Of a stretch of DNA of 64,000 bases, positions 1-64,000 are shown piece after piece (positions within the stretch are counted from its first letter, which is position 1; the number at the start of each line of letters is the position of its first letter). The notes under the pieces were generated by a model. The model had not been told where the DNA came from and made no database searches. It saw nothing but the letters and a program-made list of their open reading frames with translations. The stretch is from contig OX467092.1 in assembly GCA_950106755.1 (NCBI GenBank), forward strand, positions 310,001-374,000, in the 5' to 3' direction. Made by a program: the position numbers and the translations under genes. The stretch is from Climacium dendroides. Lineage: Eukaryota; Streptophyta; Bryopsida; Hypnales; Climaciaceae.

Positions 1-169
1 CCTTCGATTCTTTATTTTTTTTATTTTCCATTCCTCCGATCTTGTTATGAGCAGTTGATTGGGTACTACTGTTAGGTACAGCATGCTTCGGTAGCAGTAT
101 AGTAATGATGATAAATACTGGTACATATACTAATTGATTTAAAAAAGTCAAAAGTTTTTTACTCTTGAT

Positions 170-376
170 GAATATTTTTACCAAGTGTGGTTGTAGAGTT
201 TTCCCACTTAGAATAATACTAGGATTTATTATTTTCACGAATATTTTTACCAAGTGTGGTTGTAGAGTTTTTCCACTTAGAATGATACTAGGATTTATTA
301 TTTTCACGAATATTTTTACCAAGTGTGGTTGTAGAGTTTTCCCACTTAGAATGATACTAGGATTTATTATTTTCGT
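170..376. repeat. Tandem repeat, three 69-bp units
   Basis: Three head-to-tail copies of a 69-bp unit begin at about 170, 239 and 308. Each holds the words CCAAGTGTGGTTGTAGAG and TAGGATTTATTATTTTC, and the copies differ at only a few bases. An 80-codon open frame runs through them only because 69 is a multiple of three. I see no sign that it is coding. A recent local duplication is the simplest reading. Confidence 0.9.
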
Positions 377-429
377 GAAAATACTTACAAGGAGCAAAAA
401 GTTATAGCATTTCTAAAGCAGTTAGTGTG

Positions 430-830
430 GGTAACACTATTTAGTAATTTTAGTGTATTTCATTTGCGGTGTTCATGATCACCACCCTAACGATGGTATT
501 TAGTGTTGGCAACTCTAATTACGGAGCGCAACACTAAATGTCAACAATCTTGTTAGTGTTATCAACACTAAATGTCAACATAGACACTATTTATCAACTA
601 TTGGACAAAATTATTTTACAAAATTACATTTAGTGTTACATATTATTTTATCAAATTACAATGAAAAAAATAAAAACCTAAAAATATGAATTAAGAAATG
701 GTGAACACAACACTAAATGCAAACCAATTGAAATTTTGAGTGGGTGTGGTAGAAATTCAAGTAAAACTATTAGTAACATAACATTAAATACCATCATTAG
801 TGTAGTTGACGTGACTTCAAGTTCATTGAG
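430..830. repeat. AT-rich zone with recurring AACACTAAATG / TTTAGTGTT words
   Basis: The words AACACTAAATG and their inverse (TTTAGTGTT, TTAGTGTTA) recur at least eight times on both strands within about 400 bp. Pairs such as GATGGTATTTAGTG (about 492) and CATTAAATACCATCATTAGTG read inverted (about 783) could fold back on each other. This resembles a degraded foldback or MITE-like element, but I could not fix its ends or a target duplication. No gene is seen here. Confidence 0.4.
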
Positions 831-905
831 AAATTCATGGTCAATGCAAACGCCGTGGACCAAAACGCACACGCCATGAAAAAGCAAGACCAAAACCAGG
901 GGTAG

Positions 906-963
906 CGTGAACTACACCAAGGAACCCTATCAGACCCGACAGGGTTCCTTGGGGTAGCTTACG
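906..963. repeat. Imperfect 58-bp palindrome upstream of locus C
   Basis: The core at 917-952 pairs CCAAGGAACCCTATC with ACAGGGTTCCTTGG around the centre AGACCCG. The pairing extends outward, imperfectly, through CTAC and GTAG. The sequence GACCCGACAGG recurs at about 1,411 in a second palindrome. It may be a locus-C counterpart of the sites seen in loci A and B, or an unrelated foldback. Confidence 0.7.
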
Positions 964-1394
964 GTACTCCTATTTCTCGTCTTGCTATCCTAGTCTCCAT
1001 GGTGAGGGACGCTCAATATGCACGTTAGTAGTGGGTTTACAGTACGTTTCAATAGCCATGTTTGGGTGCATTCACCGGGAATGACCTCAAGTGATGTCCA
1101 CGTGATTTTGTTTTGCATGTATTGAAAAAAAGTTGAATTTTGACTTTATTTTCCTCCAAGTCTAATTTAGTTTCTTGTCATACCTTTGATGGAAAAATCA
1201 CCGAAAATTAATTGTTTATTCTTTATGGAAGTTTACGAAATCCATTGTGAGGAAGCAATAAAGGGAACTACTGTAAATTAGTTGTTTACTTTGACCTTTA
1301 ATGTATTTACTAGATATGAAGTGTCCAACCTCTACCTTTAAGTTTCTGTCAGTGCTGGACTGCAAGACAAAAAAATAGGGTAGCGCAAGGTACT

Positions 1395-1427
1395 ATATAA
1401 ACCCCCGTTGGACCCGACAGGATTTAT
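1395..1427. repeat. Second imperfect palindrome upstream of locus C
   Basis: TATAAACCC pairs with ATTTATA around CCGTTGGACCCGACAGG. The word GACCCGACAGG is shared with the palindrome at 906-963. The arms are less perfect than in the first copy. The function is unknown. Confidence 0.5.
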
Positions 1428-1814
1428 AGGTGTGGGTGGCATTACACTTCATTCTGGTCATGTAGAAAGAAGTATATTTTTAATTTTAGGAATGTTTCAA
1501 TGTGCATGAGTTTTATTTTTATAATTGTTTTGATTCCTTGAGTTTCCTCCCTGTATGATTATAAGGAAGGGGTAGGCATATGTCATAAGAGGGCTTTTCC
1601 TATTTTCGTGCAAATTACAAAATTTATAAATATTTGGTATTCCAGCTATGGGAATGCTGAAATGGAAGTCAAGTAAGTTTGAGATGTCAATTTTTGTTTT
1701 TAATATTGATTTTTTCTTCTTACTTTTTATTAATGTACTCTTAGTATTATTTTCTAAAAATTTATTCGATTGTAATTAACATTGACCTACCTTATTATTA
1801 AAATGGTTTTGCAG

Positions 1815-2267
1815 ATGAATACACATGAGAGTTTGAACGACCATGCCCTTTTATCAATACCTTCCAATATGGCAATCCATATTGCAGATGTTGTGGGAAC
1901 TTCGGAACCTAGAACTCTAGAAGACAGAAACATCAACATTGCTAGCTAGTCATTGCCTCATGAAGACATTGACTTGGTAAGCCTTGGAGACATTCTTGAT
2001 GCTTGTGACCGAGCAGCTGATCAATTAGATGAACCTTGTTGCAGTAGGTTTAGTGATTCCAAAAAACGAAAATGAAAACAACCAATGTTCTCTCTTGAGA
2101 GTTCTGAGACTGAGTATAGTAGCTCTAATTGTTAAACATCAATCTCCATTTCTAGTCCACCAATTGAGGATATTAGAGATACTACTGGCAGCTCTGGATT
2201 GGGCAGGCACGATATTGTCCTCATCCACTTGAGTTCTGATTCAGATGCTAGTGTAGAAATTGATTGA
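1815..2267 (+). pseudogene. Remnant of small acidic gene beside locus C (paralog of 38,252-38,790)
   Basis: One reading frame ends in LSSDSDASVEID followed by TGA at 2265-2267. This matches the end of the minus-strand gene at 38,252 (LLLSSDSEKDVEID, also TGA). Upstream, a segment reading HEDIDLVSLGDILDACD aligns with the paralog's acidic stretch. The same frame is broken by TAG near 1,948, TGA near 2,073 and TAA near 2,134, so the copy is decayed. A splice-acceptor-like TTTTGCAG precedes 1,815. The gene sits just upstream of the ParB-methyltransferase-like gene in both loci C and D, so it is part of the same cassette, possibly even its first exon. I recognise no domain. It is acidic and serine-rich. 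Confidence 0.7.
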
Positions 2268-2491
2268 GTTTGAAAGGAATAGAGGCAGCTGCAGTGTTGC
2301 AGCATTTGTATTACTTAGTCATTGGTGTTATTATGATACGGGCGATTATGTATTACTTGTACAATCCTTTGTAATTATTGAGAATTTTCTTACCATCATA
2401 GTAAAGATTTGTTTTGCAAGTTGAATTTGGAACTTCTGGAGGACTTTCGTATATTTCATAATTGCTCTAAAAAATGTACATGATCTTGCAG

Positions 2492-5400
2492 ATGGAGGAG
2501 TCACCAATTAATCTGTCACAGGTAGAGGAAGTTCATTCAACTCCACCTACTAGTGAAAGAGGTCATCTAGAAATTGGCACTGAGGAAGAAGGAGATGTTG
2601 AGAAGAATGATGTTGATGAGGAGGAGGAGAAGGAGTTGTTGGAAGATGAACTCCGATGGTTGCAGAAGGTAGACTCTGTGGCTACCATCGAGAGTTTGAG
2701 GATGAGGCCTCAGAAACACTCCCGAATGTGCATACCTTTGTGTAGATTGGTACCCATGCTAATGGTTAGGCCCACCCTCTCTTGTAATCTTGTAAAGCTT
2801 GAATAAGAGTTTGTTCATGGATATCGGGATGGAGCCGCAGTTTTTTATGTTTCCACAACTAATGAGGCGGGGGAGTCTTCTGAATTCTCGAGAGATGAAA
2901 TGGATGCTTGGAGTCCTTTGTGGAAATCAGAGAATGACATCTTCAATGAGTACTTAGATTATTGCCAGAGTTGAGGTACTTGAAGAACTCGAAGTTCTTT
3001 ATTTGTGATGGAAATCACCATCGCTTGGCGTGGATGAATCATATCTCGAGGCTGCATGTGGCGGATCAAGCTTGGCACATTTCAGTAGATAGCATCATTT
3101 TGGACACGAAAAGGAGAATAGAGCTTGTTATGTAGATTATGCATGACATCAATAAGTAAGCGTGTATCATATGATGTTGTTTGATTGAACTTAATCTTTG
3201 ACTTTTATTATTTTGTTATTCAATTTATTCATATGTATGAAATGATTTTATAGCCTAATGTGAATTGTAGGTCAACGGAGGATTCCCATGTGAAGACCGA
3301 TCTAGTTTACACTCTTTATCGTGTTCAGAAGTATGGGCTTCTTCCCATGGAGAAGTTCAATGAAATGTTGAGACCTTCTAAGAGGAAACGTTGTGGTACG
3401 CAATCAGTGAGAAAAACATGGTACTCAATGCCAATGGAGGTCTTCACGGCTTTTGATTTTTGGGTAAGAGTGAGAATGTTCTAACTATTTTATATATCTT
3501 TCATTTTAGGTCATTACAATATAGGAAGGGCTGAAGAATGTGCAAATTTGGTATAATTGAAATTGTGTTGATGTTATTTTTTAGCAAGAGATAGCTCAAG
3601 GAGCGGATGCCGCAGTACGGAAGTACAATGAAGTGACAGCATCTGAAGATAAAAGTGATCAAGGGGTGGCTAATGCCATGAGGGTTGGAGCTAAGGAGAA
3701 GGCGGCAAAGTTGTATGTGAAAATGGAAAAATTGCTTGCGGTGGCAAATCCTACTCACGGTCTAGAATTTCTGGAAGAGGTGATGAAGATTTATGATGTA
3801 AAAAACGATTGTCTTATTTTTTATTATTGTGATTTATTTAATGCTGAATTTTTTTTATTTCCTTGTCAAGGTTGAAAAGCATTGGACCACAAATGAGGTT
3901 CCTGAAATGACATTGGAAAAGCTACAAATGATAGCCACTTGCAATACCTCTGCAGTACAGAAGACAAAGTTGTTGAAGTGGTAGAATTCGTCCATGCCTT
4001 CACGGGATGCCCGACGTTTCCCTCCAAAGCCAGTTTTTGAAGAGAAATTGGGGCCTTTCGTCAATAAATGGGTTTGGTGGGCAGGGGTAAGTGTTTGTAT
4101 TTATGTAAATGATATTTCATGTATATAATGACAAAATCATGAAGTACTACATTTTGCAGTTTTGGTTTTTCATGTATACGAAACGATAATGGAATTGTAC
4201 TGATAAGAATATAATGCAGATTGAGGATAGTGCGGTAGAGTACTTTGACAATGTAGTCAATAAAGATGGCCTAAAAATCAATATGGCATCCCCACTTCAA
4301 TTGGAGTATCTTCCAGAGTATATAGAAAGATGGAGAAGGAAGATTTGGGATTAAGGTTTTGGCCTGGCTTTGAAGGGATCAAACCCTTTTAAGAAGTCAG
4401 AGACCTTCTCAAATTTTGATGGATCAAATGACGCTGTTCGTAGAGTTCTTTTCCAGTATGTTTATGTAAATATGAATTTCATGTTTTCTTACTTTCTTCG
4501 AAAGATGAGCATACGTAGTTATTTGTTCAATGAATTTGTGTTATTTGTAACAAGGAATTCGGCTATGTGATTGTTACTAATTTTTTGAATGTTCTTATTG
4601 TAGGTATTTCAAGTACAAGCTTTTAGGGAAGAACGCCATCCCTAGGGAGGATCTTCCTCCATTTCTAACCACATGGTTGGACCGGAGTTCTAAAGAGTGC
4701 ATGTTCACGTCAAGCCAACTGAAGACATTCACGACGGCTCATCTGAGTGGTGGTGCGTGGTATCTAGATTGTCCGTTGACATTTACTCATCCATCAGAAG
4801 TAGAACTTCGGAAATCACTAGATGGTCTTGGCGTCATTGACTTGGAGGTTCCCGAATTCAACAACTACACTGATCAACAAAAGAAGAAAGCAATTGCAAG
4901 GAGAATGGTTACTGACAAGAAAAAAGAGAACAAAGAGCAAGAGATTCGTGAGAACAAGGAGAAGAAAGAAGCGGAGCGTCTTCTGAAGTTCGCAGAGAAG
5001 GAGAAGGAGAAAGAATAGGATAAGGGGAAAGGCAAAGGCAAGAAGAAAGAAGAAGGCAATAAACAAGTACCGGCGTCTTCAACGGTTGATCAAAACTTGC
5101 ACATGCAAAGTGGATCCCAAAGTGGGTTGAAGAGGAAGGCGATACTTCCAGATTTCACAGAGGACATCGTAACACAAGGTACTCAAGTCATAGTTCTTGG
5201 TGATGATGCAGACGTCACTTCAGAGGAATTGATCTTGAACGTCTCTATAGTGGACGTGATGGATAACATGGAGTCCGAGGTGCCCAAGTGCTATACTGAA
5301 GTGACAACCTTTTTGAAGAAGGTAACCATGATACTTTGTCTAGAACTATGAATCCTTTTTTTTGTGGACCTTTGAAAAAAAGTTGTATAAATAATTGATT

Positions 5401-6792
5401 GTTTGCATAAATTCGTTTCTGCAGTTGGCACCAGGGAAGTCCCGTATGTATGGAGGTAAAGTGAGCCAAGCACCTTTAGTGGACCTCATCTTCTTTGACT
5501 GCCAAGAGAATTTACCTGTCCCAGATGTATCTTCTCCAGAGAAAGCAATACCTTCATGGAATTCAGATCCAGAGTATGAAGCCATTCAATCGGCCTTCTT
5601 CTTTGCAGATATGCACTTACAAGACCATGGTTGCATGATAGTATTTCAGTCGTGGTGTGCTGATTCAAAGGGCATTATTGTAGGATTGTGCGAGTTTTAT
5701 CCTTCACTGGTATTGAAGAAGGAATGGTTGGGCATCAATCATATGCATTTAACTTCAGCTGTGGAGGACTCGGAAACAGTTAGTGTTTTTCAAATATTTT
5801 CTTAATTTTAATGGAAACTGGCATTGACAGATGGTTGTATTCTTTTCTAATACATAATTTTTTTGTGACTGTAGATTTTGAAGTTTGGAATCACTTTCTT
5901 GGTGAAGGACCTCGGTGATAAAGAGAAGTCAGGGTTCTCTTTAAAGCGATCACAAGCAATGCAAAAGGCAAAAGTAGACCTACGCAAGGATGATACATTA
6001 AATAACTACACAACTAAAGAGAGCATGTTGATCAATCCACTAACCAAAATTCCATGGCGAGGGCCTCGCGAAAAGGATGCTAGGTTCTTCCAATTCCTTA
6101 TAGAGGGGACAACTGAAGAAGGCGACTTGGTTTTCGACTGCACAGCATCCACTGGTTAGTTTTCATTTTAGTAACTGAATTTTCATATATGTGTTCATAT
6201 AATGATTCATTGATATGAATTGCATTTTGTAATTTGTAGGTGCATCAATTACAACATGTCGCGGCACGGGACGACACATAGTGGCTTTAGAGGAAGACAA
6301 CACTGTTTTTCACAGCGTCCTTGAACCTATGAAAAGGAACACTGAAGAAGATGTGATAATAACTGAAACGCAACTACCACAGCCGGCTGCATCTTTACAA
6401 GATCCAGACACAATGACAGTGGTTCCTCGGAAATTTCCTCGCCGAACTAAACCTAGTAAGTAAGTTTTTCATATTTTTCAAGTGCTATTTGACATCCTAC
6501 TTCTTCTATTTCGTGACTCTAATATTCTATATGTTTTTTTTGTAGGCGTAAGAAACTGATGTCCACAGATGCATTGAGGAAGAGACGCAAACTAGTACTA
6601 AGTCCAAAGAAGCCTTTTGATCTCCCAGTTTATGCTGAGCAATTAGCATCAGCATTTGCAAACTTTGGTAGCTTAGAACCAAAACGTAGAAAAGATACCT
6701 ATGCTCTTAATGTTGTGCAATTTATAGATGAATCGGCAGCAGAGGGGAAAGAGACTTCAGAGTCTGAGAGTAGCTTGGCATCTGCAACTTAG
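2492..6792 (+). pseudogene. Locus C: broken ParB-like plus beta-methyltransferase-like gene (10 exons)
   Basis: Exons inferred from GT-AG sites and comparison with locus D: 2492-3155, 3271-3463, 3585-3779, 3871-4086, 4220-4455, 4604-5321, 5425-5778, 5875-6154, 6240-6459, 6546-6792. Exon 1 starts at ATG 2492 and holds an acidic stretch and a ParB/Srx-like motif, CDGNHHRLAWM. Exon 6 has a Lys/Glu-rich coiled coil. Exons 7-9 look like a permuted beta-class DNA methyltransferase: a motif IV-like region reading LVDLIFFDCQENLP, with no [DNS]PP[YFW], then GPREKDARF and VFDCTASTGASI plus TGRHIVALEED, resembling motif X and the SAM-binding motif I. The copy is disabled by TAA 2804-2806, a frameshift near 2,955-2,965, TAG 3133-3135, a TAG in exon 4, a TAA in exon 5 and TAG 5016-5018. 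The final TAG is shared with D. Loss of motif IV argues against catalysis even in the intact ancestor. Confidence 0.75.
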
Positions 6793-7843
6793 TCCACTAC
6801 AACCTAGATTTATAAGATTGACATATCTCATGAGTCAAATTATTATGTATTCATTTACAGTATGATTTGATTTGATTGTGTGTTTTATGGCTACATCTTT
6901 AGTATGATTCATTCCCCTTCAACATTTTGCATTTTATGTTTTCTGTCAAAATTAACTCTTGAATGTCGGATAGGGTCCCGTAGAAATCAATGATTCTAGA
7001 ACCGTGTGACATCATTTACTTTAACAATACCAAAAATAATTATAGGGAGTCAAAGTATTGTAGAAAATCTCTCTTTCCCACCTTTAATTATGTGGATGAA
7101 TAGTTGCAGTTACGTCCTACATATGAGATTATTTTGTCATTCATTAGACATTTGACATCCTATATGGCCTTTCTGGGTTGAACACAATTGGTTGTTGCAA
7201 TTTTTTATTTCATTTAAGTTTGTAAGTAAGTAAAATTTCAGAAGAATGAGCTCACATCTTCACAAAAAAAAATACACTTACATCCACAATCATAGGTCCC
7301 CCACATTTTTTTAATAAAAAATCTTTCCCGCTCATAGGCTCACAGGCTCATGGGCTCACGCTCACAAGCTCGCCTGCTAGCAACCCTGAAGATCTCCCTA
7401 AAACAAGAATACTTTGCATGCATCAAATTTTGCACTCGTCAATAATTAGGGGAGTGCTTCATGTGCTTAGAAATGAAAGAAATTATATAGTTATTGTTCA
7501 CTATTTAAATTGTTCATTGCAATAGAGTTTGTATGATTGGATTGGAAGATCTATGGACCAAGTTTCCATGATTTTAGCATCCAATTGACAATAGAATTGA
7601 TGTTCCAAAACCCATTGAGAGATCCTCCACTAACAACTACTTGAAGCATAGATGGCTCCTATTCCTCTTAGTTCCTCATTGAACAGTGTATTTTATATAA
7701 TTGCATTGTGAAATTTCTAGACAGAGGTGTAGAATATGTGTTGGCTTCACTAACAATTATGGTATTGAAGTGGTACAATTTGATTCCTAGGCTAAAATGT
7801 AAGTTTTATCTAAATTCATCAAGAATAATAATGGAATGCCAAG
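6793..7843. other. Locus C 3' flank; no gene
   Basis: The first 100 bp after the stop resemble the 3' flank of locus D: both contain ATAAGAT(T/G)GACATATCT and TTTGATTTGATTT. A second shared block, at 7,261-7,392, ends in GCTAGCAACC and is listed separately. Otherwise the stretch is AT-rich and I see no gene in it. Confidence 0.6.
7261..7392. repeat. Conserved outer flank shared by loci C and D
   Basis: A stretch rich in GCTCACAGGCTCATGGGCTC-like words, ending GCTAGCAACC, is mirrored at 32,680-32,830 beginning GGTTGCTAGC. Each lies about 500-800 bp beyond the 3' end of its gene, in matching orientation relative to the gene. This marks the likely outer limit of the duplicated C/D unit on this side. 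The outermost bases GGTTGCTAGC may be its terminus. Confidence 0.6.
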
Positions 7844-8720
7844 TGTCGCAACCCAAATTTTTAATTTTTTCTCTCTATCGTGTTTTAAAACACAAAATCC
7901 GGAAATAGTATACCCGGGTTGGTACAGGAAGAAGAGAAAAATTAAAAGTTAGAATAATTAGGGAAACAAATAGTCATCAACCGGAAAAGAAATAGAACGG
8001 ATATTAGAAACGAATCCGGTCCAGATTTAAAGTTAGAGGAATGGATTCAGGATTTGCGCCCAAAAAAGTGGAAAAAAGTAATGATTAGGGTTCTAGTGTA
8101 CAAAAAGCTTCCTTTAAGATTTGGACCTCCCATTTGCATCTGAGAGCTTTAGCCTTCTTCCACATTCTCAGTTATTTAAACACTTCTATGTGTGTGTGCA
8201 TATTTCCTTTGCCTTGAGTAGAGATTAGATTAAGGTGAAGTATTAGCCGTGTGTATCTAAGAGAGTGTAGTTGGTTGAGATCGGACGAGCATCGTGAGAG
8301 TTTTTGTGAGAATTGGTGCAGGTGGTAACTCAGTTGAGACCGAGGAGAGATTGTGAGAAACAAGACGTGCGGCTAAAAGGGAAGTGAGGTAACAAATCGG
8401 TGAGGGGTTGAATGCCGCAGCTAAAGTGCCCCAGATCTCAGGGACAAGCAAGCACACCTAAAATAGAGATTAAGGTCAGAAAGGTGGTGCCTTTAGAACC
8501 TAGTGGGGACCGAGAGAAATCAAAGTTGATGGAGGATCTCTTTACCATGGGGTACGCAGGTTTCTACGAAAAATCCTAGGGCTTCAAAAATGAAGCTATA
8601 GTTAGGGAGCTCATAGAAAGAGCCCCTAACTAATTCGATAACACCATCCGTCTAGTTCCACTTAGGGAGATTTGGAAAGGGGTGTACGCATTCGAAGAAG
8701 GAGGCACGACACAAGCAAGC
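7844..8720 (+). mobile_element. Truncated retroelement: LTR-like start and partial gag
   Basis: TGTCGCAACCC at 7,844 resembles an LTR edge; the Gypsy LTRs in this window end in GG(G/T)CGCGACA on the other strand. From about 8,413 a plus-strand frame reads MPQLKCPRSQ, then MEDLFTMGYAGFYEKS, in the style of a retrotransposon gag, but it contains two TAG/TAA stops. It stops abruptly at about 8,720, where the sequence shared with 56,974 begins. I interpret it as an old retroelement cut by the locus-A element. No primer-binding site was recognised, so the LTR part is tentative. Confidence 0.45.
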
Positions 8721-8746
8721 AACACTATATTCATTAAAATGAGAGT
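8721..8746. repeat. Candidate left terminal inverted repeat of locus-A element
   Basis: This contains CATTAAAATGAGAGT, the reverse complement of the 15-mer at 27,539. It is followed by TTTCCA, which is also present after the matching repeat at 56,974-56,999. In both places the upstream sequence is a truncated retroelement and the downstream sequence leads to a homologous gene cluster. Confidence 0.5.
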
Positions 8747-8940
8747 TTTCCAAGAAAATGAGAGGTTCTAAATACATAGTTTTCTTTAAACATAGGTGAT
8801 TTTGTTCTATACGGAGAGAGAAAAGCAATGCATCATTAGGAAAGAGTCTAAATACTGGAAGTCTTTTATGAGAAGAATGGAATTTACTGATAATATCCAT
8901 CAAATATACAAGTAATAGTGTGTACACAATGGAATGACAC

Positions 8941-9039
8941 TTTGGATTCTAGACTTTACAATAGCCTTTTATAAGGAACCCAAAATTACATTTGGATTGT
9001 AGACTTTACAGTAGCCTTTTATAAGGAACCCAAAATGTT
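8941..9039. repeat. 50-bp tandem duplication
   Basis: Two adjacent 50-bp copies at 8,941-8,990 and 8,991-9,039 each contain AGACTTTACA(A/G)TAGCC and TTTTATAAGGAACCCAAAAT. They differ at a few bases. They lie in the 3' flank of the first locus-A gene. Confidence 0.9.
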
Positions 9040-9130
9040 ATCATGGTCAACAATTGTTGATGTTCAACTGTACATCTACATTGTACCGGATGATGTAGCT
9101 CATGCTCCGTAATAATCATAATGTGCTTTA

Positions 9131-9850
9131 CTACTGTGACATACTCTTCAACTTCTCATATGCCTTCAATATTTCCGGTCCTCTACTGTACCCAGTACAA
9201 ATTGCGGACCGCTCTCGAATGATGTCCCACTTTTGCTTCTCCAAGGACCTTTCTTCCGCAACATCCCATAAACGACGGCTCCCTTCTAGTCGGGACTCTC
9301 CACTAAGACTTGAGCGCTGACGTTTTGGAACATTCAAGTATCTATGTCTATGAATTAGAGGTAGTGGAACCTCCGATGTGGTCGCCTCTGCAATATACAT
9401 GGAAGAGCTCCGAGATCGCTTCGTTTGGACACCCTCTGTCAGTGGAGGAAGGCGGGGAAGAAAGGAAGCAATATCTGGACGCACTTGGCAAATCTCACTT
9501 GGAATGCCTAAAGTTACATTTGTTCCAATGCCTGGACAACCTTCCTCCCCGTAAAGCTTTCTTTGAGTCATTCGATCAGAAGTAGACGGCAAACCACGTT
9601 GGCCAACGGATCGTAGCGGCGACGGGGAGCAAGAAAGCCGCGGACGCGTCCTACCACTTGGAGGACTGTCGACCACGTTGTCCTCAATAGGCTTCGTCGA
9701 GAAATCCATGGTGGAATTTGTAGTAGCGGCCGAACACAGTAAATTTCCAGTGCTGAGAATGATGTATTGCCCATAGTCTAAGATGGAGTCAGCAGAAGCT
9801 GCACAAGCGAATCCACCTTTCGGAACATGGGCCTCCGAAGTTCTCATCAT
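9131..9850 (-). CDS. Locus A gene 1, unknown function (paralog of 58,601-59,233)
   Basis: A 239-codon open frame starts at ATG 9850, preceded by an acceptor-like GCTTGATAG, so it may be the last exon of a longer gene. It ends with TAG. I recognise no known domain. Conserved with the locus-B copy are SADSILDYGQY, the following LCSAAT(T/A)NSTMD and STKP, a Pro/Ser/Arg-rich middle, and the C-terminal GYSRGPEILKA. The C-terminal third is basic and rich in charged residues. It lies downstream of the HAD-like gene on the same strand, separated by about 400 bp that hold two A-type palindromes. The B copy has the same layout. Unlike its two neighbours, this A copy shows no internal stop. A DNA- or RNA-binding role is possible from composition only. 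Confidence 0.6.
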   Translation of the reverse strand: MMRTSEAHVPKGGFACAASADSILDYGQYIILSTGNLLCSAATTNSTMDFSTKPIEDNVVDSPPSGRTRPRLSCSPSPLRSVGQRGLPSTSDRMTQRKLYGEEGCPGIGTNVTLGIPSEICQVRPDIASFLPRLPPLTEGVQTKRSRSSSMYIAEATTSEVPLPLIHRHRYLNVPKRQRSSLSGESRLEGSRRLWDVAEERSLEKQKWDIIRERSAICTGYSRGPEILKAYEKLKSMSQ

Positions 9851-10014
9851 CTATCAAGCAAAGAAAGGCACCGATTGAAGAAGAACATAATTCAAATTGA
9901 GAAAACACTGCCGCGCAATACACAGACTTAACAATATAAGAACTAAAACAGAAGACAACACCCAGCAAAAAGCTCAAAAGAACTTTGACATGTATATAAG
10001 CTAAGCATGTGCTG

Positions 10015-10212
10015 TTTAGATCAGACCGACCTAAACTGCACAAGTTGAAACGAATGAAGTGGATCACACAACATACTGGAACAAAGCAGTTCAAACATAT
10101 CACACACAAAACTGATATTGCTTAAACGTTCTGAATGGATTCATTCAATCCACCAGTCTACTAGTATCAATTAAAAAATAAGTATATACAATTTAAGGCG
10201 GACCGAGCTAAA
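10015..10212. repeat. Two A-type 21-bp palindromes between locus A genes 1 and 2
   Basis: The sites are 10,015-10,035 (arms TTTAGATCAG and CCGACCTAAA around A) and 10,192-10,212 (arms TTTAAGGCGG and CCGAGCTAAA around A). Locus B has two palindromes at the matching place (59,353 and 59,448) with a different consensus. They sit between the stop of gene 2 and the start of the gene 1 exon. Confidence 0.85.
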
Positions 10213-10266
10213 ATGCGCCAGTCTTGCAGTCGAACTACACTTCCCTAGGAAACCATAGACCATGAC

Positions 10267-11282
10267 CTAACTCAAACTAGACGAAGCGCGAACTACTTCC
10301 ATTAGCACTTCGTATTCCTTGCGGTTCCTTTCGTCGCAAAGCATTCGTCGCCCAATTCTTCCAGGACCATTTTCCTTGAATGCCTTCAAACCTTGGTCTC
10401 GAGCTATGTGTAAACGTTGAAACCAAGGAAGCAAAACATCGAAAAGAAAGGAGTCCCGCGGACCATTCCCTCTATAATTCCACGAATCAGGCAGTATGAC
10501 ATTATAAGGCCTATTCATTATATGCTTCATAGGACTGTCATCTACAATGACAGTATTGTCAGACGAGAAGCTTCCTCTTCTATCTTTAAATAACCGGTCT
10601 AGATTTTTGAGGAATAAGTCCTTGTCCGTTCCTGGTACTTAAGATATTGAGAAATCAGTTCAGTGGTAGACTTCTTCATAGAACTCCACACTAAAACTAT
10701 TGCAAATTTTTGAAGCTCTGTAATGAAATTAGAGCAATGAGGCCGCATCCACATAGCCTTGGGTCCGACTAGCGCGGGCTCAGTTGCAGAGTGCGGCTGC
10801 GAGAAGTCTCTCAATTTTTTGTGCGACAATCCCTTGGACTTCCAATCTTCGCAGACACATAGAATGCCATTTAGATCCAGGACAACATTGATCCACTTGT
10901 CCGCCACCCTGGACCTGAATGGACGATCGACGCCCTCCGAAGTCCCTCCACAACGACATGGAGGATCGGATTCCTGCTGTCAAAAGGAATAGAGCGAGGA
11001 CAGTTAACATTCTGCACGTCCTCTTGTCGACACTACAATGATACGAATTCCAGAACCCGTGGACAATAGGGAAATGAACATACCTGCTGCTGAGAGGACT
11101 CAGCAAGAACATCAGGTTCAGTCTCGGGTTGAATGTCAGTCGTAACCACCTTCTTTGATTCACTTTGAAGAGGTTCTAGCATCGGCATTTCATCAAGGGC
11201 AACAAACTCATTTTCCAACACAGGAATTGATGGTGCTATAGAAGAAGCGCGAGTTGTACAAACATTGAAAGCATTCTGAAGC
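10267..11282 (-). pseudogene. Locus A gene 2: broken FCP1/NIF-type HAD phosphatase-like gene
   Basis: Exon 1 (about 11,282-11,084) follows CTATTGCAG and ends at a GTATGT donor. Exon 2 is 10,973-10,267. The frame reads DKWINVVLDLNGILCVCE, with the HAD nucleophile motif as DLNG rather than DxDx(T/V), and later NTVIVDDSPMKHI (motif III) and LLPWFQRL. Compared with locus B, about 30 codons are missing near 10,620-10,635 and the reading frame shifts there, so the N- and C-terminal halves lie in different frames. In B the missing segment might include a short intron, but A's frames still do not join. The C-terminal half stays open to a TAG at the same aligned position as in B. FCP1/NIF proteins dephosphorylate proteins such as the RNA polymerase II tail, but DLNG members may be inactive. 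Confidence 0.75.
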
Positions 11283-11468
11283 CCTGCAATAGAAGAATTA
11301 AGATAGAATGTTGTGTAAGACAACGATATATTACAGCCTCAACAAATGAGTGTTAAAATACAAAATTGATTACAAAATTTGGAACTCCATAGTTCAGTCC
11401 ACTAGAAGTTTCCGTGTCCATAAAAAAACTCTATACACTATATCTACAAATGCAGCTCTAGAATACAC

Positions 11469-11489
11469 ATCAACTCGAGCCGAGCTACA
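11469..11489. repeat. B-type palindrome inside locus A
   Basis: CAACTCGAG followed by CCGAGCTACAA fits the locus-B palindrome consensus rather than the A type. Its counterpart at the same place in locus B is 60,936-60,956. It lies between the end of gene 3 and the start of gene 2. It suggests that the two palindrome types share ancestry. Confidence 0.6.
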
Positions 11490-12619
11490 ACAAATGACAT
11501 CGAGTGATTACTTGGCACAACCTGTTGGTGGATCATTGGCGCGGTCGGTGGTACTCCCGGGCACTACCCCTTCTGGATCCACAGACAATTTCTGCCCACT
11601 ATCACACTGCTGATCTCCCTTGGATATCCCCTCGCTTGCAGCTTGTGCGCCCTCCAAGGTCAATGTGATGTTCTTGGGCGATGAGGAACTCTGACCTCCA
11701 CCTGTTTCTCTCATAGGAATAGGCGGAGGGATAAAATCTGGAGGCCCCGGTGGAAGAGGTGGAGTCGCAGTAGCATCCCTCTGCGGAACGGAGACAGCAC
11801 TATCATTGGATCTTGATGGGTTGTTTCCAATGAAGAGCTGCTGCGAAGCTGTTGGTGGTGGAAGCGTGGCAACAGGCTGGGCTTGATTTCTATCCAAGTA
11901 CGATTGCCACATTACCCAATTATGCTCACGCTCCTCCCTATTCAACCTTTGTTCCTCTAGGAAGGCCTGCGCTAGACCCGCAAAGTTTTTAGTTGATTCC
12001 TTTTGGAACTCTAAATTTTCCTCCCAGTCTTTCTTTTGTTCGCGCCTGATTTCCTCTTGCTGCTTCAAGACCACCGCCAGCGACATCGACAAGGCCTGCA
12101 TATGGTCCACCTTCTTTTTCTTAGCAGGCCTAGTTCTGGAAACCGGAGTTTCAGCATCAAGAGGTTGGACTGCCGTGTTCTGCAACCCTGTTGAGCTTGA
12201 CGACCCTAAATTGGTCTACGATGCACGAGCACCTGGCGTGGTGATTTCGTCAAACACGTCGTAATCCACCGCAATGTCTTCTACGTCGAAGTCATCCTCT
12301 TCCTCCTCATTTTCATCTTCCTCGACGTCTTCCTCCATGCGCCTCTTCCCCCGTTTTTGGCCAGGCGAGGCAGTAGTCTCCGAGCGCCCCCTTGGTCTGG
12401 TCGAATCAGGGTTGGACTGTGACTCACGTTGAGTGGATACAATGTCTTCGTCAACAACGTATGAGGAGTTGAGGAAGTCATCCTTGTCCAACGATAAACC
12501 GACCGTGGCAATATTTTGCCAGATGTTTGTTTCACAATCCGGGACAACAGCGAAAACATCTACCCAACTCATCTGCAGCCAAACACAGCATGCAGAATCT
12601 CAGAGTTACTGACTTGCAA

Positions 12620-12837
12620 TTTAGGACGGTCCAACCTAAACAGCATCCAAGGAACATAGACTAGGATAGTAAAATAACGTCGACTATTATGACAATTAAT
12701 CATTGAGTTCCAGACTATGTATGCATTTTAGGGCGGTCCTCTCTAAATTGCAACCAGGATCTAGAAATTGTTCATTGACTACAAGTAAGCAGTAAGCGTC
12801 AAGTGCAGGTTTACAGTTTAGGTCAGTCCGACTTAAA
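12620..12837. repeat. Three A-type palindromes in intron 2 of locus A gene 3
   Basis: The sites are 12,620-12,640 (arms TTTAGGACGG and CCAACCTAAA), 12,727-12,747 (TTTAGGGCGG and CCTCTCTAAA) and 12,817-12,837 (TTTAGGTCAG and CCGACTTAAA), each around T. The intron runs 12,855-12,573. The third site starts 18 bp downstream of the donor. The equivalent intron in locus B carries two B-type sites. Confidence 0.9.
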
Positions 12838-14312
12838 TTGTAGCGATGTACTTACCAGGGCAGTATATGTCAATTTGCTCCCAGCAAAAACAGAGAATAC
12901 GCTTGACCCCGGATGGCAGAACTTCTTGATGATCCCAAGGTAGAATTCCATTCGCAGCTCCATAATATACATTCTAAACGGTAGCTCATTGTACCTCTTA
13001 GATTCTTTATAAGTAATTGTATTCGGAGCTCGAAATTCCGGTTCAATCCGGACCTGCGTTGGCAGGTCTGGGCTTTGGAAAAAAATGAGCGGTACTTTCC
13101 TCAGCGCCCTTGCCGAATTCGTTGGGAGATCATAAAGTCTCTCATTTTTCGCTAGGTAGTAATCGGAGAAACTCCGATTATATGTGCGTAAGACCTCATT
13201 TTTCTCAACGAACCCGAGGACTTGAGATAAGTCGGTCTCGTCCTCGATGATGAACAACCAGGTCTTGACTTCTTCAAGCAGAGGTTCCTTCATTTGCTGC
13301 TGAGACATTAGTACTTCTAGGAAGAACGGCTTCTCCATTGTGGAGTTCTCCTTCTCCAGCACTCCGGGAATCGATCGAAAATCGATCACTCCCAAACCGA
13401 TCAAGTTCATTGTCTCCGGTGTCCAAACATCCGCCAGCCAGTTCTCGTGTGTGTTGTAACGTATGCTGTAAGGACGCAAATGTGCGACCGACGAAGGAAT
13501 GCGAAATTGGTTCTTCTTTTCCAGGAAGACTTTGAAGAAGGCCTCTATCTTGGGATCGATGGTTGCTGTTGTCTTATTTCTCCCTTGGGTTTGCTTGGTC
13601 ATCGAAAAATATGCCTCATCCGGCCTTTCGAGCAACAGATTCATCATTGCACTAGTGAAGCAGCGGCTTCTCTTGAACTGTCGCCAGTTCTCCGAAATGA
13701 GCTCATTCCTTGCATTGAACAAGTTCAGTTCTGGACAGATCAGGTGAATCTCTTTTTTCACCATCTTCTCCCGCTTCACTCTCTCCACTCATTCCTTGGC
13801 ACTGTAGCAGTCTTGTACGACCGTGGACACTGGTTTGATTGTCACTTTCGGATATGGGTGGTGGCGACTTGGGCCGGAGCGATTGAGAATGTGCTTCGCC
13901 AATCTCTTCATATCGTCGTAGCTGAGATTTCCAAGGGGCCTGAAGAAGTCTCTGCTCATTGCGCAACTTTCTTATTTCCAGTTTTCCTTCTCATTGAACT
14001 TCATCTTCGTCTCTGGATCGATGAGATCCCCGTGTGCAGCACTGATGATAACTTCGCTCCAAACCTCGTAAACGTCGTCGGGCGCAAAAATTATTTTCAG
14101 TTCGTTTGTAAGCTTCAGCTTCTCGTCTGCACCCTTCTTCTTTGAGATCGTAAAGCTTTTATTCACGTCAATCATGGCGAATCTGAGATTAACTGCCTTT
14201 TCAAAACTCTGCACAAGGATTGACCAAATTCATTAACTTATAATCTTATCATAAACTACACTTCAGAAGGAACTCTCTCAGAGAGCAAGTACAAAACTAT
14301 AAGCATATGCAG

Positions 14313-14333
14313 TTTAGGGCGGTCCGCCCTAAA
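14313..14333. repeat. Perfect A-type palindrome in intron 1 of locus A gene 3
   Basis: The arm TTTAGGGCGG, a central T and the exact reverse complement CCGCCCTAAA. The intron runs 14,341-14,209, and the palindrome begins eight bases after the GTAAGC donor. The equivalent intron in locus B has two B-type sites, one seven bases from its donor. Confidence 0.95.
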
Positions 14334-15820
14334 ATGCTTACCTTGTACTTTTGCGTTAGCGCAGTATGGGCTTTGCCTCGTTCTGAGGGTCCACCAGTTT
14401 TGTCTCCTTTCGGAGGTGCCGGTCTTCCCATGGAAACCCACACAGTCCTTGCTCCCAAGATATTTGTTGCCCAAGATGGCGTAGCAGGCTAAAAGTGGTT
14501 GGTCCGATTATAGTATGCGGAGATTGTCCTCAACATCTCCTTATCGAGTGACCAAACCACGTAGCATTTCCAGATTCTGAAGTGTTTCTTCACTTCTTCG
14601 TTCACCATGCTTTCCTCTTGCATCATCAGGTGGCTTGCAGCTACGCTGTGCTGGCCATTGATGATGTAGAATTCTCCGTCCATCACCTCCTCCCATCGAG
14701 GTGGATCTCTTTTGCCTTTTGGCAAGACCGATGTGACGCAAAGAGTTTGCTTCATGCTCTTGTCCGGCATGTTGACAAGATAATGGAGCATCTCTTTAAC
14801 AATTTTGTCCTCCTTCACGCGTATGTTGAGTTCGGCAGGTGCCTCCTTCAATTTTCCAATCGGCAGCTCTTTCTTCTCACCAACTCCGTAGATAAACGCG
14901 GTGGAGTACTTCTCCCAGAAGTTCTTGTATAGAACGCTTATATCTTTGTAGTTTGGCTTCCGCTCCGTCTTAAGGGCTTCTGGAACGACATTCATTTCTT
15001 CGAGATAGCTTGCCGACTCCACGCCTGACTGCTCCGATGTCCTCTCGATTGCCTTCCTTGCTGACCCGGATGCCAGCGGACTGCTTTGAGGTGCTGTTGC
15101 TGGAGATGGTGGGGGCTTCCTGTTTTTCTTGCCTTTACTTTGTGACCCACCAGCCTTCTTCCCCGTTGATGGCTGACCTTCATCTTGAGCAGCTGTCTCA
15201 ACGGATACCGTCCATGGAGCCATGAAGGATCTTTGCATTGCTATCTTCTCCTTGATGACTACAAAGGAGTTCATCAAGAGCGTGATCTTCGTGCATAGTC
15301 TGCTTCCCGTCAGTGGAGTTCCGTCCATGTTGTAGTACTCGCCACTATCTATTTTGCGTTCCAACTCTTTGATCTCCGATCTGTATGGCGTCGGCTCTAG
15401 ACTTTCCAAGAATGGCGATATGTTGAACCAAATCTTCTCTGAGTTCAAGAGTAATGTGAAGTGGTACTGATTGCCCGGTGGGAATTCGTTGGTGGTGGTG
15501 ACGTAGTGAATTTTGATAATAGGGAATTTATCCGTAGACATCTGCTTCACTTTCTCGTCAAATGAGATCGGCAGATACGTCTTTGAATTTCGGTACTTCA
15601 TGTTGAAGTGCATGTTGTCTGTATAGGCCACCATCTTTAGACACCACGCGTCCACCTCTTTTGGATTTTCGAACTCCCACCAGTCACCTTCTATCATATC
15701 CTCGTCTACATTTGGACTTTCTTCTTCGACATCCTCTACTCTTTTGAAGTGCGCCTTGAGTTGATCCATGTATTCCTCCATTCTGCGCATGGACAACTAG
15801 AATTCAGTCTATTGTTGCGG

Positions 15821-16603
15821 TTTAGGACAGACCGAGCTAAATTGTTGCTAGACGTAGATGCACATTTTTCTTGTTGATCTTTCTTAAGTCAATTTTGATT
15901 GCGCCCTTATTTATTTTTGATTTTGTAGTCTTCTGTTTGCTGCCTACGTTTCTGTATTAGTCTGCAGATTAGGGCGGTCCGCCCTAAACTACTGGGATTA
16001 TTCTTTGGTTTGTAAGCTTTTTTGTTTAATTAGTATAAGAGGCATTGAGTTTTAGAAGTATTTTATCTACCAATCATCACTGAAATTCTTCAATGTGTCT
16101 GATTTCTTTAATCATTTTATGGTAATGTCTATGCTTCTATCGTCAGTGTAGTGCTTTGGAGTGCAGTTTAGGGCGGTCCGTCCTAAATTGCGCGTGGTCT
16201 ATATTCTCGGTTTTTATATGTAGCACATATATAGGGTTGATCAATTCTGAATTTCAACGAAAAGGCGGTTTAGGGCGGTCCGTCCTAACTTGCACATTGA
16301 CTATATTTTTTATTTTTCAGCGTAGCATATGCATAGGGTTCATCAATTCTCGTGATTTACAGAAATGCAGTTTAGGACGGTCCGCCCTAAATTGTGCATG
16401 GACTACATTTTTTATTCCTTACCGAGTTAGCGTACCTTATATGTAGAGTTTATGAGTTCTTATTATGAACAAAAATTCAGCTAAGGATGGTCCGCACTAA
16501 ATTGCGCATGGACGACATTTTTGATTTATCAGCGTAGCATATATATAGGATTGATCAATTCTCATGATCTACAGAAATGCAGTTTAGGACGGTCCACCCT
16601 AAA
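15821..16603. repeat. Array of seven A-type palindromes upstream of locus A gene 3
   Basis: 21-bp sites start at 15,821, 15,968, 16,167, 16,269, 16,371, 16,481 and 16,583. From 16,167 the spacing is 102-110 bp. The spacers are themselves related (ACTACATTTTT..., CAGCGTAGCATAT..., ATAGGGTT(C/G)ATCAATTCT), so this is a degenerate tandem repeat of about 104 bp in which the palindrome is the best-kept part. Most sites are flanked by GCA and TGC, extending the dyad. Position suggests promoter or 5' intron DNA of the leftward ParB-methyltransferase-like gene. Confidence 0.95.
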
Positions 16604-16639
16604 TTGCAGACGTTCTATTTCTGACTTTGCCCTCAATAC

Positions 16640-16700
16640 CCGCTTGATATCCGGGGATATCTAGGTGATACCCGCCTAAGACCCGGAGATATCATGGTCA
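16640..16700. repeat. Short GATATC-rich dyad cluster
   Basis: GATATCCGGGGATATC and two further GATATC-like half sites occur within 60 bp, just outside the palindrome array. It is a small local dyad of unknown role. Confidence 0.5.
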
Positions 16701-16761
16701 TATCCATCAAATTCTATGCGAGGGTTAACACATTCTTCAGCTGTAAAGCTTGATAATTAGA

Positions 16762-16823
16762 ACCCTAAACCCTAAACCTCTAATACTAAACCCTAAACCC
16801 TAAATCCTTAAACCCTTAAACCT
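16762..16823. repeat. Degenerate interstitial telomere-like tract (CCCTAAA)
   Basis: About eight units of CCCTAAA and close variants (CCTAAACCT, CCCTAAAT, CCCTTAAA) on the plus strand. This is the Arabidopsis-type plant telomere unit. It is embedded in repeat DNA and not at a chromosome end. A second tract lies at 21,971. Confidence 0.85.
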
Positions 16824-17424
16824 GAACCATTTATTAACATCCAATGCAGAAGTCCTGACCTGCCAAATAACACAATGATAGGTTTTTGATACCTGTCTCC
16901 TTCCACAAATGAAAAAATCCTCAAAGCTGCTACCACAAACGTATCCAAATCACATTGTTGCAAATCCAAGAGTGCAAAACAAGGAGTGAGAAAACAAGAA
17001 AAGTAGAATTGCAACTACTTAGTCACATGTAATTTGGGAGACACACAATTGATTCGTCCCCAAGTTCAACAGAATTGCAACATCCAAATGCAATTGAAAC
17101 CAGTGCTCCCAATTGTTTTCCACCATTCTATAAATAAAAATGAAACCCACAAGCATCCCACAACCCACAACCCACAACCCACAAGCATATGACCTAAAAT
17201 TGCACCACAGAATCCTTGAAATTCAATCACACGGAAACAAAACCCTAATACAGCATAGCATCTAATATGAATCTCATCAAGCAAGGAACTGGCAACTTGT
17301 GAAATTAGCACTGTCTGGCAATTTCTAGCAACTTGAATTTAGGTAAAAAAAGCGTGAAGAAAGATTGGCAAAGTACCCGTTGAAACGAGGAATTCTGATT
17401 TTGTGCCTCCCACTTCGCAACTGA

Positions 17425-18345
17425 AGTATGTCGCAGACAGCAGGTGCAGCTCAAGTGCAGCTCGCACCAGCTTGCACCAAGTACCAAGCACCTTATAGCA
17501 AGCAGCAAGCAACTCAGACAACAAAGCACCTCGCAGCAAGCAGCAAGCACCTCGCACCTCAGACAGCAGAGCACCTTGCAGCAAGCACCTCGCACCTCTC
17601 ACCTCAAACAGCAAAGCACCTCACAGCAAGCACCAAGCAACTCAGACGGTAGTAGGTGCAACTCAGCACCTCGCACCTCGCATAGCAAGTTTAGCAAGCA
17701 GCAAGCAACTCAAACAACAAAGCACCTCGCAGCAAGCACCTCGCACCTCGCACCTCAGACAGCAGAGCACCTTGCAGCAAGCACCTCGCACCTCTCACCT
17801 CAGACAGCAAAGCACCTCGCAGCAAGCACCAAGCAACTCAGACGGTAGTAGGTGCAACTCAGCACCTCGCACCTCGCATAGCAAGTTTAGCAAGCAGCAA
17901 GTAACTCAGACAACAAAGCACCTCGCAGCAAGCACCTCGCACCTCGCACCTCAAACAACAGAGCACCTTGCAGCAAGCACCTCGCACCTCTCACCTCAGA
18001 CAGCAAAGCACCTCGCACCTCTCACCTCAAACAACACCTCGCACCTCGCATAGCAAGTGCAACTCAAAGAACAGGTGCATCCTAAACCTCGCACCTCGCA
18101 CCTTGCACCGCAACAGCAGATGCAACTCAGACAGTAGGTGCAGCCCTAAACCTCACACCGAGCACCAAGCACCGAGCACAGCAACAGCAAGTGCAACCCT
18201 TAACCTTGCACAAAGGATCCAGCACCAAGCACCAAGTACGAAGCAATCAAGCACCTCGCAGCAAGCAAGCAAGCAAGCAGTACGAGCACCAAGCAGCAAG
18301 CACCAAGCACCAAACAACAAGCACCAAGCAATCCGCACCTACCAC
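17425..18345. repeat. GC-richer minisatellite of GCAAGCACCTCGCACC words
   Basis: About 900 bp is built from short words AGCAAGCACC, TCGCACCTC, CAGACAGCA and ACTCAGACAACAAAGC arranged in irregular higher-order blocks. One block of about 200 bp repeats at roughly 17,510, 17,700 and 17,890. Long open frames on both strands arise from the absence of stops in this composition and are not credible genes. Confidence 0.9.
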
Positions 18346-19311
18346 CTTGCAATTTCAAATTTCGAGCATTCCTCACAACTCTCTCGCCGCGCTCCTTCGC
18401 TGCAACCTAGGCGGCCAACAAACCTCTCCACAATGAACTTCACACGAAACCTCAACGAAGAAACTAAACCCTAAACCAAACCAACAAAACTAACAAAGCT
18501 AGCAACAAATGCGCTGACCCTCCCCCCACTCGGCAAAAGGAGGGTGACGACCGACCGGGGCTACATTGAGCCTCCAACTAGGGTCGGTATTAGGTTCGGA
18601 CTTAAGGTCGGGTAAACGTTCAACTACCGAGGCTACAAGGTCGGGAACCAAATCCACAGGGTCGGCAACTGAGGCCGCAGGGTTGGACGTTGGTGCTACG
18701 GGCTTCTTTTCCATTTTTGAAGAAGTGCCATATTGGCAATATAAAAAATGATATTGGTTTTCCAAATTGCAACATTTATCCATTTAAGGGAGCCAACCCA
18801 TTTTGACCACTTAAGCCGTTTGGACTATTTGCATGGCTGAATTTTTCAAAACTTTCATTTCTACAAGTTTCAAAAGAGGCATTACAATGTAGGCATAATT
18901 TTTTAGATGTTTTTTTGCAACATAAAATTATTGAGAACTTTAGTGGAAAATGGGCTTTCTTCTATTCTGATGATATAGCCCATTATCTTTCCAACAATTT
19001 TGATTGCAATATTGAAACTCTCCTAAGCCAATTATATAGTGCGACAACTGCATAGAAAGTTGTGCCATATGTAATTGCTTCAAATTTTTTGTGCACAGTC
19101 AAAAAGGCAATGGTCTATACTACCAGAATGGGATGTCGGTTATAAATGGGTTGCCTCTTGTATTGGATGTATGGTATGGTTTTCATCCACAATTGGGCAA
19201 TTTCATCTAATATATTTTTATATTTCAAAGTTGTCTAGCAATTTCATCCACTTTTTCTAGCATTTTTTATAATCTTTTTTAGGGCAATCCTTCCTTTTCA
19301 TAAATCATAAC
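18346..19311. other. No gene seen; repeat-derived transition to AT-rich DNA
   Basis: At 18,500-18,760 there is a GC-richer stretch, then TTCCATTTTTGAAGAAGTGC and GGCAATATAAAA, closely resembling 49,880-49,930. The following AT-rich stretch (TTTCATCCAC, GCAATTTCATC) also resembles 49,960-50,080. The two places are likely copies of one unclassified repeat. I see no coding signal. Confidence 0.5.
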
Positions 19312-19748
19312 AATCTTGCCCACTTAGAAGTTGAACTTTGCATGAATAAAAAAAAATGGGAATAGAATGGGCCCTCCCCTTGAATGGTCCAAATCCTTCA
19401 AATGTCTTGCAATAATTAAAAAAGAATGCTCAAATAAATTTAAAGCAACTTGAAATTCATGCTACACATTGGATTCCACATTAATTCTCAATGCTAGCCC
19501 ATTTAGGAGTTAATTTACATGTGGAAAGGAAGGATTGCCAAGGATACGGCCGTTGTACCTTAACAGTTCAAAATTAAAAAGGTCATGGAATTTTGTAAGT
19601 GATTGCTCAAATTTTGATCAAGCAAGTTGTAAATAGTGGTACAAGCGACATCGTGCGTTCATTTTCAATCTTGCCCACTTAGAAGTTGAACTTTGCATGA
19701 ATAAAAAAAAATGGGAATAGAATGGGCCCTCCCCTTGAATGGTCCATT
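19312..19748. repeat. 80-bp direct repeat, two copies
   Basis: An 80-bp block beginning AATCTTGCCCACTTAGAAG and ending CCCTTGAATGGTCCA occurs at about 19,312-19,391 and again at about 19,668-19,748, apparently identical. The roughly 275 bp between the copies are not repeated. It could be a duplicated short element or a recombination product. Confidence 0.85.
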
Positions 19749-19805
19749 CTATTCAAATCATGGCCTTATGGAATGAATTCATAAAATGGTAAATAAAATA
19801 TATAT

Positions 19806-20440
19806 TAGTACAAGTTATGAATTAGATGAACTTTAAGATTTTATAATAAAAAGCACTACTAGTGCTTCTTTTATACATTTTTGCAAGCAAAAATAATATG
19901 TAATTCAATAACTCATGTACTGTAGTATAGAAATACTAAAGTCCAGAAACCATGATGTATATGAAAATAATCAAACGCAAAAGACATGTACAAGTTGCAT
20001 ACTAATTGAACATTTAGATTTCATGATAAAACATTATTGATGGTCATTTCATTCATTTTAACACGCAAAAGAATTCTAATTGAATAAGTCATGTGCTGTA
20101 GTTTACAAATATTGAAGCCCAAAAGCCATGACATATATGAAAATAATAAATGAACGAAATACATGTACAAGTTGCATACTAGATGAACATCTAGATTTCA
20201 TGATAAAACAATATTAAAGGTCCTTTTATGCATTTTTACATGCAAAAGAACTTCTAATTGAATAACTCATGTGCTGTAGTTTACAAATAATAAAGTTGAA
20301 AAGCCATGACATATATGAAAATAATAAAACCCAAATACATGTACGAGTTGCATACTAAATGAGCAATTTAGATTTCATAATAAAACAAAACTAATGTTCC
20401 TTCTAGGCACTTGGAGACATGCCAAAACAAATTAATTGCA
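19806..20440. repeat. Satellite-like tandem repeat, about 177-bp units, 3.5 copies
   Basis: The anchor GTACAAGTTGCATACT (with variants) appears at 19,808, 19,988, 20,165 and 20,341, a period of 176-180 bp. Within each unit are AGATTTCATGATAAAACA, then ACTCATGTGCTGTAGT and AGCCATGACATATATG. The units are AT-rich and about 80-90% alike by eye. The unit length is close to many plant centromeric or heterochromatic satellites, but only a short array is present. Confidence 0.85.
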
Positions 20441-21970
20441 ATAAATGATATTGAGAGACTTCAAATTTTTATCCATATGAAATTGTAGTTCCATTTCGAA
20501 TAATTAAAAGGTATGAAAGAAAAATATATTACAATCTACAAATTTATATTTATTGGGTTGAATTCAAAGAATCTTGTTACAAATCTTGAACCCAAATTTA
20601 AAATTAGGAACATTCCAATTCATTTTATTGATTAAAAAATTGTTGAGAAGAATTTATTACATCGGTCCACCGATCCACGATGCCAACACTAGCTCTAAGC
20701 GTTATTACAAGTGTATATTATTTGAGTCCGGAAAGCTACAAAAAAAGGCTTTGCACGCAAGTACATAAATATGGTGCAAGTTGTAAACGTTTTGAATTCT
20801 CAAATTCCATGGATTGAGCGTTCAGACGTCCAACTCATTTTTGAAGAAGTAAATAAAACCTTAAAATTTTAATGTACTACAGATGCCTTTCAAATTTTGG
20901 CTACTTTCTATAGATAACTAAGAAAATAACTTGCATGATTGGTGGCACATTTCAAATAATTATAGTGCTAGTGCCTTCATGATTGAATGGCACTTGCGAG
21001 TGTGAATTACCATAATGTAAACTTATAATTTATAATTGAGAGTGTGATGTGAATGCAAGGTGAACTCCACCATGATGGGTTTCCCAAATTAATCATTTCA
21101 ATAATTAATGTTCTTCACTTCAAGAGATGACCTCACCTTTTGCCACTTCCAAAGTTCATTGTATGTGTCAATCACCCAAATTTTCAGTTAAAAATGATTG
21201 TTTAGTCATGTGTTTATGTTTAAAAAAGTTGAAAAGTCCGTCATATAGGATCTTCATACACCATAATTATTATTTAGTGCAATAGGAAAGTCCTCTGCAA
21301 AGGGTGTTCATGATTCCATTGAACATGCAAAAAAATATACAATTACATAATTTTTAACATGAGTACCAAATGCATCTTTCATTTTATGTGCTTATCTTTC
21401 TACATTCTCATGTGGAATGTAAAAATTCACGTAGTACATTGTAAAAAAATAAAAAATTATTTTATTTATTGTATGTGTACTTTGTTTTCAATATAATGCT
21501 TAGCACTAATTTGAATATAATGCCCACAACTAATTTGAACTTCTTTAATGAAAATTTTGAGTATTCACGTTAAAAATTTCATGACATTTTAAATTTTGGA
21601 CATCTTCAGTCTAGTGGCCATGAAACGTGTACATGATTTATTAAATGGGCAAGCATTGAAAATTTTCTTGGAATCCAATGCCTAACTTTAGTTACAGTAA
21701 TTTTTGGCTTTGCCAAGGATACTAATTGATTTATTGTATGTCTTTCATAATGTTCTATTATTTTAAACAAAAAGAGTAATTCATGGACTTTTACATTTTT
21801 TTAACTACTCAAACCCATTTGAAAAAGTATCAATTAATTTTTTTTAAGTTCATTTGTAAGGCTTTGGTTTATGCCAAAGTGTTAAAACTTTTTTTTTCCA
21901 GTTTTTTCAATGTTTATGTATGTACGCTTTTTTCGAATGTTGAACATTTAATCCACATTTTTAACACTGG
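20441..21970. other. AT-rich DNA; no gene seen
   Basis: About 1.5 kb of AT-rich sequence with many short open frames and no coding signature, domain or clear repeat. It ends in the telomere-like tract at 21,971. Confidence 0.6.
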
Positions 21971-22013
21971 ACCCTATACCCTAAACCCTAAACCCTAAAC
22001 CCTAAACCCTAAA
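21971..22013. repeat. Interstitial telomere-like tract, about six CCCTAAA units
   Basis: An uninterrupted run of CCCTAAA units, with the first one degenerate (CCCTATA), on the same strand as the tract at 16,762. It is cleaner than that tract. Confidence 0.9.
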
Positions 22014-22989
22014 GCGTTGTTTACATTTTGTACACCAACATTCATAAACAAAGAGATTTTATTTTTAAAATGCAAAGTCAACAAAGTTACAAAAGTTCAA
22101 TACATTCTTTGCACATGCATTGTTGCGTGGCAAGGAAAAGGAAGGAGAGAATGTCTCACCTCCTTCTGGAAATCTTTAATGTTAGACAAAAAATCGCGCG
22201 CAAAATTTGCTTTGTCAACACTGTGATTTGCGAAAAAAATTTCCAGTAGTTGACTTTGCAAATCCGCAAACACCTGAAATAGGCTTGAATCTGGAGTAAG
22301 CACTGTCAAGTGGACGACTATTTTTCTAATGAAAGACTGCACGAACTTCTTCCAAAGATCGTGTGACCTGAAAAAGTGCTACAAAGTGGAAAACGAATCT
22401 CCCGAAAAAAAATTTGAAATTTGAATTCATTTTGTTTTGGCACGGCCCCCTTCCGGCGCCAAAACTTTGTTCCCCCCCACGCCAAAACTTTGCCCCCCAC
22501 GGCGCGGGTGGCCGGGTGCTTTGTGTATGTGCGTTGAGATTGTTAGTGTCGTTCTCATTCTCATTTGGCTTTTCTTATGTGATCGTGAACCTGTTCAAGC
22601 TCTCTGTTATTCATTGTTGTCATTTTCTTCTGTTGTGGTTTGAACACAGTTGGACGAGGCGTTCTGCAGTTCAAGGTGCGCTTTGCGTACAACCAACAGA
22701 TGAAAGCATTTTCTTTGTCCAGACATTTGTAGCACTCCAGTACTTTGTGCATAGTCATAGAACGCAACAGATTTCAAGTTTGACAGAGTTCTCTTCTTCT
22801 TCTTGAACATTTTAATTTCGTATTGAGGAATTTGTAATGTGCTCATACATTTTCAAGTACAAGTTCAGTTTTAAGTCATCATACTGAATTCAATTTCTGC
22901 GGTATGAATAGGTACCCTGGTTTGTAGCCGTAAAATCCGGGTCTATATTTAGAAACTTTAGTGGGCTACATGTTTTTGAAGACGTGCAA
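22014..22989. other. No clear gene; region upstream of palindrome array
   Basis: A mixed stretch with a short GC-rich patch near 22,440-22,520 (two copies of GCCAAAACTTTG) and several short open frames on both strands. None shows a recognisable domain or a paralog elsewhere in the window. It could hold promoter or 5' untranslated sequence of the rightward transposase gene. Confidence 0.5.
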
Positions 22990-23939
22990 TTTAGGACGGT
23001 CCGTCCTAAAACGCAAGTAGACCATGTCATGACTTGTATTTCATGTCGAGCATATTACGTTTTTGTAAGAAGTGCAGTTTAGATCGGTCCGACCTAAATT
23101 GCACTGCGATGGGAAATAATTTTATGAATATGACAACAAAATACAGTAGCACTGAATCCAATTTCCTTGACCCTATTCATGCAGTTTAGGGCGGTCCGTC
23201 CTAAATTGCAAATTGACAAACCTAAATATTTTCTGAAGACTTAAATAAGTTGGGGTTTCCAATAAATAATCACAAAATCAACAGTTTGGATATGCACTTT
23301 AGGTCGGTCCGCCCTAAAATGAAATGCATCAACGCCTTAATTTATATTCTATATAGTAAAATTTTTACTAGTGGGACGAGCAGTTTAGGTTGGTCCGCCC
23401 TAAATTGCAATGCATCATTTACCCATTGAAATGAAGACAATTTATATTTACGCTATATATACTGTCATTGCAGTTTAGGGCGGTCCGTCCTAAACTACAT
23501 ACTGATAAACCTAAATGTTTTAGAAGCATTAACTAGGTAGGTATTGCTATATCTTCAATACACGGAGAGTTCGGACATACACTTTAGGACGGTCCGCCCT
23601 AAATTGCATTGCAATAGTTTTTTATTGCACAACAGTGAACAAAGCAGGTTCTTATTCAATTTAGAAAGGACTTCGACAACCTTCACGCAGTTTCTACCGG
23701 TCATGCAGTTTAGGGAGGTCCGCCCTAAAATACACTTCTTCCTTGTTCAATTTATAGGGTTTCAGCATATCGAAAAAATGAATGAGGTTTGTGGCATCTG
23801 TGTTCAGAAAATTTCACACTACTGTGAAGCAGATAAGGGTTGTTAGCTGTACAATGATCATTTATTTCGATCAGATTGGTCTTCATTGATCTAAAACTTT
23901 GTCTGTCTAGTTGTGCAGTTTAGGGAGGTCCGCCCTAAA
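22990..23939. repeat. Array of nine A-type palindromes upstream of the transposase gene
   Basis: 21-bp sites start at 22,990, 23,078, 23,184, 23,298, 23,384, 23,474, 23,583, 23,709 and 23,919, with spacing mostly 86-126 bp. The best copies have arms TTTAGG(G/A)CGG around T and CCG(C/T)CCTAAA, commonly flanked by GCA and TGC. The last site ends about 90 bp before the first in-frame ATG of the transposase-like gene. The spacers are less alike than in the array at 15,821. The same motif on both arrays links the transposase gene to locus A. Confidence 0.95.
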
Positions 23940-24026
23940 CTGCATTTATATAAATTAAAAAATTACATTAAATAAAATTTGACAGGTCTTTCTTCATCTA
24001 TTAATTTTCTATTCGGATTGTGGTTT

Positions 24027-26879
24027 ATGGTTACAGATAATATGGGCTCCGTTGATGTCCCACTTGACCTCATGGACTCATTAGACAATGAACTCCAGGT
24101 ACTTCAAGAAATGAGTGCTGGCATTCCTGAGTGTGAAGGGCTTCCTCGACAAAAATGGAATACAAGGTTTGTTACTTTGTATAATGGAGAGGGCGTTCTT
24201 GTTGGAGAAGGTACTTGTCATAGTGTGAATTCAAATCTTGTACTTGGTGTCACTGGACCTCTTGGAGACACTCATGTGTCAGTGCACATTTCAAAATCAC
24301 ATTCTGAAGTGGACATTTCTGAAGAGAATGTCTTCTCATTAGTAGCTTGGCCTATTGAGCTTGTGCACTGTCGTGGTGCTAGTTTACGCGATCATGAACA
24401 GAGAGACAAATTCAACCGTCTGCAAGCAAGTTTAATGAATCCACCATCATCCAAATCTGCTAGGCCCTATGCAAGTGCCAACCGAAATCCGCCTCGTCAA
24501 ACTGTTGTCAGAGCAAAAGACCTCCTTATACAAGAGTCAATCAACATGGTGTCTAGCAAGGTCTGCTGCAATAAGAATTGTGTCCAACCGTTCCCGAGGG
24601 AGAAAATTCGGGCATTTCGAGAAAGAATGTACAAAAATTCAACATTTAAACACCGTGCCTTCATGAAGACTGATGTGCACAGACAAATTCATGAAGGTGC
24701 ACATCGAAGGAAGATGGTTACAATTGAAGGCATAAATGTGTGTTTGCGCGCATGGATGCTTATTGCGGGAGTTGCTGAGTCTACATTCTATCGCTACTCA
24801 AAATACATGAAGCTCGATCGAGAAGTAAGGGATCACGGTAATATAGGACTGTTGAAGCCTAGAGAACATACCCTACAAGCAATAGCTTCTTTAAAGTGCA
24901 TCCTTGACAGGGAAGCCGATCATATGCCGCATCGCACCCGGAGTCTGAAGGCAAGTGAGAAGGTCGTGTCAAAGATTCTTCCGGCCTCATTTCAATGGAA
25001 AGACCAATTGAAGAAACTCAATGATTCCAATGCGGCCTTCAGATTGAAGGAGATCTCCACTTCGAACTTGAGTAAAATAAGGTCCACAAAGTTCTCAGAA
25101 TTCGATGTGAAGAAGCCAGGGGATAATTTTGCTCGGTGTGCTACTTGTGACAAGCTAAATGAGCTTGTTAAGGGTGCTATCAGTGGATCTCAAACTGCTT
25201 TGAAATGGGCAAGAAGATTGGATAGGCATCTTACCATTGCTCGTGCCCATAGGGATGTATATTACATCAATCAAGAGTTGTCATTCAAGTCTCCGCATGA
25301 ATGTCTTACAATCATACACGACAAAATGGATCACTCGAAAATCGCTTGTCCTGTGTTCTCTCACAAGAGTAAAGAACTCGATGGCCTCATGAAGCTACCA
25401 GTTTCTGTGACGGGCATGCTTGCACATGGTCATGCAGATGTACGCTACGCGCATTATGGCTTGGATGTCTTCTCCCATGACTCCAACTATACCGTTGGAT
25501 CAATGGCAAAGTTGTTGCGAGATTTAGAGTTAGTTCCGAAGTCTTCTTCTAGAGAGTTGTTCAAAAATTCAAAGTCCACTAATTTGTTTAAGGCTGTGCT
25601 AGAGGGTGCAGACATGTGCAACGTGTCACTACCGCCGTTGCCAAATACTTTAGCTCCAGCCATGCGGCTACTGCCCATTTTGAACGTGCAGATGGACAAT
25701 GCCACTGGAGACAACAAGAATAGATATGTTTTCTGTTTTTGGTCTTTACTTGTCGCAAACAAAATCTTCCGGGAAGTGTACGTGAACTTCATGATTGTGG
25801 GTCACACACATGACGACATAGATGCGTTGTTTGGAAGATGGAGTATGGATTTGAAGAAAGACAACTTCTCAACAGTACCAGCACTAATGAAGTCGTTCAT
25901 GGATGTGGATTCCATCCCCGTTATCCCTCACCTTATCGAAGAAGTGCCCGATTTCAAGGGTTTTATAGCAGGGTCGCTTGTTGATGGTGATGACCTCCTC
26001 GTTGGACACACAAAACCACATCAAATGAAGTTCTACCTGGACTCAACGGGGTGCCCTGTCATGAAGTACAAACTTCTTTGCACTGATGCAGAGTGGTTAG
26101 GAGAAGACGGAAGAGGCATCAAATTATGGAAAGAAGATGTTGAAGGGCGAAGTTTGTGGCCACGGGGTGAACCGCTACCTGTTCCGTTGAAGCCTATGAA
26201 AGGCTTAGATGACATCGTCAAAGGTGTGTCGGGGTTCGTGAAATATTGGGACAATTTATGCAATGCAGATGTCACTGGGGATTACCTAAGACGTTACGAG
26301 CACATAGTGAGGTATTGGCGTGGCGTCAAGACAGCGTTGATGGAACCATTACCTACCTTTGGTGTTTTGAGAGATGGTTTTTGGCCAACTTCACGAGTAG
26401 TAGCAGATCGAGCGGATGAATTAAACGAGGATGGTGAAGAGCGTGAAGAGTTTGGGGAAGATGACCCATACGTTGGGCCGTTGAGTGGTCGTCCAAATCC
26501 ATCCTTTCGGGTAGCTCGAGATTTGTTTGAAGGCTATTTTGTTGCGGTTCGCCCCGCAGATGGTGACACTCATCCGGTGTGGATTGCAAGGGCATTGTCT
26601 AATCCGAACTGCAGCCCAGAAAATCCGAATTGTGTCCGTATTCAATACTTCCGTCCAACATCAAGGAATCAAGATGTTATAGATTTCTACACCGGATGGG
26701 ACAGCGAAAGAGGTTTGCGTTGGAAGGTAGATGAAACTGAACCTCCTGTTTGGCAACACACTGATGCTCTTATGACAGCGTGGAAGTCGAGGATCAAGAA
26801 AGACACTCAGGAGTGCATGATTAAGATCCCTGCTATACAAATTGAAGTCATTAACGAGAGCTTGAGTTCCTATAATTGA
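24027..26879 (+). CDS. DDE/RNase H-like transposase-type protein (DUF7869-like)
   Basis: An intact frame of about 950 codons. The frame is open from 23,979, but the first ATG is 24,027. A further ATG at 24,042 follows an acceptor-like GGTTACAG, so an upstream non-coding exon is possible. An N-terminal part of unknown fold is followed by a Cys/basic stretch near residues 180-250 (KVCCNKNCVQPFPREK, then a CLRAWMLIAGVAESTFYRY helical segment). The core has acidic residues in a DDE order: D435 in KMDHSKIACP, D557 in QMDNATGDNKN, and D596/D597/D599 in HTHDDIDALFGRW. This pattern matches the plant and protist transposase-like families grouped, to my recollection, under DUF7869. Near the C terminus, EGYFVAVRPADGDTHPVWIARAL looks like a small beta-barrel chromatin-binding module. 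It terminates at TGA and is the best-preserved gene of the putative locus-A element. Confidence 0.75.
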   Translation: MVTDNMGSVDVPLDLMDSLDNELQVLQEMSAGIPECEGLPRQKWNTRFVTLYNGEGVLVGEGTCHSVNSNLVLGVTGPLGDTHVSVHISKSHSEVDISEENVFSLVAWPIELVHCRGASLRDHEQRDKFNRLQASLMNPPSSKSARPYASANRNPPRQTVVRAKDLLIQESINMVSSKVCCNKNCVQPFPREKIRAFRERMYKNSTFKHRAFMKTDVHRQIHEGAHRRKMVTIEGINVCLRAWMLIAGVAESTFYRYSKYMKLDREVRDHGNIGLLKPREHTLQAIASLKCILDREADHMPHRTRSLKASEKVVSKILPASFQWKDQLKKLNDSNAAFRLKEISTSNLSKIRSTKFSEFDVKKPGDNFARCATCDKLNELVKGAISGSQTALKWARRLDRHLTIARAHRDVYYINQELSFKSPHECLTIIHDKMDHSKIACPVFSHKSKELDGLMKLPVSVTGMLAHGHADVRYAHYGLDVFSHDSNYTVGSMAKLLRDLELVPKSSSRELFKNSKSTNLFKAVLEGADMCNVSLPPLPNTLAPAMRLLPILNVQMDNATGDNKNRYVFCFWSLLVANKIFREVYVNFMIVGHTHDDIDALFGRWSMDLKKDNFSTVPALMKSFMDVDSIPVIPHLIEEVPDFKGFIAGSLVDGDDLLVGHTKPHQMKFYLDSTGCPVMKYKLLCTDAEWLGEDGRGIKLWKEDVEGRSLWPRGEPLPVPLKPMKGLDDIVKGVSGFVKYWDNLCNADVTGDYLRRYEHIVRYWRGVKTALMEPLPTFGVLRDGFWPTSRVVADRADELNEDGEEREEFGEDDPYVGPLSGRPNPSFRVARDLFEGYFVAVRPADGDTHPVWIARALSNPNCSPENPNCVRIQYFRPTSRNQDVIDFYTGWDSERGLRWKVDETEPPVWQHTDALMTAWKSRIKKDTQECMIKIPAIQIEVINESLSSYN

Positions 26880-27538
26880 GAAGCCATATGTACATAAGGG
26901 TATATGTGGTATGCTTTATTTTGTATTTCCCATCCACATATTCTGTGTAATGGATGGAATTTATATATTGCAGTAGATGGCATATACTTTAATTATGTTG
27001 GTTTGGATTTATAGTTTGGTATTGTTTATATGCTTTGAAATGTAGCTTTTGTTTTTACAAAACAAGAGTATTCAATTTCAATTATAATAAATTGCTTCTA
27101 AGTACATTTGAGTTTTATTATTTTTCTATGTTTTAATTTATTTTTGTTGAAGCACTTATGTTATAATATCTATGACGAATATTATTGATAATTTGAAGCA
27201 ACTGGAAAAAATGGGTAGTGGTTCTAATGACTATGTGTTTGATAATTATGTTAAGTAATTGTCACAATTCGGGTAGGGGGCCGATTGATTGTTACAACTT
27301 TCCTAGCTGCATGCATAGGTCATTAGGCAACACCAAGTCATGCCTCTCCCTCAACCGCTTATTCATATTCAATGGGAATAGAACACGGACCGTTTGAATG
27401 ACATGAACCATCCTTTACAACCAACTTCAAAGCTCATGACATGGTGTTCAAAAAGTAAAGATTTTATGTATATTAATGTTAGCATTGGTGCTTGAAATTT
27501 GACCTAATGTTCAAATTAGAGACTTTGTATGTCACTAC
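26880..27538. other. 3' flank of the transposase gene; no further gene seen
   Basis: AT-rich sequence with TTTTGTATTTCC and AATAAATTG runs that may include a polyadenylation region. No A-type palindrome is present here. It ends at the candidate terminal repeat at 27,539. Confidence 0.5.
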
Positions 27539-27564
27539 ACTCTCATTTTAATGGAAATTACATT
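27539..27564. repeat. Candidate right terminal inverted repeat of locus-A element
   Basis: ACTCTCATTTTAATG is the exact inverse of bases 8,732-8,746. The next 11 bases match the inverted left end partly (20 of 26 overall against the A left end, slightly better against the B left end at 56,974). In AT-rich DNA a 15-base match could arise by chance, so this is a candidate only. Confidence 0.4.
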
Positions 27565-27659
27565 AAAAAATTAGTATGTCTAATATTTGTCAACCTAAAT
27601 TATATACAAAACATCCATTCGTATTGGTATCAAAATCGACAATATTATTTTGGGAGAGT

Positions 27660-29129
27660 CCTAAACTCCCAAAATTTTGAATATAGCGTTAAGCCCGGAA
27701 GGGAGACTTCGTGAAGGGGAAGTTCAAGGGCGTGGCCAATCCCAAGGACGGATTCACCATAGAAGATTGTGTCAACGGGTGACACTACCGACTATTGGAG
27801 TTCCTGGTGCCAATCCTGCATTCGGAAAAATCCATACAAGTTATGTCCACGATCGGAAATGTCATCTTCAGAGCCTTAAGCGGGTAGAAGAAGACGGACT
27901 AGGCGAGCTTCATCTACGGACTGGTGAATGCCCTAGTGGCCAACGTAGGAAAGAGTAGGGCTACTCCGGTATGCCCCTACCTTTTCCACCTGTATAAGAA
28001 TCAGAGCCTCTTAACTACAGATGAGAACAAGGAGTGGAGAGCTTAGATGGCTCATTCGAGACCGAACCAGATAGTTTAGAGCTAGAAGACAAGGATGAGA
28101 ACCCGAAGAAGAGGGCCTAGGAGGACTAGGACGAGGAAGAAGAAGCTCTTCTCAGCAGAAGAAGGAGCAAGCGGACGCCCAACCTAAGGGACTCCCCTTT
28201 CGGACCCAGCAAAGACAAGGAACCGGAACCGGTGGTTAGAGCGGAACTAGTTGTTTCAAAGAGGGTGGAGCCAGTAGAGGCGGTCAAGCCGAAGGCGACT
28301 CCGTTGACTCAATTGATAAACTTTACAGGTCCGTTCACTAACCTGATCTGGATTGGAAGGTCAAGAACACCACGTTCCATGAAGTGGCGGATTTAGTGGG
28401 AGGAAAGGTGAGCAGTGCACTACCAGAAGCGGTGGCGAACTACATAAGCAACCCGGATGTAATCTGAGAATTGGAGGACCAGGTGCTGAAGTAGAACATT
28501 AACCTACAAGAGATGGACGAGTTAGTGCTCCGGTTGCTAGGAGAGATTCAAGGCTTCCGGAAGGATCTGGAGACCAACCGGGAGCAGGTGAGAGCTATAA
28601 GGTTACTGTAGGAGGAGATTAGGGCAACAATCGAGCAGATGACTCTGGTGGTAGAAACATCCGGCGATGTGATGGTGAAGGCCAAGTTGTTTGACAAGGG
28701 AGTGCAAAAAGATCAGAAGTTTTCTAGAACCCAGATTGCCCGCATTCTCGTTGACTTTGCTAGGAAGATAGAGGACACCATGAAGGAATTCCGGAAGGAT
28801 GCTAAGGGAATAGAGGAGAGCATTCGGAAGATCCAGAGTGATCTGATCTCTTTATCCGGGTTTTTAATTCCGGATGAATTGGATGACCTTGAGATCTTAG
28901 AAGAAAAGTTTGAGACTCCAGTCTCAAAGGAGAAGGAAGGGGGAAGAACTTCCACGTCAGGAGCTCCAAGGTCAATGGTAGGGAAAACCTTCCTTGTGGA
29001 ATCGGAATGCATTCCGGAAAGGGGAAACAAGAGTAAGAACCTTAGTGAATTATCACCCCTTACTACTCCAGATAGTGGTGGACCTCCATAGGTTGAGTAG
29101 GTAGTTAGGAATTTAGAAGTAGAAAATTT
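27660..29129 (+). pseudogene. Decayed retroelement coding region ending at an LTR
   Basis: Scattered plus-strand frames carry protein-like text, including GVANPKDGFTIEDCVNG, FLVPILHSEKSIQVMSTIGN and PYLFHLYKNQSLLTTDENKEW, interrupted by stops and frame changes. An open stretch at about 28,639-29,091 is Lys/Glu-rich (VDFARKIEDTMKEFRKDAKG, then a coiled coil) and ends PLTTPDSGGPP. Its tail is mirrored on the other strand at about 32,090-32,250, next to a related LTR. It lies immediately 5' of the LTR at 29,130, so it is probably the 3' part of an LTR element's coding region. I do not recognise protease, reverse transcriptase or integrase motifs. Confidence 0.5.
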
Positions 29130-30276
29130 TGTTAGACCGGACCTTATCCCGAAAAATTAGGAAAAGGTTAGATCCAAAAATCTTGGCTAGATCAGTGCCG
29201 GATTTTCTGGATATTTTTTTATAAATCTTGTGTATAATTCAAGTCTCAAGACTGAGACCAAGAGTCTTTTTCTTGCATATTCTATATAGTCTTGTATTTT
29301 CTATTATTTTCTTACCTTTTTAAAGAGTGGCCAGGTGAATGAATGAGAGAATGAGTACAGATGAGCGGATCGTAAGAGGAATTTCTCCCCTTGGTATGTT
29401 CCTTTGATTGCATGTGCATGTGAACGGGTTGTAAGCGTTGGGAGTGAGTAATTGCACCTCAGCAGATTTAGAGTTCATTATTCTGAGTGAGATAGCCAAT
29501 CTTAGGCTAGGTAGTTAGGAAAGAGATTCTTAACTGTGCTAGAGCTATCGGATAGGATGTCTGGTTTAACATCTGATTGCTTGAGAGGTCTTACCATCTG
29601 AAATAGTAAATGGAAGAAATTTGGATTGCGTTGGTATGGGCGGATACATTTATAGCCACCTTAGTTTCGCACAGATTAGAAGAAGTATTAAGGTTGTTGT
29701 AGTTGGAGAGGATCGTATGGGGGATTTTTGTGTGACTTGCAGACTGGATTCATTTTTGGTCTGTTATGAAAGATCAAACTAGGTCCTGTTAGAATAGGAG
29801 ATTAGATTAGTCAAGTGAGTCTTCCGTCACTATAAATTCCGGAAGGAGTGGTGGGCCTACCTCTCTAAAACCAAGTGGCAAATCCCTCTGAAGTGCCAAC
29901 AAAGGTTAAGCAAAATATGAACAAGAAGAGGAACGGAAACTAAAGAAGAATAGATATTCGGACGTAGTAGAAAAATCTAGATGGATGTGTTGGGTCCGAC
30001 TGGTCTTGAGTTGGTTGAGTGACTGGATCTCAGTTCGGATCAAGTAGAAATGTAGTCCGGATTAGGGATCATTAGTTAAGGGCGTCATCCGGTTTTGGGG
30101 AAAAGTAGAGCCAGAGAGAAAAGAAAGGATTTGTATTGATATTTACCCCTAAACTGTCTAGCAATACGAAAAACTTCACAGAGTCTCTTGGGTTTGATCT
30201 TTAGAGTCACTTTGTTATGCTTTAAAGTGGTTTTTGTGAGCATAATCGGGAATTTCACTTACCTTGTGCTACAACA
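29130..30276 (+). mobile_element. 3' LTR (about 1,147 bp) of a decayed element, plus orientation
   Basis: It begins TGTTAGACCGGACC and ends TTGTGCTACAACA. A related sequence of about 1,140 bp lies inverted at 30,880-32,019. Matching landmarks include AAGTCTCAAGACTGAGAC, CTTGCATAT and AGTCACTTTGTTATGCTTTA. The arms have diverged clearly, so the two LTRs are from different insertions or are old. Confidence 0.7.
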
Positions 30277-30879
30277 CCAAGGTCATCTTAGAGAAATTTG
30301 GGAAGGTTCACCATGCAAATGATGAAGCCTTTGAGCATGTGATTACGAAAGTGGACATATTCATAAATTGCATGAGACCATTTGTTAAGAGATGGAACAA
30401 GGTAGAGTCATGGACTCGGTGGGCGAACATAGAAGGGATTCAGTACATACAAAGTACACATCACCTTCTAATAGCGCTCCTAGAAACAACGAGGGTGATT
30501 CCCTAAGATAACAAAATCATGCGAGGTAACTATGCGACAATTTGAAGGGTACAAATTGAAGGATACAGTGAGATTCAAGCATTTTGGAAGTTTGCAACAA
30601 AGATGTCTCTCCAAGAAGGTCGACAACTAGAACTTGCAAAGATGGAACACAATACCGAGTCAATGGCTATGTGGATTCCATACGATGGAGTGATACGTTT
30701 TTTTGCAATTCACACAATACAGAACGAGACGTATTCATTTTGATAGAATGGTGGTACTTTGTATGAAATGTTGAGAATGGATTATGATTATACAAACAAC
30801 ATATTCATTCGAGTTCAATATGACTTCAACATTGCAGATGAAGAAATCATTTGTACTCACCGTCTCAAGCCATGGAGAG
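30277..30879 (+). other. Spacer between two inverted LTRs, with short decayed frames
   Basis: About 600 bp of single-copy-looking DNA. One 80-codon plus-strand frame (30,264-30,506) includes EKFGKVHHANDEAFEHVITK, and a later stretch reads NIADEEIICTHRLKPWR. Neither is recognised. Because this segment is the loop between inverted repeats of more than 1 kb, transcripts across it could form a long hairpin. Confidence 0.4.
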
Positions 30880-32019
30880 TGTCGCAATACAGGGTAAGTG
30901 AAATTCCTTATTATGCTCACAAAAACCTCTTTAAAGCATAACAAAGTGACTCTAAAGATCGAACCCAAGAGACTCTGTGAAGTGTTTCATGTTACTAGGT
31001 GTTTTGAGGAAAATTCTTAATTCAAATACTTTTCTTTATCACTCTTAACCTTTTCCCCAAATACCGAACAATTTCTTTCTATTTCTGTAGGCTGATCTGG
31101 TCTAGACTAATACTGATTCGAATCAAAATCGATTTACAACCAACAAGAACCAAACCGGAACTCACACTTCTGACCGGATCTTTTATTACTTTATCCGAGA
31201 ACTCATTTTCCTCGATTTCTATTCCAGTTTCGCTTAACCTCTATTGGCACTTCAGAGGGATCTTCCACTTGTTCTCAGAGAGGTAGGCCCTCCTCTCCTT
31301 CCGGTCTTTATAGTGACGGAAAATTCACTCAGCTAATCTATCCTCCTATTCTAACAAGATCCGGTTTGATCTTTCACAACAAACTAGGAATAATCCCAGT
31401 CTGTAGGTTACACAAAAATCCTCTATACGATCTTCACCCACTACAACAATCTTACTATCTTCTGAAATCCGTGCGAAACTAAGGTGGCTACAAGTGTGTC
31501 CGCCCGTACCAACATAATCTAGAGCTCTGACTTCCGTTTACTTCTTCAGATGGCGAGACCTCTCAAGTGTTCAGAGGCTAATCAGACAGACATCCCATCT
31601 GGTAGCTCTAGCATAGTTTGAGAATCCTCTCTCTTACTATCTAGCCTAGCACTGGCTATCTTACTCGGAATAATGAATTCTAAACCTACTAAGGTGTCTT
31701 GACTCACTCCCAACACTTACAACCTGTCCACATACACCTGCAATCACAAGAAGACACCAAGGGAAGAAGCTCCTCTTACAATCTGCTTATCTATACTCAA
31801 TCTCTCCCTCCCTCATCCGACCAGTCCTTGGGAAGACAAGGAAAACACTAGAAAATACAAAGGAGACAGTATATGCAAGAAGAACTTCTCGTCTCAGTCT
31901 TGAGACTCAAATTATATACAAAATTTACAAAAAGTATCCCCAAAAATCCAGCACTAATCTAGCCGAGATTTTCGGATCTGACCTTTTCCTATTTTTCCGG
32001 GATAAGGTCCGGTCTAACA
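30880..32019 (-). mobile_element. 3' LTR (about 1,140 bp) of a second decayed element, minus orientation
   Basis: On the minus strand it begins TGTTAGACCGGACCTTATCC (ending at 32,019) and ends GTATTGCGACA (at 30,880). The minus-strand sequence just upstream (32,250 to 32,020) matches the coding tail at about 28,905-29,129, including TCTCAAAGGAG and GAAGAACTTC. Two elements of one family therefore face each other, 3' end to 3' end. Similarity to the first element ends near 32,250. Confidence 0.7.
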
Positions 32020-32249
32020 AAATTCCTATCTGCTAAATTCCTAACTACCTACTCATCCTGAGGAGGTCCATCACTATCTAGAGTAGCTATAGGGGAGAGT
32101 TCACTCAAGTTCCTACTCTTATTCTCCCCTTCCAGAACTCATTCCAGTTCTACAGGGGAAGTCACCCTTGTCATTGCCCGCGGAACCGTTGAAGTAGAAG
32201 TTCTTCCTCCCTCCTCCTTTGAGATTGGGGTTTCAAACTTCCCCTCCAT

Positions 32250-32679
32250 GATTGTTGTCATAGCACAGGAAAGCAAAAATCCTTCTCTAAGGCTCAATAT
32301 TTCTTAAAAGAGGCCCTAAAGTGACTCGAGTATCATTCCTACGAAGATTGAATTTCCTAGGTTCACGATTACCAAAAAATGGTAGAGTGATGGTCACAAA
32401 CACACACAAACACAAAACCCCAAGCAAAACAATAGACCAAAACTTCCACTCAGTCTCCTTGATTTCTTGGACAAACATGACCGGATCCCTCCGGTCCAAC
32501 AATTACTAATATACTTTAGACCGGATTTTCCCAATCTAACAACACTGACCGGATCTAACCTAGTTTAACACCCACTTGTCTATCACACAGACTCTCTAAC
32601 TGGTTAGTTTACTACCCCATAGCTATACACTACCTTGTAATTCTCCCAACACTTCTATTCACATACCTTTGGTAGTTAC
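32250..32679. other. No gene seen; LTR-element-like unique sequence
   Basis: It contains GACCGGATC and CCGGTCC words similar to the neighbouring LTR family and short open frames on both strands, but no recognisable domain. Confidence 0.4.
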
Positions 32680-32830
32680 CAAGGTTGCTAGCGTGGGAGC
32701 GTGGGAGCAGGAGCCTGTGAGCTTGGAGCCTGTGAGCGGGAAATTTTTTTTATGAAAAATTTTGTGCAGAATTTGTGAATTGACAAATAATTCAGTGATG
32801 TACCCATGACTGTGGACTTTAGGTGGACTG
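32680..32830. repeat. Conserved outer flank of locus D (mirror of 7,261-7,392)
   Basis: It starts GGTTGCTAGC, followed by GAGCCTGTGAGCTTGGAGCC and GAGCGGGAAA, then an AT-rich run and a segment reading ATGACTGTGGA. This is the inverted equivalent of the locus-C flank and marks where C/D similarity stops on this side. Confidence 0.6.
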
Positions 32831-33504
32831 AGGATTCTATAACTGTGGCTGTAGGAAACAATTGCAATGAATCTTTTGGGGTCAGTGAGGGGCCCTATGA
32901 TGTTTAGGGTAATGATGAAACACATAAGGCAAAATAGTTTAGGTGTATTACACATGTAGTGGTCCATGAAGGTTCAAGGAAATAATTGAGCCCAAAAATA
33001 AAACCTCCACTTCTTCCATGAATAGTGATAATTAATTATCCAATTTGATCTTTTTATTTTTATTTTTCTGATAGTTATTTCTATTTTTCCAATACTTTGT
33101 ACTAATCAAAAGAACTACTATAACCGCATTTCAATCCATTTTTGTCATACTACTGAATAATTATCAGGAGAGTATACGGTTTATTCAATTTTTGAACATT
33201 CCATTTTTTTCCCCTCTACGGAGAAGTTACCAATGGAAGAAGCTGTTACTTTTTTCCATTTTAATTCTAATTCCTTTATTCTTATCCTTAGAGTATCAAA
33301 TTGCAAAATGATTTCATACCTCCACATTCGTCGAGTAGCTAGTCTTTATCATTGGTTTTGCTTCTATTATCATGTTTTTTAATGTAAGTACAATGGCAAA
33401 CAACAAGGACATTTCATCCAATTTTAGCCATAAAGAAATCAAATCAAATCAACATAAAAAAAATACACATCGTTCTACTCACAAGATATGTCCATCTTAT
33501 GAGT
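32831..33504. other. Locus D 3' flank; no gene seen
   Basis: AT-rich sequence between the conserved outer flank and the final stop of locus D. The last 100 bp resemble the start of the locus-C 3' flank. Nothing else is recognised. Confidence 0.5.
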
Positions 33505-36500
33505 CTAAGTCGCTGTGGACTCGGTCATAGAAGCCTCAGTCGAAGATGACTCCGAAGTCTCTTCACCCTCAAAAGCTGAAACGTCTAAGAAATGAACTAC
33601 ATTTGCAGCATACTTGGGCTTAGAAGGCTTAGGCTCTCTACAACCATATCGCTCATACTGAGATGCCATCTTCTTGGCATACACTGGAAGATCGTAGGAC
33701 TTCTCTGGACTCAAGATTAGTCTTCGTACCTTCTTCATTCGGTGCGTGTCCGTCACTATTTCCTTCCTGAAGATACAACACATCACATGTTTAGATCTTT
33801 TGGAATCATGTCATATGATACGTTTTGAATATAAACAACCACATACGTTTAACAAAAGAAACTTATTTACTAGGTTTAGTATTTCGTGTGAACAGCATAG
33901 GCTCCACGTGCATGGCATCTAAGTCAAGAGAAGCAATAGCTTCTACTGTAGCTTCTGTCTCCTCTCTCGGTGGAGTTGCTTTCTTCATGGGCAAGAGGAC
34001 TTTGTTGAAGATATTTTGGTCCTTCTCCAAGGCCACGATATGTCGTCCTGTTCCACGACATACAATAATCGAAGCACCTGCAATACAAATACGTAGCAAT
34101 TAAATCTTTAACATTGCCACATGCAATTGAACATATCATATTGGGACTATCATTTCAAAGTCAAAACTCACCTGTGGCAACAGTGCAATCATGAACCAAA
34201 TCCTCCTCATCGATTAAGCCTTCGATGAAGAATTGGAGGAACCTTGCATCCTTCTCTCGAGGCCCGTGCCACGGCCACTTGGTCTCTTTGTTCACCATCA
34301 TCGTCTCCTCCGTGGTGTAATTGATCACCATATCCTTCTTTTGGAGATTCCACTTAGCTTTTGTCATGGCTGCGGTCTGCCTGAATTGGAAGAGCGACAT
34401 CCCTTTGTCACCAAGATCCTTGATGAAGAGGGTCACTCCAAACTTCACGGTCTGCAGACAAGAAATTTTTAGTACACCAAAGAATGCTACAAAGGATATT
34501 GACATTCACATGAGAAATGAAACAAATACTTACCGTCTGGTCAGGGTTGCTACCCAACGCTAGGTCCAACTGGTTGAATGCCAACCACTCTTTCTTCATC
34601 TTCATCTTTTTGAAAACCTTCTTCAACCCCAAAAACATGCTCCGCAATTGAACGCTGTAAAAATGGAAAACCAGAAGACAACGATTGTCTTGCAAGTAGT
34701 CCTCCGCAAATTGGAATGCATTTTTCATTCCCTCATAGGTTGGGTCCGCATTCCAGGATGGAACATGGCTCTCCGAGATGAGTGGCATGGGCAGGTTCTC
34801 CTGGCAATTAAAGATTATCAGGTCTACCAGAGGTTCCCGAGTAACCTTCTGGTCTAGGGAGCGAACTTTTCCCACACTCACCTGCAAATAGTTGCACCTT
34901 CATGGGTCAAATAACCTCCAAGTTTGAGAATTTCGTTTAACAAAAACACCATGTACTTCCCAGATGAGTTGCAACAAGCAACATACCTTTTGAATGAAGT
35001 CCATGACTTCAACATAACAATTTGGTGGTGAATTGTCGAAATTGTCGATGATGTCCACAATGGAAGCATTCAAGACGAGCTCCTCTGTCATCACATCGTC
35101 ATCGTCGAGCACCACAACCTGTGTGCCTTGCGTCACCATGTCCTCCGTCCACTCTAGAAGGACAGCCTTCCTCTTCATCCCGCTCTGAGTACCCTTCACC
35201 ATCTGCGAACTTTGATCAAGTGCTGATGTTGCTGGGACGTCGGTGTCACCATCTTCTTTCTTCTTTCCCTTTGCCTTTGCTTTCTCTTCCTTCTCCCGTT
35301 GCTTCTCCTTCTCCCTCTCCTCCTGCTTTGCCAGACGTTCCACCTCCTTCTTCTGCTTCTCGTCTAACGCAGTTTGGAGTTTTGCCGCTTTTTTTCTGTC
35401 AGCTTTATCCCTCTTGTCAATTTCCTTCCTCCGCTGCTCTTCTGTGAGGCCTACAAACTCATCCACATCCATGTCCACCGCTCCAATGTCCTTCAGTGAA
35501 TCTCGGAGTTGTAACTCTGATGGGTGGGTGTATCCTATTGGGCAATCCAGGTACCATCCTCCCCTGCTGAGATGTGCCGTTGTGTACGTTCGAAGTTGAT
35601 TGAGGGTATACATGCAGCTCGCAGTATTTCGATCAAGGAAGACCGATAGGAACGATGGGAGGTTTGCCCTCTTGATTGCTCCTTTCCCTTCCAGTTCAAA
35701 CTTGAAATATCTGAGAAGACAAATCCAAAAAATTTAAGAAGAGATTAGAGAAATGAAGAACACATGTATAGTCCAAGAATTTGAATGGGCCATAAATTCT
35801 AAAGTAGAAATACAAAATTCTAGAACTTGTAGAGGTTAGAGAAGGCTCTTTGGACACCCTTTATAGTATGCCTTTGATCTGAGTCCCATATTAGAGGTAG
35901 GCTACAGACCCTTGGTGATATTTTTCTTTTAACAAATTGAACATCCAATTGTTTAATCACGTCATTCCTACAAAGAAAAATACACAGGTTCTGCTCAAAT
36001 GTTCCAATGCAGAGAATTATAAAAGAAGCTTACAAATATGTACCGGAAAAGCACTCTCCTAATTGCATGCTGGGAGCCCTCATATGTACTAAAATTGTCG
36101 CTTTTCTTGAAGTACTTTGCTCCTCTCAGGTGAGCCAAGAAGCCGTGATCCCATATCTTTCGCCTCCATCCCTCAAGGTAATCCACCAAGGTATCCGGCT
36201 GCAGCGGAACATTTATGTCAATGTTGATGTTGTCTTGCTTGACAACATCATCAAAGTATTGCACGGCTCCATCTTCAATCTATGGAGAGTAAAGAAAATA
36301 CCAACTGCATGAATGGAGTGCTTCTCAAGAATTCTAATATTTTTAATTTGAATTGATTATCAAGTTTAGGGGCTTCCTACATAGAAGACGGAATAGAAAG
36401 ATACACTTACCCCAGCATACCAGACGCAACAATTTAAGAAAGGCTGTAGTAGTGTCTCTAACACTGGCTTAGGCGGAAAGCGCCTAGCCTCTCTTGACGG

Positions 36501-38036
36501 TGCAGAAGAGTTCCACCACCTCAAAAATTTGGTCTTGTGAGCTGCAGTGGTGTTGCAAGTGGTCACCATTTACAGCTTCTCTAGAGTCATCTCCGGGACC
36601 TCATTGTTGGTCCAATGTCTCTCAATCTTCACACAAAAGAAAACCAAGGTTAGATATAATTCGAAATCTCAATGTCCTGGAATGGTGAAAATTTGAGTGA
36701 ATGTCTAAAACCCACCTCTTCAAGAAAACCTTGCCTGTTAGCTGGATTAGCAACAGCCAACAACTTTGACATTTTCAGATTCAGCCTGCCCAGCTTCTCG
36801 TTTGCTCCAGTTCTCATTGCATGTGCCACTTGCAGAGGAGATCTTTCATCCTCCGACGTCATCTCATTGTACCTTTGAACCGCTACCTCTGCAGCTTAAG
36901 CAATCTCTTGCTGCACAGTTGATGTAGGAATTATAGATTAGAATAGTTCTTGCAATTTGCAAAGAATATACAACGCACGAAGACAAAAAGACACTTTCAA
37001 GGATTCTTACCCGGAAAACAAAGGATGTAAAGACTTGCTGCGGCATAGAATACCAAGTATTTTTTTTTATGCACCCCACACAGACGGAGCTTTGATGGCC
37101 TCAACATCTCCCTAAAACGGTCAATAGGTAGGAGGCCATATTTTTTGACCCTGTACAATGTGTGCACTAAATTGGTCTTCACGTGGGAGTCTTCCGTGGA
37201 CCTGTATAATGCATAGACACTCTGTATTTATGATTTTCAAGGAAATTTCCTTTGTTTAAAATCAAAGAAAATATATTGAAAATTCAAAGTACATGAAGGA
37301 ATGAAAATCAACTCCTATAATTTGAATGAAGGGAAAATAAATGTACTTGTTTATATCATGCATGATGTGCATGACAAGCTCGGTTTTGCCCTTCGTTTCC
37401 AACACGATGGAGTCCACCGCATAGTGCCACTCCCTGTCATTGGAGTGCTTCTTCTTGATGTATGTCATCCACGATATGAGTCTATGATTGCCGTCACATA
37501 CGTAGAACTTCAAGTTCTTCAAGAACCTCAGCTTTGGCACAGACTCTACATATGCATTGAAGGTGTCATTCTTCTCCTTCCACAAAGGCCCCCACTTCTC
37601 TATCTCATCTTCCGTGAAATGAGAGCTCTCTCCGGACTCGTCCGTAGTAGTGACATAAAAAACTGCCGCACCATCCCGGTAGCCCTTGGTGAACTCATGC
37701 TCCAGGAAATCTAGATCGCACAAGAGTGTCGACCTCACCATAGGCATGGAAACCATTCTACAAAGCGGAATCTGAAGCCGGAAGAGGTGATCTGGCTTCA
37801 TCCTCAGTGATGCAATGCTGTTGACGGAGTCCACCTTGTGATATTGACGGAGGTCATCCTCCAGCAAGTCCTTGTCTTCCCCCTCCAACTGAATGGCGGC
37901 CGCATCTTCCTCCATGTCATCTCCTTCCTCTTCCCCATCTCCATCACCTCCAATTGCCGGTTGAGATGAATCTCCGGTGTTTGGAGTCTGAAGAGTGGTC
38001 TCCTCTTACCAAGGGTTTGTAGGAGCATCCTCACTC
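33505..38036 (-). pseudogene. Locus D: broken ParB-like plus beta-methyltransferase-like gene
   Basis: Ten exons matching locus C: 38036-37347, 37201-37011, 36910-36716, 36626-36411, 36279-36044, 35710-34987, 34881-34534, 34451-34172, 34077-about 33867, 33766-33505. Exon 1 has an acidic start and then KFYVCDGNHRLISWM, a ParB/Srx-like motif. Exon 6 carries a Lys/Glu coiled coil. Exons 7-9 carry PLVDLIIFNCQENLP where motif IV should be, GPREKDARF, VHDCTVATG and TGRHIVALEKD (SAM-binding). Damage: TAA 38006-38008, a frameshift at an A9 run (37,060-37,068) that restores WYSMP only in another frame, TAA 36896-36898, TAA 36570-36572, and an exon 9 donor with AT instead of GT at 33,866-33,865. Exons 5-8 and 10 are open. 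The final TAG aligns with that of locus C. It is less decayed than C. Confidence 0.8.
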
Positions 38037-38251
38037 TGCAAAATCATAGGTCATGCATTTAGCAATATACAAGACTTCCATCACCAGAGTCAATCTAGTA
38101 TTTCAGGAACCAATAATACAATTGTAATAAAAAATCAATTCAATAAAAATGGTGCATCAAACACTATAGGTAAAGCTCTCAAATCCGTATATAAGCATGG
38201 GTAAACATGTCAAGCATCCTATATCCAACATAACTGGATTTTATTATATGC

Positions 38252-38790
38252 TCAGTCAATTTCAACATCCTTCTCTGAGTCAGAGCTCAACAACAAGACA
38301 ATAGGATCTCCTAAGTCCCGAGGAGCACTACAAGCACAATCACAGGTTTCCTTCATGAAGAAATAGTCACATGACTCGGACTCCTCGAAGCCTGAGGCAT
38401 ACTCGGTGGAGGTGCTCTTAGGAGATGTGGTCATCACCTGCCGCTCTCTAGCCCGCCTAAGAAAATCGTCACGTTCTCTACGCCCCAATGTTGGCGAGAA
38501 GATACAAGGACGTTTTGGTGCTCGTGGGTCACTGACCCGATTCAAGACGGAACTCTCAAAACCATCAACAAAGCAGTCCACCGCATCCATGACATCATCA
38601 AAACCGATCAGTACCTCTTCCCCCTGTTCTTCGGACTCCACAATGACCTCCTCCTCAGAATCAGTGGAGACCACTACATTTGGCCTTCATGATGGGTCAT
38701 GCTGCGATGGGCCTGCCTCATGACTCATTGATGGTGGAGTTGGTGTCACAATTGGTGGAGATTCACCCTCATCCCCTCTTGCCTTCTACA
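38252..38790 (-). pseudogene. Small acidic gene beside locus D (paralog of 1,815-2,267)
   Basis: The exon appears to start near 38,790 after CTTCTCTGTAG. The frame reads GDEGESPPIVTPTPPSMSHE, meets TGA at 38688-38690 (probably from an Arg codon), then continues STDSEEEVIVESEEQGEE, DDVMDAVDCFVDG, PKRPCIFSPTLGRRERDDF and a Cys-containing stretch ETCDCACSAP to LSSDSEKDVEID and TGA. The part after the internal stop is open for 140 codons, but its first usable codon is not ATG. Ser/Asp/Glu-rich with no recognised domain, it could be a chromatin-associated or SUMO-interacting acidic protein (DPIVLLLSSDSE resembles a SUMO-interaction motif followed by acidic residues). It is the upstream partner of the ParB-methyltransferase-like gene in both C and D. 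Confidence 0.6.
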
Positions 38791-39268
38791 GAGAAGCAAC
38801 ACAAGCAAATAAATGATATGAGCAAGAGGTCAATGAACATAATTTCAGTTGCATCCTCAAATTACACATCTACTATAGGCAAAGTCAAATTTCAAGAAAA
38901 CATATACCTAAGTGTGCTAGGCATTTATATCATTTGATTGATGAATCCTATACTTATAACATTCATGGACAACAAGACCCACGTCACTCAAGAAGTATAA
39001 TTCTCTAACTTCACATATCGATGGACTGAGTGTGCCAATTTAAATTTGATCACGACCTTGAAGTATCAACACCCTTAATAATTTTGTCTATGACAAGAAA
39101 TGAACGCGTCCTTTGAGCTTCTAGAGAAGCTTTGAAGTGTACCAAAACTTGATTCAAACTTCAATACTTGGAAATCTCTAAGTATTGAAAAACCCATTGG
39201 AAATCTCGAAACTACTACTACATTTAAGTAGCTTGACCAAATCTCAAAATGAACTTTAACTTCATTGT

Positions 39269-39355
39269 ATTCTGGGGGGGTCCACCTAGGTGAATCTTAA
39301 TCATTGTCGGAGCCGACAATGATTAAGACTCACCTAGGTGGACCCCCTAGAATGC
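39269..39355. repeat. Long hairpin-forming palindrome, copy 1
   Basis: Arms of about 40 bp (GGGTCCACCTAGGTGAATCT... and its complement) flank the centre TTGTCGGAGCCGACAA. A related 90-bp palindrome follows at 39,547. Both lie 500-800 bp upstream of the acidic gene of locus D. They may be MITE-like foldbacks, or sites linked to locus D. Confidence 0.85.
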
Positions 39356-39546
39356 CAAATAAGCAAAATTCCTAGATTGTGGACTTAGTGTGAAATTGAA
39401 TTTTTTATATAAATATCATGTAAGTAGTTTGAAAAATTGACAAAAATATTAAACATACAAGAATCAACTAAACTCAATCATGGAAGGCAATTTCCCTACA
39501 CCGCGTCATCCTTTGAGAAAATCTAAAACAAAATGCTGCTTACCTT

Positions 39547-39636
39547 CAATTTAGGGGGGTCCACGTAGGTGCCACATATTTAGTGTCGGAGTCGACAATA
39601 TTCCACGTCAACACACGTGGACCCCCTCAAAATTGG
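39547..39636. repeat. Long hairpin-forming palindrome, copy 2
   Basis: CAATTTAGGGGGGTCCACGT pairs with ACGTGGACCCCCTCAAAATTG, with an internal dyad TGTCGGAGTCGACAAT. The outer arm and centre sequences are shared with copy 1, while the intervening bases differ. Confidence 0.8.
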
Positions 39637-39799
39637 ATTGTTATACCGAATTTGGAAAAAAAGACACCGTCATTGCTGATCCATGAACGTGAAATTGAAA
39701 TCCAATGGCCAGAAATTCAATAAACGTGGAATTCCCTATCATGATGGAAAAAAATTATATGAAATTGAGTGATTAAATCTCCATTTTTGAAATAAATGG

Positions 39800-40808
39800 T
39801 GACCCTACTACTAATCAAACTAGCTGAACTTATATATATCTCTCTCTGTAAGTATCAGCACGTTCCTTTTTTTTGCAATCTTATTTCCAAGAAATCGGTA
39901 CAGACCGTAATCGGAATCCGCGTTTCTACAGACCTAACCTTAACCTCTAGTATTCACATCCGGTCTAGATCTCTACTCGTAACCATGTCGATTTTAACCT
40001 CTCGACGAGGGATCTGCTTAATTGGGCTTTAGGAAGGAAGCTTAACTTCTACCCTTTGATTTTAAAGTGTCAGAAGTTTCACTATGTGATCAAACTTTCA
40101 AAAATAAACTTTCAAATCCTACAAGTGAGAAAACAGACCGTCCTCACAACTGGAAAGGAAACGTAGTCGTGTCCAACAGGTCACGCAAGTCGGTCTAATT
40201 CCTCCTAACCAATGCTACAACGACAGCCTACTGAGTTAGTCCTAAATCCGGTTTGAACTAGCGGGGACAATAAGGAGAAACGAGTGCTGCAGAGGCATGC
40301 TAACCCTTACTCTTTCCGAAGAGTGGCCCTCAATCCGTACTCCTTCCGAGTCCATTCCTAGTCCACACTAGAGATCCCTTCTGCCTCTACCCACACACAC
40401 TAATCCAATACTAGACCGGATAAACTCAGCATGCGGATACACCTTGTATCCACTTACACTCACTTTCCAGCCTAGACTTCTAAAACACGGACAAGTGTCA
40501 AGTACACACAATTATGATTTGTTTCAATCACGCCAAGAGCGAACTCCCAAGTACTCATGAATATAAGAAGGTAAGATAAAGATGCACACCGGGACCAAAG
40601 AAATCCCAGATTTAAATACTAAACTACTCCCTCAAAATCCTAACCTAAAAGTAACGCTCCAGCCAATCAAGGCCAAACAAGTGTCATTCCCTTACTATTT
40701 TCCAGCCCTGTAGACTATCACTCAAACTCCCACTACTTCCACTAAAAGTAGATCTCAAATCCTATAATTACGGACCCGGTCACTTTCCAACTGCTAGTGG
40801 CCGTGTCA
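39800..40808 (-). mobile_element. Older LTR-like sequence, split by the Gypsy insertion (part 1)
   Basis: Non-coding sequence of LTR character with no domain. It is continuous with 48,892 onward once the Gypsy element and one copy of its 5-bp target duplication are removed. On the minus strand it would follow the C-terminal coding fragment at 49,235-48,978, as a 3' LTR would. Exact LTR ends are not determined. Confidence 0.45.
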
Positions 40809-40813
40809 CTCAA
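40809..40813. other. Target-site duplication CTCAA, left copy
   Basis: CTCAA directly precedes the LTR edge TGTCGCGACC at 40,814 and recurs at 48,887-48,891 after the other LTR edge. The 5-bp length is typical of Ty3/Gypsy integration. Confidence 0.95.
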
Positions 40814-42106
40814 TGTCGCGACCCAAATGACACCTACTAGCTCCCAACAGCTCACTAGGTTCACCCCAGTCCACTTACAGCGTCACTTGGTCACCAACTG
40901 CCTAACACTGCACATGCCAAGCACCCACAGTGTTAGTCCCCATTTTCAACTCATTTGCCAAATCCCAGTCACCGGGACTACTAGCACACACTCCCATCGT
41001 GACACCGGGCATGTCACTTAGTAACATGGGGCGGAACTTCCACCTTAATGTGCAAGGACCCATGGGGGCACTACTCACCATGGTCCTAACCGCCCTTGAG
41101 TGTCACCCCGCTCCATGCTAGCCCTTTTTGCATTTGCTACTCATCCACTAGAGGTAACCGACACTCACAACTCGGGACACATCCAAGGAGGCCTAGCAAG
41201 GAGCGGGACTCCACCCAACCGATGCCACGGGACACACACAAGTGTCCCATGGTGCCTTGAGGTGGTGGTGAAGTCACCACCACCAACCATGAGTCACCGG
41301 GACTCACCAAGGCTTCAAGAGGGAGTGAGGAGAGAGACCAACCCCTCCTATAGTACTCTCTGTGGTATTCGGCAGAACCCCCCGTCCTAGGTCGAAGGAA
41401 GTCCTTGGATAACCTTGGGTTGTGGAAGACCACCCACTTCCAACCCAAATCGCCAAGTTACGTCACCGTTTAGACTCCCGAACTTCCAACCGGCGTAACT
41501 TTGCGCTCCGAACTCCAAATCCAACATGCGAGCCCATTTTAGACATCTACGCGACGAGTAGATGCCTATGGACTGCTCACTCGTTCCATTTGGACAAGTT
41601 CTCGCAAAGTTATGGCCCTCTAAAGATTCGGATGCACCGGGGGAGGCGTCACGCCTTCACCACGGCTCTTCTTTTGGCCATAACTTTTGACTCATGTCTT
41701 AGAACCTCGTAATGCTTGTCATTCTAGGTTCCTTGTGTTCATAGCTTTTCAATGATATGCCACATGCCATACTTTGTTGTGGGATTCATTGAGAACCCCT
41801 CACACCTAGCCCTCAAGTGTCCCGGCGCCACCGGGACCTACTCAACTTTGAGCGACCATAACTTTTCGCTCACAACTCCAAATTGCGCGTTCTTTGCGCC
41901 ATTAGAAGCGTATTGTCAAGAGCTTTCCAAGCATGTGTGGCACTCTCATGTTTACTTCAAAACCAGGGCGCTATTGCGCCTTGTTTGATCGGGAGTCTCT
42001 TCATTCTCCCTACCTAGTCTATTGCAAGACTTGGGAAGTCACCCCCAAGGTCCCCCCTTGCGCACTAAGGTTCATTTGGGCACCCCAAGTAGATAGGGGC
42101 GTGACA
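40814..42106 (-). repeat. 3' LTR of Gypsy copy 1
   Basis: 1,293 bp, TG...CA ends. It is nearly identical to 47,594-48,886 and to 51,076-52,368. Internal open frames are shadows without coding meaning. Confidence 0.97.
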
Positions 42107-42117
42107 CTAACCCCACC
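42107..42117 (-). promoter_or_regulatory. Polypurine tract of Gypsy copy 1
   Basis: On the minus strand GGTGGGGTTAG lies directly before the 3' LTR. It is the expected primer for second-strand synthesis. Confidence 0.7.
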
Positions 42118-42966
42118 AAATAGGGTCGATGCCCTCATCGACATTACTTCTTGTCGGAAGCATTGAGTTAAGAAGGGTAGCCATCCCCCTCAACACTTTC
42201 ATTGCGTTCTGGGTAGCTAACCCCGCAATGACCTAAGTACTCATTTACTTAGTTCAAATGGCTAAGTCTCCAAAGGTGGCACTAGATAAGCCCATGGTTT
42301 TGGCACCTTGGACGGCAAACATCCAAGGACCTAGACCTACTCTAAAGGGACTTATCTACTTTGAGACTCTCCCGGTTTGCCATCTTTTGGCTCCGAGTTA
42401 GGCTCAACTAGCCTATCTTACTTACATGACTAGGAAGAACTCAAGGCTCATCAATTTCTACTTGGTTGCAACACCAAGACCCCTCTCAACAATTAAGTTA
42501 TGAAGTGATGAACTTTGCAAGCCTAGAGATAGTGTCAAGTCCCGCCCGACTTGTCCTTTGAGTACTCTCCCGAGGCATGGATGATCAATCCATGTGTAGA
42601 CAATGGTCTACTCCCAAAGGGCACTTTTGTAAGCCCGTGCCACTATCTTGCTCCCGCCCGAGTAAGTCCTAAACTTGAAAGTCAAAAGGGTTTAGTCCCT
42701 TGCAACCTTCAAGCCAAGGCCCCTATTTTGTAGCATTCTCAAAATTGATTTACGTATCATTCCATCCTCTTCTACTAAACCAAACATCAATGAGACTAGG
42801 ACTCATCTCATAGTGCTAATGCCAATCAAGAGCTAACTCACACACAAGGAGTCATTTCCAACATTGCAATTTTATTTCAAAACAAGTACACAATAGACAA
42901 GCGCATAAATGCACTGTTTACACAAGTGTTGTGTTTCTCCCCCACTAACAAAGGTTGATGTCCTCA
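42118..42966 (-). other. Gypsy copy 1 internal 3' non-coding region
   Basis: About 850 bp between the end of the chromodomain frame and the polypurine tract. No conserved protein is seen. This part is missing from copy 2 because that copy is truncated at 56,973. Confidence 0.7.
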
Positions 42967-45900
42967 TCAATTCCTACGCGGCTTTTTGTTGGATTGTCTA
43001 CTTTGTTCAAATCGATCCACCACCTCCTTTGCATGAACCATATTTTTGGCATTCACCCAAGTTGCTTCCTTTTCATGATACCCTCGCCATTTCACTAAGT
43101 ATTCCTTGCCCCTCTTCTTACTGTTTCTACTCTTGAGAATCCCTTCTACCTCATACTCAAGATGTTCTCCAACTAACTCAGGGAGAGGCCGCAACACTTG
43201 CTTGCGTTCCGGCCTCAAGGTATCTTCATGATATGGCTTCAACAATGAAACATGAAAAGTTGGGTGTACCTTGATTTCCTGTGGCAATTCTAACTTATAA
43301 ACATCCTCAAACAAACCGCTCGGCGATGACAAAGGGACCTACATACTTGGCCATGAACTTAGGTATTAGTCCTTCTGGCAATGTGAAGTTCTTCACATTC
43401 AACCACACCTTTTGTCCCACAGCATACTCCACCTGTCGTCTCCCTTGGTTCACTTGTTTGATGTATCTCTTTTGTGCCTTGTCTAAATGCAACTTGATCT
43501 TCTCAAGCATAGCTTCCCTTTGAACAACAAAGTCTTCTACAACTTGGCTTCTTTCAAACTCTGATTGCAACCCCTCCAAGGCAAGGTCAGTAGGCATAAG
43601 TGACTCCACACCATAAGCCACTTTGAATGGCGATTCTCCTGTAGCTGCATATTTGGCTTTGTTGTAACTAAACTCAGCCAAAGCCAAATACTCTGTCCAA
43701 TCACTTTGGTCAGCACTCACATAGTTTCTAAGGTATTGATTCAAGACCCCATTCACCCTCTCTGTTTGCCCATCTGTTTGAGGATGAAACGCTGTGCTAA
43801 ATGAAAGCTTGGTCTTCATTTTCCTAAACAAGTGCCTCCAAAATGCACTTGTGAATTTAGGATCTCTATCAGAGACAATCACCCTAGGCAATCCACTATG
43901 CCTCCACCAAGTGTTGAAAAAAAGTGTAGCTGTTTGAAATGCAGTTGCCACTCCTGTTGTTGGCGCCATCCTAGCCAACTTGCTAAACCGATCTACCACC
44001 ACAAAGATGGCATCAAACCCTTGTGACTCCGGTAAACTAGTGATGAAGTCCATGGAAATACATTCCCATGGACCATTTGGAATGGGCAAAGGCCTAAGTA
44101 ATCCAACTTGTTTTTGATATGAAGCTCGGTTGGCTTGACAAGTGACACAAGTCTTTACATAATGTGCAATGTCTTCTTTCATCCCAGGCCAATAGAACCT
44201 CTTAGCCACAAAACTTATGGTGGCTTTCTCACCTCTATGACCTGCAAGAGGTTTGTCATGCTCCTCCTTCAAGACTTACAACCTCAACTTGCCTTTGGGG
44301 ACATACACCCTACCTTGTTTGAATTTGATTAGGCCTTGGTGTAATCAAATCCCTTTCACTTTCTTGCCAACCCTCAAATCACTTAGGAACTTTTGAGCTT
44401 CTGGATCCTTCATGTAAGCCTCCCTTATTCTCCTAGCTAAGTCACTTTCTCCTTCATACATTAACCTTAGTATTTGAGTAGAACTTGGTTTGAACTCATC
44501 CTTTCAGCTAAGGGCATCGAGCACCACATTTTCTTTGCCCGGTTTGTGAATCAAGTCCACATTCATAAGAGCCAAGGTGTCATACCACCTCAACTGCTTG
44601 GCTGTCACTCTAGCTTGGCTCTCAAAATACTTCAACGACACATTATCGGTGAACACCTTGGTTTGATGAAGACCAAGGTAATGTTGCCATGTCTTCAAAC
44701 AATGCACCACTGCAAACATCTCCTTTTCATGTGTTGGCCACTTGGTTTGGGTCCCATCTAACTTCCTGCTTTCAAAAGCAATGGACCTCCCACCTTGCAT
44801 CAACACTCCCCCAATTGCAAAATCACTTGCATCCGTATGTACCTCAAAAGGTTGATCAAACTCAGGAAACTTCAACACTGGATGAGAAGAAAGTTTGGCC
44901 TTGAGCTCTTCAAAAGCTTGCTCACATGACTTGGACCACACAATGGCTTGATTCTTTTTCAACAAGTCAGACAAAGGTTTGGCAATCTTAGAGAAGTCTC
45001 TAATGAACCTCCTATAATAATTAGCAAGTCCAAGAAATGACCTTACACCTTTTGGGGTGGTAGGTGGTTTCCACTCCTTGATTGCTTCTACCTTCTTTGT
45101 ATCCGGCTTGATCCCCGATCCAGACAACATGTGGCCCAAGAAGTCAATCTCCATCAAATCAAACTCACTTTTCTCCCCATTTGCATACAACTTGTGTTCC
45201 CTAAGCCTTCCCAACACAATCTCAAGGTGCTTGGCATGCTCCTCCGCCGTCTTGGAGTACACCAAGATGTCATCAATGTAGACAATGACAAATTCATCCA
45301 TCTCTTGATGGAACACGGTGTTCATAAGGGTGGTGAATGTTGAAGGGGCATTGCATAGACCAAAAGGCATCACCAAAAACTCATAGGACCCATATCGGGT
45401 CCTACATGCTGTCTTTTCAATGTCTCCAAGTGCAATTCGAATTTGGTAGTAACCTGACTTCAAATCAATGCGGCTAAAGTACACCGCCCCTGCCAACCTA
45501 TCAAAGAGATCATCAATTCGAGGTAAAGGGTAGTTGTTCTTAATAGTGATCTTATTGAGTGCCCTATAATCCACACACATGCGAAGTTTTCCATCCTTCT
45601 TGTCCACAAATAAGATTGGCGCTCCATAAGGTGATTTGCTTTTGCAAATGTATCCTTTAGCTAAGAGCTCATTGAGTTGGTGTTTCAACTCTTTCAACTC
45701 CCTTTGATTCAACCGGTAAGGTGCCTTGGATGGTGGTTGTGATCTAGGCACCACCTCAATCTTGTGATCCACTTCTCTTTTAGGAGGTAAAGCATCAGGC
45801 AACTCAGTTGTCAAAACATCCATAAACTTATGGATTACATTTGTTACACACTTTGGAGGGGAATTGGCCCTATTAGCCAACTTCTTTTCCTCTCCAACCA

Positions 45901-47545
45901 CACCAGCACGCATAACAATCAAGAACTTAGTATCACTAAGTTCTTCCAAAACTACTAGATGGATTTGAGTCCCCAACATCTTGGGTGACTTAGTTATTTC
46001 TAACTCTATCTCTTTGCCATCTACATTGGCAACCACCTTCAAAGATGGCCGCCTTCTTATATCTACTTCATAAGTATCTAGGAAAGTATTTCCTAAGATG
46101 AGGTCTACCCCATCCATATCACACACCGTGAAGTCCTCCACAAAGGTGAACTCCCCACACTTCACTTCCACATTCGTTGCCACCTTACTTGTCTTGTGTG
46201 GCTTACCCTTGGCAAACTGCACTTTGATGGGCTTGCAAGACTCCTTGATTTGCAAGCCCAATCCTTTAGCAAGTCTTGGGCTCACGAATGAGTGAGTTGC
46301 ACCTGTATCCACCAGGAGTGAAACATCATGCTTACTTATGGATCCTTTTAAGAACAACAAGCGGGGACTCAACTTGGGTTGATTTGCCTTAGCCAAGAAG
46401 CCACCTTGAAGAACATGCTCTCCAATGTGAGAGCGTGCATTTTGAATACTCACCTTAGGTTTGGTGCAACCCCGGGACAAGTGGCCCTTCTCTCCACAAT
46501 TGTAACAAGTCATTTGGCTCACATCCCTTTTGGTTTTGTCACCCTCTTTGTCAATGCCCTTAGCTTGCCCTTCTTTTGGCCCACTTGACTTGGCTCCATC
46601 TCCACCATGCTTGCTCTTCATCCAAACATGACGCCTCAACTTGCGCTTGGAGTGTTTGCTTGACTCACCTGTTGAAGATCCATCTTTAGCCTTCTTGTTT
46701 TGGCCTTCATCATCACCAATCCTTTCAGCCAGCTTCAATAACTTCGCACAAGTTTCAGGAAGTTGGGGCATTCTAAACAATGCACGTTCTGCCCAACTTT
46801 ACAACCCATTGAAGAAAATGATCTTCTTGGCTAGCTCATCTAGCCTTGGAAGTACATTTCAGTGTGCATTAAACTCCCGCACATACCCCCTAAGACTCCC
46901 TGTTTGCTTGAGTCTTACAAGTGCCACTCCATCACGAATGTCTTGGTATTCTGGGGTCAAGCAGTCGCTAATGCGTTCCTTGAAACCAGCCCAAGTCAAG
47001 TTGTCCACCACCTCAGGACTTTCCCCACAAAAGTGAGTCCACCAAAGCAAAGCATGATCCTTGAGAAAGGTCACCGCGATGGTGATCTTGTCTTCTTCAG
47101 GTGCTCTTTGAGCTTCAAAGTACAACTCCAATTCCACCAGAAAGTCCTTCACTTTGTGGGCCTTGCCAATGCTTGTGAAAGAAGATGGCATGTTGGTTTT
47201 GCACAATTTGTGAGAAGAAGAGGTAGAACCCTTCTCCTTAAGCTCTTTGATTTCACCTTGCATCACCTGAAGTGTTTTGACAAGTTCCTCAAACATGAGG
47301 TCACGCCCTTTCCGTTTGCGATCACGTTGGGGTTTCTCGGGACTAGTGGCGGTGTCACCTTCCTTGGCACTAGTTTCCACATTCTCTTCCTCAATGGGAG
47401 TCAATTCTTGTCCCATTTGTTCTAAATGAAGAGAATCCCCTCCTTGAGTTTCCTCTAAGGAAGGCTCCTTAGCCTCCAAACCTTGACCACGTGTTTGGCG
47501 CCCTTGTCTTGAAGCTCCAACTTCACCTGTTTTGGCTCTCACCAT
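42967..47545 (-). pseudogene. Gypsy copy 1 gag-pol, interrupted by shared stops and a frameshift
   Basis: One frame runs from ATG 47545 to about 43,307. Gag is followed by a zinc knuckle of CX2CX4HX4C type ([14 protein letters not shown]), protease ([13 protein letters not shown]), reverse transcriptase (YIDDILVYS), RNase H ([15 protein letters not shown]) and integrase with its HHCC finger, D-D-E residues (MDFITS, VSDRDPKF, TDGQTERVN) and GPF motif. A C-terminal chromodomain (EYLVKWRGYHEKEATWV) lies in a different frame at 43,332-42,967. In-frame stops occur at 46859-46861 and 46799-46801 in late gag, and at 44504-44506, 44345-44347 and 44276-44278 between RNase H and integrase. A frameshift separates the integrase tail from the chromodomain. 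The same lesions occur in copy 2, so they predate both insertions. Domain content places it among chromoviruses. The individual catalytic blocks are open, but the polyprotein is not. Confidence 0.93.
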
Positions 47546-47579
47546 GGCTCCAAGACTCACTACACACCAACGTAGCCCT

Positions 47580-47591
47580 GCTCTGATACCA
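47580..47591 (-). promoter_or_regulatory. Primer-binding site of Gypsy copy 1 (initiator tRNA-Met)
   Basis: On the minus strand, TGGTATCAGAGC starts two bases after the 5' LTR. It is complementary to the 3' end of plant initiator tRNA-Met. Confidence 0.9.
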
Positions 47592-47593
47592 AA

Positions 47594-48886
47594 TGTCGCG
47601 GCCCAAATGACACCTACTAGCTCCCAACAGCTCACTAGGTTCACCCCAGTCCACTTACAGCGTCACTTGGTCACCAACTGCCTAACACTGCACATGCCAA
47701 GCACCCACAGTGTTAGTCCCCATTTTCAACTCATTTGCCAAATCCCAGTCACCGGGACTACTAGCACACACTCCCATCGTGACACCGGGCATGTCACTTA
47801 GTAACATGGGGCGGAACTTCCACCTTAATGTGCAAGGACCCATGGGGGCACTACTCACCATGGTCCTAACCGCCCTTGAGTGTCACCCCGCTCCATGCTA
47901 GCCCTTTTTGCATTTGCTACTCATCCACTAGAGGTAACCGACACTCACAACTCGGGACACATCCAAGGAGGCCTAGCAAGGAGCGGGACTCCACCCAACC
48001 GATGCCACGGGACACACACAAGTGTCCCATGGTGCCTTGAGGTGGTGGTGAAGTCACCACCACCAACCATGAGTCACCGGGACTCACCAAGGCTTCAAGA
48101 GGGAGTGAGGAGAGAGACCAACCCCTCCTATAGTACTCTCTGTGGTATTCGGCAGAACCCCCCGTCCTAGGTCGAAGGAAGTCCTTGGATAACCTTGGGT
48201 TGTGGAAGACCACCCACTTCCAACCCAAATCGCCAAGTTACGTCACCGTTTAGACTCCCGAACTTCCAACCGGCGTAACTTTGCGCTCCGAACTCCAAAT
48301 CCAACATGCGAGCCCATTTTAGACATCTACGCGACGAGTAGATGCCTATGGACTGCTCACTCGTTCCATTTGGACAAGTTCTCGCAAAGTTATGGCCCTC
48401 TAAAGATTCGGATGCACCGGGGGAGGCGTCACGCCTTCACCACGGCTCTTCTTTTGGCCATAACTTTTGACTCATGTCTTAGAACCTCGTAATGCTTGTC
48501 ATTCTAGGTTCCTTGTGTTCATAGCTTTTCAATGATATGCCACATGCCATACTTTGTTGTGGGATTCATTGAGAACCCCTCACACCTAGCCCTCAAGTGT
48601 CCCGGCGCCACCGGGACCTACTCAACTTTGAGCGACCATAACTTTTCGCTCACAACTCCAAATTGCGCGTTCTTTGCGCCATTAGAAGCGTATTGTCAAG
48701 AGCTTTCCAAGCATGTGTGGCACTCTCATGTTTACTTCAAAACCAGGGCGCTATTGCGCCTTGTTTGATCAGGAGTCTCTTCATTCTCCCTACCTAGTCT
48801 ATTGCAAGGCTTGGGAAGTCACCCCCAAGGTCCCCCCTTGCGCACTAAGGTTCATTTGGGCACCCCAAGTAGATAGGGGCGTGACA
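47594..48886 (-). repeat. 5' LTR of Gypsy copy 1
   Basis: 1,293 bp, followed by the target duplication CTCAA at 48,887-48,891. It would carry the element's promoter. No TATA box was assigned with confidence. Confidence 0.97.
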
Positions 48887-48891
48887 CTCAA

Positions 48892-49430
48892 AAAGTAAAC
48901 TTTCTAATTATGTACAACTATCTTGAAACTTAAGATTTTCTCCACCCTATCCTCAGAAATTTATCCTACGTAACTTCCTAAGTTCCTAACTTCTTTGTGG
49001 ACGGCTTCTTTCCGGTTCCGGTCTTCTGTCCCTGGCGTACCTTACCCCAAGCGGCAAGCTTCTTCTTCTTGGATGCTGCAACCTTAGTTGCTCGAGTCTC
49101 TGCCAGTGCTTGATCCGGGTCAGAATACGGCTCCCAGTCCTCTTCAATACCGGATTCTTCATCCTCGTCCTCTTCTTCTTCTTCTTCCTCCTCACCATCG
49201 TCCTCTAGAATCGTCCTCTTCTTTTGTGTTGACATAATTAGAGGCTTCTTCTGCGTCGTTGGTGTGGGCGGAACATTGGCCCTAGCACTCTGAGGAGTGG
49301 TTTCCTCAATCGTTCTACCCTTCCCGGATCCTTATCCTTGTGATCCGGTCTTCCTTTCCTCCATTGACCCAGTTTTGCTTCCCAAAGCTAAGTGGAGTGG
49401 AGTGGAAGGAAATACCTTTTGTGTCTTTGC
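48892..49430 (-). pseudogene. Older LTR-like element (part 2): C-terminal coding fragment
   Basis: On the minus strand, an 85-codon frame (49,235-48,978) starts MSTQKKRTILEDDGE, has a long Glu/Asp run, then EEDWEPYSDPDQALAE and a basic tail ending KKPSTKKLGT. It resembles the end of a retroelement polyprotein or a nuclear acidic-basic protein. No domain is recognised. The sequence between it and 48,892 continues into 40,808 across the Gypsy insertion. The upstream end fades into the minisatellite at 49,440, so the fragment is incomplete. Confidence 0.4.
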
Positions 49431-49439
49431 AGGATAGGG

Positions 49440-49820
49440 TTACATGGACGTTCGGACGTTCGGACAGACGTCCAGCGTCTACCTCCGCCGGTTCGCGAAC
49501 ATCCGCCGACATAGGATGTTCTGACCGTCTAACGGACGGGGCGGACAGGAGGCGGACAAGAGGGTGGACAGGGAGCCGGATGGGAGGGCGGACGGGGAGC
49601 TGGACGGGAGGGCGGATGGAGAGCTGGACGGGAGGGCGGACGGGGAGCTGGACGGGAGGGCGGACGAGGAGCTGGACGGGAGGGCGGATGGGGAGCTGGA
49701 CGGGAGGGCGGACGGAGAGGGCGAGCGAGGAGGGCGGACCGGGAGGCAGACGAGGAGGCGGACGGGGAGGCAGACGAGGAGGCGGACGGGAAGGCGGACG
49801 GGGCAGATGGGTCGGTGTGG
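49440..49820. repeat. G-rich minisatellite (GGACGGGAGGGCGGACGG-type units)
   Basis: Units of about 20-24 bp, mixing GGGAGCTGGACGGGAGGGCG and GGAGGCGGACGG, on the plus strand. Long open frames on both strands are products of the repeat (Pro/Arg-rich on minus, Gly/Asp/Arg-rich on plus). The runs of GGGG and GGG could form G-quadruplexes. Confidence 0.9.
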
Positions 49821-49859
49821 GGTCGTTCGATCGGAGCATTTGGCGGAAAATGGGGTAAA

Positions 49860-51070
49860 CTTCCGTGTAGGGATGAAACCATAGGTTTTTTTCCAATTTT
49901 TGGAGAATTGCTAAAGTGGCAATATATGACAAAATAATGTTACTAAATTTTTTAGTATTTATTTATATCTTTTCATCCACATATTTAGATGAGTTACATT
50001 TGATGTGCGCAATTTCATCCAATTTTTTTCTTTCAAATTCGAGCAATTTGGCATTATCATCCAATTTTTCTTCAAATTTAACCTATAGATTTGGTGCAGT
50101 CGAATTTTTTTTTAGGCATTTGGGCCTTCAATTGGCCCAAGAAAACAATGGTTGATGGTTCAAACAAATTCAATCATCCAAATAACCATAGGATGTTGTA
50201 ACCTCTACATGCCGAAGCCTTATTTTCAAATTTCAACTTCCTTTAATTTGCTCTAAATTGAACAAAGAGCCCACATTTTGGTAAGATGTATCAATTTTTT
50301 TGGAATTGTAACCATACAAATTCAAACTAGACTTGTTAGAGATTGCATAGGAAAAGAAAGCACAACATATCACTTGTACAGTGAAAGATTATAACATTTG
50401 ACAATGATGTTGTAAAAATTACAAAAAAAAGTTGAAGCCTTTTTAGCAAGGCAAATGTAAAATGTTGGGGACCCCAAGAATATGAGGTTAATGGGTCAAA
50501 CTTGCACTATCCCAATCAATTTACAGCTTTGCAAAATTTACTCTATAATTTTTTAATATGAATTTCCAATATGAATTTTCCTCCAAGATCTACTGTATTT
50601 GAGGCTCATTTCCAAAAGCTCTTAACACAAAAGAAAAGTCAAGATTGCACAAGGTACCCTTGCATAATATCTCTTTCAGAAAAATCATTGTCCTTTAATT
50701 GCAAGATCGGACTTCTGGAGCCAAAAGTACACTTCAAAAAGAATTTCCCAAAATTATTACCTCTCTAAATTGATGAAAAATAGTTAGGTTTTACTGAACT
50801 TCTAAGTTTTGCAAACACCATATTTAATATTTTGGTACCTCAAGCATTTAGGGGGTAATTACTATTTTTTTTTAACATCTTAATGAAGCCGACAAACCCG
50901 TTGCATTCAAAAAATTAACAACACACCATTGATACCAAACAAAAAACCATGCTTCTAGAATGTAGAAGACAATTTACACTTATACATAATACATTGTCCA
51001 ATTGAATATCTTCAACCATATATGGCAAATTGAAGAATTGGAAGACCATACAATCTAAAACAAAAACTTC
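49860..51070. other. AT-rich intergenic DNA between the two Gypsy copies; no gene seen
   Basis: It begins with GGTTTTTTTCCAATTTTTGG and GTGGCAATATATGA, similar to 18,700-18,760, followed by TTTCATCCA-rich sequence. It is probably another copy of the unclassified AT-rich repeat. No coding sequence is supported. Confidence 0.5.
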
Positions 51071-51075
51071 CCAAT

Positions 51076-52368
51076 TGTCACGCCCCTATCAACTTGGGGT
51101 GCCCAAATGAACCTTAGTGCGCAAGGGGGGACCTTGGGGGTGACTTCCCAAGCCTTGCAATAGACTAGGTAGGGAGAATGAAGAGACTCCTGATCAAACA
51201 AGGCGCAATAGCGCCCTGGTTTTGAAGTAAACATGAGAGTGCCACACATGCTTGGAAAGCTCTTGACAATACGCTTCTAATGGCGCAAAGAACGCGCAAT
51301 TTGGAGTTGTGAGCGAAAAGTTATGGTCGCTCAAAGTTGAGTAGGTCCCGGTGGCGCCGGGACACTTGAGGGCTAGGTGTGAGGGGTTCTCAATGAATCC
51401 CACAACAAAGTATGGCATGTGGCATATCATTGAAAAGCTATGAACACAAGGAACCTAGAATGACAAGCATTACGAGGTTCTAAGACATGAGTCAAAAGTT
51501 ATGGCCAAAAGAAGAGCCGTGGTGAAGGCGTGACGCCTCCCCCGGTGCATCCGAATCTTTAGAGGGCCATAACTTTGCGAGAACTTGTCCAAATGGAACG
51601 AGTGAGCAGTCCATAGGCATCTACTCGTCGCGTAGATGTCTAAAATGGGCTCGCATGTTGGATTTGGAGTTCGGAGCGCAAAGTTACGCCGGTTGGAAGT
51701 TCGGGAGTCTAAACGGTGACGTAACTTGGCGATTTGGGTTGGAAGTGGGTGGTCTTCCACAACCCAAGGTTATCCAAGGACTTCCTTCGACCTAGGACGG
51801 GGGGTTCTGCCGAATACCACAGAGAGTACTATAGGAGGGGTTGGTCTCTCTCCTCACTCCCTCTTGAAGCCTTGGTGAGTCCCGGTGACTTATGGTTGGT
51901 GGTGGTGACTTCACCACCACCTCAAGGCACCATGGGACACTTGTGTGTGTCCCGTGGCATCGGTTGGGTGGAGTCCCGCTCCTTGCTAGGCCTCCTTGGA
52001 TGTGTCCCGAGTTGTGAGTGTCGGTTACCTCTAGTGGATGAGTAGCAAATGCAAAAAGGGCTAGCATGGAGCGGGGTGACACTCAAGGGCGGTTAGGACC
52101 ATGGTGAGTAGTGCCCCCATGGGTCCTTGCACATTAAGGTGGAAGTTCCGCCCCATGTTACTAAGTGACATGCCCGGTGTCACGATGGGAGTGTGTGCTA
52201 GTAGTCCCGGTGACTGGGATTTGGCAAATGAGTTGAAAATGGGGACTAACACTGTGGGTGCTTGGCATGTGCAGTGTTAGGCAGTTGGTGACCAAGTGAC
52301 GCTGTAAGTGGACTGGGGTGAACCTAGTGAGCTGTTGGGAGCTAGTAGGTGTCATTTGGGCCGCGACA
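51076..52368 (+). repeat. 5' LTR of Gypsy copy 2
   Basis: 1,293 bp, TG...CA, nearly identical to both LTRs of copy 1. Single-base differences include one near 51,091 and one near 51,891. Confidence 0.97.
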
Positions 52369-52370
52369 TT

Positions 52371-52382
52371 TGGTATCAGAGC
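52371..52382 (+). promoter_or_regulatory. Primer-binding site of Gypsy copy 2
   Basis: TGGTATCAGAGC, two bases after the LTR. It matches initiator tRNA-Met, as in copy 1. Confidence 0.9.
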
Positions 52383-52416
52383 AGGGCTACGTTGGTGTGT
52401 AGTGAGTCTTGGAGCC

Positions 52417-55400
52417 ATGGTGAGAGCCAAAACAGGTGAAGTTGGAGCTTCAAGACAAGGGCGCCAAACACGTGGTCAAGGTTTGGAGGCTAAGGAGCCT
52501 TCCTTAGAGGAAACTCAAGGAGGGGATTCTCTTCATTTAGAACAAATGGGACAAGAATTGACTCCCATTGAGGAAGAGAATGTGGAAACTAGTGCCAAGG
52601 AAGGTGACACCGCCACTAGTCCCGAGAAACCCCAACGTGATCGCAAACGGAAAGGGCGTGACCTCATGTTTGAGGAACTTGTCAAAACACTTCAGGTGAT
52701 GCAAGGTGAAATCAAAGAGCTTAAGGAGAAGGGTTCTACCTCTTCTTCTCACAAATTGTGCAAAACCAACATGCCATCTTCTTTCACAAGCATTGGCAAG
52801 GCCCACAAAGTGAAGGACTTTCTGGTGGAATTGGAGTTGTACTTTGAAGCTCAAAGAGCACCTGAAGAAGACAAGATCACCATCGCGGTGACCTTTCTCA
52901 AGGATCATGCTTTGCTTTGGTGGACTCACTTTTGTGGGGAAAGTCCTGAGGTGGTGGACAACTTGACTTGGGCTGGTTTCAAGGAACGCATTAGCGACTG
53001 CTTGACCCCAGAATACCAAGACATTCGTGATGGAGTGGCACTTGTAAGACTCAAGCAAACAGGGAGTCTTAGGGGGTATGTGCGGGAGTTTAATGCACAC
53101 TGAAATGTACTTCCAAGGCTAGATGAGCTAGCCAAGAAGATCATTTTCTTCAATGGGTTGTAAAGTTGGGCAGAACGTGCATTGTTTAGAATGCCCCAAC
53201 TTCCTGAAACTTGTGCGAAGTTATTGAAGCTGGCTGAAAGGATTGGTGATGATGAAGGCCAAAACAAGAAGGCTAAAGATGGATCTTCAACAGGTGAGTC
53301 AAGCAAACACTCCAAGCGCAAGTTGAGGCGTCATGTTTGGATGAAGAGCAAGCATGGTGGAGATGGAGCCAAGTCAAGTGGGCCAAAAGAAGGGCAAGCT
53401 AAGGGCATTGACAAAGAGGGTGACAAAACCAAAAGGGATGTGAGCCAAATGACTTGTTACAATTGTGGAGAGAAGGGCCACTTGTCCCGGGGTTGCACCA
53501 AACCTAAGGTGAGTATTCAAAATGCACGCTCTCACATTGGAGAGCATGTTCTTCAAGGTGGCTTCTTGGCTAAGGCAAATCAACCCAAGTTGAGTCCCCG
53601 CTTGTTGTTCTTAAAAGGATCCATAAGTAAGCATGATGTTTCACTCCTGGTGGATACAGGTGCAACTCACTCATTCGTGAGCCCAAGACTTGCTAAAGGA
53701 TTGGGCTTGCAAATCAAGGAGTCTTGCAAGCCCATCAAAGTGCAGTTTGCCAAGGGTAAGCCACACAAGACAAGTAAGGTGGCAACGAATGTGGAAGTGA
53801 AGTGTGGGGAGTTCACCTTTGTGGAGGACTTCACGGTGTGTGATATGGATGGGGTAGACCTCATCTTAGGAAATACTTTCCTAGATACTTATGAAGTAGA
53901 TATAAGAAGGCGGCCATCTTTGAAGGTGGTTGCCAATGTAGATGGCAAAGAGATAGAGTTAGAAATAACTAAGTCACCCAAGATGTTGGGGACTCAAATC
54001 CATCTAGTAGTTTTGGAAGAACTTAGTGATACTAAGTTCTTGATTGTTATGCGTGCTGGTGTGGTTGGAGAGGAAAAGAAGTTGGCTAATAGGGCCAATT
54101 CCCCTCCAAAGTGTGTAACAAATGTAATCCATAAGTTTATGGATGTTTTGACAACTGAGTTGCCTGATGCTTTACCTCCTAAAAGAGAAGTGGATCACAA
54201 GATTGAGGTGGTGCCTAGATCACAACCACCATCCAAGGCACCTTACCGGTTGAATCAAAGGGAGTTGAAAGAGTTGAAACACCAACTCAATGAGCTCTTA
54301 GCTAAAGGATACATTTGCAAAAGCAAATCACCTTATGGAGCGCCAATCTTATTTGTGGACAAGAAGGATGGAAAACTTCGCATGTGTGTGGATTATAGGG
54401 CACTCAATAAGATCACTATTAAGAACAACTACCCTTTACCTCGAATTGATGATCTCTTTGATAGGTTGGCAGGGGCGGTGTACTTTAGCCGCATTGATTT
54501 GAAGTCAGGTTACTACCAAATTCGAATTGCACTTGGAGACATTGAAAAGACAGCATGTAGGACCCGATATGGGTCCTATGAGTTTTTGGTGATGCCTTTT
54601 GGTCTATGCAATGCCCCTTCAACATTCACCACCCTTATGAACACCGTGTTCCATCAAGAGATGGATGAATTTGTCATTGTCTACATTGATGACATCTTGG
54701 TGTACTCCAAGACGGCGGAGGAGCATGCCAAGCACCTTGAGATTGTGTTGGGAAGGCTTAGGGAACACAAGTTGTATGCAAATGGGGAGAAAAGTGAGTT
54801 TGATTTGATGGAGATTGACTTCTTGGGCCACATGTTGTCTGGATCGGGGATCAAGCCGGATACAAAGAAGGTAGAAGCAATCAAGGAGTGGAAACCACCT
54901 ACCACCCCAAAAGGTGTAAGGTCATTTCTTGGACTTGCTAATTATTATAGGAGGTTCATTAGAGACTTCTCTAAGATTGCCAAACCTTTGTCTGACTTGT
55001 TGAAAAAGAATCAAGCCATTGTGTGGTCCAAGTCATGTGAGCAAGCTTTTGAAGAGCTCAAGGCCAAACTTTCTTCTCATCCAGTGTTGAAGTTTCCTGA
55101 GTTTGATCAACCTTTTGAGGTACATACGGATGCAAGTGATTTTGCAATTGGGGGAGTGTTGATGCAAGGTGGGAGGTCCATTGCTTTTGAAAGTAGGAAG
55201 TTAGATGGGACCCAAACCAAGTGGCCAACACATGAAAAGGAGATGTTTGCAGTGGTGCATTGTTTGAAGACATGGCAACATTACCTTGGTCTTCATCAAA
55301 CCAAGGTGTTCACCGATAATGTGTCGTTGAAGTATTTTGAGAGCCAAGCTAGAGTGACAGCCAAGCAGTTGAGGTGGTATGACACCTTGGCTCTTATGAA

Positions 55401-56980
55401 TGTGGACTTGATTCACAAACCGGGCAAAGAAAATGTGGTGCTCGATGCCCTTAGCTGAAAGGATGAGTTCAAACCAAGTTCTACTCAAATACTAAGGTTA
55501 ATGTATGAAGGAGAAAGTGACTTAGCTAGGAGAATAAGGGAGGCTTACATGAAGGATCCAGAAGCTCAAAAGTTCCTAAGTGATTTGAGGGTTGGCAAGA
55601 AAGTGAAAGGGATTTGATTACACCAAGGCCTAATCAAATTCAAACAAGGTAGGGTGTATGTCCCCAAAGGCAAGTTGAGGTTGTAAGTCTTGAAGGAGGA
55701 GCATGACAAACCTCTTGCAGGTCATAGAGGTGAGAAAGCCACCATAAGTTTTGTGGCTAAGAGGTTCTATTGGCCTGGGATGAAAGAAGACATTGCACAT
55801 TATGTAAAGACTTGTGTCACTTGTCAAGCCAACCGAGCTTCATATCAAAAACAAGTTGGATTACTTAGGCCTTTGCCCATTCCAAATGGTCCATGGGAAT
55901 GTATTTCCATGGACTTCATCACTAGTTTACCGGAGTCACAAGGGTTTGATGCCATCTTTGTGGTGGTAGATCGGTTTAGCAAGTTGGCTAGGATGGCGCC
56001 AACAACAGGAGTGGCAACTGCATTTCAAACAGCTACACTTTTTTTCAACACTTGGTGGAGGCATAGTGGATTGCCTAGGGTGATTGTCTCTGATAGAGAT
56101 CCTAAATTCACAAGTGCATTTTGGAGGCACTTGTTTAGGAAAATGAAGACCAAGCTTTCATTTAGCACAGCGTTTCATCCTCAAACAGATGGGCAAACAG
56201 AGAGGGTGAATGGGGTCTTGAATCAATACCTTAGAAACTATGTGAGTGCTGACCAAAGTGATTGGACAGAGTATTTGGCTTTGGCTGAGTTTAGTTACAA
56301 CAAAGCCAAATATGCAGCTACAGGAGAATCGCCATTCAAAGTGGCTTATGGTGTGGAGTCACTTATGCCTACTGACCTTGCCTTGGAGGGGTTGCAATCA
56401 GAGTTTGAAAGAAGCCAAGTTGTAGAAGACTTTGTTGTTCAAAGGGAAGCTATGCTTGAGAAGATCAAGTTGCATTTAGACAAGGCACAAAAGAGATACA
56501 TCAAACAAGTGAACCAAGGGAGACGACAGGTGGAGTATGCTGTGGGACAAAAGGTGTGGTTGAATGTGAAGAACTTCACATTGCCAGAAGGACTAATACC
56601 TAAGTTCATGGCCAAGTATGTAGGTCCCTTTGTCATCGCCGAGCGGTTTGTTTGAGGATGTTTATAAGTTAGAATTGCCACAGGAAATCAAGGTACACCC
56701 AACTTTTCATGTTTCATTGTTGAAGCCATATCATGAAGATACCTTGAGGCCAGAACGCAAGCAAGTGTTGTGGCCTCTCCCTGAGTTAGTTGGGGAACAC
56801 CTTGAGTATGAGGTGGAAGGGATTCTTAAGAGTAGAAATACTAAGAAGAAGGGCAAAGAATACTTAGTGAAATGGCGGGAGTATCATGAAAAGGAAGCAA
56901 CTTGGGTAAATGCCAAAGATATGACTCATGTAAAGGAGGTGGTGGATCGATTTGAACAAAGTAGACAATCCAAAACATAA
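52417..56980 (+). pseudogene. Gypsy copy 2 gag-pol, same lesions as copy 1
   Basis: The frame from ATG 52417 is interrupted at TGA 53101-53103, TAA 53161-53163, TGA 55456-55458, TGA 55615-55617 and TAA 55684-55686. It ends at TGA 56653-56655, and the chromodomain (56,630-56,980) follows in another frame. Domain order is as in copy 1: gag, zinc knuckle, protease, reverse transcriptase, RNase H, integrase, chromodomain. Amino-acid differences from copy 1 are few and are most frequent in the chromodomain (for example WREYHEKEATW against WRGYHEKEATW). The last few codons, ending QSRQSKT, are fused to the incoming locus-B terminal sequence. Confidence 0.93.
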
Positions 56981-56999
56981 TATTCATTAAAATGAGAGT
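56974..56999. repeat. Candidate left terminal repeat of locus-B element
   Basis: AACATAATATTC followed by ATTAAAATGAGAGT, nearly the same as 8,721-8,746. Its first base is the first base that departs from Gypsy copy 1. Confidence 0.6.
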
Positions 57000-57289
57000 T
57001 TTCCAGTGAAATGGGAGTTGGGGAAGACACTTTCAACCATGAATTTAATATACTTGTAGATCAATGACTACCAGGAAAGCATTGCAATGACACAGAAAGT
57101 GCATACGGAAGGTACAAATTCCAAAATCAAACTAAGGTCAAAATTGTGACTTCTTCATAATTTATAGGAAGTCATCAAATATACATGTATTGGATGTATG
57201 CATTATAAACATAGAGCAATCCATTTACTAAACTACTACTTCCATTGTGGACTACATTTGTATAAGATACATATGATGTAAAATGTAAG

Positions 57290-57920
57290 GTTCAGGAAGC
57301 ACTACGACTGAGCACTAGGACTTTTGTGAAATTGACAATTGCGTCCACAAAATGAAGGCTTCGTGACCAGAAGGCTATGAGCCTGCCTTTATCAAAAGCA
57401 GAGACAAACGTAGGGATTAGCAAAGCCTGAATATTGGAGAATCGAATACCAACTATTCCCCCACCAATATTCTCAGACATTGCACCGGAGAAAGTGCAAT
57501 GCAAAAGATTATTTGGTGAGGGAACAGTTGGTATTCAAGTCTACAACTTCCGAGGTAAGACAATGTACTGTCCATAATGACTATGAGGTCCAGGATTGTC
57601 AGTGCCCTGGAAATTGTAGAATCGAATACCAATTGTTCCTCTAGTTGAGCCAATTCGTGGTAGAAGAAAGCAAACATTATAAAACCTTAACTCGCAGCTA
57701 CTCTTAGAATGTACTCTCACACACCACAATGTTCAAAAAGCAGTGTATGAGTGTACATTCAAAGAATAGCTGCGAGTAAAGGTTATATAATGTTTCCTTT
57801 CTCTTCTACCACGAATTGGCTCAACTATGCACACTCAGTCGGGGCCATGTGCAATGCAAATGATTATTTGCTGAGGGAACAATTGATATTCAACTCTACA
57901 ACTTCCGAATTACGAAAACC
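57290..57920. repeat. Inverted and direct repeats in the locus-B 3' flank
   Basis: About 100 bp at 57,620-57,720 (TTGAGCCAATTCGTGGTAGA..., TCGCAGCTA) is repeated inverted at 57,745-57,830 (TAGCTGCGAGTAAAGGTTAT, TCTACCACGAATTGGCTCAA), which could form a hairpin. Separately, GTGCAATGCAAA(A/T)GATTATTTG plus GAGGGAACA and TCTACAACTTCCGA occur near 57,495-57,553 and again near 57,850-57,917. Short frames here are not convincing genes. Confidence 0.75.
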
Positions 57921-58173
57921 CCTACATTATTCTCTGTTATTGATAAAATCGGGCTTAAGGCCTTACTAAGGTTTAGGGTTTATTATTTTTCTACTCTCTA
58001 CACAAACTTAGGGATTGTCGAGCCTACATGTACATAATTAGGACCTCTTCTACATACAATTGTACATGAGCTACAAGATGCAGTCCTCAATTTCTCCCGA
58101 GCCTTTAGAATTTTTTTCCTCCGACTGTATCTGTCCAAGGTTGCCTCCATTGCGCTTACAACGACCTTGTCTT

Positions 58174-58449
58174 CTAGATGCCCCAACTAGGAATTGAAAC
58201 ATCAGTACAAAACGATCCACTGTCTTTCTGTTTCTTCAAACTCCCTTGTTCCAACGGAACCAATGGACGTGGAATGGACTGCCCAGGAGCAATAACTGCA
58301 ACCGATTCTCGAAGCGGACTATTTGGAAACTTGAATTTCTCTTCCACTACGGACGTTGGATAATTCACGTCTCCATAAAGCTCACGCCCATCACCCAATA
58401 GTTTAGGGTCATTTCGGACCATCACCCATGTATTGTTACAGAACATCAT
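58174..58449 (-). CDS. Hypothetical exon or small gene in locus B
   Basis: A 91-codon frame from ATG 58449 (MMFCNNTWVMVRNDPKLLGD, then YPTSVVEEKFKFPNSPLRES and PGQSIPRPLVPLEQGSLKKQ) to a TAG. The text looks protein-like, but no domain or paralog was found in locus A. Just downstream, near 58,080-58,150, another frame reads DRYSRRKKILKAREKLRTAS. That resembles the C terminus of gene 1 (GYSRGPEILKA), so parts of gene 1 seem to be duplicated or spliced here. It may be a 3' exon of the gene at 58,601-59,233. Confidence 0.35.
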   Translation of the reverse strand: MMFCNNTWVMVRNDPKLLGDGRELYGDVNYPTSVVEEKFKFPNSPLRESVAVIAPGQSIPRPLVPLEQGSLKKQKDSGSFCTDVSIPSWGI

Positions 58450-58600
58450 TATCGAGCAGTCCTAAATGTATAGTGTATGAACCCCTAGTATTGACGAAAG
58501 ACTATCACTTATAAATTCCCAACATGTACTTCTTTGTAGACTGCCACTCTATACTATGAACACATAATAAGAACAAGTATTATATGTGTGATTTACATCG

Positions 58601-59233
58601 CTATAACGCCCTTGCCTTGAGAATCTCAGGCCCCCGACTGTATCCTGTATTTGGCTTTTTGTACTCATTCCACCGTTGATGCCTCTGTCGTTGTAAGAAC
58701 ATGCGGTCTGATGCGTCGAGATGACAAGCATCGCTTCGAATTCTCTGCACCCCATCATGTGTCTTAGACATCCGGATGCTCCCTGACAGGACATACTTGG
58801 GACAGCGCCTTGCACTATCACAAGCAGCTCCGATAGGAGTATCACGAGATCCACCAGTATCATGAGATCCACAAAAGATCCCTGACTTGTTCCCTGGTGC
58901 AGGAATTTGTGTTGTGGCCTCGTCATAAAGCTTCTTTTTTGGCGCCATGTCTGATGCCACCGGCGATAACTGAGAAGCAAGTGGCCCCCCGCAGCGCAAA
59001 GGAAAAGGTGAGCAAGACTTCGGCAGACGTGGGCCATTATTAGACGGACTATCCACCACACCGTCGTCCACGGGCTTAGTAGAGTAGTCCATTGTGGAGT
59101 TTGCTGTTGCCGCTGAGCACAGAAAGTTCCCCCTGCTCAAGATTGCATATTGTCCATAGTCCAATATAGAATCTGCCGACGCAACACACGGAAGGTGATC
59201 ATCTCCATCAGTTGAATTCCATACGTCCAGACT
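58601..59233 (-). CDS. Locus B gene 1, unknown function (paralog of 9,131-9,850)
   Basis: The exon follows GCTTATAG near 59,234 and reads SLDVWNSTDGDDHLPCVASA, then DSILDYGQYAILS, LCSAATANSTMDYSTKPVDD, a Pro/Ser-rich part, MAPKKKLYDEATTQIPAPG, and a C terminus with RSDACHLDASDRMF and NTGYSRGPEILKA, ending in TAG or at a splice donor just before it. An earlier exon is likely because there is no ATG at the exon start. It is conserved with locus A mainly in the first 60 residues and the last 15. No known domain. Like its paralog it is the most promoter-distal gene of the minus-strand trio. Confidence 0.6.
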   Translation of the reverse strand, partial: SLDVWNSTDGDDHLPCVASADSILDYGQYAILSRGNFLCSAATANSTMDYSTKPVDDGVVDSPSNNGPRLPKSCSPFPLRCGGPLASQLSPVASDMAPKKKLYDEATTQIPAPGNKSGIFCGSHDTGGSRDTPIGAACDSARRCPKYVLSGSIRMSKTHDGVQRIRSDACHLDASDRMFLQRQRHQRWNEYKKPNTGYSRGPEILKARAL

Positions 59234-59352
59234 CTATAAGCAAATCATATTTATATCATGACCACGAAATAGAACTGCATAGCTTTGAGAACATGAAACA
59301 CCATCCACAAACAAACCTAGAACGTGAATCAATCACACCATCCAAGCAACTA

Positions 59353-59468
59353 GGAAGCTCCAATCGAGCTGATTTGAGACACGAGCACTAAACCATGACT
59401 ATTTTATTAGAGGCATAAGGAATGAAATTACAAATCTCCAGGTTCAAGTCAGTTCGACTCGAGCTAAA
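59353..59468. repeat. Two B-type palindromes between locus B genes 1 and 2
   Basis: The sites are 59,353-59,373 (AGCTCCA, A, TCGAGCT) and 59,448-59,468 (GTTCGA, C, TCGAGCTAAA). The right arm of the second, TCGAGCTAAA, differs by one base from that of the A-type site at 15,821 (CCGAGCTAAA), linking the two families. Positions match 10,015 and 10,192 in locus A. Confidence 0.8.
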
Positions 59469-59517
59469 TTAGACCAGAGCATGGAAATCGAGAACTTGTG
59501 CCTCCCTTAGTGTAGTC

Positions 59518-60741
59518 CTAACGAATGCAGGAAGATGCCTGCACGACCTCCATCAACTTATCGTACTCCCTCTTCTGTTTTCTATCGTCACAGAGCATGC
59601 GGCGTCCAATTCGATTGGCCGCATTCTCTCGGAAGGACTTAAGTCCCTCTTCACGAGCCACGTGAAGATTTTGGAACCAAGGGAGCAGGACATCCAGGAG
59701 GAAAGTGTCCTTCACACCGTTACCTCTGTATGACCATGACTCTGGTAAAATGGCATTCTCAGCATTGTTAAGAATGTGCTTCATGGGACTGTCATCCACT
59801 ATCACGGTATTTTGGGACGAGAACCTCCTCCGGTAGCCAGTGAACAAGGTCTCCAAGTTTTTAAGGAAGAGTTCCTTATTTGTGCCTGGCTCCCTGAATG
59901 TTGTAATTCTCGAGTTTTTTTCCCTACATTTTAGAGTCGTACAAGAGGTCTGTCCTAGTTTGACTACCGGTAGGTCGAGCCCCTTAAAGAGATAGGCGGC
60001 CACTTCATCAGTGGTGGAAGTCTTCATACTGCTCCACACTGAAATTGTAGCTATCTCTCCTAACGCACGTAAGAAATCAGAACACCCGGGACGGACATAC
60101 ACTAGCTTTGGCCCCACAACTGCTGGCTCAGTAGCAGAGTGCGGTTGGAATGCGTCCCCAGTCTGTTTGGCCCAGCCCTTATACTTGTGATCTTCACAGG
60201 CGCACAATACCCCATTGAGGTCCAGGACGACATTGATCCACTTGTCTACAGCCCTGGACTCCAATGGAAGATTGACCACCTCCTTATGTCTTGGAAGATC
60301 ACGTGGAGGATCAGATTCCTGATAAACAATGGACGAATGTGGAGCTAGTTATTATCCTGCATTCATAGCCTTTGGACATCGCACTAATTGAAACGGTCGT
60401 TCAGATTTGTAGACGTCAATAAACAAACACAGAATTCAGAATGGTAAATTGAAGACATACCTTCTGTTGCGAGGTCTCGGCTGTCTCCGCAGTAACATCC
60501 CTTGTTGTAGCGGACGGCTCGGGTATCATGACCTCGAGAAGATTGGCATCAGGTATGACACTATCTTCAAGTAGGAGAGCGGCACTATTTAAGGATTCAG
60601 GCTTGTCCTCTTTGAAGGTGACATTCTGATCCGTCGGCTCGTAGACAACATCAGGCACATGCTTCGATGAGGTCGGTTCGGAAACGAGTACACCTGATGC
60701 AACAGTAGGTGGCAACAAATCTACAACATTGACAGCGCTTG
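59518..60741 (-). CDS. Locus B gene 2: FCP1/NIF-type HAD phosphatase-like protein
   Basis: Exon 1 (from about 60,741 to 60,461) encodes a Ser/Thr/Glu-rich leader (for example SAVNVVDLLPPTVASG and DVTAETAETSQQK) and ends at GTATGT. Exon 2 is 60,318-59,518. The HAD core reads DKWINVVLDLNGVLCACE (motif I as DLNG, first Asp kept, second replaced by Asn), ATISVWSSMKTSTTDEV (motif II region), then NTVIVDDSPMKHILNN (motif III, two Asp kept) and FLLDVLLPWFQNL. Length and layout fit the NLI-interacting-factor/FCP1 family. DLNG variants occur in plant members, and activity is uncertain. A segment near 59,900-59,970 is absent from the locus A copy and could contain a short intron. The gene ends with TAG, as in A. 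An upstream exon is possible. Confidence 0.75.
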
Positions 60742-60935
60742 CAAGTCAAGAATGTACAAAGGAAGTGTTGTAAGGAATCCGAGTATTACCGCTTTACATA
60801 AAAATGTTTTGATGTACATACACAATGTCTGAAAATTTTGAACTCCATGGTTCGGTCCACTAGAAGTTCAGCTATGTCAAAATTGTTGAGTTGTCTATGA
60901 GATAACTCTAAAACTACATACAGCCCACGTCAAAA

Positions 60936-60956
60936 ACCAGATTGAGTTGAGCTAAA
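60936..60956. repeat. B-type palindrome between locus B genes 2 and 3
   Basis: AGATTGA, G, TTGAGCTAAAA: a weak copy of the B-type site. It sits 23 bp beyond the stop of gene 3, matching 11,469-11,489 in locus A. Confidence 0.5.
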
Positions 60957-60978
60957 ACTGTACAAGAACACCGAGTGA

Positions 60979-63900
60979 TCATTGAGGTACATCTGAGCCG
61001 GACTCTTGGCTAGGAGACGCGGTTGGCTGGCCGGGGGTCTCCACCACATCACCACCGCCTGCCTCTGGAGGAGCAAGTGCACACTGCGCCTCCACAGGTA
61101 CCGGTGGCGCAACCGCGGATGACGGTGGAGGAGGTGGTGTCCTAGGTGGTGGATGCGAGGGTGGTGCAGGCACCGCGAACTCTGACGGGCCTACCTGACT
61201 TGAAGGTTGAGCCGATGACGACGTTAATGGTTGGTTTTCAAGCCTCAGTTGAGGTGCCGCAGGTTGGACCTCGGCCATGGGCCTCCCACCCTTCATCCAC
61301 AAAATCAAGGCGTCTAACTTGTTGTTAGCTTCCTTGGAATCTTGCAGCATGAATGTCTGCATGCTATCTAGCCTCTTATTCATCTGCTGCTGCTGTAGGA
61401 TGTTCTCCGCCCGATCTTGGAGCCGCTTCTCCTCGATCTCAGCAAACCTCCTCTCCAGGATGTCATCCACGAGTGAAGTCTTCCTTCTCTTCTGCGGATG
61501 GGTGGACGACGGAGTTGACGACGGTTGCGTCTCAATCGCGTCTCTAGTTGACGCAGAGGAGCCACGATGCTTTGTTGGTGTTGCACGAACAGGCCATGAT
61601 GGAGGATCAGGCATTTCATCTTGCTGGCAATTCTCTGCGTCGTCATCGGAGCTTGAGATCACTTCAGGCTCCTCGACAGGTCTCTTGCTCCGACGACCAA
61701 TGGATGGAGAATCCCACGGGGCCCTCCACATTGTCTTCGCGGGCGAAGGTGTCGAATGAGACTCCCGCTGCCTACTTGACTTAGGCTCCTCCACTCTGTA
61801 GCCCGACTCTAGAAAGTCAGCCCTGTCAAGCAACATGGCCGTGGTGACGATGTCGTTCCAGAAGAGGAAGTCCTCTTTTACTCCAACTGCGAACACATTT
61901 ACGGAACTCATCTGCGGTGACAGAAACGAGTGTCTATCATCAGTAAACTATCATATCAGCTCGAGTGGAGCTGAATCAACGGACAATTAAGCTCGATTCG
62001 AGCTGAAGTGAAATTCATAGTGAGTTTGAAGGAATGTGAGGGAAGAGGGCATACCACCGCAGCGCATGTGAACTTTCCTCCGGCGAAGACCGAGAACACA
62101 CTGTCACCAGCCTTGCAAAAGGTCTTCACCACCCACAAGTAGAATTCCATGCGAAGCTCTACATTGTATATGCGGAATTCCAGTTCATTGTACCCGCGCA
62201 GCGTGTTGAAAATTGGTGTGTCCGGAGCCCAAAATGCATTTGGGATTTTGACGTCCGTGCAGTACTCGGGTTTGATTAAGAACATGAGCAGGACCTTGGC
62301 ATGGGACTTTGCCTTTGCCGACGACATGTCACCCAGACGCTCGTAGTCCCCGGGCATGTAGTCCACATACTCGCACCTAAACTTGTTCAACTCCTCGTGG
62401 TTCTGCACAAACGTCGTTACTTGCGTCTGCTCCACTGCATCCACACAGATGAAAAGCCAGACTGGGACCTCCTCCAGTAAGGGCTTGCGCTTCCCCATCA
62501 ACGACAGCATGACGGTGTTGAAGTAGGGAATCGCGATAGTGCCCTTCTGCTTGGACAGCACTCCCGGAATCAAACGGAAGTCAATGACCCCGACTTTCAG
62601 ATCAACCGGGGTGTCCATAGTCCAGACACCGGTTGGCCATGCCGTGTGCTTGTCGTCCTTGATGTTGTATGGCGCATAGTACGCCATTGCTGACGGTGGG
62701 ACGAAATTCTTTCTCTCTCTCAGGAAGACCTTGAAGAACTCAACAGCGTGCTTAGAAATTTCTTCTGTGGACTTATTCTTGGACTTCAACTGCTTAATCT
62801 CCGAGAAGAACTCCTTGCCAAGCCTTTCGAGGAGAACATTCATTGTGGCCGAGGTCACGAAATGTTTGGACTTAAACTCCTTCCATTTCTCCGGCACGAC
62901 CTCATTGTCCGCGTTCAGGAGTCCGAGTGACGGGTCAATTTTATTCAACTCTTTCTTCACAAACTGTTTTCGTTTGCGCCTCTCAATCCAGGCACTCGAT
63001 GAGTAGCAACTTTCCAAAACTGACGATGACTGCTTGATTGTCACTTTCGGATGAGGCTGCTTTCTTTTGTTGCCAGACTTATTCAAAATATGGTTGGCGA
63101 GCTTCTTCAGGTCCTCGTACGTGAGATTCCCGAAGAATTTGAAATACTCCTTATTGAGCATTCCGTTCTCCGTTTTCCATGAAGGCTTGGCGTTGAACTT
63201 CTTGAGCGTGTCTGGGTCAACAAGCTCGCCATGTGCCGCATTGGAGATTACCTCACTCCAGAGGTTGAAGACTTCGTCTGGTGCTGTGATAATTTTTACC
63301 TCGTTGGTTATCACCAGACTATTTTTTGCGTCTTTTTTTTTAGCCTTGGTCTGACCCTTGGCGACGTCGATCATGGAGAACCGCATCTGCATGGCCTTCA
63401 GGAATTCCTGCAACGAATTGTCACATTGTTTGACAGTTAATGAATGAGCTCGACTGGAGCTGAACTGCTAAGGGGTTTCGAGGGAGGGACATATCACAGT
63501 GCAAATTCAGCTCGAGTCGAGGTGAATACTTACCGCGTATTTCATCTTATTGATGTGCACCTCCTTGGACCGCTGGGAGCTTGTAACGGATCCAGAGGAG
63601 GTGTCATCCTTGGGGTTCCACGGTTTCCCCATCTCCTCCCAGACCTTCCGTGCCCCCAAAATGTTTGTGGCCCACGATGGCTGGATTGCTTGAAAGTGGT
63701 TCACGCGGTTGTAATACGCTGAAATGGATCGCAGAATTTCAGCGTCCTCGGTCCACACAATGTAGCAACTCCATGTTCGGTAGTCGTTGACGATCTCGGG
63801 CGCAACATTGTACTTGGGGTCCTGCATTAGTTTGCTTGCCCACACGTTGTGCTGCCTGTTTATAATGTAGAAATCGCCGTCCTTGATTTCTTCCCACGAA

Positions 63901-64000
63901 TCATCACCGTCTCTTGTGGGCTTGTTCACGGGCATCACGCAGAGCGTCTGCCGATTGTTGTGGTCTGGCATATTTACGAGCCAGTGCATCATGTCTTCGA
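60979..64000 (-). CDS. Locus B gene 3: ParB-like plus methyltransferase-like protein (5' part off window)
   Basis: Exon a (edge to 63,534) holds the ParB/Srx-like GDFYIINRQHNVWAS and SAYYNRVNHFQA. Exon b (63,407-62,055, 451 codons) holds VGVIDFRLIPGVL at the motif IV position, without [DNS]PP[YFW], then LRMEFYLWVVKTFC and DSVFSVFAGGKFTCAAV, resembling motif X and motif I. Exon c (61,911-60,979) continues FAVGVKEDFLFWNDI, then an acidic stretch, basic KRRK, a coiled coil (RRFAEIEEKRLQDRAENILQ) and a Pro-rich tail, ending TGA. All three exons are open and join in frame. Locus A suggests about 300 more N-terminal residues beyond the edge. ParB-methyltransferase fusions are known in phages and plasmids. 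An intron-bearing nuclear version with an altered catalytic motif may act as a sequence-specific DNA-binding protein. Confidence 0.75.
61955..62007. repeat. Two B-type palindromes in intron 2 of locus B gene 3
   Basis: The sites are 61,955-61,975 (CAGCTCGA, G, TGGAGCTGAA) and 61,987-62,007 (AAGCTCGA, T, TCGAGCTGAA). The intron spans 62,054-61,912. Three A-type sites occupy the same intron in locus A. Confidence 0.9.
63444..63526. repeat. Two B-type palindromes in intron 1 of locus B gene 3
   Basis: The sites are 63,444-63,464 (GAGCTCGA, C, TGGAGCTGAA) and 63,506-63,526 (TTCAGCTCGA, G, TCGAGGTGAA). The intron spans 63,533-63,408 (126 bp). The second site begins seven bases after the GTAAGT donor. 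The locus A intron has one perfect A-type site eight bases after its donor. Confidence 0.95.

Follow-up and report, generated by a model that had tools for sequence, protein, structure and literature searches.

The window analysed here is a stretch of 64,000 nucleotides of the moss Climacium dendroides (assembly GCA_950106755.1, contig OX467092.1, positions 310,001 to 374,000, forward strand). It contains two gene clusters, whose suspected paralogy was supported. Each is a multicopy DNA transposon that encodes its own transposase; their transposon nature, and the rest of the second one beyond the window end, had been missed in the preliminary description of this DNA. The first transposon, of family A, is complete. 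Its boundaries are common to other copies (95-98% identity), and it is delimited by 13-bp terminal inverted repeats (TIRs) and a 4-bp target site duplication (TSD). Exon boundaries of A and of the relative C are approximate and were set by hand. The features of A are given below; entries without a strand have none assigned, and A-type and B-type sites are 21-bp palindromes (dyads).

8717-8720: left TSD, aagc
8721-27690: complete family A DNA transposon, 18,970 bp
8721-8733, plus strand: left TIR, AACACTATATTCA
9131-9850, minus strand: gene 1 ORF, function unknown, 38% identical to its B counterpart
10015-10212: A-type sites 10015 and 10192, in the spacer or intron that separates gene 1 from the FCP1 region (PWM)
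10240-11284, minus strand: FCP1/NIF region, approximate, placed by sequence and blastn nucleotide match to B, with no Pfam scan of its own
11469-11489: B-type site within family A, past exon 3
11510-12576, minus strand: ParB-type gene exon 3, approximate, boundaries by hand; end of the methyltransferase (MTase)-like domain, low-complexity and coiled-coil tail
12620-12837: A-type sites 12620, 12727 and 12817, all three within intron 2 (PWM)
12845-14208, minus strand: ParB-type gene exon 2, approximate; bulk of the MTase-like domain (fold via homolog P0001)
14313-14333: intron-1 dyad, A-type and perfect, 8 bp past the splice donor (donor read by hand)
14342-15796, minus strand: ParB-type gene exon 1, encoding a fast-changing N-terminal region as well as the ParB-like region (fold via homolog P0001)
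15821-16603: seven A-type sites preceding the ParB-type gene (PWM)
22990-23939: nine A-type sites in an array immediately preceding the transposase ORF (PWM)
23979-26879, plus strand: transposase, DUF7869, predicted DDE/RNase H-like fold (PF25273, E 2.4e-41)
27678-27690, minus strand: right TIR, AACGCTATATTCA
27691-27694: right TSD, aagc

In the window copy of A the FCP1/NIF region (10240-11284) looks interrupted, and a stop codon is present in exon 1 at 14489-14491. The second transposon, of family B, sits within a Gypsy element and continues past the window, where the third relative, C, is nested inside it. A gene for a DUF7869 transposase with a DDE fold and a gene for a ParB-like/MTase-like/FCP1-type protein are present in each of A, B and C. 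The features of B are as follows.

42949-43030, minus strand: empty site lacking the B insertion, located on the opposite arm of the inverted Gypsy pair
56974-64000, element running to window coordinate 97302: left part of the family B transposon, left TIR AACATAATATTCA, TSD ccaa
58601-59237, minus strand: gene 1, approximate
59353-59468: two B-type sites, the weak dyad 59353 and site 59448, in the stretch from gene 1 to the FCP1 region (PWM)
59518-60276, minus strand: FCP1/NIF phosphatase-like ORF (PF03031, E 8.7e-17)
60982-61911, minus strand: ParB-type gene exon 3
61955-62007: two B-type sites within intron 2, 61955 and 61987
62055-63407, minus strand: ParB-type gene exon 2 (MTase-like)
63444-63526: two B-type sites within intron 1, 63444 and 63506, of which 63506 starts 7 bp past the donor
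63534-64000, continuing to 64976, minus strand: ParB-type gene exon 1

PF25273 (DUF7869) was the sole Pfam match of the A transposase ORF at E <=0.1. The structural model of the transposase (pLDDT 76.5) matched Mos1 and integrase. With TIRs, a TSD of fixed length and a transposase of predicted RNase H-like fold, the element has the features of a DDE transposon. All named homologs are from mosses; in viral contigs, 16 stretches fitted the transposase peptide pattern and none was confirmed.

The dyads were found at matching positions in A, B and C, namely in introns 1 and 2, in the spacers and in arrays that precede the ParB-type and transposase genes. The A-type sites previously reported were recovered in the spacer (10015, 10192), in intron 2 (12620, 12727, 12817), in intron 1 (14313) and upstream of the ParB-type gene (15821-16583). 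The same was the case for the palindromes with their own consensus in the corresponding introns and spacers of B (59448, 61955, 61987, 63444 and 63506), to which the PWM added 59353. The nine-site array at 22990-23939, the longest in the window, had been overlooked. The consensus differs between families and is TTTAGGNCGG in A, TTYAGCTCGA in B, TTTAACTCGA in C and ATCAGCGCGA in E, with a less clear TTCAGGT in D. The B dyad, the expected target of the B protein, is TTYAGCTCGANTCGAGCTRAA. Site 11469 in A had been classed as B-type, which held in the window and more clearly in all six other A copies read (two being one duplicated insertion), and, as reported, the right arm of 59448 differs from that of 15821 at one base. 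With up to three mismatches, 33 strand-wise matches to the A consensus were observed in the window, compared to none in 100 dinucleotide shuffles. A PWM derived from the A sites resulted in 23 rows at a score of at least 6, reduced to 22 by removal of 11956 (score 7.7, in exon 3, under the best of three shuffles, 13.6). All 22 fall within 8721-27690, and 21 of them score 26.7 or higher. The last, 16481, is at chance level by its score of 13.5, but is located within the 102-bp tandem array (16163-16607, 4.3 repeats) upstream of the A ParB-type gene. Among the PWM sites, 59353, 65841, 65885, 65928 and 82630 are poor dyads, pairing at 5-6 of the 10 arm positions (6 of 10 for 59353). Chance values for the avoidance of exons by the dyads were 2e-6, 2e-5 and 2e-4, calculated with the approximate, hand-set exon boundaries.

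The longest A array adjoins the transposase gene, as would suit transposase-binding sites required for excision and insertion. Such a role is improbable, since the dyads are not terminal, the outermost A-type sites lying about 1.3 kb (left) and 3.75 kb (right) inside the element, the ends have TIRs of their own, and the transposases are 61-75% identical across families with different motifs. The preliminary description had also considered RNA hairpins in the introns affecting splicing. The short distance of the intron-1 sites from the splice donors, 8 bp in A and 7 bp in B, is in favor of hairpins, but this explanation was weakened because dyad arrays are also present upstream of two genes and no clear covariation was seen. 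At the degenerate arm positions 7 and 15, 13 of 22 sites could pair, with 10.2 expected from shuffling (P 0.12), and without significant covariation the letters, not the pairing, seem conserved. Moreover, a loop of one nucleotide cannot close, and hairpins retain scarcely any probability.

Genes 2 and 3 of the preliminary description are probably a single gene, because the FCP1 domain is found in the same annotated protein in 13 of 26 moss homologs. An FCP1/NIF domain was detected in 16 of the 30 homolog rows (A1) at E <=1. The protein had been described as ParB-like or methyltransferase-like. Pfam detected no ParB or MTase domain in single ORFs at E <=0.1, nor in the 30 homolog rows at E <=1, and PDB sequence searches resulted in no match for B exon 1 and one weak match for B exon 2 (BsaWI, E 0.26). 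Both a ParB N-terminal domain fold and an MTase fold are, as that description proposed, predicted in the homolog P0001; the structural model of the Physcomitrium patens homolog is weak overall, with a mean pLDDT of 53. Beta-class adenine MTases, including CcrM, are among the fold matches. Compared to the beta-class N6-adenine DNA MTases M.BceJIV, CcrM and RsrI, the moss protein showed no DPPY-type catalytic motif (0 of 30 homolog rows, some being fragments without that region). The pattern [VI]ID[FL]RxxP was observed in 20 of the 30 rows; the motif I pattern, also seen in 20, is without the acidic residue usual in SAM motif I of MTases. Judged from these motifs, the MTase-like domain is probably not catalytic. 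This bears on the idea that the MTase-like domain methylates the dyads and the ParB part reads the mark. The predicted fold fits such self-marking, as do the dyad centres of the B and C consensus, which equal the CcrM site GANTC. The consensus center is GGWCC in A. Several E centres are not GANTC, which together with the altered motifs makes self-marking highly improbable.

The nucleotide-binding box of ParB is expected to read GERR. In contrast to ParB, Noc and KorB, the moss protein has NGQHSVAAS, or a variant of it, here in 20 of the 30 homolog rows, and it is fused to MTase-like and FCP1 parts in a eukaryotic transposon. A ParB/parS-like clustering or segregation of element copies, unrelated to transcription, would agree with the predicted ParB-N fold and with the spread of the dyads over the element, parS sites being known to occur in dispersed clusters. 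The box as read would argue against it; in addition, no ParA-like gene was found in the 20 ORFs scanned of the 28 listed in the window, and an integrated element has no obvious need for such a function. The probability of this explanation is very small indeed. The FCP1 part resembles the FCP1/SCP (NIF) phosphatases by its PF03031 domain, but its nucleophile motif reads DLNG and not DxDx(T/V), the FCP1/NIF nucleophile signature. LDLNGILC was found in 9 of the 30 homolog rows and is absent from the other 21; C has LDLNGLLC.

A genome search with both motifs was performed. Among the listed A sites, 78 of 100 are near A-type ParB genes and none near B, D or E genes, while 35 of the 50 listed B sites are near B ParB genes and none near A genes. 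No own-family ParB gene was detected within 12 kb of the remaining 22 A and 15 B sites. Three of these 15 belong to one array of perfect B-type sites (C35:23559885, L039), which gave no blastn match to A, B or C. The B match C37:30108351 was regarded as part of a neighboring match and left out of the count, and C sites were compared with A, B, D and E gene places only. Motif and protein family also go together in two further sampled families. The D and E motifs were examined in the DNA read, and the 44-45% relatives were assigned to D and E by frame length and motif. Site type and protein family are thus co-located among the listed genomic sites, in accordance with the earlier suggestion that site and protein specificity change together. 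The ParB-type protein diverges faster between families than the transposase.

The expectation that the palindromes are better conserved than their surroundings held only in part. It was studied in nine fetched sequence sets, corresponding to six A elements (three whole, three in two halves), and the window copy. In young A copies the raw mismatch of the palindromes (102/2747) equalled that of the 60-bp flanks (405/11444). Away from CpG, 30/2667 palindrome positions deviated against 267/12780 flank positions, a lower rate (Fisher P 0.0006, cells not independent). No significant reduction was observed relative to other noncoding (787/54629, P 0.21) or coding DNA (705/54345, P 0.48), in Fisher tests that treat related cells as independent, two of the six elements being one duplicated insertion. 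In aged copies CpG was lost equally fast from palindromes (27/542) and flanks (27/594), so the sites give dead copies no lasting protection.

At least four families have their own version of the tag next to their own version of a fast-changing protein, a fifth being less clear. This suggests a private recognition system for each family, perhaps for escape from host silencing. The chances are about even, in our analysis, that the dyads are binding sites of a fast-evolving, element-encoded protein which keeps its own family active, similar to VANC. The dyads would be bound by the protein of the same family, most likely the ParB-like/MTase-like/FCP1 protein and probably as a dimer. It would coat the noncoding parts of own-family copies, including its own promoter, its own introns and the transposase promoter. 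We infer that the bound protein counteracts silencing by the host, or promotes transcription in some other way, as VANC does on VANDAL elements. As both protein and site would have diverged between families, each family is proposed to activate only itself. The FCP1 domain, present in more than half of the homolog rows, counts against this explanation in that it would equally suit a repressor. The same protein and sites could act with opposite sign, repressing their own gene or limiting copy number, with the FCP1 domain as a co-repressor that acts on RNA polymerase II, and the sites upstream of the protein's own gene and of the transposase gene agree with this. Simple autorepression, however, needs no intron or spacer sites, and 97 A-type and 70 B-type ParB exon-1 matches in the genome, a high copy number, indicate no tight limit. 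Repression is considered unlikely.

To our knowledge, transposon-encoded sequence-specific anti-silencing is known in few systems. The VANDAL transposase is of MuDR type, whereas only PF25273 DUF7869 was found in the moss transposase ORF at E <=0.1. For Arabidopsis VANDAL/VANC, PMC5735166 describes short motifs, specific to each family and differing between related ones, that recur in introns and ahead of the elements' own genes. The moss elements are similar in having a family-specific motif repeated in noncoding DNA, including introns and the transposase upstream region, and in the tandem-repeat arrays. They differ in the sites, which are 21-bp palindromes, while the VANC21 motif YAGTATTAY is short, non-palindromic and in one orientation, and in the 4-bp TSD, the ParB-like/MTase-like/FCP1 protein and the moss homologs. 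The sites of Spm TnpA and MuDR MURA are near the ends and these proteins also serve transposition, whereas the moss sites are internal. Both maize proteins are described, in PMC10398659, as activating or hypomethylating their own family.

A somewhat less than even chance is given to an independent moss system of VANC-like self-recognition made from bacterial-type parts. A ParB fold and a catalytically altered adenine-MTase fold would together read the 21-bp dyads in a modular way, linked to an FCP1 polymerase-phosphatase domain, and would have radiated within one genome into no fewer than four or five specificities that exclude one another. If true, this would be a second, unrelated anti-silencing system, in which the sites are long and easy to score and several specificities coexist. 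It would allow direct tests of joint diversification of transposons and recognition proteins, supply naturally occurring pairs of protein and site for a DNA reader of ParB/MTase type, and give a role to multicopy Physcomitrium and Ceratodon genes annotated as FCP1-domain or uncharacterized. A TSD of 4 bp is also characteristic of the Sola superfamily. The transposon names Sola1, Sola2 and Sola3 are given in PMC4455052.

Locus A proved to be a complete transposon (window 8721-27690) with the ends AACACTATATTCA and AACGCTATATTCA. The window is part of contig C41 (genome of 412.6 Mb in 123 contigs), and both end points are common to further copies on contig C1. Each A insertion carries its own 4-bp target duplication, aagc for the window copy and ctac, agta, agag, cgtt and tctc elsewhere. 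The agag and tctc duplications were assigned by pairing A ends 30-70 kb apart, a gap presumably due to nested insertions, and tctc was found twice with the same flanks, which marks a duplicated region. The same A insertion with identical flanks is seen at about 7.73-7.78 Mb and 8.06-8.09 Mb of C1, a segmental duplication. Locus B starts at 56974 with the flanking duplication ccaa. Its insertion site is also present unoccupied at 42949-43030, in the other arm of a Gypsy inverted pair. A third element, C, is nested within the B transposase gene at 74778-95429 in window coordinates (beyond the window, in stretches L030-L032) with the duplication cttc. Beyond C, near 99.8-102.7 kb, there is a truncated A-type copy.

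Repeats in and between the elements (window coordinates)
16761-16822 and 21971-22013: plant-telomere-like CCCTAAA repeats inside A
17496-18017: 196-bp tandem repeat (x2.7), GCACCTC/AGCAAGC-rich, inside A
42989-48886 and 51076-56973: Gypsy-type retroelement, near-perfect (99.7%) inverted pair
40812-42108, 47592-48888 and 51076-52370: 1.3-kb repeats accompanying the Gypsy inverted pair

The A half-site itself starts with TTTAGG.

Loci A, B and C each carry a DUF7869 transposase gene and a gene for a ParB-like, methyltransferase-like, FCP1-type protein (ParB-type gene). As the preliminary description had proposed for introns and spacers of A and B, 21-bp dyads occupy matching places in the paralogous loci. 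In A, B and C these are intron 1, intron 2, arrays upstream of the ParB-type gene and of the transposase gene, and spacers. Dyads in the spacer adjoining the FCP1 region were found in A and B, and a dyad after exon 3 in A (11469) and C (77953). A PWM gave 22 sites in A (one weak row left out). For B and C, matrices trained on the elements they score yielded 21 and 19 sites at a threshold of 14, where the best shuffle of 20 reached 12.8 and 11.5, respectively; five of them are poor dyads. None of the site centres fell in an exon as drawn here. Element A, 18,970 bp long, holds 16 odd dyads with at least 9/10 arm matches, versus 5 in the 38,003 bp of window outside A up to 56973, where none of the five family motifs matched with up to 3 mismatches. 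The site at 11469-11489 in A is indeed B-type, and it is fixed in the family, being B-type in all 6 other copies read; it may be left over from an earlier specificity or may serve the protein of another family.

Genome-wide, 924 strict A sites were found, with 77 B and 410 C sites at up to one mismatch; reversed-pattern controls gave 0 each time. A-type ParB exon 1 had 97 genomic matches, and the search with B exon 1 gave 90, of which 70 had at least 81% identity and 20, called D and E, 44-45%. Motif type and ParB subfamily went together among the sites listed, a non-random sample taken from the head of each genomic list. Of the first 100 A sites, all on C1, 78 had an A gene no more than 12 kb away and none lay near B, D or E genes, but 22 had no A gene that near; with gene midpoints, 74 were near an A gene and 96 within 60 kb. 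Likewise, 35 of the first 50 B sites were near a B gene and none near A, D or E genes, but 15 lacked a nearby B gene. Among the first 50 C sites one was near a B gene and none near A, D or E genes. Four listed A sites had no A gene within 60 kb; the two of them that were read (L035, L037) lie in A-element remnants (93% and 90% identity), and two further sites closer to A genes likewise lie within such remnants. In stretch L039 (C35:23559001-23560500), repeats of 73-74 bp contain three perfect B-type dyads. The stretch gave no blastn hit to any of the three elements; it is perhaps another family sharing the B-type site.

The D and E motifs were read from DNA upstream of two genes each. The E dyad is ATCAGCGCGANTCGCGCTGAT; the single E copy whose intron 1 was read has a variant of it in that intron. 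The D dyad, TTCAGGT...ACCTGAA, occurs in 217-bp units in L040 and is less certain because its inner arms are imperfect. The motifs are not fully separate once mismatches are allowed. With two mismatches, 16 A sites also fit the loose D motif, and the B motif fits at 2 places in C. With three, D fits 21 times in A and 6 times in B, B fits 11 times in C and once in E, and within B the C motif fits twice and the E motif 5 times. The consensus centre reads GANTC for both B and C and GGWCC for A; these resemble methyltransferase recognition sites, a likeness that could be chance. GANTC is the CcrM site.

ParB exon 1 identity is 38.7% between A and B and 31.1% between A and C; transposase identity is 68.7-75.3% and 61.4%. 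From the co-divergence of protein and motif and from predicted folds, the ParB-type protein follows as the candidate dyad binder, and odd 21-bp dyads suit a dimer. The nearest working parallel is VANC/VANDAL, where, according to PMC5735166 and PMC10398659, family-specific motifs lie in VANB21 and VANC21 introns and upstream of VANA21, are multiplied in tandem repeats, and change together with the protein. The site layout is strikingly alike, and one dyad array of A is also a tandem repeat (102 bp). Given this layout and array, the favoured reading is that an element-encoded protein would bind the dyads and keep its own transposon family active. The moss elements differ, however, in transposase, motif type and protein architecture, and by these features the system does not belong to VANC. 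No description of it appeared among the papers listed on ParB/methyltransferase/FCP1, Sola, or moss or Ceratodon transposons (including those of the Ceratodon sex chromosomes), in a search covering few subscription papers, and DUF7869 gave no paper at all; Sola and palindrome terms were absent from the passages of PMC7466625 examined.

The expectation that palindromes are better conserved than their surroundings held only partly in young A copies. Non-CpG deviation was about half that of adjacent flanks (P 0.0006), but raw mismatch equalled the flanks, and non-CpG deviation was not significantly below other noncoding (P 0.21) or coding DNA (P 0.48). All 27 CpG deviations in the palindromes were C>T/G>A, which points to methylation of resident copies. 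The B ParB-type protein is 40.7% identical to a P. patens protein, about the same as its identity to A. The families may therefore predate the divergence of these mosses, or may have moved between them. In Ceratodon, protein cluster P0009, represented by the gene KC19_VG279300 with its V-chromosome tag, has 139 member sequences, a very multicopy family.
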